From an uncultured Saprospiraceae bacterium (GTDB lineage: Bacteria > Bacteroidota > Bacteroidia > Chitinophagales > Saprospiraceae), in NCBI GenBank assembly GCA_937951615.1, contig CALFBH010000093.1:1-36720 (forward strand): a DNA stretch of 36,720 bases. Reading direction: 5' to 3'. A program made the translations under genes and the position numbers. Numbering within the stretch: position 1 is the first letter of the stretch; each line of letters begins with the position of its first letter. Below, piece by piece: positions 1 through 36,720 of the stretch. The notes beneath the pieces were generated by a model. That model searched no databases. It saw only the letters and a program-made list of their open reading frames with translations, and was not told where the DNA came from.

Positions 1-1
1 T

Positions 2-3000
2 AGTAATACTGGTGGTGCTGTTGTGGCTTCAGGTGGGTCAGGTGGTACAGGAGTGATTGATGCGGTATGGCCATTTTCTGCACAGAATCCAACGGGCTGT
101 CTAACTTTTAACTTTCGATCGAACGATGCTGGGGAGTTTGGGGGATTTGAATTGGAAGTTACCTGTGTTCAATGTGGGGAAGCTCCAGATCCAATGGATC
201 AAGATTGTCAGTCTGGAATACCTGTTTGTCAAGATATTTATTTTCAAAATAGTACCTATAGTGGAAGTGGGAATAATCCATCGAGTATAGATGTTCCAGT
301 AATCAATTGTTATACCCCAAGTAATGAATCTTGGTATATATTAAATATACAGCAAAGTGGAACCTTAGAATTTATACTTACTCCTTTAATTTCAAATAAC
401 AATTACGATTGGTCATTATACGATATTACCAATAGTGGATGTTCGGGAATTCCGACGGGGGCGAGTCCGCAGATCGAATGTAATTCTGTGGGAAATTCAG
501 GAGGTCTTAACCATACCGGGATGACTGACGACCCGATCTACGCCAACTTTATAGCAACGGGAGCAATTGTACCTCCCATCAATGTGAATGCTGGGGAAAC
601 CTATGCCATTCACCTTTCTGCGTTTAACAACAGTGCTGGTTTTCATATCAATTTCTCATTGTCATCTGCTGTAATTTTTGATGACAACCCTCCTGTATTT
701 GATGAAGCTGACGTACCCATGTGTGGTAATAATACTTTAGAAATCCATTTTAGCGAACCGGTGACTTGTAGTTCGGTGGAGCCTTGTGATTTCTTGTTAA
801 TTGGTCCAAATGCACAAAATTATACCATAACTGGAGTTGCTGGTCTCAATGCAGATTGTTCAGCAGGTGCTGTTTTTGATCAAGACTTTGTTTTAACAGT
901 TGATCCGCCTTTTATAGAATCGGGAGATTACTCCATTTCCTTTGCGCCTAATATTGGAAATTGTGGTGAGATCACAGATAACTGTGGCAATATCGCCTCA
1001 AATAATACCTTTAATTTTACGATTAGTGTCACTTGTGATGATGGTTGTATTTTAACAAATGACATCATCAACCCAATCACTTGTGAATGTACCCATCAGG
1101 AACCTTCTTGTAACGATGGCTGTGATGTTACGAATGATGTGTTTGATCCCATTGCATGTGAATGTTTACATAATGCAGATTGTGATGATGGTGATCCTTG
1201 TACAGAAGATGTATTTGATGAAGGGAGTTGTACCTGTTCCAACACCAATATCGCCCCAACGATAACGGGTACCCCAACAAATGAAACTTGTAGTGGCTTG
1301 ATGGACGGTTCGATTGTGGTCATGATTGTAGGAGGAAGTGGTGCGTTTACCCTTGACTGGGATGATGACACCTATGATGGGATGATGAATCTAAGTGGAC
1401 TTGGTGCTGGTTCCTATACTTTGACCATTGATGATGGTGGTTGTGTGGTCAGTGAAACCTTTAATATTAGTGCTGGTGCTTCTGGCCCAGAACCAACCTT
1501 TAATTTCGATTTGGAACTTTGTAGAGATGAGGCTGTTTTTGTCTTGCCGACGAATTCTGATGATGCTTCTAGTATTTCTGGAACATGGCTTCCAGCAAGT
1601 GTCAATCCGGCAACTGATGGGCCTATTGCATGTTCAACTTTTACCCCAGATGGAGGTCAGTGTGCATCGCCAACGACGGTTTGTATTGACATCAATGCTG
1701 TTCCACAAATTGACGAGACTGTGATTGGAGAAATTTGTTTAGGGGATAATAATGGTAGTATTACCTTATCCCTCAGTGGAGGAACTAGTCCGTTTGATTA
1801 TGACTGGGATGATGATACGTATGATGGAATGATGGATATCAACGCACTAATGCCAGGTTTTTATAGCGTAACCGTAACAGATGATAATGGTTGTTTGGCT
1901 ACAGCCGAATTAACGATTGGAGGCACTCCGGCTGTGTTGATTGATGTTATTAGCTCTACTGATGCAAGTTGTGGTGGTACTGACGGTACAGCTACAGTAA
2001 CAGCAAGTGGTGGTACTACTATTATAGCCGACTATACTTACTTATGGAGTGATGGACAAATGACAGCCTCAATTACAGGATTGTCATCCAATACATATAC
2101 CGTGACAGTGACCGATGACAATGGTTGTACAGCTACGGCATCTGTTGGAGTGAATGATGCAGGTGCACCTTCAATCGATGATATAACTTCTACCGATGCA
2201 ATTTGTGGCGGAAGCCAGGGAACTGCAACTGTAACTGCCAGTGGTGGTACAGTCGGTGCAGGAGGTTATACTTATCAATGGGATGATGCAGCCACTCAAA
2301 CTACAGCAACAGCAACAGGACTTGTAGCAGGTACTTACAGCGTTACAGTTTCTGACGATAACGCTTGTGTAGTTATTGCTACGATTACTGTAAATGATAT
2401 TGCAGGTCCATCTATTGATAACATTACTTCTACAGACGGTACTTGTGGTGACCCAATTGGTACTGCAAGCGTAACTGCCAGTGGAGGTACAGTTGCAATT
2501 GATTATGCTTATGCATGGGATAATGGAGAAACAAGCGCAGCGATAACAGACCTTGCTGCCGGAACCTACACCGTTACGGTGACGGATGATAATGGCTGTA
2601 CAGCAACAAGTTCTATAGCAGTCGGTGATATAGCAGGACCAATAATTGATAATGTTTCAGGCACAAATACAGCTTGTGGAAACGCAAGTGGAACAGCAAC
2701 CGCAACAGCGATTGATGGTACAGCTCCTTATGCCTATGTATGGGATGATGGATTAGCACAAACTACTGCTACAGCAGTAGGTCTGTTGGCAGGTACTTAT
2801 ACTGTTACTGTAACAGATGCTACAGGTTGTACTGCAACAGGAACAGTCACACTTACCGATGATGCAGGACCAGCACTTGTTTTAAGTGCAACAGATGCGA
2901 CTTGTGGAAATTCAGATGGTACAGCAACTGTAGCACCAACAGGAGGTGTGATGCCTTATACTTACTTGTGGAGTGATGCTGCGGCACAAACAACAGCCAC

Positions 3001-6000
3001 AGCCACAGGATTGCCAGCTGGAACTTACTCTGTGCTGGTTAGTGATGCAAACGCCTGCCAAATATCAGAAATGATAACAGTCGGAGACATTGCAGGACCA
3101 ACAGTCAGTACATCTTTTACAGATGCAAACTGTGGAGGTAGTGATGGCTCTGCTACTGCAATAGGCGCAGGCGGAACAATTGCTGCTGATTATGCTTATT
3201 TATGGTCTGATGGACAAACGACAGCTACAGCAACAGGACTTGCAGCAGGTACTTATGATGTGACGATTACAGACGACAATGCTTGTACAGCAATAAGCTC
3301 GGCTACGGTTGGAGATATAGCTGGACCAACAGTTGATAATACATCAGCTACTGATGCAACTTGTGGAGGTAGTGATGGTGCGGCAAGTGTAACTGCGATT
3401 GGTGGAACGCCTGCTTACAACTACTTATGGAGTAATGGGCAAACGACAGTTACAGCCACAGGCTTATCTGCTGGCACTTATGATGTAACCGTAACAGATG
3501 CCAATGGCTGTATAGCAACAGGTTCGGTGGGTGTCAATGATGCCGGCGCACCAACAGTTGATAATACATCTTCTACTGATGCAACATGCGGAGCTAGTGA
3601 TGGTACGGCAACCGTAACTGCCAGTGGTGGTACAGTTGCTGTTGATTATCTTTATAATTGGGATGATGGACAAGCCACAGCCACAGCAACAGGTCTGACA
3701 GCCGGTAATTATAATGTTACCGTGACCGATGATAATGGTTGTTCTGTGATTGGTTCAGTTATCGTTGGAGATATAGCCGGACCTACAGTGAGTAATATTT
3801 TCTCTTCTGATGCTGCTTGTGGCGGAAGTGATGGTTCAGCAACAGTGATAGCAACTGGAGGTACAGTAGCCGGTGGTTATATGTACACATGGAATGATGC
3901 AGCTGCTCAAACAACTGCTACTGCGACTGGCTTATCTGCGGGTACTTATAATGTGACCGTGACAGATGACAATGGTTGTGCAGTGATTGCAGTTGCGACA
4001 GTTGGCGATACACCTGCACCGACAGTTGATAATACATCAGCAACTGATTCGACTTGTGGTGGCAGCGATGGCACAGCAAGTGTAACAGCGACTGGCGGTA
4101 CAGCACCTTATAGTTACTTATGGAGTGATGGTCAAACGACAGCTACAGCAACTGGCTTATCTGCTGGAGCTTATACTGTTACTATAACAGATGATAATGC
4201 TTGTACAGCAATTGGTACAGCGACAGTTGGCGATATAGCTGGACCAACAGTAGATAATACATCAGCAACTGACGCGACTTGTGGTGGCAGCGATGGCACA
4301 GCAAGCGTAACAGCGACTGGTGGTACAGCACCTTATAGTTACTTATGGAGTGATGGTCAAACAACAGCTACAGCAACTGGTTTATCTGCTGGCACTTACG
4401 ATGTTACGGTAACGGATGATAATAATTGTACAGCGATTGGCGCAGCAACAGTTGGTGATATAGCTGGACCAACAGTAGATAATACATCAGCAACTGATGC
4501 GACTTGTGGTGGCAGTGATGGCACAGCAAGTGTAACCGCCTTAGGCGGCACAGCACCTTACAGTTACTTATGGAGTGATGGTCAAACGACAGCTACAGCA
4601 ACTGGTTTATCTGCTGGTACTTACGATGTTACGGTAACGGATGATAATAATTGTACAGCGATTGGCGCAGCGACCGTTGGCGATATAGCTGGTCCAACTA
4701 TAGCAACAACTTCTTCTACCGAAGCAAGTTGTGGTAATAGCGATGGTACAGCTACAGTAATGGCAATGGGTGGCACAGTAGCCTCAAGCTATACTTATCT
4801 ATGGGACGATGCTGCTGCACAAACAACATCTACAGCAACTGGACTGCCTGCTGGAACATATATTGTTACCGTAACAGATGATAATAATTGTCCAGCAATA
4901 GCTACTGTAACGATTAGTGATTCTGGCGCACCTTCGGTTACAGTTGGAACTATTACTGATGCATCTTGCGGAGAAGCTGATGGTAGTGTTTCTGTTACAG
5001 CCACTGGTGGTACAGTAGCTTCGGATTACACCTATCAGTGGGATAATGGGCAAGCCACAGCCACAGCATCAGGATTGCCTGCTGGTACTTATATTGTTAC
5101 CGTAAGCGATGACTTAGGTTGTTCTGCAATTACTTCTGTAATTGTTGGGCAAGATGCTTGTGCTTTCATTGAAATTGTCAATAGTTTCGACTTTGATGAT
5201 CCATGTTCATGTAATGGTGACCAGTCGGCTAATGGAGCTGGTGATGGTACATTCAGTGAAACCATAACAGTCACGGGACCACCAAATCTCATTGTTCAGG
5301 CTAGTACAGCTTCAACAGGTTTAGATATTCCATTACCTGCACAGCTTATAGAAGTAGCACCTGGACGTTATGAATTGACATTCAATCATATTGATCGAAT
5401 AGGCTATTCCGTAGCAGTTGAATTTTCTTCTGATGGAGGAGCGACATTTGATAATGCCTTAAATACAGCAGGCAGTCAATTGATATTCTCGAATGTTTGT
5501 GCCTATCCGGTACTTGATTTTGTACCCTTAGATGCTGCATATTGTGGCAATGATGATCCAATCACGAATCTGACAGTTGTAGAGACTTCAACCAATGTTA
5601 CATTTACAGCAGTAGCGGGGCAGCCGATGATTAGTATTGATAATGGCATTGCTTCTGTTCCTCCGGTGACGCTTGATCCAGGCGCATTGACACCTGGATT
5701 CCATACTATTGGTTCAACCTACGGCTATGTAGCAGGTACAGGTATGGGCGGCACAGTGACTGCTCCAGCGATTGCTATCAATTCTTGTCCGGTGGATTAT
5801 GCTGAGATTGTTGAAATATACGATTTGCCTTCGGCTGATGCAGACTGCTCTGAAGATGGATTGATTACATTGACTAGCATTACAGCACCTTCTGGTGATG
5901 TGAATGATTTGATGTATTCATTCAATGGTGGAGCTTTTGGAACGGCAACTACATTTACAGTGGCACAAGATGGTATATACACGGTCGAAATCATGGATGT

Positions 6001-6592
6001 TTTGACGGGTTGTATCGTAGAAGCTACAGCAAACTGCTTATTACCACTTGAATTAACTGCTTTTGAAGGTGATTGCAAAGATGATGAATACGTTCTGAAT
6101 TGGGTAACCTCTACGGAATCAAACATCTCACACTTTGTGATAGAACGTTCTAGAGATGGTATCAACTATACATCTGTTGGCGAAGTTCAGGCAGTTGGTA
6201 ATTCCAGTACGACTCAATACTATAATTTTGTAGATGAAACGAGCTTGTTGGCAAGTTATTACTATCGTTTACGTATTGTAGAATTGGATGGTGTAGAAAC
6301 TTTCTCAAGAGTAGAAGCAGCAGAATGTCTGAATGGCGAATTTGGAGTTGTAGATATTTATCCAAATCCGACAGATGACGAAGTTGTGATTACTTACGAA
6401 ATGACACAAAGAGGCGATATTGTCTTTAGATTGGTTGATGTATTAGGACGTACCTTAGTAGAGGAAGTCCTGACACCTGATGTGGGCATCAATACTAAAG
6501 TGATTGATATGTCTCAACTTTCTTCTGCGATGTACTTTATTATCTTGGATAATGGAGTAGAACAATCTACGAAGAAGGTTGTGAGGAAATAG
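2..6592 (+). CDS. Giant SprB-repeat surface adhesin with T9SS type A sorting domain (5' partial)
   Basis: The reading frame is open through the left edge, so the signal peptide and true start lie outside; the GTG at 23 is only the first possible start inside. About 2,196 residues are visible. In order (residues counted from 23): a beta-rich N-terminal part (1-335); a Cys/Asp-rich segment (about 336-410, repeated DDGC and CxC motifs); two divergent SprB-like units (about 413-485 and 563-635); 14 regular SprB-like units (about 642-1710), each with a Cys-Gly start, a GG, an aromatic-x-W core and a TVTDxxxC end; a further beta domain; and a C-terminal T9SS sorting domain (about 2108-2189, with YPNP and VLGR motifs and a basic end). 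SprB of Flavobacterium is a gliding adhesin exported by T9SS; by analogy this protein is exported and fixed on the cell surface. Its ligand cannot be told from sequence. Confidence 0.93.
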   Translation, partial: SNTGGAVVASGGSGGTGVIDAVWPFSAQNPTGCLTFNFRSNDAGEFGGFELEVTCVQCGEAPDPMDQDCQSGIPVCQDIYFQNSTYSGSGNNPSSIDVPVINCYTPSNESWYILNIQQSGTLEFILTPLISNNNYDWSLYDITNSGCSGIPTGASPQIECNSVGNSGGLNHTGMTDDPIYANFIATGAIVPPINVNAGETYAIHLSAFNNSAGFHINFSLSSAVIFDDNPPVFDEADVPMCGNNTLEIHFSEPVTCSSVEPCDFLLIGPNAQNYTITGVAGLNADCSAGAVFDQDFVLTVDPPFIESGDYSISFAPNIGNCGEITDNCGNIASNNTFNFTISVTCDDGCILTNDIINPITCECTHQEPSCNDGCDVTNDVFDPIACECLHNADCDDGDPCTEDVFDEGSCTCSNTNIAPTITGTPTNETCSGLMDGSIVVMIVGGSGAFTLDWDDDTYDGMMNLSGLGAGSYTLTIDDGGCVVSETFNISAGASGPEPTFNFDLELCRDEAVFVLPTNSDDASSISGTWLPASVNPATDGPIACSTFTPDGGQCASPTTVCIDINAVPQIDETVIGEICLGDNNGSITLSLSGGTSPFDYDWDDDTYDGMMDINALMPGFYSVTVTDDNGCLATAELTIGGTPAVLIDVISSTDASCGGTDGTATVTASGGTTIIADYTYLWSDGQMTASITGLSSNTYTVTVTDDNGCTATASVGVNDAGAPSIDDITSTDAICGGSQGTATVTASGGTVGAGGYTYQWDDAATQTTATATGLVAGTYSVTVSDDNACVVIATITVNDIAGPSIDNITSTDGTCGDPIGTASVTASGGTVAIDYAYAWDNGETSAAITDLAAGTYTVTVTDDNGCTATSSIAVGDIAGPIIDNVSGTNTACGNASGTATATAIDGTAPYAYVWDDGLAQTTATAVGLLAGTYTVTVTDATGCTATGTVTLTDDAGPALVLSATDATCGNSDGTATVAPTGGVMPYTYLWSDAAAQTTATATGLPAGTYSVLVSDANACQISEMITVGDIAGPTVSTSFTDANCGGSDGSATAIGAGGTIAADYAYLWSDGQTTATATGLAAGTYDVTITDDNACTAISSATVGDIAGPTVDNTSATDATCGGSDGAASVTAIGGTPAYNYLWSNGQTTVTATGLSAGTYDVTVTDANGCIATGSVGVNDAGAPTVDNTSSTDATCGASDGTATVTASGGTVAVDYLYNWDDGQATATATGLTAGNYNVTVTDDNGCSVIGSVIVGDIAGPTVSNIFSSDAACGGSDGSATVIATGGTVAGGYMYTWNDAAAQTTATATGLSAGTYNVTVTDDNGCAVIAVATVGDTPAPTVDNTSATDSTCGGSDGTASVTATGGTAPYSYLWSDGQTTATATGLSAGAYTVTITDDNACTAIGTATVGDIAGPTVDNTSATDATCGGSDGTASVTATGGTAPYSYLWSDGQTTATATGLSAGTYDVTVTDDNNCTAIGAATVGDIAGPTVDNTSATDATCGGSDGTASVTALGGTAPYSYLWSDGQTTATATGLSAGTYDVTVTDDNNCTAIGAATVGDIAGPTIATTSSTEASCGNSDGTATVMAMGGTVASSYTYLWDDAAAQTTSTATGLPAGTYIVTVTDDNNCPAIATVTISDSGAPSVTVGTITDASCGEADGSVSVTATGGTVASDYTYQWDNGQATATASGLPAGTYIVTVSDDLGCSAITSVIVGQDACAFIEIVNSFDFDDPCSCNGDQSANGAGDGTFSETITVTGPPNLIVQASTASTGLDIPLPAQLIEVAPGRYELTFNHIDRIGYSVAVEFSSDGGATFDNALNTAGSQLIFSNVCAYPVLDFVPLDAAYCGNDDPITNLTVVETSTNVTFTAVAGQPMISIDNGIASVPPVTLDPGALTPGFHTIGSTYGYVAGTGMGGTVTAPAIAINSCPVDYAEIVEIYDLPSADADCSEDGLITLTSITAPSGDVNDLMYSFNGGAFGTATTFTVAQDGIYTVEIMDVLTGCIVEATANCLLPLELTAFEGDCKDDEYVLNWVTSTESNISHFVIERSRDGINYTSVGEVQAVGNSSTTQYYNFVDETSLLASYYYRLRIVELDGVETFSRVEAAECLNGEFGVVDIYPNPTDDEVVITYEMTQRGDIVFRLVDVLGRTLVEEVLTPDVGINTKVIDMSQLSSAMYFIILDNGVEQSTKKVVRK
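1946..5150 (+). repeat. Array of 14 SprB-type coding repeats, about 225-240 bp each
   Basis: Fourteen tandem units of 75-81 codons. The units starting near 4036, 4261 and 4486 are exactly 225 bp apart and nearly identical in DNA, with mostly third-position differences, which points to recent duplication or gene conversion. Units differ in length at two places: GGTAPY versus GGTVAxxY, and a WSDGQ versus WxDAAxQ turn. Units 5, 9 and 13 share the long AAAQ form, a spacing of four units. Confidence 0.92.
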
Positions 6593-6613
6593 ATATATTT
6601 TTGATTGTAAAAC

Positions 6614-6645
6614 AAAAGGCAGCCGAATTTATTTGGCTGCCTTTT
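6614..6645. terminator. Bidirectional Rho-independent terminator
   Basis: An 11-bp perfect stem, AAAAGGCAGCC (6614-6624) with GGCTGCCTTTT (6635-6645), and a 10-nt loop. The T-tract on one strand mirrors the A-tract on the other, so it works in both directions. It lies 21 bp after the adhesin stop and before the convergent peroxidase gene stop, where a shared terminator is expected. Confidence 0.9.
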
Positions 6646-6702
6646 GTTATTTTAGGAGAAGTGAATGAATAGCTCCAATCAACTTGGATAAGGGTATATT
6701 TT

Positions 6703-8049
6703 CTATTCACAACCCAAATCTACCATAGAGACTTCATCTCCATTAGGAAAACAATTTCCAGAAGGTAAAGTCGTCGGCTGGTAACGTTGCAAATCAGGAT
6801 CACGAAGACTATATTCGAGAAATAAAGTCAGGTCATCTATTTCTTGTTCAGAAAGCTGCAAAGGGCGCAATTCACTGCTCAATTTGGAAGCTGGAACGGC
6901 TGAATTTTCTGACTGTCCTTTATTTTTATACACCACAACATCTCGGACAGAAGTAAACGATCCACCATGACCATAAAAAGGAGAATCCGTCAGGTTATAT
7001 AATTGAGGAACTTTGAACTTATATTCGTCGTTTTCTTCTTGTGTGAAACTGGCTCGTCCTTTATGTGCTGGATTTTCTGGGTTGTATCCAATGACATTAT
7101 TTCCACTTAAATCATCCATTCCGTAAGCATGGAATTCCATAGAATTTAAAGCTGGACCAGTATGGCATTGCGCACAATTGGCTGTTTCAAAAAATAAAAT
7201 GGCTCCTTTTTTCTCCCGATTACTCATAGCAAGTTCATTGCCGCTGAGCCATTTCTGAAAAGGAGAACGATTGGCCAATAAAGTCCGCTCATAAGCAGCA
7301 ATAGCGAGTCCTGCATTTTTCAGGTCATAACGTTCAGTCGTAGGAACATCTGGAAATGCAGCATCAAATAAGTCCATATAACCACCTCCTTCTACCATCT
7401 CTTCATTGCAATCCATTCGATGTACACTAAGTCCCGCAATAGCCTGTGTTTCTAAGCCTTCAAAACCCAATTCATTAGTTTGTAGAGGAGAAATAGTACT
7501 CAATCCTTCCCAGAGATAATTGATATTTGAATTTGTACCTGTCGCGCCAAACTGCCCATTCCAAAGTAGGTTTTTCTGATAAGCACCATGCATGGCGGAA
7601 GGCGTGCGAAGGGGTTGGACATCGACTGAATCGGCAGGATAATCAGTGTTGTGAAAACGACCTTCTCCATTCACACCAAAGCCCATACCGCCGTCACCAA
7701 GTCCCTGCTTGACACCTGCCTGAAATCCTGCTCCTGCAAAATGACAGGAAGCACAGGAATATGTTTTCAATCCAACAGCATCTTTAGGCTTTACAGCAAG
7801 CCCTGTTTCATGGAATAACATCTTACCCAATTCCACTTTCTCCGTAGTCAATGGATTTTGAGGGTCTTGTGGAATTTTATTAAAATCTCTGTTGTCGGGA
7901 AGTTTAAAATAATCTCGACCGAGTCCATCTGAGGCATTGAACAAAGCAGCGTTCAGCTGAATATCTAATTGATTGCCTTTATTGTCTTTTTGGCAGGCTG
8001 CGAGTAATATGCTGCACAAGCCCAGGACTAACACGAATTTTGTTGACAT
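6703..8049 (-). CDS. Di-haem cytochrome c peroxidase / MauG-family lipoprotein
   Basis: 448 residues from the ATG at 8049. An in-frame extension to 8208 is possible but would put 53 residues before a clear lipoprotein signal peptide (lipobox LAAC, Cys19), so the internal start is preferred. Two c-type haem sites are visible: CASCH (99-103) and CAQCH (292-296). The C-terminal FYGHGGSFTSVRDVV stretch matches the usual end of the second haem domain in this family. Members sit in the periplasm or on the outer membrane and either reduce hydrogen peroxide with electrons from small cytochromes or, like MauG, oxidise another protein. Which applies here cannot be decided. The gene is divergent from the sulfotransferase-like gene; its long leader holds two stem-loops. 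Confidence 0.9.
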   Translation of the reverse strand: MSTKFVLVLGLCSILLAACQKDNKGNQLDIQLNAALFNASDGLGRDYFKLPDNRDFNKIPQDPQNPLTTEKVELGKMLFHETGLAVKPKDAVGLKTYSCASCHFAGAGFQAGVKQGLGDGGMGFGVNGEGRFHNTDYPADSVDVQPLRTPSAMHGAYQKNLLWNGQFGATGTNSNINYLWEGLSTISPLQTNELGFEGLETQAIAGLSVHRMDCNEEMVEGGGYMDLFDAAFPDVPTTERYDLKNAGLAIAAYERTLLANRSPFQKWLSGNELAMSNREKKGAILFFETANCAQCHTGPALNSMEFHAYGMDDLSGNNVIGYNPENPAHKGRASFTQEENDEYKFKVPQLYNLTDSPFYGHGGSFTSVRDVVVYKNKGQSENSAVPASKLSSELRPLQLSEQEIDDLTLFLEYSLRDPDLQRYQPTTLPSGNCFPNGDEVSMVDLGCE

Positions 8050-8064
8050 GATACAATGTTTGGA

Positions 8065-8108
8065 GGTATTGCTATCAAAAAGACAATACCTTACTTTTAC
8101 TAAAGTAA
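8065..8108 (-). promoter_or_regulatory. Two consecutive stem-loops in the peroxidase gene leader
   Basis: GGTATTG (8065-8071) pairs with CAATACC (8084-8090) across 12 nt; directly beside it TTACTTT (8091-8097) pairs with AAAGTAA (8102-8108) across 4 nt. Both have perfect 7-bp stems and lie 16-59 bp before the chosen start codon. They could be transcript structure or operator half-sites. No known riboswitch is recognised. Confidence 0.45.
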
Positions 8109-8197
8109 TGTTTGATATTTTCAAGGATGGTTTAAAAGAAGGGATGTAGTTTGTAAGAATCGCGACATGTAATGTCTTTTTGCGAATTATTTTACGC

Positions 8198-8209
8198 ATT
8201 GTATACAAT
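8198..8209. promoter_or_regulatory. 12-bp perfect palindrome, possible operator
   Basis: ATTGTATACAAT is fully self-complementary and lies in the 230-bp region between the divergent peroxidase (-) and sulfotransferase-like (+) genes. A site here could serve both. No regulator gene is nearby, so the operator reading is inference. Confidence 0.35.
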
Positions 8210-8267
8210 ATGGTTGCAGTTTTATCGTAGAATATGAAAAATAACAGAAGATTGACAAACCTTTACG

Positions 8268-8275
8268 TAATTTTG
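8268..8275 (+). promoter_or_regulatory. TAnnTTTG promoter box (TAATTTTG)
   Basis: Matches the Bacteroidota primary-sigma -7 box. It ends only 4 bp before the ATG at 8280, so the transcript would be leaderless or nearly so, unless another promoter is used. A TTGAC stretch at 8252-8256 is closer than the usual -33 spacing. Confidence 0.4.
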
Positions 8276-8279
8276 AGCC

Positions 8280-9632
8280 ATGAAAAATATTCTCTATGTA
8301 CTTATGCTGTTGTTGGTTTTACAAGCATGTAAAAAAGACGATGAAACGACAAGCGAACCTAATCCTTGTGAGCGAATTTATACCGTAGATAGTGTAAGTG
8401 CCAAAGTGGAACTCAATAATACACTGCGCTATAAAGTGTTTTTTGGAACTTCAGAGCTTGTAGATGCTTATGTGGATTATTGGCCAACTGGCGAAGAGAA
8501 AAAGGAGCGTTCCAGGCTTTCAGCAAATGAAGATGAACATGCCATCCTACTTATTAATATGACCGCCGAGACGGAATATGAGTATGAAATTGTCAGTATA
8601 GCGGGCGATTGCACCTTCACCAGTGAAGTTTACACGTTTACAACAGGAGAGCTGCCTATTGAGCTACCGGAGATTAATCTGAATAATGTAGGTCTGGAAT
8701 TTGACGGCTATATTTTAGGACATACTTATTTGTCGGGGACTTTATTTGCGATGAACCATCAAGGGAAAATTGTCTGGTATGAAATATTTAGCTCGCCTGT
8801 ACTGGTCAGCACGATCACACCACGACTCGGACATATAACGTTATTAGGATCAAAGGACTATGTAGAAAAGGACTTCTTTGGTGAGGAATTACGCCTTTTT
8901 GCATACTTGTCAAGTTTCAATTATAATATTCACCATGAAATATTTGTAAATGATAATAATGAAGCCGTTACATTGGTGACGCACAGCGAAAGCTTCGACC
9001 TGTCAAGTGTTGGGGGTTCTATAAGTGATGAGGTGTATTCGGATGGTATTGTAACTTTTGCACCCGATGGCACAGAAACCTGGCAGTGGGATGTTTTTGA
9101 TGTGGTTGATCCAACTACTGATCCAAATGTTTTTTCTACAAAAAATGACTGGACACACTGTAATGCAGTGGCTTATGATACCGATGGTAATTTATTACTC
9201 TCCCTTCGCAATTTTAATCAAATCTGGAAAATTAATCGGCAGGATGGCAGTCTAATGTGGAAGCTGGGGCTTAATGGTGATTTCGCAATGGACACAGATG
9301 ATTATTTTTATAAGCAACACGCCGTCACACTCAACCCAGAAGGGAAATTAATGCTCTACGATAACGGGCAAAGTGGAATAGAAAGAACCCGTGCATTAGT
9401 ATTTGATATAGATGAAACGAATATGACCGCCTCCACCAGTCTTAAAGTAGAACTACCTCCCGATTTTTTCTCTCCCCGACAAAGCAATTGTATGATGGTG
9501 GATTCCGATAAGGTCATGTTTGCCAATAGCGAACAAAATGCGGTCATCATCACGGATTTATCCGGTAATTTTCTCTGGCATGTGGATTATGAAAAATTTT
9601 ATCGAGCTTATTATTTTGAGAAGTTTTATTAG
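8280..9632 (+). CDS. Arylsulfotransferase (ASST)-like lipoprotein
   Basis: 450 residues with a short lipoprotein signal peptide (LQAC, Cys17) followed by KKDDE, so probably membrane-anchored. The N-terminal part (about 25-120) looks like a fibronectin-III-type beta domain ending in EVYTFTTGEL. The rest is a beta-propeller-like region with the GTLFAMNHQGKIVWYE strand, DWTHCNAVAYD, a QHAVTLNPEGKLMLYDNG motif, and a late RQSNCMMV segment, which together resemble the bacterial arylsulfotransferase family. The family moves sulfate between phenolic compounds through a catalytic His; candidates here are in DWTH and QHAV. Substrate is unknown, and some family members may have no such activity. No dsbL/dsbI-like partner is next to it. 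Confidence 0.75.
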   Translation: MKNILYVLMLLLVLQACKKDDETTSEPNPCERIYTVDSVSAKVELNNTLRYKVFFGTSELVDAYVDYWPTGEEKKERSRLSANEDEHAILLINMTAETEYEYEIVSIAGDCTFTSEVYTFTTGELPIELPEINLNNVGLEFDGYILGHTYLSGTLFAMNHQGKIVWYEIFSSPVLVSTITPRLGHITLLGSKDYVEKDFFGEELRLFAYLSSFNYNIHHEIFVNDNNEAVTLVTHSESFDLSSVGGSISDEVYSDGIVTFAPDGTETWQWDVFDVVDPTTDPNVFSTKNDWTHCNAVAYDTDGNLLLSLRNFNQIWKINRQDGSLMWKLGLNGDFAMDTDDYFYKQHAVTLNPEGKLMLYDNGQSGIERTRALVFDIDETNMTASTSLKVELPPDFFSPRQSNCMMVDSDKVMFANSEQNAVIITDLSGNFLWHVDYEKFYRAYYFEKFY

Positions 9633-9646
9633 TATTTTGTAGTTTC

Positions 9647-9975
9647 GTAAACTTGTGTATAGATTTTGCGGGAAGGGAGTTTGCTAAACTTTCTTTTGCT
9701 TGCTATCATAGTGCTTCTGTAATAAAACTTTCTTAGTGACCCTTCGTACCTTAGTGGTTCAAAAAACGTCGTGATGCGCAACCCAGAGACTTAATGCCCT
9801 TTAATTTATTTTTGTTAAGTGGAAATACAAATCCAAACGTCAAATTAAAATTCAAAAAAGTATTGACAATAAGCCAATTATGTAAATTGAAAGTGGCGTT
9901 TAGTTGAGTCCAAGCACTTACAGTGTAAATAGGTTTAGCAAACTTTCTCATCGCAGGGCTTGCCCGCAAGTTTAC
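9647..9975. repeat. Non-coding 329-bp segment with 43-nt inverted terminal repeats
   Basis: The left end (9647-9689) begins GTAAACTTG and ends GTTTGCTAAAC. The reverse complement of the right end (9933-9975) has the same length, the same first 9 nt and the same last 11 nt, with a diverged middle. The inside has no convincing gene: a 75-codon frame on the minus strand is mostly Asn/Leu/Phe-rich translation of AT-rich DNA. Near 9735-9765 it holds the words cttagtgacc and ccttagtggttc, which resemble interspersed spacer repeats I associate with Bacteroidota (memory, not checked). The right end overlaps the stop codon of the neighbouring minus-strand gene. It could be a MITE-like or REP-like element. 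Confidence 0.5.
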
Positions 9976-10556
9976 CAAACCACAGTAATATCCAGCAAAT
10001 ATTCAAATTCATCAAATAACTGCATACCCCAAAAAGTAACTTGTTGTGTAGATTTCAAGTCTTCCACTTTCAAGACTTGTGCATCGAGAAAGTCATCATC
10101 CTTCAAGGCTTCTTGCATTTTTATTTTATAAACAAAAGGCAGCTTATCAAAGTCAAGATTTGTCCGTATCAAGCCATCTAATTGCTCAATTGTTCGTTCG
10201 GTATCCTGCTCCACCAAGACCAATAACAAACGATGAAAACCCATTGGAAGCTGAATCGTATCTGCTAGTTCGACAAGCTTTATTTCTTCATCAAAAACCT
10301 GATACTCACTATTCCACTGTTGAATCACTCCGTTTTTTTCATTGATAAAATAAGCCAGCAAAAGCGTCTCATCATTCGATGTGCCAAAACCCATCATGCT
10401 TTCACTCAGATTATTGCAAGTCAGTTGTTGGAAGATAATGGTAGTAGGAGCAGGTTGAGAGGTATTGTTTGTCAGTTGTTTGGAAGGTGTACAATGAATA
10501 AATATTAGCCCCAGCAAAAAACAAATACTAGATTGTATGCCCTGTAACTTATTCAT
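9972..10556 (-). CDS. Unknown lipoprotein, 194 aa
   Basis: No family recognised. The N-terminus (basic start, hydrophobic 9-20, Cys22 in FIHC) looks like a lipoprotein signal peptide, though His before the Cys is unusual. The mature part is mixed alpha/beta with acidic stretches, including a GTSNDETLLLAYF segment and a final EFEYLLDITVVW strand. The pattern suggests a small beta-sandwich, but this is weak. Its stop codon overlaps the inverted repeat at 9933-9975. It stands alone, 91 bp downstream of lnt on the same strand. Confidence 0.65.
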   Translation of the reverse strand: MNKLQGIQSSICFLLGLIFIHCTPSKQLTNNTSQPAPTTIIFQQLTCNNLSESMMGFGTSNDETLLLAYFINEKNGVIQQWNSEYQVFDEEIKLVELADTIQLPMGFHRLLLVLVEQDTERTIEQLDGLIRTNLDFDKLPFVYKIKMQEALKDDDFLDAQVLKVEDLKSTQQVTFWGMQLFDEFEYLLDITVVW

Positions 10557-10598
10557 TTGTCATGTTTTGAATTGTTCACTACCCACGCTCGCCTCTAG

Positions 10599-10646
10599 CT
10601 CCTAAAGGAGAACCTGCCCGCAGGTATTTTAACTGATACTGATACC
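10599..10646 (-). other. Cluster of small hairpins downstream of lnt
   Basis: The 91-bp gap between lnt and the next minus-strand gene holds CTCC-TAAA-GGAG (10599-10610), ACCTGC-CC-GCAGGT (10612-10625) and a two-unit ACTGAT word repeat (10632-10643). There is no T-tract after the stems on the minus strand, so a standard terminator is unlikely. The CTCC/GGAG part resembles a Bacteroidota interspersed spacer sequence. Confidence 0.4.
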
Positions 10647-10647
10647 G

Positions 10648-12438
10648 CTACTTCTTAAGCCCCCGCGCCACCATTTGTAAAAACAAAATAATCGCCAAAT
10701 ACAAAGCAATTTGACCAATCATATCACCATATCGCGTATAAAAAGTCAACTTGTCATTCAGCGTGATTTTTCCTCTTTGAAAACCCATTTCACCATAAGT
10801 AGTCTGCTGTGTCCGATCTCCACGCTGATTGATAAAACCACAAGTCCCCATATTGGCAGAACGCGCAACACTACGCCTCGTCTCGATAGCCCGTAAAGAA
10901 GCAAAATGATTATGTTGGATATGCCCCGCAGTATTGTCCCACCAGCCGTCATTGGTTACGATAAAAATAGCATTTGCCCCCTTACGCACATATCCCGTCG
11001 TGTATTTTCCAAAAATAGATTCATAACAAATCACGGGAGCAATGCCTACGGATTGGTCTTTATTGAAAAAAGCAAGCCGTTCTTTCTGCGTACCAAGTCC
11101 CGACATAGACCCCCCAAGCTCATCAATCAGTGGTTTAAAAATGGTCAGACTGGCAAAAGGTGGAAACTCTGCACCTGGCACCAATTTACTTTTCAAATAA
11201 ATCTGAACACCAGGATCACCACTGCTCAGTTGTATCGCAGAATTATAACTCTCATAAGTCGTTCCATCGCTAAACTGACGAGGCGCTTTAGCCTGTGTCG
11301 GGTCGGTGAATATCCGGTAAGAGCCCAGTCCCGTCACGAGATTCAGCTTTGGATATTCACTCAACAAAGCCCGCATGGAGACAATAGCTGCATGTTCCTC
11401 AAAAGGCTTAATGCCTGAGTGGTCGCGGCGCGTATTATGCCAAACCGAACCAAAACTAGTTTCTGGAAAAACGATATAATCTGTATCAGGCGTCAGCCCT
11501 TCACGGGAAATACTGAGAAAGTTTCTGATTTGTTCTCTTTGTGGAACAGTGAATTTTTCATAATGAGGTTCATAATTTGGTTGCACGACGACAACTTCTA
11601 TCTGCTCCCCAGTTTCCTGATAAGTTGCATAACGAATCAACGACACAATAATCGGCAGAAACAAAATTGCCGCAGGCAATATATATTTCCCTTTCGCAAT
11701 GTTCTTTTTTTCTATTAAAATTTGCCACAGCAAAAAGAAAATCAGCAGATTCAAAACCCAAATCCAAAGCGAACCACCAAACGTCCCAGTAATTTCATAC
11801 CACTGAATAATCTCAGGGAAACGAGCAAAACTATTGCCCAGATTTAACCAAGGCCAAGACATGTCTTTCCAATGCAAATGCACCAATTCAAAAGTCATCC
11901 AATAAGCCGGCAGGGAAGCATAACCCAACCTATTACCTAGAATATGCTTCGTCTGATGAAACAAAATCCAAGGGATCGTCATGAGCAAAGTATTTGGCAA
12001 AATCGCCATCAAACCTGCCATAAACAAAGTATTCGTCACCCAATAAGTGGTCAGCACATTCCAAAGCAAAAAGCCCCAAAAGGCATATTTGAAAACCGTT
12101 TTTTTCGCCAAACCCGACTGCTGTGCAATCCTCCGCTCCACAAATAACAGCGGCACAAAACCCACAAACATCAAAGGAAATAGGGGAGAGGGCGTAAATC
12201 CACCAGACAATAAAACACCACTCAGCAAAGCCCAGCCCAACATTTTCCAGCCTTTCTCTCTTCGTGCAAATCGCTTTTCCAGTAACAACAACACAAAACC
12301 CATCAGCCCCAGATACAAAAACAAAGGACGATGCCCCCACAGTTCACCTGCAAGATTACGGCTATACATCTGCCAGCCTGCTAAGACTGCGATAATTAGC
12401 GACAGCATTAATAAAGGAAGTTTTATCTTGTTTTTCAT
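10648..12438 (-). CDS. lnt: Apolipoprotein N-acyltransferase
   Basis: 596 residues. It transfers the third acyl chain to the N-terminal Cys of lipoproteins in the inner membrane, the last step after Lgt and LspA. Residues 1-280 form several membrane helices; 280-560 is the nitrilase-like catalytic domain outside the membrane; 570-592 is the final helix. The catalytic triad is visible: Glu326 (FPETS), Lys416 (YLKSKLVPGAE) and Cys471 (ICYES), with the accessory Glu424 and Glu473 at the spacing known from the E. coli enzyme. At 596 aa it is longer than the roughly 510-aa E. coli protein because of loops in the catalytic domain. It follows metG on the same strand; the 96-bp gap is filled by an inverted period-8 word repeat that could regulate or separate the two. 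The many lipoproteins in this window are its likely substrates. Confidence 0.95.
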   Translation of the reverse strand: MKNKIKLPLLMLSLIIAVLAGWQMYSRNLAGELWGHRPLFLYLGLMGFVLLLLEKRFARREKGWKMLGWALLSGVLLSGGFTPSPLFPLMFVGFVPLLFVERRIAQQSGLAKKTVFKYAFWGFLLWNVLTTYWVTNTLFMAGLMAILPNTLLMTIPWILFHQTKHILGNRLGYASLPAYWMTFELVHLHWKDMSWPWLNLGNSFARFPEIIQWYEITGTFGGSLWIWVLNLLIFFLLWQILIEKKNIAKGKYILPAAILFLPIIVSLIRYATYQETGEQIEVVVVQPNYEPHYEKFTVPQREQIRNFLSISREGLTPDTDYIVFPETSFGSVWHNTRRDHSGIKPFEEHAAIVSMRALLSEYPKLNLVTGLGSYRIFTDPTQAKAPRQFSDGTTYESYNSAIQLSSGDPGVQIYLKSKLVPGAEFPPFASLTIFKPLIDELGGSMSGLGTQKERLAFFNKDQSVGIAPVICYESIFGKYTTGYVRKGANAIFIVTNDGWWDNTAGHIQHNHFASLRAIETRRSVARSANMGTCGFINQRGDRTQQTTYGEMGFQRGKITLNDKLTFYTRYGDMIGQIALYLAIILFLQMVARGLKK

Positions 12439-12447
12439 TTTTTAGTT

Positions 12448-12530
12448 GTGTTGCGGTGTTGATGTGTTGATGTGTTGTCGTGTTATCGTGTGAACTACAT
12501 CAACACCTCAACACGACAACACCTCAACAC
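12448..12530. repeat. Inverted period-8 word repeat (GTGTTGnn) in the metG-lnt gap
   Basis: On the + strand four units with exact GTGTTG cores, then GTGTTATC and GTGTGAAC, follow without gaps from 12448 to 12495. After TACAT come three CAACACnn units and a final CAACAC (12501-12530), the same word reversed. The core is fixed and the last two bases vary (CG, AT, AT, TC; AG, TC, AG, AT on the opposite arm). A 30-nt alignment of the arms gives 26 matches. It fills nearly the whole gap between the metG stop and the lnt start and would form a long hairpin in the lnt leader. Confidence 0.85.
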
Positions 12531-12534
12531 AATA

Positions 12535-14661
12535 TTACCTCACCGTAAACCCATTCCCAAATCCATCCGCCGGACCCACAAACACCAATTCCCCCTGCGC
12601 ATTCTCCGCCATCAAAATCATGCCTTCCGACATAACGCCACGCAACTTACGAGGAGCAAGATTCACCACCACAACAACCTGTTGTCCAATAATACTCTCC
12701 GCCTCATAAAATTCAGCAATACCTGACACCACAGTCCGCTGCTCAAATCCCAAATCCACTTTCAGCTTCAATAACTTCTTAGCCTTAGGCACTTTTTCAG
12801 CTTCTATAATCGTCCCGGTACGGAAATCCATTTTGACAAAATCATCAAAAGTCGCTTCATCTTTCACCGGTTCATAAGACACTTTCTGTTCCTTACTATT
12901 TTGCAATTTATCAATCTGCGCCTGGATCACCTCATTAGGAATACGAGTAAACAAATGTTCCGGTGTATTGATTGTACTGCCTTTCGGTAAAATTGCTTTT
13001 CCAGCTTCCAGATCATTCAGCATCAGCTGTAAATCGCCATTTTGTACAACAGGCAAATTCAGTAAAGTCCGCAACTTGGCAGAAATGAAAGGCATAAAAG
13101 GCTGACTCGCCACGCTCAATACCCCGACAATCTGCAAAGCCAGATTCATCACAACCTTGACCTGCTCTGGCTCAGTTTTCACAGTTTTCCAGGGCGCATT
13201 AAATTGTAAAAACTGATTCCCCATGCTCGATATTTCAATCAAAGCCTTCAAGCCGCCCCTGAAATCATAGGCTTCGATAAACTGACCAAGTTCGACCAGT
13301 TTCCCGTGCAAAATTTTCAATTCATTTTCATAAGAAGAAGTCGTCCCTTCCTCCTGCGAACCTGCAACAGCAAGACTAGCATCAAACTCAGGAACTGCAC
13401 CACCATAATACTTATTCGTCAAGACCAAGACCCGGTTGATAAAATTGGCAAATTTGCCCACCAGATCCGTATTGTTCAACTCCTGAAAATTGCCCCAGGT
13501 AAACTCGCTGTCCTTGAGTTCCGGCATATTTTTGATCAGCACATAACGCAGCACATCAATATGATTCACCACGCTGTCCTTACAATCTTCCAGATACTCA
13601 TGTCCCCAGACTGCCCAGTTGCGCGAAGTAGAAATCTTATCGCCTTCCAGGTTCATAAACTGATTCGCAGGTACATTTTCCGGAAGGATATAATCGCCAG
13701 ATGCCTTTAGAATTGCGGGGAAAATAATACAGTGAAACACAATATTATCTTTACCAATAAAGTGCACCAGTTTGGTGTCTTTATCTTTCCAATAAGGTTC
13801 CCAGTCTTTCCCATTATCCAAAGCCCACTGCTTAGTCGCCGAGATATAACCAATCGGCGCATCGAGCCAGACATACAGCTTTTTACCTTCCGAACCTTCA
13901 ATCTCTTGCGGAACATCTATGCCCCATTCCAGGTCACGAGTCATGGCGCGCGGTTGCAAATCGCCCACCCAAGAGCGACACTGACCCAAGACATGATTTT
14001 TCCATTCCTTCGGGTCATGTAATTGCTCGCCGTTCAGCTTGCCAGTATTGATCCATTCATCCAGCCATTCCGCATGTTTGTCCAGCGACAAAAACCAATG
14101 GGTGGTTTCCTTCAAAATAGGCTTATTCCCGCTAAGGGTAGAAACAGGATTAATCAACTCCGTGGGACTCAGTGCCGAACCACAATTTTCACATTGATCG
14201 CCATAAGCGGCATCGTGGCTACACTTCGGACAAGTACCTTTGATATATCGGTCGGCAAGAAACTGATTTTCTGATTCATCGTAATACTGCTCACTAGTTT
14301 TTTTAGTAAACTCACCTTTATCCAGTAAATTTCTAAAAAACTCCTGCGCTGTCTCATGGTGAATCTGCTCGCTAGTGCGGTGATACATATCAAAAGAAAC
14401 GCCCAATTGATCCATCGTCGTTTTGATCTGCTCATTATAGCGATCGACAATTTCCTTTGGCGTCACGCCATCCTTTTTTGCCCGTATGGTAATGGCTGCC
14501 CCATGTTCATCAGAGCCGCAAATATAAACCACATCTTTGCCCATTAATCGCAGGTAACGCACATAAATGTCGGAAGACAAATAAGCGCCAGCGAGGTGTC
14601 CGATGTGCAAAGGGCCATTTGCATAAGGCAGAGCGGCGGTTACGGTATATCGTTTTGTCAT
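12535..14661 (-). CDS. metG: Methionyl-tRNA synthetase
   Basis: 708 residues from the ATG at 14661 (MTKRYTVTAALPYANG). An in-frame upstream start at 14706 would only add residues translated from the leader repeat, so it is rejected. HIGH motif at 19-22; a four-Cys zinc knuckle at Cys144, 147, 157 and 160; KMSKS-type motif KISTS at 342-346; and an EMAPII-like tRNA-binding domain at about 600-708. This is the long dimeric form usual in Bacteroidota. It charges tRNA-Met for initiation and elongation. A TATATTTG promoter box lies at 14784-14791, and a period-7 inverted repeat fills the leader. Upstream of lnt on the same strand. Confidence 0.97.
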   Translation of the reverse strand: MTKRYTVTAALPYANGPLHIGHLAGAYLSSDIYVRYLRLMGKDVVYICGSDEHGAAITIRAKKDGVTPKEIVDRYNEQIKTTMDQLGVSFDMYHRTSEQIHHETAQEFFRNLLDKGEFTKKTSEQYYDESENQFLADRYIKGTCPKCSHDAAYGDQCENCGSALSPTELINPVSTLSGNKPILKETTHWFLSLDKHAEWLDEWINTGKLNGEQLHDPKEWKNHVLGQCRSWVGDLQPRAMTRDLEWGIDVPQEIEGSEGKKLYVWLDAPIGYISATKQWALDNGKDWEPYWKDKDTKLVHFIGKDNIVFHCIIFPAILKASGDYILPENVPANQFMNLEGDKISTSRNWAVWGHEYLEDCKDSVVNHIDVLRYVLIKNMPELKDSEFTWGNFQELNNTDLVGKFANFINRVLVLTNKYYGGAVPEFDASLAVAGSQEEGTTSSYENELKILHGKLVELGQFIEAYDFRGGLKALIEISSMGNQFLQFNAPWKTVKTEPEQVKVVMNLALQIVGVLSVASQPFMPFISAKLRTLLNLPVVQNGDLQLMLNDLEAGKAILPKGSTINTPEHLFTRIPNEVIQAQIDKLQNSKEQKVSYEPVKDEATFDDFVKMDFRTGTIIEAEKVPKAKKLLKLKVDLGFEQRTVVSGIAEFYEAESIIGQQVVVVVNLAPRKLRGVMSEGMILMAENAQGELVFVGPADGFGNGFTVR

Positions 14662-14669
14662 TTTTTTTA

Positions 14670-14769
14670 ATGATAAATGATGAACTATGAATGATGAATG
14701 ATGCATTTAGGACATTTTGCTTTGCAAAATGAGTATAAAATTCATCATTCATCGTTTATCATTCATAGT
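14670..14769. repeat. Inverted period-7 word repeat (ATGATGA) with central perfect hairpin in metG leader
   Basis: Five 7-nt units run from 14670 to 14704 (ATGATAA, ATGATGA, ACTATGA, ATGATGA, ATGATGC), and four reversed units from 14742 to 14769 (TCATCAT, TCATCGT, TTATCAT, TCATAGT). Between them sits a perfect hairpin, ATTTTGC-TTT-GCAAAAT (14714-14730). The inner array ends 8 bp before the metG start; the outer array begins about 14 bp after the promoter box. This 317-bp metG/orphan-gene spacer holds nothing else beyond the promoters and two hairpins listed separately. Confidence 0.85.
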
Positions 14770-14783
14770 TCTAAATAAGTTTG

Positions 14784-14791
14784 CAAATATA
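14784..14791 (-). promoter_or_regulatory. TAnnTTTG promoter box for metG (TATATTTG)
   Basis: On the minus strand TATATTTG matches the Bacteroidota -7 box. The expected transcript start is near 14777, so the whole inverted repeat would be in the 5' UTR. No clear TTG -33 box at standard spacing. Confidence 0.6.
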
Positions 14792-14833
14792 AAAATAGCT
14801 GCGTTGAAAAAGTGTATTTGGAGGATGTTATTA

Positions 14834-14882
14834 GTCCGAAGCGGACATAGGAAAGTTATTATGCACCGCAAGGGCGCATAAT
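14834..14882. other. Two adjacent hairpins between divergent metG and orphan gene
   Basis: GTCCG-AAG-CGGAC (14834-14846) is followed by ATTATGCACC (14858-14867) pairing with GGCGCATAAT (14873-14882), with one A-C mismatch and a 5-nt loop. Neither has a T-tract, and both lie outside any gene. They may belong to an interspersed palindromic element. Confidence 0.5.
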
Positions 14883-14920
14883 GAAGCAGAAAGAGGTGTT
14901 ATGTTTGAAATAATTTTTCA

Positions 14921-14928
14921 TACATTTG
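14921..14928 (+). promoter_or_regulatory. TAnnTTTG promoter box (TACATTTG)
   Basis: Exact match to the -7 consensus, 50 bp before the ATG at 14979, on the right strand for the two-gene orphan operon. A TTTG at 14904-14907 is closer than the usual -33 spacing. Confidence 0.55.
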
Positions 14929-14978
14929 GACAACGGATGTTTTTTGGAAATAGTTCAGAACGAGCCTAAAATTTCAAT

Positions 14979-15455
14979 ATGCAGGATCATTTTTTTACAA
15001 AACGAATAAGGTATAAATGTGATTTAGGAGATGAAAACCTAACAGACTTTTTAAGCGAATGGAATCGTAAAAAAGGCTGGAAAACTATGTGGTCTTATGA
15101 ACTGTATTTTAAAAAAGTTTTGAATAGAAATGAAATCATCTTAAATCGTTTTGTCAGTGAAGTATATGAATCGGCAGATGTACATATAAAATACGACCCT
15201 ACATCTTGTACTCTTGATGTCATCCTTAAACCTGTTAGGCGAGCTTATGCGGTGTTTTTAATCATTCCGGTTCTAATATGGGCAGGTATTTATGGAGAAA
15301 ACGTTGATTGGCGTTTTTGGTTATTACCAATTGGAGCATCTGTTTTGACAGTTACTTTACTGAAGTGGATGATATGGGATGATTATCGCAAGATAAAACA
15401 AGAACTTGAACAGAAATTTAAAGATAATAAGCGAAAATATATAGTTATTCATTAA
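14979..15455 (+). CDS. Unknown membrane protein with two transmembrane helices, 158 aa
   Basis: No family recognised. Residues 1-85 are soluble and rich in charged and aromatic residues; two hydrophobic segments (about 89-105 and 111-132) are separated by a very short GENVD turn, giving a hairpin topology; the tail (133-158) is basic and probably helical. The layout resembles small membrane proteins with a cytoplasmic N-terminal domain, but no function follows. A promoter box lies 50 bp upstream. The next gene starts 11 bp after the stop, so the pair is probably one operon. A-rich codon use, like its neighbours. Confidence 0.7.
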   Translation: MQDHFFTKRIRYKCDLGDENLTDFLSEWNRKKGWKTMWSYELYFKKVLNRNEIILNRFVSEVYESADVHIKYDPTSCTLDVILKPVRRAYAVFLIIPVLIWAGIYGENVDWRFWLLPIGASVLTVTLLKWMIWDDYRKIKQELEQKFKDNKRKYIVIH

Positions 15456-15466
15456 AGCCCTCGATA

Positions 15467-15883
15467 ATGAGAATGACAGCAATTATACTAGTCATAAGCC
15501 TTGTAACTTGTATGAATTTTAAGCAAGTCAATGCGCAGGTAGCTGAACAAAAGAATTCTTTTACTCCTGAAAAAATAAAGATTATTGAAAGTCAATTTAA
15601 GGGAAAAACAGTGCAGGAGCTGCTGGATTATATTGGAGAGGAGCATCTTAGGTCAGGTGCTTTTGATGAGCCTCCAGGCGAGCTATCGGGCTATGATTTT
15701 CAGTTTCGACCTTATCACTTTATTCGTGTTTATCCTGTGGGACGACTCCAATATCAGGAAAGCTTTAGTGCTGATATGACTTGGGATTTGGAGCTTTTTA
15801 AATTGGAGAAAATCGAATTTGTGGAGTATTACCAGTCTGTGCACGGCACTCCTTACATTCAGGATTCGCATCTTCCTTATTAG
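15467..15883 (+). CDS. Unknown small secreted protein, 138 aa
   Basis: No family recognised. The N-terminus has a hydrophobic stretch (4-16) and a plausible signal peptidase I site after VNA (around residue 22-24), so the product is probably periplasmic. The mature part has a helical KIKIIESQFKGKTVQELLDYIGEE segment followed by a Gly/Tyr/Phe-rich beta segment. Met3 is an alternative start with little effect. It is the second gene of a likely operon with the membrane protein 11 bp upstream, which suggests that the two act together in the envelope. Confidence 0.7.
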   Translation: MRMTAIILVISLVTCMNFKQVNAQVAEQKNSFTPEKIKIIESQFKGKTVQELLDYIGEEHLRSGAFDEPPGELSGYDFQFRPYHFIRVYPVGRLQYQESFSADMTWDLELFKLEKIEFVEYYQSVHGTPYIQDSHLPY

Positions 15884-15919
15884 AAAATAAAATAATTAAG
15901 GTCTTACCACACTTATTCC

Positions 15920-15927
15920 TATCTTTG
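15920..15927 (+). promoter_or_regulatory. TAnnTTTG promoter box for the ABC-F gene (TATCTTTG)
   Basis: Exact -7 consensus followed by C/G, as in many Bacteroidota promoters. Transcription would begin near 15934, 3 bp before the first unit of the word repeat, giving a 5' UTR of about 125 nt made almost wholly of repeat. Confidence 0.6.
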
Positions 15928-15936
15928 CGTTTAAAT

Positions 15937-16020
15937 GTGTTGTAGTGCGGAAGTGTTAATGTGTTGATGTAATTCGTTACACAATACGACAACACAACAG
16001 CACGACAACACAACAACACA
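15937..16020. repeat. Inverted period-8 word repeat (GTGTTGnn) in ABC-F leader
   Basis: Four 8-nt units (GTGTTGTA, GTGCGGAA, GTGTTAAT, GTGTTGAT; 15937-15968), a centre GTAA-TTCG-TTAC (15969-15980) that would be a UUCG-type tetraloop, then five reversed 8-nt units (15981-16020; mostly ACAACACA). The same word family as the metG-lnt gap 3.4 kb away, but with different variable bases. Further CAACACAA words run on to 16057, directly before the ATG. Confidence 0.82.
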
Positions 16021-16023
16021 AAT

Positions 16024-16041
16024 ACAGACAGGAATGTCTGT
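16024..16041 (+). promoter_or_regulatory. Hairpin with GNRA-type loop just before the ABC-F start
   Basis: ACAGACA-GGAA-TGTCTGT: a perfect 7-bp stem with a GGAA tetraloop ending 18 nt before the ATG at 16060, where it could affect ribosome access. Similar sequence occurs, from memory, as an interspersed spacer motif in several phyla. Confidence 0.55.
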
Positions 16042-16059
16042 GCAACACAACACAACAAA

Positions 16060-18006
16060 ATGATAACCGTCTCCAATATATTTGTAAAATACAGCGACCG
16101 CGTTCTGCTGGATCACGTCAATTTCGTTATTGGCGAACGAGAGCGCGTGGGCTTAGTGGGAAAGAATGGAACGGGGAAATCAACCATCCTCAAAATTATC
16201 GCCAAGGATCAAAGCCCGGATAGTGGTAAAGTGACTTATCCTTCTGTTTACACGATGGGCTTTCTGCATCAGGAATTGGAATTGCCGCAGGGTAAAACGG
16301 TGATGAATGAAGCCCTGACTGCCTTTGACGAAATCAAAAAACTGGAAAAAAGACTGGAGGAAATCAATGTAGAACTGGAAACTCGGGAAGACTATGAATC
16401 CGATTCTTACGCCGATTTATTGCAGGAATTGTCGGATGGAACAGATCGTTTTTCGATTTTTGGCGGCTATAATATGGAATCGGAAGCCGAGCGGGTATTG
16501 AAAGGCTTGGGCTTCAAGACGACAGATATGGATCGGCAGACCAGCGAGTTCAGTGGCGGTTGGCAGATGCGGATTGAACTGGCAAAAATTATCCTGAAAC
16601 GTCCTGATTACCTCTTGCTGGATGAGCCGACCAATCACCTGGATATTGAATCTATTATCTGGTTGGAAAATATGCTAAAAACCTATGAAGGCACAGTGGT
16701 CGTCATTTCTCACGATAAAACTTTCCTCAACCACGTCACCAACCGAACCGTAGAAATTGAACTGTCGCAAATTTATGACTATAAAGCACCCTACTCGAAA
16801 TTTTTGGAGCTTCGCAAAGAACGGAGAGAACAGCAGGAAAAAGCGTTCTCCAACCAGCAGCGCGAAATTGCCCGTAAGGAAAGATTAATAGAGCGCTTTC
16901 GCGCAAAAAGTTCTAAAGCCAAATTTGCACAGTCCTTGATGAAGGAACTGGACAGAATGGATAAAATCGAACTGGACAACGAGGATGCTTCTGCGATGAA
17001 ATTGCGCTTCCTGCCTGCGCCACGCTCCGGTGAGCTTGTGGTAGATGCCAAAAAGATTGTCAAGCAATATGATAAATTATTGGTGCTGAATAAGGTCGGT
17101 TTTCAGTTGATAAGAAAAGAACGCGTTGCTTTTGTGGGTAGAAATGGTGAAGGGAAATCGACATTGAGCAAAATTATAGCGGGTGTGTTGGGTAGTACAG
17201 ATGGAGAGGTGACGCTCGGACATAATGTGCAGATTGCTTATTACGCACAAAACCAAGCAGAAAGCCTAGACGCAAAAATGACCCTGCTAGAATCCATGGA
17301 AGATGGCTGTCCCGATGAATTGCGGACGAAGCTACGGAGTATTCTGGGCGCATTTTTGTTCAGCGGAGAAGATGCAGAAAAGAAAGTATCCGTCTTGTCA
17401 GGGGGAGAACGGGCGCGACTGGCATTAGCTAAAATGCTACTGCGCCCAGCAAATTTGCTGATTCTTGATGAGCCGACCAATCACTTGGATATTATTTCAA
17501 AAGACATTCTTAAGAAGTCGATTCAGGCTTATGATGGAGCTTTGATTGTCGTCTCGCACGACAGGGATTTTCTGGAAGGACTGACAGAGAGAACCATAGA
17601 ATTTCGTGATCAGCAGCTTCACGAATACCTTGGAGATGTCCAATATTTTCTGGAAAAACGTGAAGTGGATAATTTTAGAGATGTGAGTCTGGGCAAAAAT
17701 GCAGGAACAGATAAAGCGAAGAAGCAGGAAGTGGTAGTGGCGAAAGTAGAACTGACGCCCGAAGAAAAAAAAGTAAAAGAAAAGCAAAGCCGTGAGCTAA
17801 AACGGGAAGTTCATAATGCAGAGCGAAAAGTAGAAAGACTGGAAAAAGACATCGAAGCTCATGAGCGCGAAATGGCAGAGCCTGGTTTTTATGAAAGCGA
17901 TCATTCTGCTAAGACTTTGGAAGCCTACCAAAAGGCGAAAGAAGATTTGGAAGTTGCAATGGAAGTGTGGGAGCAAAAGCAAGAAGAACTAGATAGTTTG
18001 TCGTAA
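16060..18006 (+). CDS. ABC-F family ATP-binding protein (Uup/YdiF-like)
   Basis: 648 residues, with two ABC ATPase domains and no membrane part. First domain: Walker A GKNGTGKST (34-42), signature SGGWQ (165-169), Walker B LLLDEP (185-190). Basic linker (about 200-310). Second domain: Walker A GRNGEGKST (360-368), signature SGGER (447-451), Walker B LILDEP (467-472). The tail (about 560-648) is Lys/Glu-rich coiled coil, as in Uup-type proteins. ABC-F proteins act on the ribosome, mostly relieving stalled or badly placed peptidyl-tRNA; some protect against antibiotics, but the housekeeping Uup-like tail argues against a dedicated resistance factor. The leader is a long inverted word repeat plus hairpin, which suggests control at translation. 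Confidence 0.93.
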   Translation: MITVSNIFVKYSDRVLLDHVNFVIGERERVGLVGKNGTGKSTILKIIAKDQSPDSGKVTYPSVYTMGFLHQELELPQGKTVMNEALTAFDEIKKLEKRLEEINVELETREDYESDSYADLLQELSDGTDRFSIFGGYNMESEAERVLKGLGFKTTDMDRQTSEFSGGWQMRIELAKIILKRPDYLLLDEPTNHLDIESIIWLENMLKTYEGTVVVISHDKTFLNHVTNRTVEIELSQIYDYKAPYSKFLELRKERREQQEKAFSNQQREIARKERLIERFRAKSSKAKFAQSLMKELDRMDKIELDNEDASAMKLRFLPAPRSGELVVDAKKIVKQYDKLLVLNKVGFQLIRKERVAFVGRNGEGKSTLSKIIAGVLGSTDGEVTLGHNVQIAYYAQNQAESLDAKMTLLESMEDGCPDELRTKLRSILGAFLFSGEDAEKKVSVLSGGERARLALAKMLLRPANLLILDEPTNHLDIISKDILKKSIQAYDGALIVVSHDRDFLEGLTERTIEFRDQQLHEYLGDVQYFLEKREVDNFRDVSLGKNAGTDKAKKQEVVVAKVELTPEEKKVKEKQSRELKREVHNAERKVERLEKDIEAHEREMAEPGFYESDHSAKTLEAYQKAKEDLEVAMEVWEQKQEELDSLS

Positions 18007-18026
18007 TAAAGAAGTGGATTTCAACT

Positions 18027-18066
18027 CCCTTCCTTTTGTAAGGGATTCCGATAATTATCGGAAGGG
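18027..18066. other. Palindrome TTCCGATAATTATCGGAA and overlapping hairpin after ABC-F gene
   Basis: TTCCGATAATTATCGGAA (18046-18063) is a perfect 18-bp palindrome. CCCTTCC (18027-18033) can also pair with GGAAGGG (18060-18066), so two mutually exclusive structures share the GGAA arm. There is no T-tract, so a terminator is uncertain. It may be an interspersed palindrome or an operator for hutH. Confidence 0.5.
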
Positions 18067-18115
18067 GATGGGTTAAGCTAAAGTGCAAAAATATGGGTAA
18101 TCGCAAGGATTTCAA

Positions 18116-18166
18116 CCCAGTTCCCAATACCCCAATTACCAATACCCCAGTTACCAATTACCAATA
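18116..18166 (+). repeat. Direct period-7/8 word repeat (ACCAATT / CCCAGTT) in hutH leader
   Basis: Seven units of 7, 8, 7, 8, 7, 7 and 7 nt follow without gaps: CCCAGTT, CCCAATAC, CCCAATT, ACCAATAC, CCCAGTT, ACCAATT, ACCAATA. The array ends 6 bp before the ATG at 18173. No opposed arm is present. The same word family is found before miaE, 14 kb away. Confidence 0.82.
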
Positions 18167-18172
18167 AAGAAA

Positions 18173-19723
18173 ATGTTCAACTACGGAATAGACAAGCTGA
18201 CAACAGGCAAAGCCCTCCAAATACTGCAAGGAGAATTGAAGGCTGAAGTCAATGCGGAAACCAGAAAAAAAGTAGAGGCTTGTCATGAAGAAGTCTTGGC
18301 AATTGCAAGCCAGGACAAAGCAGTGTATGGGATCAATACAGGTTTTGGACCTTTGTGCAATACCAAAATCAGCAAAGACAAAACCAGTGAATTGCAGCGT
18401 AAATTGCTCCTAAGTCACAGCGTTGGCGTTGGGAAGCCTATCGCGAAAGAAATTGCCAAGTTGATGATGATTCTGAAAGTCCATTCTTTATCGAAAGGCT
18501 ATTCAGGTATTTCCATGCAGGTCATCGAACGGATTTTATGGCACATCGAACAAGACATTATTCCTATAGTACCAGAACAAGGTTCAGTGGGAGCATCAGG
18601 TGATTTAGCACCACTAGCACATTTGTTTCTGCCCTTGCTTGGTGAAGGTAAAGTGCAGTATAAAAACGAGATTAGACCTACCGCCGAAGTGCTTAGCGAA
18701 TTAAATATCCAGCCGCTCGACTTGCATCCAAAAGCAGGACTTGCGCTGATCAACGGCACACAATTCATAGCCGCCCACGCTGTGATGGTGGTCGATAAAT
18801 TATATAGTTGTCTGGCTCATGCTGATATGATCGCTGCGCTGATGATTGAAGGACTCATGGCTGCACAAACGCCATTTCATCCTGATTTACATCAAACCCG
18901 TCCATTTAAAAGTAATATCCACGTTGCGCATCGCATCAACCATTTTCTTAAAGATTCGGCGATTATGGAATCACATAGAGACTGTGATAGAGTGCAAGAC
19001 CCTTACTCCCTGCGCTGTGTTCCGCAGGTACATGGAGCTTCCCGAAATGCCTGGTTGCACCTCAAAGAAGCAGTAGAAGTAGAACTCAATTCGGTCACTG
19101 ATAATCCAATTGTTTTTTCAAGAGATTTTACAATTAGCGGGGGTAATTTTCATGGACAGCCACTTGCCTTGCCACTGGATTATGCCAGCCTTGCGGCAGC
19201 AGAACTGGGCAATATTTCTGACCGTCGTTCTTATCTGTCCTTAGAAGGAAAAACGGAGAATACGCCCAAATTGCTCATGAAAGAAACGGGTGTCAATTCA
19301 GGTTTTATGATTGTCCAATACACAGCCGCAGCTTTGGTTAGTGAAAATAAGGGTTTGTGTTTTCCGTCGAGTGCAGATAGTATTCCGACCTCTTTGGGAC
19401 AAGAAGATCATGTGAGCATGGGCTCAATAGGCAGCAGAAAAGCCTTGCAGATTTGTGGGAATGTAGTTAAGATATTGGCGATAGAAATGCTGTGTGCAGC
19501 TCAAGCTTTTGATTTTAGAAAACCTTTGAAATCTAGCCCTGTTTTGGAAGAAGTTCATGCTTGCATTCGCCAAAAAATTAGCCATGCAACGGAAGACCGA
19601 ATTTTTGGGGAGGACATTGAACAAGCCATTCAACTGATAGACAGTAAAGCATTGATACAAATTTCCCGAAAGGAAAAATATACCTCGAAAAGTGTTTATG
19701 ATGATTTATTTGAAACTTACTGA
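18173..19723 (+). CDS. hutH: Histidine ammonia-lyase
   Basis: 516 residues, the usual family length. It removes ammonia from L-histidine to give urocanate, the first step of histidine degradation. The MIO cofactor triad Ala141-Ser142-Gly143 is in GSVGASGDLAPL; the catalytic Tyr52 lies in VYGINTGFGPL, and the SHSVG motif is at 81-85. The late SADSIPTSLGQEDHVSMGS motif is also typical. The tail after about 440 follows the normal family pattern. hutU follows after 81 bp, itself filled by an inverted repeat that begins inside this gene's stop codon. hutI and hutG are not in the window. Confidence 0.95.
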   Translation: MFNYGIDKLTTGKALQILQGELKAEVNAETRKKVEACHEEVLAIASQDKAVYGINTGFGPLCNTKISKDKTSELQRKLLLSHSVGVGKPIAKEIAKLMMILKVHSLSKGYSGISMQVIERILWHIEQDIIPIVPEQGSVGASGDLAPLAHLFLPLLGEGKVQYKNEIRPTAEVLSELNIQPLDLHPKAGLALINGTQFIAAHAVMVVDKLYSCLAHADMIAALMIEGLMAAQTPFHPDLHQTRPFKSNIHVAHRINHFLKDSAIMESHRDCDRVQDPYSLRCVPQVHGASRNAWLHLKEAVEVELNSVTDNPIVFSRDFTISGGNFHGQPLALPLDYASLAAAELGNISDRRSYLSLEGKTENTPKLLMKETGVNSGFMIVQYTAAALVSENKGLCFPSSADSIPTSLGQEDHVSMGSIGSRKALQICGNVVKILAIEMLCAAQAFDFRKPLKSSPVLEEVHACIRQKISHATEDRIFGEDIEQAIQLIDSKALIQISRKEKYTSKSVYDDLFETY

Positions 19724-19798
19724 GTTGATTGAGTAATTGAGTTGATTAAGTAATTAAGTGTACAACTCAATATCTCAATCAACTCAATCAACTCAATA
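19722..19798. repeat. Inverted period-8/9 word repeat (GAGTTGATT) in hutH-hutU gap
   Basis: Units GAGTTGATT, GAGTAATT, GAGTTGATT, AAGTAATT, AAGTGTAC (9, 8, 9, 8, 8 nt; 19722-19763), then the reversed units AACTCAAT, ATCTCAATC, AACTCAATC, AACTCAATA (19764-19798). The first unit overlaps the hutH TGA, and the last ends 6 bp before the hutU ATG. It can form one long imperfect hairpin between the two genes of the pathway. Confidence 0.85.
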
Positions 19799-19804
19799 CA
19801 CAAA

Positions 19805-21820
19805 ATGACAGCAACGGACACAAAATTCAGCACCCAAATCCTACAAGGCATACCGACTGAGCTACCCGCTCAAAAAGCTTACCCGACAGATGCCAATCGC
19901 GCACCACGACGGAAAGATATTTTATCAGTAGAAGAAAAAAAGTTGGCGATTCGCAATGCGTTGCGCTATTTTCCCAAAGCCTGGCATCGGGAATTAGCAG
20001 TAGAATTTGCTGAAGAACTAAGGGACTATGGACGTATTTATATGTATCGTTTCAAACCCGATTATGCCATACATGCCCGCCCAATAGATGAGTATCCAGC
20101 AAAGACGAAGCAAGCTGCAGCTATTATGCTGATGATACAAAATAACCTAGACCCACGTGTAGCACAGCATCCTGAAGAATTGATTACTTATGGTGGAAAT
20201 GGAGCAGTTTTTCAAAATTGGGCACAGTATGTATTGACGATGTACTACCTAGCTATAATGACAGAGGAGCAAACGCTTCATATTTATTCCGGGCATCCGA
20301 TGGGCTTGTTTCCATCTTCAAAAGACGCGCCGCGTGTAGTCGTTACCAATGGCATGATGATTCCCAATTACTCCAAACCAGATGACTGGGAGAAATATAA
20401 TGCACTCGGTGTGACGCAGTATGGACAAATGACCGCAGGTTCTTATATGTACATTGGACCGCAAGGTATCGTACATGGAACGACGATTACAGTCATGAAT
20501 GCTTTCCGCAAAATATTAAAAAAAGAAGAACCCGTTGCCGGGAAAATTTTCCTGACTGCTGGATTGGGCGGCATGAGTGGTGCGCAGCCCAAAGCAGGAA
20601 ATATTGCAGGTTGCATCACGGTGTGTGCGGAAGTCAATACAAAGGCTGCTGCAAAAAGACACGAGCAGGGCTGGGTAGATGTACTGATAGATAATCTGGA
20701 TGATTTGGTGAGTCGGGTAAAAGCAGCGCAGGCAAATCAGGAAGTCGTTTCCATTGCTTATCAAGGCAATATAGTGGACGTATGGGAACGGTTTTATGAG
20801 GAGAATATATTCATCCATGTCGGCTCCGACCAAACTTCTCTGCACAATCCCTGGTCTGGTGGTTATTATCCGATTGGGCTGAGCTATGAAGCTTCTAATC
20901 AATTGCTGCGCGACGAGCCAGAAACCTTTAAGGCAAAAGTTCAGGATACACTAAGGCGTCATGCAGATGCGGTCAATAAACACACGGCAAGAGGGACTTA
21001 TTTTTTCGATTATGGCAATGCGTTTCTACTAGAATCCTCACGTGCAGGAGCAGATATAATGGCAGAAAATAACATTGATTTCAAATATCCATCTTATGTG
21101 CAGGATATTTTGGGTCCAATGTGCTTCGATTATGGTTTTGGTCCATTTCGCTGGGTCTGTGCTTCTGGCAATCCAATAGATTTGCAAAAAACAGATGAGA
21201 TAGCCGCAAGAGTTTTGGAAGAAATAAAAGCGACTGCACCAGAAGAAATTCAGCTTCAAATGCAGGACAATATTACCTGGATTAAAGATGCCGGCAAGCA
21301 TCAACTGGTTGTCGGTTCACAAGCCAGAATCCTATATGCCGATGCCGAAGGACGAATGAAAATTGCGACTGCGTTTAATAAAGCCATTGCTTCTGGGGAA
21401 CTTTCTGCACCAGTCATATTAGGCAGAGACCACCATGATGTGAGTGGAACAGATTCTCCTTATCGGGAAACGAGCAACATCAACGATGGCAGCAAATTCA
21501 CAGCCGATATGGCAATTCATAATGTTATAGGTGATAGCTTTCGCGGGGCAACTTGGGTCTCCATCCACAACGGCGGCGGTGTTGGTTGGGGCGAAGTCAT
21601 CAATGGTGGTTTTGGTATGCTATTGGATGGCTCGGCAGCAGCAGAAAAGCGACTGAAAAACATGTTGTTTTACGATGTCAATAATGGGATAGCCAGAAGA
21701 AGCTGGGCTAGAAATGAGGAAGCCTTATTTGCGATTAAAAGAGAAATGGAACGCACGCCAAACCTGAAAGTTACTTTGCCGAATTTGGTGGAGGATGATA
21801 TTTTGGAGGATTTGGTTTGA
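19805..21820 (+). CDS. hutU: Urocanate hydratase (long form)
   Basis: 671 residues. It converts urocanate to imidazolone propionate using tightly bound NAD+. Visible: YGGNGAVFQNWAQY (129-142), the NAD-binding GLGGMSGAQPKAG (253-265), YQGNIVDVWERF, GSDQTSLHNPWSGGYYPIG, ILGRDHHDVSGTDSPYRET and the final WVSIHNGGGVGWGEVINGG. It is about 115 residues longer than the classic 555-aa bacterial enzyme, with a longer N-terminal part and an insert before the C-terminal motifs; I believe this long form is usual in Bacteroidota. Probably co-transcribed with hutH. Confidence 0.95.
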   Translation: MTATDTKFSTQILQGIPTELPAQKAYPTDANRAPRRKDILSVEEKKLAIRNALRYFPKAWHRELAVEFAEELRDYGRIYMYRFKPDYAIHARPIDEYPAKTKQAAAIMLMIQNNLDPRVAQHPEELITYGGNGAVFQNWAQYVLTMYYLAIMTEEQTLHIYSGHPMGLFPSSKDAPRVVVTNGMMIPNYSKPDDWEKYNALGVTQYGQMTAGSYMYIGPQGIVHGTTITVMNAFRKILKKEEPVAGKIFLTAGLGGMSGAQPKAGNIAGCITVCAEVNTKAAAKRHEQGWVDVLIDNLDDLVSRVKAAQANQEVVSIAYQGNIVDVWERFYEENIFIHVGSDQTSLHNPWSGGYYPIGLSYEASNQLLRDEPETFKAKVQDTLRRHADAVNKHTARGTYFFDYGNAFLLESSRAGADIMAENNIDFKYPSYVQDILGPMCFDYGFGPFRWVCASGNPIDLQKTDEIAARVLEEIKATAPEEIQLQMQDNITWIKDAGKHQLVVGSQARILYADAEGRMKIATAFNKAIASGELSAPVILGRDHHDVSGTDSPYRETSNINDGSKFTADMAIHNVIGDSFRGATWVSIHNGGGVGWGEVINGGFGMLLDGSAAAEKRLKNMLFYDVNNGIARRSWARNEEALFAIKREMERTPNLKVTLPNLVEDDILEDLV

Positions 21821-21822
21821 TC

Positions 21823-21851
21823 GCAAAAAGCTGAATTTGTCGATTTTTTGC
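21823..21851 (+). terminator. Possible weak terminator after hutU
   Basis: GCAAAAA (21823-21829) can pair with TTTTTGC (21845-21851) across a 15-nt loop. The stem is AT-rich and the T-run is within the stem, so termination would be weak. Confidence 0.3.
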
Positions 21852-21853
21852 TT

Positions 21854-21861
21854 TATATTTG
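21854..21861 (+). promoter_or_regulatory. TAnnTTTG promoter box for the RloA/RloB module (TATATTTG)
   Basis: Exact -7 consensus, 31 bp before the ATG at 21893. It gives the defence module its own promoter, separate from hut. Confidence 0.55.
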
Positions 21862-21892
21862 TAATTGACTTACAAATTAAGGTTAAAAAATC

Positions 21893-23131
21893 ATGATAAT
21901 TAACTTTTCTGTTCAAAATTTTGGTTGTATAAAAGACAAGGTAACGCTGTCTTTCGAGGCATCTTCTTCGGATGAGTTGGAAGATTATTACATCGTTGAA
22001 CCTAAGCCTGGTTTGCGCTTATTGAAGTTGGGCTTGATATACGGGGCGAATGCTTCGGGGAAGACTACGGTGTTGAAGGCTTTGGGTTTTTTAAGAGATA
22101 TGGTTTTGGAATCACTTGATGATAAAACTGAGATATTTGATTTTAAACCTTATTTGTTTGATGAAAAAACACCTAACGAAAATACTTTTATTACCTTAGA
22201 ATTTATACAAAATCAGGTTAAATATCTCTATGAAGTTGAATTTAATAAACAGGCAGTTATTAATGAAAGATTATATTTTTATCAGCCGAATAAAGCTTTG
22301 GTTTATAATAGAGAAACAAATGTTAAAAAACAATTGAGTGAAATAGAGTTTGGTAGTAAAGTTAAAATTAATAAAAACCATAAAGTTGTTCTGGAGGCAA
22401 ATACACTTTGGAATAATACAGTTCTTGGAGGGTATCTAAAAACTAATGTAGAATCAGATATATTACGTGAGGTTATTGATTGGTTTGACAGTAAATTGGA
22501 TATCCTTTTAGAACCTACTAATGATATAAATCATTGGACTACCAATAGAATAATAGATAAGCCTATTAGCAAGAAAAATATTCTACAGTTTTTGAAAAAA
22601 GCCGATTTCAATATCAAAAATGTTAGTATTAAAACTGTTGAAGGCTGGTTCGGCGATCATCACGAGGTCGTTTTTTATCATGAAATAACAGCTAAAAAAG
22701 AAGCCGGTTATGCGCTTTCTTATGAAGAAGAATCGCAAGGAACTCAACGTTATTATCAATTTAGTGGTTTGTTAGACGAGATGATTAGTGAAGAAAAAAT
22801 ACAGCCCATTGACGAACTTGCATCCTCTCTACACCCAGACTTACTAAAACACTTCCTACTCACATTCCTAGTCAATTCCAAAAAATCCCAGCTCATCGCC
22901 ACCACACATTATCGCGAATTATTAATGGAAAAAGACATTTTCAGAAATGATGTCATTTGGTTTACAGAAAAGAAAGAAGACGGCGGTACAGATTTATTTT
23001 CACTAGCAGATTTTGATTCTTCTGTGATACGGAATACAAGTTCGATATACAATGCCTATAAGGTAGGAAAACTAGGTGCTGTTCCCAATTTAAAGGATTA
23101 TTACATAGAATTGGAAGATGCCGAGACCTAA
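21893..23131 (+). CDS. AAA15-family ATPase, RloA / AbiLi-like defence protein
   Basis: 412 residues, OLD/RecF-like ABC-type ATPase. The start MIINFSVQNFGCIKD is the usual first strand of the family. Walker A is YGANASGKTT (50-59), the signature-like SQGTQR is at 281-286, Walker B IDELASSLHP at 306-315 (Asp307, Glu308), and the His-switch is ATTHYRELL (336-344). The residues before Asp307 (IQPI) are less hydrophobic than usual. The stop overlaps the RloB gene by 14 nt, so translation is coupled. RloA with RloB matches the lactococcal AbiL pair, a phage abortive-infection system, in which the ATPase is thought to control the nuclease-like partner. The trigger is unknown. Confidence 0.88.
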   Translation: MIINFSVQNFGCIKDKVTLSFEASSSDELEDYYIVEPKPGLRLLKLGLIYGANASGKTTVLKALGFLRDMVLESLDDKTEIFDFKPYLFDEKTPNENTFITLEFIQNQVKYLYEVEFNKQAVINERLYFYQPNKALVYNRETNVKKQLSEIEFGSKVKINKNHKVVLEANTLWNNTVLGGYLKTNVESDILREVIDWFDSKLDILLEPTNDINHWTTNRIIDKPISKKNILQFLKKADFNIKNVSIKTVEGWFGDHHEVVFYHEITAKKEAGYALSYEEESQGTQRYYQFSGLLDEMISEEKIQPIDELASSLHPDLLKHFLLTFLVNSKKSQLIATTHYRELLMEKDIFRNDVIWFTEKKEDGGTDLFSLADFDSSVIRNTSSIYNAYKVGKLGAVPNLKDYYIELEDAET

Positions 23132-23744
23132 GAGACATAGAAAAGGCAGAGGGAGGAAAGTCTATTCTATCATAGTAGATGGAGAGACAGAGAAATGGTA
23201 TTTCGACATGATGAAAAAGCATGAAGACCTACCAAGAATTGACGTCAAGCCAGAACTTCCAAAAAAGAAACGATTAGAAGATCAGTATGATGCTGTAGTT
23301 GAGAACGCCAAAAACTATGATAGGGTGATATGGTTGGTGGATTTTGACAATATTATAAAAGAAAGTAAAGAAACAACGAAAGGGCAGGCTTCTAAGATTG
23401 AAGAATTTAGAAAATACTGTGAACGATTGAAAGCATACGAAAATGTGTCAGTGTTGGTCAATACGCCTTGTATGGAATTTTGGTACTTACTTCATTTTGA
23501 GACAACAGGGAAATATTATGCAAAATGTGAAAGTGCCGAAAAAGCACTAAAAAAATCCCATTTGAAAGATTACGAAAAAACACAGAAGTACTACAAAAAA
23601 AGGAACAAGGATATTTATGAAAAATTAAAACCAGAACAGAGCGAAGCCATAAAAAATGCCAAGCAACTTGGCGATTTTAATTTTAAAAATCCCGAATCAG
23701 CGAAAGCTGAAATCTTCAAGGTTTTTGATATTATAAAAGAGTAA
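23118..23744 (+). CDS. RloB family protein, AbiLii-like putative TOPRIM nuclease
   Basis: 208 residues. The N-terminus is strongly basic (MPRPKRHRKGRGRK), followed by the strand YSIIVDGETEKWYFD (16-30), which has the acidic site expected for a TOPRIM-like fold (Glu23). IWLVDFDN (71-78) gives the DxD pair Asp75/Asp77, and VNTPCMEFWYLLHF (114-127) is the hallmark segment of RloB (PF13707). The C-terminal third is Lys-rich and helical. It starts inside the end of the ATPase gene. By analogy with OLD-type and PARIS systems the toxic effector would be this protein, released or activated by the ATPase on infection; that is inference. Nothing in the sequence shows what it cuts. Confidence 0.85.
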   Translation: MPRPKRHRKGRGRKVYSIIVDGETEKWYFDMMKKHEDLPRIDVKPELPKKKRLEDQYDAVVENAKNYDRVIWLVDFDNIIKESKETTKGQASKIEEFRKYCERLKAYENVSVLVNTPCMEFWYLLHFETTGKYYAKCESAEKALKKSHLKDYEKTQKYYKKRNKDIYEKLKPEQSEAIKNAKQLGDFNFKNPESAKAEIFKVFDIIKE

Positions 23745-23773
23745 AAACCACAAAAAATCCCCACCCAATTCCG

Positions 23774-23781
23774 TACCTTTG
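23774..23781 (+). promoter_or_regulatory. TAnnTTTG promoter box for gap (TACCTTTG)
   Basis: TACCTTTG followed by CGCC is the most typical -7 box of the window, 35 bp before the ATG at 23817. No clear -33 TTG is visible. Confidence 0.65.
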
Positions 23782-23816
23782 CGCCCATTACAAACAAATA
23801 ATCGGAGCAAAGAGCC

Positions 23817-25280
23817 ATGGAAGGAAAACAAACGTCAATCAATAAAATGTCGCTGGAAGACTGGCGTGAAATGGAAAAAGGAGCATTGGAATTGCTCAAT
23901 ATTGTAGGAGAATTGCGTTTTGACCATTCAATAGAACTGTTGTTGTTTCGACGCAGTATTTACGATTCCCGCCCAAGCGAAGTCCTGAACGACCATCTAT
24001 TTGCGAAAAACTATGTGAAGCAGCCAATTTCGGTGTACACCAGCCTGGAACTGGCACATGGCATTGCTAAAATGGATCTTGCACCTTCCCGTATTGATAT
24101 TGGCAAACTGGCAACAGAATGGCTGAATTCAAATGGCAATTATACAGATGTAGCAGCTTTTCTGAATGACAAACTACAAGATCATATTGGACAAGACAAA
24201 AAAGTCCTGACACAAAAAGATGTGATTTTATATGGCTTTGGACGTATTGGTCGCCTGGCTGCTCGTCGCATCATTGAGACAACGGGTAGGGGAGAGCAAC
24301 TGCGTTTGCGGGCTATTGTGGTGCGCCCGAAAATGGCGGATCGTAGAGAAGAGTTGAGCAAGCGAGCTTCCCTATTGCGCAAGGATTCTGTGCATGGAAA
24401 ATTTAGAGGAACAGTCAGCGTAGCGCGTGATGCAGACGAGTTGATTATCAATGGCAATCGGGTTAAAATGATTTTTGCGAAGCATCCAACGGATATTGAT
24501 TATACCGAATATGACATAAAAGACGCATTGGTGATTGATAATACCGGAGCATGGCGCGATAAAGAGGCCTTGAGGGTTCATTTACGTCCGGGAGTAAGTC
24601 AGGTTTTGTTCACCGCTCCAGCGAAAGGCATTCCGAATATCGTTCATGGTGTCAATCAAAAAACAGTTAATTTCAAAGAAGATACCATCATCTGTGCAGC
24701 AAGTTGTACCACCAATGCCATTGCGCCAGTCATTAAAGTCGTCAATGATCATTATAGTATTACAAAAGGGCATGTAGAAAGCGTCCATGCTTATACGAAT
24801 GCACAAAACCTGTTGGACAATTTCCATAAAAAACCACGCAGAGGACGAGCTGCCGCAGTCAATATGGTCATTACTTCAACTGGAGCCGCCGCCGCCATAG
24901 GAAAAGTTATCCCAGAACTTGACGGTAAACTTACAGGCAACGCTATCCGTGTACCAACGCCTAATGTATCGCTTGCTATCTTGAACCTAACCCTCAATAA
25001 AGCCACAGATGTAGAAGCACTGAACCAAGCTATAAAAGATGCCTCACTCACAGGAGAGTTGGCAGTACAAATCAAATACTCAACCTCCAGCGATTTTGTA
25101 TCTAGTGATGCTATCGGCACAACGGCTTGTTCTGTTTTTGATGCGCCTTCCACACAGATGTCAAAGGACGGAAAAACAGCCACGCTCTACGTTTGGTATG
25201 ATAATGAATACGGCTATACCTGCCAGGTTTTGCGACTAGCAAAATACATTTCACAAGTAAGAAGATTACGCTATTATTAA
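23817..25280 (+). CDS. gap: Glyceraldehyde-3-phosphate dehydrogenase, long form
   Basis: 487 residues. Residues 1-130 are a mostly helical extension not present in the classic 335-aa enzyme; residues 131-487 are the complete catalytic body. The dinucleotide-binding motif is YGFGRIGR (139-146), the catalytic Cys297 is in ASCTTNAIAP, the catalytic base is His324 (ESVHAYT), and WYDNEYGY is near the end. It oxidises glyceraldehyde 3-phosphate to 1,3-bisphosphoglycerate or runs in reverse. Enzymes of about 480 residues with this extension occur in Bacteroidota and some Gammaproteobacteria; whether this one serves glycolysis or gluconeogenesis, and with NAD or NADP, is not clear. It has its own promoter box and is not linked in function to the flanking defence and nuclease genes. 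Confidence 0.93.
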   Translation: MEGKQTSINKMSLEDWREMEKGALELLNIVGELRFDHSIELLLFRRSIYDSRPSEVLNDHLFAKNYVKQPISVYTSLELAHGIAKMDLAPSRIDIGKLATEWLNSNGNYTDVAAFLNDKLQDHIGQDKKVLTQKDVILYGFGRIGRLAARRIIETTGRGEQLRLRAIVVRPKMADRREELSKRASLLRKDSVHGKFRGTVSVARDADELIINGNRVKMIFAKHPTDIDYTEYDIKDALVIDNTGAWRDKEALRVHLRPGVSQVLFTAPAKGIPNIVHGVNQKTVNFKEDTIICAASCTTNAIAPVIKVVNDHYSITKGHVESVHAYTNAQNLLDNFHKKPRRGRAAAVNMVITSTGAAAAIGKVIPELDGKLTGNAIRVPTPNVSLAILNLTLNKATDVEALNQAIKDASLTGELAVQIKYSTSSDFVSSDAIGTTACSVFDAPSTQMSKDGKTATLYVWYDNEYGYTCQVLRLAKYISQVRRLRYY

Positions 25281-25284
25281 CATC

Positions 25285-25326
25285 CAGTTTCAGTAGCAGT
25301 GTCAATCGCAGTATCAGTAACAATCA
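25285..25326 (+). repeat. Direct period-6 word repeat (CAGTnn) before a nuclease-like gene
   Basis: Seven 6-nt units without gaps: CAGTTT, CAGTAG, CAGTGT, CAATCG, CAGTAT, CAGTAA, CAATCA. Four bases are constant or nearly so and two vary freely. It fills the gap between the gap stop and the start at 25336. A two-unit version of the same word (CAGTAT/CAGTTA on the minus strand) lies after lnt near 10632. Confidence 0.8.
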
Positions 25327-25335
25327 AAAACAAGG

Positions 25336-25788
25336 ATGATTGACATCGACTATTCAAAATACAAGCCCAACCTAAAGCTCAAAAAAGAGGGCGATAAGCA
25401 TTATATTTTCGATCCCATTCGACAAAAATATCTGATTTTACAACCGGAAGAAGTCGTGCGTCAGTTAGTGTTGGAATATCTAATAAAAGAAAAAGGGTAC
25501 AAAAAGACTCATCTACGCACAGAAATGATGGTGACTATAAACACCCGCCGAAAACGCTGTGATATATTAGCCTTTGATGAAGCGACAAAACCTTGGCTAC
25601 TGGTAGAATGCAAAGCTGCTTATGTTCCAATTTCACAAGATACCTTTGACCAGATTGCCCGTTATAATCTTGCACTTGGTGTAGAATATTTGGTGTTGAC
25701 GAATGGATTAGAGACTTATTGTTGTAAAATGAATCACGAGTCCGAGACTTATGATTTTTTGGAAGAGGTACCTGAATTTTATTTTTAG
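25336..25788 (+). CDS. Small HSDR_N-type PD-(D/E)XK domain protein
   Basis: 150 residues. It matches the type I restriction R-subunit N-terminal domain (HSDR_N_2, PF13588) as a stand-alone protein: RRKRCDILAFD with Asp76, WLLVECKA with Glu91 and Lys93, and QDTFDQIARYNLALGVEYLVLTNG, which together form a PD-(D/E)XK active site. Such single-domain proteins are common in Bacteroidota and no biological role is firmly known to me; no hsdM or hsdS is near. Its final TAG overlaps the TAA of the convergent Rpn-like gene by 3 nt. The leader is a period-6 word repeat. Confidence 0.85.
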   Translation: MIDIDYSKYKPNLKLKKEGDKHYIFDPIRQKYLILQPEEVVRQLVLEYLIKEKGYKKTHLRTEMMVTINTRRKRCDILAFDEATKPWLLVECKAAYVPISQDTFDQIARYNLALGVEYLVLTNGLETYCCKMNHESETYDFLEEVPEFYF

Positions 25789-26666
25789 ATTTTCGACATG
25801 TCTTGTCGTATTTTTTCGATGAAATCTATACTCACTTCAAAATCTTCTGCAATTTCTTCGATGGTCAGTTTTTCTCTTTTTAGGTGTTTTTTGATACTTT
25901 TTGTAAGGGCTTCTTCGATTAGTTTTTTGGCGTCCACTATCTTGGTATGTTGTTCACTTGCGATGTCTCTCAGTCTTTTTAGGTAGGCTTTGTAAGCAGC
26001 TTTTTCTTCATCTGTCAGATTTATTTCGTCTAATTTATTCTGTGCTTCTGACAGTCCTTTTGCAGTATAATTTTCTGGCAACTTACCATTCTTCAGAAAG
26101 TAAATCCATTCATCAAGTTTATCTTGAATGACATTATTGAATTTATCAACTTTTATAATCCAGTATTCGGGATAAATCTGGTAAGTTTCATCAACTTCAT
26201 AGGTTTCTTTTTGGACTTGGGCTAAATGTAGAACATCTCCCTGATGTATTCCTTTGAACTGAGTGATGCCATGATAGACATAGTCTTTACCCTGCCCTAA
26301 ATCAAAATAGGCAATGGTGATGGAAATTACTTTTTTAACTTTTGCATAAGCATCACCTTCTCCAATATATTCTGTAATGGCTTTGGAAGTTCCATATAGA
26401 ATTCTGTGAAAATAATCGTATTCTTTACTGTTTTGGACTTCTATGATGAGCAGTTCTCCTTTGGAATTTTCAACGAAAATATCTACCCGATTATGTTTGT
26501 CATTTTTGTCCTCTTTGTTGCCTTCACTTTCTAGAATCTTTTTGATAGTAATATCCTCGGAAAGTAATTCGCTAAGAAAACCTTCCAAAACATCGAAATT
26601 TGCTTTGTTTCTAAGCAATTTTTTCATTGCCCAGTCGAACCGTATGAGTTGTTTTCCCTGCTTCAT
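25785..26666 (-). CDS. Rpn-family PD-(D/E)XK nuclease / putative transposase
   Basis: 293 residues. The start FDWAMKKLLRNKANFDVLEGFLSELL is the typical beginning of this family (PDDEXK_2, PF12784). The active site is in RVDIFVENSKGELLIIEVQNS: Asp62, Glu76 and Gln78 (ExQ in place of ExK, common in Rpn proteins). The C-terminal part (about 225-293) is helical, with a helix-turn-helix-like end (TIEEIAEDFEVSIDFIEKI). RpnA of E. coli promotes RecA-independent recombination and has DNase activity. No terminal inverted repeats or target duplication are seen, so it is not a complete insertion sequence. It is tail-to-tail with the HSDR_N gene and overlaps its stop. Confidence 0.87.
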   Translation of the reverse strand: MKQGKQLIRFDWAMKKLLRNKANFDVLEGFLSELLSEDITIKKILESEGNKEDKNDKHNRVDIFVENSKGELLIIEVQNSKEYDYFHRILYGTSKAITEYIGEGDAYAKVKKVISITIAYFDLGQGKDYVYHGITQFKGIHQGDVLHLAQVQKETYEVDETYQIYPEYWIIKVDKFNNVIQDKLDEWIYFLKNGKLPENYTAKGLSEAQNKLDEINLTDEEKAAYKAYLKRLRDIASEQHTKIVDAKKLIEEALTKSIKKHLKREKLTIEEIAEDFEVSIDFIEKIRQDMSKI

Positions 26667-26892
26667 GCCTTAGTCTGAATTAATCCTTTTAAGTGGTTTG
26701 ATGCTGAGGTATCAGAATACAAACATGCTAATTTTACCAGACTCTATCATTGCCCAGCATGAAATTATTGTTGTTAACCTAAAATCTGTGTCGGGATGAT
26801 GGTTAATTCCATATGTCTGTGCAACTTTAGTTATCACCTAAAACAATTATTAGATTAATAAAGTTCCATAAAGACAATCTTCAAGAAACATA

Positions 26893-27588
26893 TCAACTCT
26901 CCCGCACCGTCCGCTGCTCAATACGTTTCTCATAATCCACCCCCTGAAAAATCCGCTGAACAAAAATACCTGGCGTGTGAATATTATTAGGATCCAATTC
27001 ACCTGGTTCTACGAGCTCATCTACTTCCACTATCGTTACCTTGCCAGCCATCGCCATCATAGGATTGAAATTGCGGGCAGTACCTTTGAAGATTAGATTA
27101 CCCATCGTGTCACCTTTCCAAGCTTTGACTAAGGCAAAATCAGCATGAAGCGCAGGTTCGAGAATATACCAGCGACCATCTATCTCACGGGTTTCTTTGC
27201 CTTCTGCTACTTCTGTACCATAGCCTGTAGCGGTATAAAATGCAGGAATACCAGCTCCGCCAGCGCGTATCTTTTCAGCCAGTGTGCCTTGAGGTGTTAA
27301 AGTGACTTCCAGTTCCCCAGAAAGCAGTTGGCGTTCAAATTCAGCATTTTCGCCCACGTAAGAGGAAATCATTTTTTTGACCTGACGGGTTTGTAGCATC
27401 AAGCCGATACCAAAATCATCCACGCCTGCATTATTGGAAATACAGGTCAGTCCTTTTGTTCCTTTTTTGACCAATGCTGTGATGCAATTCTCAGGAATGC
27501 CACACAAACCAAATCCACCCAACATCAGTGTCATATTGTCCTGAATATCGTGAATAGCTGCCTCAGCGTTTTTATATACTTTGCTCAT
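26893..27588 (-). CDS. scoA: 3-oxoacid (succinyl-CoA:acetoacetate) CoA-transferase subunit A
   Basis: 231 residues from the ATG at 27588; an extension to 27636 would translate the leader repeat and is rejected. The CoA-transferase subunit-A signature [11 protein letters not shown] is at 24-34, followed by SNNAG and the [16 protein letters not shown] motif. It moves CoA from succinyl-CoA to acetoacetate, allowing ketone-body use, but works only with subunit B, which carries the catalytic Glu. scoB normally follows at once; here the next 226 bp are empty and the next gene is unrelated, so scoB must be elsewhere or absent. Confidence 0.92.
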
Positions 27589-27602
27589 ATTTTTAAAATA
27601 AG

Positions 27603-27644
27603 ATGCAAAATACAAATTCCAAAATACAAATCCCAAATTCCAAA
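27603..27644 (-). repeat. Direct period-7 word repeat (TTTGnnn) in scoA leader
   Basis: On the minus strand six 7-nt units follow without gaps: TTTGGAA, TTTGGGA, TTTGTAT, TTTGGAA, TTTGTAT, TTTGCAT. TTTG is constant in all six and the three other bases vary. It ends 14 bp before the scoA ATG. Because TTTG is also the core of the promoter box, some units might act as promoters, but none is an exact TAnnTTTG. Confidence 0.82.
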
Positions 27645-27747
27645 GAAATATATAGCTCTGAATGCCCCGCTTTTGTGCAGTGTTTTGGCAGGCACAAACA
27701 AAGGCATGGCCTCACAGCGAAGCGGTCTCTCTTCTGTAGAGAAATTT

Positions 27748-29187
27748 TCAGTTAGAATTGCCTTCGGCATCTGTTTTGACAAGATAGAAGTCATCATTGT
27801 TCCCATTACTGTGCCTTCCGGCTAATATGTGACCACAGTCACCAGCATTACCCAGAGCATGAATCTTACTACTACTATTATTATTTCCTCCAAAAGTTTT
27901 CTCCCATTCCAAATTGCCGTTAAGGTCTATTTTGACTAGCCATGATTGGTCATTTTTGCTGCCGGCAAACAGATAGCTATTTCCAACTATCTTCACATCA
28001 TAAGCACGATCATCACCACTTCCTCCAAAGGTTTTTTCCCATTCCAAATTACCATTTTGATCTACTTTGACCAGATAGGCATCATAATTTCCATTGCCCT
28101 GACTGTCTGTCCAGCCTGCCAGTAAACATCCGCTATACGAAGAGTCATAAATGATACTATGCGCCATATCATAAGCACTACCGCCAAAAGTTTTTTCCCA
28201 TTGTAGATTACCAGAAAAATCTGTTTTAATCAGCCAAGCATCACTGCTTCCTGCTCCCTGACTAGTAGTTCCGCCTGCCAATAGATAACCATCCGACATG
28301 CGCATAATGGCATAAGCGCGGTCTGAGTTTGCTCCACCGTAGGTTTTTTCCCAAATGAGATTGCCGTCTTCATCTGTTTTTATAAGATAAGCATCAGAAT
28401 CACCTGCTCCCTGACTATCCGTGCGCCCTGCCAACATATAAGCATCGGGTGCATAAGCAATGTCAAGTATTAATTCGTCGCCTGTGCCTCCATAGGTTTT
28501 TTCCCAGATAAGATTGCCTAGGAAGTCTGTCTTTATAAAATAAGCATCTGAACCACCTGCTCCCTGACTGTATGTCCGGCCTGCTAGGACATATTCGCCA
28601 ATAATATTAGAAGGCGCTATGGCATAAGCTGCATCCAAACCACTTCCTCCAAAGGTTTTTTCCCATTCCAACTGTCCGTCAGTTCCTATTTTTGACAGAT
28701 AAACATCATAGTCGCCTGCGCCCTGACTTTTGGTCGCTCCAGCTAATACGCTGCCATATATCGTTACATCAAAGACAGGAGATGTAGCATAGGTAGCTGC
28801 ATAGTAATATTCTGCATCACCAAAATCCTGCTTGTACTCATACTTGGAGGATAATACCTGAGTCGTTTTTGTATAAACATCCTGTCCGAGGTCATTTGAG
28901 GCAGTTAAACTCACCTCGTAAGTTCCAGCGGCATCATAAATGTGTTCCGGCATTTGCTCATTAGAGCTATTACCATCACCAAAATCCCAGTTATAAGCAG
29001 TAGCATTTACAGAATTATTGATAAAAGTAGTCGGGCATTTTTCCCAAGTCGCTTCTCCTGTGAATGTTTGAATAAAATTTGCCTTAGGAAGTAGCGTTGG
29101 ATCTATTTCCTCGGGAAGGTCTTTATCGCAGCTTATTGTAAAAAAAGAAAACATACAAAAAGTAAGGAGGTATAACTTGTTTTTCAT
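27748..29187 (-). CDS. PKD-domain lipoprotein with six WEKTFGG beta-repeats
   Basis: 479 residues. Lipoprotein signal peptide with Cys20 (FTISC) followed by DKD. A PKD-like domain (about 35-112) has YNWDFGDG at 66-72. Residues 140-479 are six repeats of about 52 residues built on LAG-TxSQGAGxxDAYLIKTDxxGNLxWEKTFGGSGxDxAYAI; six WEKT[FY]GG copies are present, suggesting a six-bladed propeller-like fold. Proteins of this kind in Bacteroidota are surface-exposed, with no known enzyme activity. Its C-terminus ends at the sixth repeat, with no T9SS sorting domain, consistent with anchoring by the lipid. A terminator lies in the gap upstream, so it has its own promoter. Confidence 0.82.
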   Translation of the reverse strand: MKNKLYLLTFCMFSFFTISCDKDLPEEIDPTLLPKANFIQTFTGEATWEKCPTTFINNSVNATAYNWDFGDGNSSNEQMPEHIYDAAGTYEVSLTASNDLGQDVYTKTTQVLSSKYEYKQDFGDAEYYYAATYATSPVFDVTIYGSVLAGATKSQGAGDYDVYLSKIGTDGQLEWEKTFGGSGLDAAYAIAPSNIIGEYVLAGRTYSQGAGGSDAYFIKTDFLGNLIWEKTYGGTGDELILDIAYAPDAYMLAGRTDSQGAGDSDAYLIKTDEDGNLIWEKTYGGANSDRAYAIMRMSDGYLLAGGTTSQGAGSSDAWLIKTDFSGNLQWEKTFGGSAYDMAHSIIYDSSYSGCLLAGWTDSQGNGNYDAYLVKVDQNGNLEWEKTFGGSGDDRAYDVKIVGNSYLFAGSKNDQSWLVKIDLNGNLEWEKTFGGNNNSSSKIHALGNAGDCGHILAGRHSNGNNDDFYLVKTDAEGNSN

Positions 29188-29232
29188 ATTAATATGATGT
29201 TAATGAGTGGCAAATAGTTGCATTTTTTGTAT

Positions 29233-29269
29233 AAAAAAAGTGCCTTCAGGTAAAAGCCAAAGACACTTT
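29233..29269 (-). terminator. Rho-independent terminator after the choice-of-anchor-B gene
   Basis: On the minus strand AAAGTGTCTT (29260-29269) pairs with AAGGCACTTT (29237-29246), ten pairs including one G-U, followed by seven T (29233-29239, partly in the stem). It lies 60 bp after the stop of the gene at 29329. Confidence 0.82.
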
Positions 29270-29291
29270 ATATTTTAAAATAAGAAACTCC

Positions 29292-29319
29292 TTAGAATTT
29301 GGAATTTCCTACTTGGAAT
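29292..29319. repeat. Short period-7 word repeat (TTGGAAT)
   Basis: Four 7-nt units, TTAGAAT, TTGGAAT, TTCCTAC, TTGGAAT, ending 9 bp from the stop codon of the minus-strand gene. The word belongs with the TTTGGAA family of the scoA leader. Here it lies downstream of a gene and before its terminator. Confidence 0.55.
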
Positions 29320-29328
29320 TTTTTCAAT

Positions 29329-31710
29329 TTATTCTTTCACCACTTTCACCGGACGGCTCATACCTACTGCATTGCGAATTTGTACAAAATAAATACCTGC
29401 ATCTAGTTTTTGTCCTACATTCAGTGTACCTGTTTTGTTTAAAATTGGAAAGTTTTCTACTGTTTGTCCAAGAACATTGACCACTTCAAGGCTGGTTTTG
29501 CCATCAAGATTATCCAATGAATAATTGATGCTCAATGTTGCGTCAAATGGATTTGGAAAAGCAGTCATTTGAATACTTTCATCAATATTGCTGAGAGCAA
29601 TTGGTGAATCATCAAAAGCAACAAAATAATCAACACCAGCTTCTACCCAGTGACCAGGGTCATTATCAGCAGTTTCAAAAGAAATCTGCATAGTGGCTGT
29701 TGGATTTGGGAAATAATCTTTCACTCGTATAAAAGTACGAGGACGCCATTCACCAGCAGCATCAGTAATCGTTTGTATGGTTACACTGTTGGTTCCATCT
29801 GACAAGATAACTTCCAATATATCATTGGGCGTTGTTCCTTGTACGATTTCATTATAAAACCAAAGATTATAAGCCACATAAGGTTCATTCATAGCAGTCA
29901 GATCGAATAGGGGAGAAGTGAGTTCTGTTTTACCATTGTCCACATCAAATTCCCAGGGATCGCCACCGCCGTTTTGAGTCATATAGCAAAAAGTGCCCAA
30001 GTCAAAAGATATATCTGCATCAGGATTTACAGTAACACCGTCAAAGTCTGCAGTACCTTGTGGTGCGCCTCTTTCCCACATGCCGCGTTCTGCGTCGCCA
30101 GTAACTGTCCAACCCAAGTCGAGCATAAACTCATCCTGAATACCTTCATCCAATTCTATGGTGATGCTTGTGCCATCAATACCAAATGCGAGAATCTCTT
30201 TGGCGATAAAACCCCACTTACCAGCATACACATCATAAAAACCACCCGTGACATTATTGATAGAGAAATTACCAGAAGCATCAGACAGTAAGTCGTAAGA
30301 AAAATCAGCATTGGCAATAGATACCTGTGCATTAGGAATAGCTGTTCCGTCATCTGCACTGACCACTTGTCCTGTAACATTAAATTGAGGCTGTGCTGTA
30401 AGTGCTACATCCTGCATCGTTACCTGACTGTTCGCCAATGTAACACTGATGGTCTGCGGCATATAAGCTGGGTGGCTATATACTGCATCATAAGTACCGG
30501 AAGTTGGATAACCTGTTGCATACTCTCCAGACATGTCAGAAGAGGAAGCAACACCAGTAGTCATGATAGTAACCATTGCACCGTTGATCGCTGCGCCTGT
30601 ATTAGCATCTGTAACATTACCTTCCAGATAGCAAGCACGGATATAATTAGGCTGCAAGACTTCAAGCGTACCTTCAAGATTAGAAGTCAGCAATAAGCCA
30701 GAAGGCAGAAAAGGATAAGCTCCCCAACAACCGCTAAAGCCACCGTCAGGTCCAGCATAAGTATCGTATTTTGCGACTTCTACCAAGTTAGAAGGACGAT
30801 TTCCGTCAACAATAATAACGCCATCTGTATAATGAGAGATAACGACGTAATCATTCAGAACGTGTGCATTATGTGGAATAACACCCATACCTACAGTTGC
30901 CGTAGGACGAAACTCATCTAAGTATTGAATATCTGTTGGATCGGAAATATCGTAAGCAGCAGTTGGCGCGTCAGCGCGTTCATCTGTTGTGAAAATAACA
31001 TCGCCATTATCAGACAACCAAGCATTGTGCGTGAAAGCAAATGGCGTCCCATTACTACCTATCGCTGTGATATTGGATTTGTCGGATACGTCATATATTG
31101 TAAACACACCAGCATATACATCAGAGGTATAAAGCAAATTATTGCGAGCATAAGTGTCATGTGCGTAAATAGAAGGCGTTCTGCCTACATAGACAGGATT
31201 ATAAGGGTCAGCGTTCAGGTCAAATATAATCGTACCACCGTTATTGATATTACTGCCAGAGACATAAAGAAAGCCATTTTCATCAACATATAAATTGTGT
31301 ATAGAAGATAAAACGTCCGTGCTTCCATTAACCTCAATCGATGGTTGAAAATCGTAAGAAGTAACATTATTAGGCAAATCAGCCATGTTGATAATCAAAA
31401 CACCATTATTGGTTTCATTACTGACATAAGCGAAATGACTCCAAGTTTTCAAATCTCTCCAAGTGGAGGAAGGACCTGGTATATTAGCAACCTCTACAGG
31501 ATTTGCAGGGTCAGCAAGACTTACGATAGAGGTGCTGTTGCGCAGTCCCATCAAGGCATATTCTGTGCCGTCGTCGGCTGCATACCCCCAAATATCGTTA
31601 CCATTATCACTATAATTGACCTGTCCCACAAGGGTACAGTTAAGTGGTGCCAATTGAGCTTGGAGTGCGAACACACAGAGTGTGAATAAACAAGTTAAAA
31701 AACTTCTCAT
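29329..31710 (-). CDS. Choice-of-anchor B family protein with T9SS type A sorting domain
   Basis: 793 residues from the ATG at 31710, giving a clear signal peptide ending in ALQAQ (about 1-19). A 43-residue upstream extension is in frame but translates AT-rich leader and is rejected. Residues 20-355 are the choice-of-anchor-B beta-propeller-like region, beginning LVGQVNYSDNGNDIWGY with typical ISDP and NAH motifs and ending CWGAYPFLPSG. Then two carboxypeptidase-regulatory-like beta domains (about 361-440 and 443-520), a MAM/jelly-roll-like domain (about 540-705), and a T9SS sorting domain (about 715-793, FPNPF and VLGQ motifs). It is exported through the outer membrane and probably attached at the surface. 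Function unknown. Confidence 0.88.
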   Translation of the reverse strand: MRSFLTCLFTLCVFALQAQLAPLNCTLVGQVNYSDNGNDIWGYAADDGTEYALMGLRNSTSIVSLADPANPVEVANIPGPSSTWRDLKTWSHFAYVSNETNNGVLIINMADLPNNVTSYDFQPSIEVNGSTDVLSSIHNLYVDENGFLYVSGSNINNGGTIIFDLNADPYNPVYVGRTPSIYAHDTYARNNLLYTSDVYAGVFTIYDVSDKSNITAIGSNGTPFAFTHNAWLSDNGDVIFTTDERADAPTAAYDISDPTDIQYLDEFRPTATVGMGVIPHNAHVLNDYVVISHYTDGVIIVDGNRPSNLVEVAKYDTYAGPDGGFSGCWGAYPFLPSGLLLTSNLEGTLEVLQPNYIRACYLEGNVTDANTGAAINGAMVTIMTTGVASSSDMSGEYATGYPTSGTYDAVYSHPAYMPQTISVTLANSQVTMQDVALTAQPQFNVTGQVVSADDGTAIPNAQVSIANADFSYDLLSDASGNFSINNVTGGFYDVYAGKWGFIAKEILAFGIDGTSITIELDEGIQDEFMLDLGWTVTGDAERGMWERGAPQGTADFDGVTVNPDADISFDLGTFCYMTQNGGGDPWEFDVDNGKTELTSPLFDLTAMNEPYVAYNLWFYNEIVQGTTPNDILEVILSDGTNSVTIQTITDAAGEWRPRTFIRVKDYFPNPTATMQISFETADNDPGHWVEAGVDYFVAFDDSPIALSNIDESIQMTAFPNPFDATLSINYSLDNLDGKTSLEVVNVLGQTVENFPILNKTGTLNVGQKLDAGIYFVQIRNAVGMSRPVKVVKE

Positions 31711-31860
31711 GAATTTATATTTAATTAAATTGTTAGGATTGAATGGGGCGGAGATGCATAATAAGAAGTATGCAAATATGTTTAATGAATACGACAAAGA
31801 TAAGCTTTTAGGAAGGACAAAACTGTCAGCTAATTGCAAGTTTAGATGAAAGGTAGGGTT

Positions 31861-32442
31861 TTAATGCATCCGATCACCTCTCATTTCAAGCTCACTCATG
31901 ATTTTTACTTCATGGTCAAGATATTCCTGCCAGCGTTTTTTGACGCTTGCTTCATCACTGTACAATTTGGCAAGATCAATGAAGAGTCGGTAATGTGCAG
32001 CTTCTGCGACCATGAATTTGTGGTAAAACTCTTTAAGCTCATCATCTGCAATATGGAGAGAAAGTAGGCGAAACCGCTCGCAGCTACGTGCTTCTATGAG
32101 GGCACAAATCAACAAAAGCTCTAAAAGACGATCTTCACGACTGCCGCCTTTTTTCTGAAATTGAAACAGGGCTTTGACGTATTCGTCTTTGCGTTGCCTG
32201 CCTAGTTTTAAGTTGCGTTTGTCCAATTCAGCAAGCACGAGACGAAAGTGACCCCATTCTTCTGTGACAATAGGGGCTAATTGCCGGACCAATTCTTCCT
32301 TGTCGGAAAATAACTGAATAATAGAAATGCAACTTGTGGCTGCTTTCTGTTCACAGTAGGCGTGGTCAGTCAATATATCTTCCAGACTTTTTTCAGCCAG
32401 ATTTACCCAACGTGGGTCAGTAGGTAACTTGAGTCCTAGCAT
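31861..32442 (-). CDS. miaE: tRNA-(ms2io6A)-hydroxylase
   Basis: 193 residues, normal length. A non-haem di-iron enzyme that hydroxylates the isopentenyl group of ms2i6A37 in tRNAs reading U-starting codons, using oxygen. The ferritin-like ligands are visible: Glu31 (EQKAA), Glu62 and His65 (EEWGH), Glu117 (IEARS), Glu147 and His150 (AEAAH). It presupposes MiaA and MiaB, which are not in the window. The leader holds a small hairpin and a direct period-7 word repeat that runs into the stop codon of the preceding gene. Confidence 0.94.
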   Translation of the reverse strand: MLGLKLPTDPRWVNLAEKSLEDILTDHAYCEQKAATSCISIIQLFSDKEELVRQLAPIVTEEWGHFRLVLAELDKRNLKLGRQRKDEYVKALFQFQKKGGSREDRLLELLLICALIEARSCERFRLLSLHIADDELKEFYHKFMVAEAAHYRLFIDLAKLYSDEASVKKRWQEYLDHEVKIMSELEMRGDRMH

Positions 32443-32452
32443 AATTTAATTA

Positions 32453-32467
32453 TTTTGCGCAGCAAAA
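32453..32467. promoter_or_regulatory. Hairpin TTTTGC-GCA-GCAAAA in miaE leader
   Basis: A perfect 6-bp stem with a 3-nt loop, 11 bp before the miaE start. The same stem with a different loop (TTTTGC-TTT-GCAAAA) is in the metG leader at 14715-14729, also next to a period-7 repeat. Confidence 0.6.
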
Positions 32468-32478
32468 AACATCTAATT

Positions 32479-32536
32479 ACCAATATACCAGTTACTAATT
32501 ACCAATAACCAGTTACTAATCACCAATACACTAATT
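32479..32536. repeat. Direct period-7 word repeat (ACCAATA / ACCAGTT / ACTAATT) in miaE leader
   Basis: Units ACCAATAT, ACCAGTT, ACTAATT, ACCAATA, ACCAGTT, ACTAATC, ACCAATA, then ACTAATT after one extra base. A three-word cycle (ACCAATA, ACCAGTT, ACTAATT) is seen twice, so there is a 21-nt higher-order period. The last unit contains the stop codon of the upstream gene (32531-32533). Same word family as the hutH leader. Confidence 0.82.
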
Positions 32537-33970
32537 ACGCGCAGCATCAATACAATGAAACTGGTCGATCAAAAAGTCCAATTCATTGATTTGATAATCT
32601 TCATATCCAGTTCCCCAAACCATGCGGACTTCGCTGATTTCTTTTCTGCGAAGTGTTTTCTCATCTTTAGGCCCGATAAGGAAAAGTGTTTTATAAATAG
32701 TCTTTCCAGTATGTCTATTATAAATACCAGAATCAGATTGTTCACTCAATAATGGTAAAGTCTCTCCGTCAATCATTCTGAAAATAAGCTGCGTTCCTGT
32801 ACCGATAGAACCATATTCCTGACGTGCATAAGGCGAGTTGATAATGAACGTTAAGTTGAGTGCCATAATCCCCTGAATATCAGATAGTGAGCCATTGCAA
32901 GTTAAATAGTCTTCACCTTCCATATAAACTTTCAGTTTTTCTTCTGTATAGCTAAAGAAAAAGCGGTCTTCCAGTTTACGTTTCGTGCGTTGAGTGAATG
33001 GATCGACTTCATTAAAAGAAAATTTACAAGAACCAAGATCAACTTTTCCTTTAGAACTTTTACTTGAACTAGAGCTGATTTTTGGAGAATTTCCACCTTT
33101 TTTATTCTTCTTTTTCTTCTTCGCCATGGCTTTGGCAACTGCTTTTTTCGTTTTATCTTCCTCACTGCTTGTAGCAGGAGAGGGAGGTGTATTGGCTTTG
33201 CCAGGCAAACTTACAGATTCTGCTTTTATGCGTTGTTCTTCTGGAGACTCTTCTGGTATTGTTGGAGCAGAAACTTCTACCTGCTTGTTTTCAAGTGCTG
33301 CCTTTGCCGCTGCTATTCGAGCCTGATTTTCAGCAAGCAGTGCGGCTTCTCTTACAGCTTCTCTTTCTGCTTTTTTCTCTGCTTTTGCAATTCTTTTAGC
33401 TTCTTGGTCGGCTGCTTTTTGTCGCGCTTTTTCTGCAGCTTCCTGCTCAAGACGTGCCTGCTCTGCTTCATCGACTTGTGGTTGTGCAGAGGCAGCTAGT
33501 TCCGCCTCTTTTTTTGCTAAAGCAATAGCTTCTCTTTCTGCTTTTTTCTCTGCTTTTGCAATTCTTCTGGCTTCTTGTTCTGCTGCTTTTCGTTGTGCTT
33601 TTTCTGCGGCTTCCTGTTCTAGACGAGCTTGCTCTGCAAGAGCGGCAGAATTGGTGACAGGCGGCTTAGTCTTTTTAATTTCTTTAGCCGTCTTCTTTGC
33701 CTTTCTTACTTCATCTATTTGTCGAGCAGCTTCTCTTTTTCGGGCATATTCTTCCTGCTCCATTTTTATACGTGCAACTTCCGTTCGAATTTCTTCTCGC
33801 TTGGCATTCATTTTAAGAACTCTCTCCGCCATTTCGTCGGGCAAAGTATCCGTCAGCATCAATGAATGATTATTGGTTTCAAGTGGTGATACAGCAGTGC
33901 TTTTGAAGCCTGTCAGACTCCCTAGGACAAGGATAATTACTACCGTATAGATAACTCTTGTAAAACTCAT
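32531..33970 (-). CDS. TolA-like coiled-coil envelope protein with C-terminal globular domain
   Basis: 479 residues. A hydrophobic segment (about 7-21) is a signal anchor or signal peptide. Residues 45-230 are an Ala/Glu/Lys/Arg-rich coiled coil of the TolA type, with a 57-residue internal duplication (113-148 and 170-205 are nearly the same). Residues 230-325 are a Pro/Ser/Lys-rich linker with a KKKKKNKK run and SSSSSKSSK. Residues 326-479 form a globular domain with two or three Cys that I do not recognise. The layout fits a protein reaching from the inner membrane across the periplasm, but no Tol-Pal or TonB genes are near. Probably a separate unit from miaE downstream. Confidence 0.75.
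   Translation of the reverse strand: MSFTRVIYTVVIILVLGSLTGFKSTAVSPLETNNHSLMLTDTLPDEMAERVLKMNAKREEIRTEVARIKMEQEEYARKREAARQIDEVRKAKKTAKEIKKTKPPVTNSAALAEQARLEQEAAEKAQRKAAEQEARRIAKAEKKAEREAIALAKKEAELAASAQPQVDEAEQARLEQEAAEKARQKAADQEAKRIAKAEKKAEREAVREAALLAENQARIAAAKAALENKQVEVSAPTIPEESPEEQRIKAESVSLPGKANTPPSPATSSEEDKTKKAVAKAMAKKKKKNKKGGNSPKISSSSSKSSKGKVDLGSCKFSFNEVDPFTQRTKRKLEDRFFFSYTEEKLKVYMEGEDYLTCNGSLSDIQGIMALNLTFIINSPYARQEYGSIGTGTQLIFRMIDGETLPLLSEQSDSGIYNRHTGKTIYKTLFLIGPKDEKTLRRKEISEVRMVWGTGYEDYQINELDFLIDQFHCIDAARN
33356..33634 (-). repeat. Coding tandem duplication, 171-bp offset, in the coiled-coil gene
   Basis: The segment for residues 113-148 reappears at 170-205, 57 codons later, with QARLEQEAAEKA and AKAEKKAEREA identical in both. 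Differences are mainly conservative (RK/QK, ARR/AKR). Confidence 0.85.
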
Positions 33971-34308
33971 CTTTTAAATGATTTTGTTGTGTTTAATAGC
34001 CATAAGCTATTAACATATTTTATTTTGTTAAAAACTTCTTTTAAAATAATTGTAAAATTACGTAAAAGAACACTAAAATTGTCAGTTATTATTTGCCTAA
34101 ATCAAATTTCAAGTACAGTTATTGCCTCGAAAATTGATGTAAGACAAGCCTTTTACAGGCAAAAAGAAATTAATCTTTACCTGAATGGGATATTTTATAC
34201 AAAGACTATTCACGCAATAACTGTTTGATTACGAACAAATAAACATGACATCACCTAATCGGTATATTCACTTTTTTTGATGGAAATTTCCGATTCTAAA
34301 AGTAAGAC
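33971..34308. other. 338-bp divergent spacer with one 8-bp hairpin
   Basis: AT-rich region between the coiled-coil gene (-) and prolyl oligopeptidase (+). TTAATAGC-CATAA-GCTATTAA (33993-34013) is a perfect 8-bp stem with a 5-nt loop, 23 bp before the minus-strand start. A GGAAATTTCC palindrome lies at 34282-34291, 17 bp before the plus-strand start. A 79-codon frame at 33989-34228 has no credible protein composition. No exact TAnnTTTG box was found for either gene. Confidence 0.5.
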
Positions 34309-36489
34309 ATGAAAAAACTATTCCAATTTACCCTGCTCGGACTTTTGTTATTCTCCTGTAATTCGGGACAAGAAGGCAATCTGAGTGAAAATGATAATAT
34401 GCAAACTGATAAAAATAATGTTTATAACTATCCCGAAACTACAAAGGAAGATGTTGTAGATGAGTATTTTGGCGTGAAAGTCCCCGATCCTTATCGTTGG
34501 CTGGAAGACGATAATAGTACAGCCACCAAAAACTGGGTTAGAAAACAAAATGACATGACTTTTGGCTATTTAGACGAAATCAGCTTTCGGGATGAAATTG
34601 CTGACCGGCTAAAAGAAGTTTGGAATTATGAAAAATATTCTACGCCTTTTAAGAAAAACGGAAAATACTATTTTTTCAAAAATGATGGCTTGCAAAATCA
34701 AAGTGTTCTCTATGTGCAGGATAAGCTGGATGGCGAACCAAGCATGGTTTTAGATCCAAATACTTTCTCGGAAGACGGTTCTTCCTCGCTTGGAAGTTAT
34801 AGCTTTTCTGAGGATGGGCGTTATCTGGCTTATGGAGTTTCGGTAGGAGGTTCTGATTGGCGTACGGTCTATGTCAAGGATTTGAAAACTGGAAAAACAC
34901 TGGCAGACAAACTAGACTGGATTAAATTTTCTGGCATGTCCTGGAAAGATGATGGTTTCTTTTATAGCCGTTATAGCGAACCCAAAGAAGGTGATGAACT
35001 ATCGGCTAAAAATGACTTTCATCAGGTGTTTTATCATAAAGTAAATACAACACAAGCTGATGACCAACTCGTTTTTCTCGACCGTTCGAATCCTGAACGG
35101 AACTTTTATGTCAATACAACGGAAGATGAACGTTTTCTAAGTCTTGCTGCTTCAGAATCTACCAGTGGAAATGCCTTGTATTTTCGCGATTTAGATAAAA
35201 AAGACCAGGATTTTGTGCCTGTTGTAGAGGGATTTGACAGCGATTTCTGGGTCATTGATAATTTTGGGGACAATCTATTAGTCATGACCAATGACGAGGC
35301 ACCTAATATGCGCGTATTGCTGATTGATACCAAAAGACCAGGACGCAATGACTGGAAAGAACTGATACCTGAAAGTGAGCAGAAGCTGCAAAGTATTGAC
35401 TTAGTGGGAGACAAAATCATGGCAACTTATATTAAAGATGCAGCAAGTATGGTTAAAGTGTTTTCTGAAAGCGGTAGATTCTTGAATGAAATGAAATTGC
35501 CAGGCTTAGGGCAAATTAGCGGTTTTAGCGGCAAGCGTAAAGACCCTGTTGCCTTCTTCTCATACACATCTTTCACGCAACCCAGCACGAAGTATAAATA
35601 CGATTCCAAAACTGGAAAATCAGAAGTATTCAAAGCCTCTAAAATGGATTTTAATGCTGATGAATATGAAACAAAACAGGTGTTTTATAAAAGCAATGAT
35701 GGCACACAAATTCCGATGTTTATTACCCATAGGAAAGGCTTGAAAATGGATGGAAATAATCCAACCTTGTTATACGGTTACGGAGGATTTGATATTAGTA
35801 TTTTGCCTAGTTTTTCTATTGCTAACACCATCTTACTGGAAAATGGTGGTATTTATGCTGTCGCAAATATAAGAGGTGGCGGAGAATATGGTAAGAAATG
35901 GCATGAAGCCGGTACAAAACTTGAGAAGCAAAATGTATTCAACGACTTCATCAGCGCAGCAGAATACCTGATTGATCAGGAATATACCTCACCAGACAAA
36001 CTGGCAATAGAAGGTCGGTCTAATGGTGGACTACTCGTCGGTGCCTGTATGACACAGCGGCCTGACTTGTTTAAAGTCGCCCTGCCTGCCGTGGGGGTGA
36101 TGGACATGATGCGTTATCACAAATTCACGATTGGCAAATTCTGGGCAACTGATTATGGGACCAGTGACGAAAGCGAGGCACAATTTAAAAATCTGTTGAG
36201 TTATTCTCCTGTACATAATATTCGCCCAGGCACAGCTTATCCAGCTACATTAGTCACGACTGCTGACCACGATGATCGTGTAGTTCCTGCACATTCATTC
36301 AAGTTTATTTCTGCCTTACAAGAAGGACATCAAGGGGCAAACCCAGTGCTGATACGCGTAGATGTAGATGCTGGACATGGAGCAGGAAAATCAACTGAAA
36401 AACAGATCGAAGAACGGGCGGACATCTTGAGTTTTATGTTCCATAATTTTGGGACGCCTGTTAATTATGCTACTCATAATAAAGATTAA
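34309..36489 (+). CDS. Prolyl oligopeptidase family lipoprotein (S9A)
   Basis: 726 residues. Lipoprotein signal peptide with Cys17 (LFSCNSG). YPETTKEDVVDEYFGVKVPDPYRWLED is the family's typical start; residues about 110-455 form the seven-bladed propeller that filters substrates by size; the rest is the alpha/beta-hydrolase domain. The catalytic triad is Ser571 (GRSNGG), Asp655 (DHDDRVVP) and His690 (DAGHGAG), with spacing close to the mammalian enzyme; Arg657 matches the substrate-binding Arg. It cuts peptides shorter than about 30 residues after proline, here in the periplasm or at the outer membrane. It stands alone, divergent from the coiled-coil gene. Confidence 0.95.
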   Translation: MKKLFQFTLLGLLLFSCNSGQEGNLSENDNMQTDKNNVYNYPETTKEDVVDEYFGVKVPDPYRWLEDDNSTATKNWVRKQNDMTFGYLDEISFRDEIADRLKEVWNYEKYSTPFKKNGKYYFFKNDGLQNQSVLYVQDKLDGEPSMVLDPNTFSEDGSSSLGSYSFSEDGRYLAYGVSVGGSDWRTVYVKDLKTGKTLADKLDWIKFSGMSWKDDGFFYSRYSEPKEGDELSAKNDFHQVFYHKVNTTQADDQLVFLDRSNPERNFYVNTTEDERFLSLAASESTSGNALYFRDLDKKDQDFVPVVEGFDSDFWVIDNFGDNLLVMTNDEAPNMRVLLIDTKRPGRNDWKELIPESEQKLQSIDLVGDKIMATYIKDAASMVKVFSESGRFLNEMKLPGLGQISGFSGKRKDPVAFFSYTSFTQPSTKYKYDSKTGKSEVFKASKMDFNADEYETKQVFYKSNDGTQIPMFITHRKGLKMDGNNPTLLYGYGGFDISILPSFSIANTILLENGGIYAVANIRGGGEYGKKWHEAGTKLEKQNVFNDFISAAEYLIDQEYTSPDKLAIEGRSNGGLLVGACMTQRPDLFKVALPAVGVMDMMRYHKFTIGKFWATDYGTSDESEAQFKNLLSYSPVHNIRPGTAYPATLVTTADHDDRVVPAHSFKFISALQEGHQGANPVLIRVDVDAGHGAGKSTEKQIEERADILSFMFHNFGTPVNYATHNKD

Positions 36490-36542
36490 GAGTAGGACTA
36501 ACTGGACTTTGGACAAAAAGGGAATTAGGTTTAAAAATACAA

Positions 36543-36563
36543 AGTATTGATTATTGATTATTT
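36543..36563 (+). repeat. Short period-7 word repeat (ATTATTG)
   Basis: Three 7-nt units, AGTATTG, ATTATTG, ATTATTT, in the 231-bp tail after prolyl oligopeptidase. Weak and short; listed because its period matches the other word repeats. Confidence 0.4.
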
Positions 36564-36630
36564 GTTTTTGTTAAAAATTAACGGAATTGACCATTAATTG
36601 GTTCAGCTATTCAATCATCCAGAAGGGATG

Positions 36631-36720
36631 AAATGTTTATAGAAAATCCTTAGCGCGAGACGGGTTCGACTCCTACAGAGTCGCATATAACGGGCAAATT
36701 GCAGGGCTATAAACATTTTA
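36631..36720. repeat. Part of an inverted-repeat intergenic element at the right edge
   Basis: AAATGTTTATAG (36631-36642) and its exact reverse complement CTATAAACATTT (36707-36718) enclose 64 nt with a central hairpin, CGACTC-CTACA-GAGTCG (36667-36683). The left flank reads AGAAGGGATG; the right flank is cut off by the window end. From memory, similar AAGGGATGAAATGTTTATAG...CTATAAACATTT elements recur between genes in Saprospira-like genomes. No coding capacity. Confidence 0.7.

Follow-up and report, generated by a model that had tools for sequence, protein, structure and literature searches.

Short tandem words in the spacers of a Saprospiraceae genome probably belong to small spreading DNA elements

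Word arrays and hairpins in the window

The window analysed here, a stretch of 36,720 nucleotides (nt) from an uncultured Saprospiraceae bacterium, carries metG, an ABC-F gene, hutH, hutU, a GapDH-family gene and a CoA-transferase gene, and spacers beside these genes contain arrays of short tandem words. Scanning of the 18 called spacers with a score cut-off of 9 revealed ten arrays (12448–12491, 12497–12530, 14740–14766, 15981–16021, 16043–16057, 18147–18165, 19774–19797, 25285–25316, 27600–27644 and 32486–32527), versus a mean of 0.39 and a maximum of 3 in 100 dinucleotide shuffles, confirming the tandem words described in the initial annotation. The left ATGATGA arm at 14669–14703 lay outside the called spacers, the gene caller having placed it within metG, and was found by Tandem Repeats Finder (TRF). 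The features are:

12448–12491, + strand: left arm, GTGTTGNN array of 5 units (scan score 23.5), pairing with 12497–12530 (hairpin z −6.6)
12497–12530, + strand: right arm, NNCAACAC array opposed to 12448–12491 (window scan, pairing, fold)
14669–14703, + strand: left arm of the ATGAANN element, immediately 5′ of metG, a minus-strand gene with its ATG at 14661 (TRF score 49)
14713–14731, no strand assigned: common core hairpin CATTTTGCTTTGCAAAATG (CATTTTGCNNNGCAAAATG at 119 places in the genome)
14740–14766, + strand: right arm of the ATGAANN element (TRF, fold, scan)
15937–15970, + strand: left arm, degenerate GTGTTGNN array (from the sequence), pairing with 15981–16021
15981–16021, + strand: right arm, NNCAACAC array upstream of the ABC-F gene (start at 16060; score 18; hairpin z −4.7)
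18116–18165, + strand: ACCAATT/CCCAGTT array, a single arm ending 7 nt before the hutH start at 18173 (TRF 18116–18158, score 72; scan 18147–18165)
19721–19759, + strand: left arm, GAGTTGATT array beginning at the hutH stop (TRF score 64; hairpin z −5.8)
19763–19797, + strand: right arm, CAACTCAAT array with its end 7 nt short of the hutU start at 19805 (TRF, fold, scan)
25285–25316, + strand: CAGTNN array directly after the stop codon of the GapDH-family gene at 25280 (TRF, scan)
27600–27644, + strand: CAAATNC/CAAAATA array preceding the start called for the CoA-transferase gene (minus strand, 27588; score 13)
32453–32467, no strand assigned: common core hairpin TTTTGCGCAGCAAAA (genome search for the core hairpin)
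32473–32528, + strand: ACCAATT/CCAGTTA array adjoining the core hairpin, with no partner arm seen (TRF score 98; no stable + strand fold)

Folding of five window elements gave a strong + strand hairpin in four (z −6.6, −4.7, −5.5 and −5.8), bearing out the opposed hairpin arms that had been proposed. Stretch 32455–32540 formed no strong hairpin on the + strand (z 0.27; the minus strand gave an MFE of −19.3, with no z there). Three further sites named in the annotation did not hold up: the CAGTnn trace at 10632 and TTGGAAT at 29292 were absent from the window scan, and the ATTATTG array at 36543 was unconfirmed, 36545–36562 containing 2.6 copies (TRF score 36) beyond the last called spacer.

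Genome-wide census and hairpin anatomy

Arrays with periods of 5–12 nt were present in 217 of 1171 spacers (about one in five) in a 1.949-Mb sample of the window's genome, versus 2–6 in three shuffles. Periods 6, 7 and 8 accounted for 64, 94 and 85 of the 270 spacer arrays, with a few of period 9. Neither of the two outcomes named beforehand as fatal to the pattern, equal periodicity in shuffled sequence and absence outside the window, was thus observed. GTGTTGNNGTGTTG occurred 1083 times in this genome (reversed control, 67), an abundance confined to the window's genus among 60 genomes searched; matches to GTGTTGNN numbered 42–1083 in six members of the genus and 0–7 in 54 genomes outside it, so that copy number is genus-bound. 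About a dozen word families occur within one genome, and the impression that word families appear at exactly two distant loci was an artefact of the small window. A TTAAGT regex found 46 sites versus 56 for its reversed control, and on this test TTAAGT is not treated as a word family. Blast families included 340 of the 1171 spacers. Long perfect runs of 7- and 8-nt words, such as 17 × GTGTTGTC, point to slippage, and sub-threshold spacer ends retain a residual signal at lag 7–8.

The annotation had also stated that a core is kept while the same positions vary. Arrays with at least four mismatches and enough length were compared with simulated random-substitution decay, and the claim stood for period 7 (mean z 0.54, sem 0.17; p ≤ 0.05 in 5 of 55 arrays) and period 8 (mean z 0.89, sem 0.22; 6 of 52) but not for period 6, where mismatch phasing did not exceed decay (mean z −0.10, sem 0.09; 0 of 57).

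Imperfect inverted repeats were found in 447 of 1077 spacers of 40–700 nt, versus 55 in one shuffle; they numbered 116 in 201 convergent, 296 in 654 co-directional and 94 in 222 divergent spacers, and most of them, 402 of 506, lie clear of arrays. A single arm polarity is kept in opposed arrays of three words, with LR:RL counts of 24:1 for GTGTTG, 33:0 for GTCSAT and 5:0 for ATGAAT; RATTGGT gave 1:0. Not every word obeys this polarity: CGGGTTG has same-direction neighbours only (two RR and three LL, no LR), and AATTCGT and CTTTGCGN have one RL each and no LR. The core hairpin TTTTGC-N3/4-GCAAAA has 110 copies, 100 of them outside genes, versus 0–1 for five control palindromes, and lies within the arms of many different word families. 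Arms were complementary at 61 of 98 core sites with full flanks, versus 15.8% for randomly paired arms. Hybrid elements carry unlike words on their two sides (contig:position C10:91738, C7:80961 and C12:109056, with C1:133757 and C10:155615 added by eye). A typical element would be an imperfect palindrome in which each arm is a degenerate tandem array of a single 6–9-nt word, the two arms in fixed facing polarity and closing on a tiny loop or on the TTTTGC-N3/4-GCAAAA core, sometimes with a longer loop.

Variable positions are paired between arms less often than chance, contrary to what plain copying, or repair templated by the other arm, would predict. Fifteen short-loop hairpins gave 4 equal units of 52, where 20% were expected (P = 0.0044 on permuting the order within arms). 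This mismatch test may be inflated by common descent: long-loop GTGTTGNN copies resemble, by eye, one asymmetric element in two orientations, and the 15 short-loop hairpins may have shared ancestry as well. General purging of long palindromes found no support as the source of the mismatched variable positions: despite the one sbcD gene in the genome, the longest perfect runs were no shorter than at random placement in array hairpins (10.02 versus 9.90, n = 84) and were longer in non-array hairpins (8.98 versus 8.55, n = 206).

Placement, turnover and dispersal

Within the window the arrays lie mostly before start codons, as annotated, but genome-wide they do not. Array density per 10 kb was 12.0 in ++, 12.6 in convergent, 12.1 in −− and 6.0, the lowest, in divergent spacers. 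Array ends fell within 5 nt of stops in 60 of 276 cases (18.2 expected), of starts in 36 of 264 (14.0 expected) and of either gene end in 96 of 540 (32 expected). On these densities and distances a leader function was rejected.

Sister species at about 85% identity provided 25 orthologous spacer pairs. Seven have a hairpin in both members, and in six of these the arms have no common 10-mer and are unrelated; the sole shared hairpin lies in a coding-looking stretch. By eye, one site carries three different hairpins in three species. Some single-arm arrays are retained across species with the same word, which leaves room for a function; by eye, one such array kept its core and changed its NN letters between genomes G003 and G002, and between G003 and G004 four units altered their core letters in concert, the length staying the same. 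Over species-level divergence the hairpin of a site would be lost or replaced by one with other words. The results support the proposed distinct class of spacer repeat, present genome-wide and with fast turnover.

Transcript structure controlling translation, one role proposed for the arrays, was not borne out: besides the missing start bias and the mostly unconserved hairpins, G·U pairs were no commoner than A·C pairs on transcribed strands (292 versus 302) or in array hairpins (78 versus 95), counts on which RNA pairing was rejected, and Rfam gave no match in the window at the gathering score. Neither pairing kept on the RNA strand nor, apart from that one shared hairpin, conservation at orthologous sites, as a cis-regulatory RNA leader calls for, was found. 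More broadly, transcript hairpins or unstructured A/C-rich leaders might tune translation, mRNA stability or termination; several window arrays finish near start codons, four window elements fold strongly, inverted repeats are somewhat commoner in convergent spacers, and of the arrays lying no more than 12 nt from a start, the majority are rich in A/C when read in gene sense (57 AC-rich, 10 GT-rich, 17 intermediate). G/T-rich arrays adjoin stops equally often, however, and, with the observations above, we consider action at the RNA level unlikely.

Dispersal is clearest for GTCSATR, whose elements are intergenic with loops of 6–143 nt. Among loops of at least 30 nt, 35 of 36 have a relative elsewhere (median identity 90%), and 308 of 632 loop matches are on the opposite strand; recurrence in both orientations marks these as dispersed elements, which, like a MITE, have dispersed copies, inverted ends and no coding capacity. 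Some copies end in TAACAGTTTAG..CTAAACTGTTA, which is compatible with a TA target; by eye, the 38 listed GTCSATR flanks, of which three are truncated at stretch ends, show no target-site duplication. Exact TAACAGTTTAG occurs at 39 places, with a single pair about 1.2 kb apart. The pair of TAACAGTTTAG ends on contig C85 was rejected as an autonomous source, being two elements around an unrelated ORF. Transposase matches in the genome came to four of the Y1 type (PF01797), and with so few copies IS200/RAYT seems an unlikely mover. Plasmid searches with two arrays gave no matches, possibly owing to the low-complexity filter. Short-loop GTGTTGNN hairpins have common words but, by eye, no common loop, so that for them copying as units is only a possibility.

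Three explanations at the DNA level compete with spreading elements. A DNA-binding or nucleoid protein could read the word core at 6–9-nt spacing, words following the specificity of the binder. Mismatch phasing at periods 7 and 8 and the changes seen by eye between G003 and G002 and between G003 and G004 fit such phased arrays. About a dozen word families per genome would need many binders, however, and periods of 6–9 nt are out of phase with the DNA helix, and we regard this explanation as improbable. Purely neutral slippage and decay, with hairpins arising by template switching during replication, a source of hairpins described in PMC8794818, would account for the long perfect runs, the residual lag 7–8 signal and the finding that transition-type mismatches outnumber each other class in the arms of co-directional hairpins (594 of 1346). 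It is nevertheless quite unlikely to suffice, since the same words, polarity and core at many unlinked loci require dispersal, and template switching that homogenises arms predicts matched variable positions where mismatched ones are observed.

Alternatively, an enzyme might add tandem words to both sides of the core hairpin or exchange arms between hairpins, as the one core within many word families, the hybrids, the site with three hairpins in three species and the systematically mismatched variable positions could suggest. Yet the hybrids are explained by recombination between dispersed copies, words might be carried along with the core, and no candidate enzyme emerged; this process is very unlikely. 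The same slim chance attaches to its fuller form, in which an enzyme or replication mode would build words on both arms of a TTTTGC-N3/4-GCAAAA seed, keeping the core complementary and the variable positions left or made mismatched, with all units rewritable at once and spacers overwritten up to coding borders.

Our best reading is that the window's arrays are probably members of a population of short dispersed elements that lack coding capacity and extend across the genus, and that hairpins in this Bacteroidota group behave as tiny spreading DNA elements and not as gene-start switches. They would probably be STRR-like arrays carried on miniature inverted-repeat elements, spread and replaced as DNA and enlarged by slippage. 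Some families, clearly GTCSATR, would be copied as MITE-like units in both orientations, presumably by a transposase acting in trans, while arrays would lengthen, shorten and switch words through slippage, the likely expander, and exchange between copies. Insertions and expansions would be tolerated only between genes, which would leave arrays flush with stop and start codons; a locus-specific function is probably absent.

Relation to known repeats

The arrays and hairpins are a new form of repeats known from cyanobacteria. The annotation knew of no named element with these properties; similar arrays exist, and their anatomy differs. The closest known systems are cyanobacterial STRR, TAACTGA repeats and the BrickBuilt MITE. 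STRR of filamentous cyanobacteria are described in PMC2670836 as numerous intergenic tandem arrays, usually of 7-bp units, hairpin-capable and of unknown function. Many intergenic arrays of about 7 nt and hairpin capacity are likewise found here, but in Bacteroidota, to which the relatives of the window's genome belong, with periods of 6, 7 and 8 (few 9), many word families per genome and the common core hairpin and fixed arm polarity measured here; the likeness is one of layout.

TAACTGA heptamers are reported as direct repeats in Beggiatoaceae, cyanobacteria and five Bacteroidetes (MacGregor 2015, PMC4679880), and are similarly short, tandem, intergenic, patchily distributed and strain-specific in position. 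That account describes one dominant word in direct repeats, a single set among 170 being inverted, and places most of them immediately ahead of starts in the main genome, whereas our arrays form inverted arms and have no start bias. BrickBuilt of Porphyromonas gingivalis, also an intergenic Bacteroidota MITE with an internal tandem repeat and limited host range, is described as one tract of a 23-nt unit, in 19 copies, between short inverted ends (PMC4596501); in the present elements each arm is itself an array, and copies and words are far more numerous. REPINs, described as RAYT-associated (PMC3116915), share extragenic, dispersed, non-autonomous, hairpin-forming inverted doublets, but their REP sequence is a conserved 16-mer in place of the tandem words found here. 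Heptanucleotides are cited as the commonest long simple sequence repeats (1–11 nt) in most genomes, with polymerase slippage proposed (Mrazek 2007, via PMC4679880); the units here are degenerate and the arrays stand in inverted pairs. The papers cited on such tandem heptamers call their function unknown and give no evident mechanism of spread.

The genus offers a natural experiment, with hundreds of loci, sister species about 85% identical, a common core hairpin and mixed-word hybrids. Simple counts separate RNA-level from DNA-level explanations, and word arrays are seen to be capable of forming the arms of spreading elements. Periodic leaders and hairpins in such genomes should not be taken for riboswitches.

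Arrays in the window and across the genome

The window is the entire contig C93 of a draft genome (G000) of 6.96 Mb in 142 contigs. It holds 22 called genes, and neither Rfam families nor tRNAs were found in it. Its 18 spacers contain 10 arrays above the score threshold, against an average of 0.39 in shuffled sequence, and the adjoining genes, named by interpretation of Pfam domains, include lnt, metG, an ABC-F type ATPase, hutH, hutU, GapDH, a CoA transferase and miaE. Four arrays had been annotated initially as opposed arms of a long hairpin; four pairs of arrays, listed below, form strong hairpins.

Arrays located in the window (forward-strand coordinates)
12448/12497, opposed arms, strong hairpin
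14669/14740, opposed arms, strong hairpin
15937/15981, opposed arms, strong hairpin
19721/19763, opposed arms, strong hairpin
32473–32528, single-arm array

Elsewhere in the window, a small palindrome that lies upstream of metG, TTATGCACCGCAAGGGCGCATAATG (14859–14883), persists with minor differences in the relatives G001, G003 and G005, in which the remainder of the spacer is far less alike, as judged by eye. A tandem repeat of a 225-nt unit (3196–4698, 6.6 copies) lies within a large open frame (2–6592), whose product, we would guess, is probably a repetitive, surface-located protein.

A census of 1.949 Mb of G000 (32 chunks, in which our own ORF caller predicted 1403 genes, with 1171 spacers 20 nt or longer) revealed arrays in 217 spacers at score 12 (2, 6 and 3 in three shuffles) and in 78 at score 18 (0 in shuffles), placing arrays far above shuffled controls and showing them to be abundant outside the window. 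At score 10, a 1.149-Mb subset had arrays in 202 of 691 spacers (7–18 in five shuffles). The sample was non-random, as the first stretches and some later contigs (for example, C41) were already known to hold matches; a part picked by contig number gave a similar rate with a simpler gene caller (67/371 spacers). Periods of 6, 7 and 8 nt accounted for 64, 94 and 85 of 270 arrays and period 9 for 10, and the words include GTGTTGNN, GTCSATR, ATGAANN, RATTGGT/ACCARTY, CGGGTTG, CAAATT, CAGTNN, AATTCGT, ATTGTTGN and TGAGTTGAT. Sub-threshold spacer ends in G000 and G003 also showed a match excess at lags 7 and 8 relative to one shuffle, present in leaders and stronger in trailers. One run of 17 perfect consecutive units of GTGTTGTC (C6:28535–28670) is a candidate for rapid length variation.

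Hairpin architecture and dispersal

Opposed arrays of the same word have a polarity: the LR order outnumbered RL by 24 to 1 for GTGTTG, 33 to 0 for GTCSAT, 5 to 0 for ATGAAT and 1 to 0 for RATTGGT, and no opposed pairs of GGGTTG or TGAGTTGAT were found in the G000 sample. In a smaller sample, neighbouring CGGGTTG arrays were all co-oriented (2 RR, 3 LL), and a single RL pair was seen for each of AATTCGT and CTTTGCGN. The palindrome TTTTGC-N3/4-GCAAAA occurred in 110 copies, 10 of them in genes (0–1 for five scrambled palindromes). Among the 98 intergenic copies with full flanks, the arms were complementary in 61 (15.8% for randomly paired arms) and 71 had an array in a 70-nt flank. The arms belong to many different word families, and a few elements carry unlike words on the two sides. 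The stricter core CATTTTGCNNNGCAAAATG was found at 119 places in G000 and, among 59 relatives, at 21 in G001, one each in G003, G004 and G013, and none in the other 55. Inverted repeats were present in 447 of 1077 spacers of 40–700 nt (55 in one shuffle), and 104 of 506 overlapped an array.

Blast families took in 340 of the 1171 spacers; 35 of 36 GTCSATR loops of at least 30 nt were related to sequence at other places in the sample (median identity 90%), with 308 of 632 matches on the opposite strand. Some GTCSATR copies terminate in TAACAGTTTAG..CTAAACTGTTA, an end sequence present at 39 places (reversed control, 9). Eight of nine long GTGTTGNN loops were related; most GTGTTGNN hairpins are short-looped, with loops that by eye have no obvious common sequence. 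Searches of G000 for a mover, by Y1 transposase matches and by pairs of GTCSATR end sequences ~1.2 kb apart, found none.

Other repeats were also seen. Two GTCSATR elements on either side of a 279-aa open frame (C85:39226–40503, 1.2 kb end to end) resemble a composite unit. Further MITE-like families with inverted ends AGTGTTCGATTAAAGTATG.. and GTGTGTATAGCAAATTGCAC.. (for example, at C12:112774 and C7:25905) fall in blast communities that comprise 21 and 12 spacers. Two ~160-nt families in G003 (segment L255, 1260–1418 and 18093–18258) have many copies in G002 and G004; one, with ends GATCATGTTTAAAATTTT, is apparently missing at the orthologous G002 site.

Position, variable positions and pairing

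The proposed preference for start codons did not survive the genome-wide data. Co-directional and convergent spacers held ~12 arrays per 10 kb, against 6 for divergent spacers, and array ends lay within 5 nt of a stop in 60 of 276 cases (expected 18.2) and of a start in 36 of 264 (expected 14.0); a leader rule was rejected on these densities and distances. As predicted from arm polarity, arrays within 12 nt of starts were, in gene sense, mostly A/C-rich (57; 10 G/T-rich, 17 intermediate) and those near stops G/T-rich (53; 17 A/C-rich, 34 intermediate). A role in transcript structure had also been suggested. Selection on RNA is expected to favour G·U pairs, whereas in co-directional spacers the transcribed strand had 292 G·T against 302 A·C mismatches, and in array hairpins 78 against 95, which points to DNA and not RNA.

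That word cores are kept while the same positions vary held for periods 7 and 8, in which mismatches cluster in fixed phases beyond simulated decay, but not for period 6, in which no such concentration was found. Across 29 distinct GTGTTGNN hairpins, in pairing register, the variable dinucleotides were complementary in 6.6% of 91 units (expected 23%), and in 15 short-loop hairpins in 4 of 52 (expected 20%). GTCSATR showed a weak deficit at both variable positions (0.371 versus 0.456, P 0.037; 0.397 versus 0.493, P 0.018; 38 pairs). Common descent in two orientations may partly explain these unpaired positions; general purging of long perfect runs was rejected on a run-length comparison.

Turnover and relatives of the arrays

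Matches to GTGTTGNNGTGTTG numbered 1083 in G000, 42–528 in the five other genus members and 0–7 in 54 genomes of other genera. The ABC-F leader carries, by eye, three different hairpins at one site in G002, G003 and G004, next to a gene that is 87–89% identical and a near-identical promoter flank; before the ATG, the G003 and G004 arrays are equal in length and different in word. Among 25 species pairs from 16 orthologous spacers (G003 segments L255, L256, L258 and L262), seven had a hairpin in both species; six of these shared no 10-mer, with flanks 72–93% identical in the both-hairpin pairs, bearing out fast turnover, and the seventh is a conserved stretch of coding-like appearance. The counts with a hairpin in one species (11/25) or neither (7/25) are too high, because the script's gene borders split the ABC-F hairpin and short-armed hairpins were missed (for example, a G002 GAGTTG hairpin opposite a G003 GTGTTGTG hairpin, L262 13843). 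Some single-arm arrays retain their word across species, by eye (L256 6097; L255 16728 and 18032).

Outside the genus, 593 spacers in 80 named loci, mostly Bacteroidota, were scored with a simpler gene caller: 28 had arrays (shuffled, 1) and 107 inverted repeats (shuffled, 32). Nine Saprospiraceae-type loci had arrays in 1 of 59 spacers; of 181 G003 spacers treated likewise, 40 held arrays and 93 held inverted repeats. Some arrays looked hairpin-armed by eye.

Spacer arrays of periodic words in Chitinophagaceae and Niastella, several of them opposed-armed
L176 (Chitinophagaceae MAG), 5428–10100
L177 (Niastella caeni), 21021
L173 (second Chitinophagaceae MAG), 8089

The initial annotation knew of no named element of this kind. 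Related repeats are in fact published: STRR (PMC2670836), TAACTGA (PMC4679880), BrickBuilt (PMC4596501) and REPINs (PMC3116915). Of a common core hairpin inside arms of many tandem words, we found no description in the open-licence literature searched. On balance, we favour the reading that the arrays of the window and genus are STRR-like word arrays on miniature inverted-repeat elements, which spread and turn over as DNA; given the hairpin-armed-looking arrays in Chitinophagaceae and Niastella, the class may extend beyond the genus, with other words.
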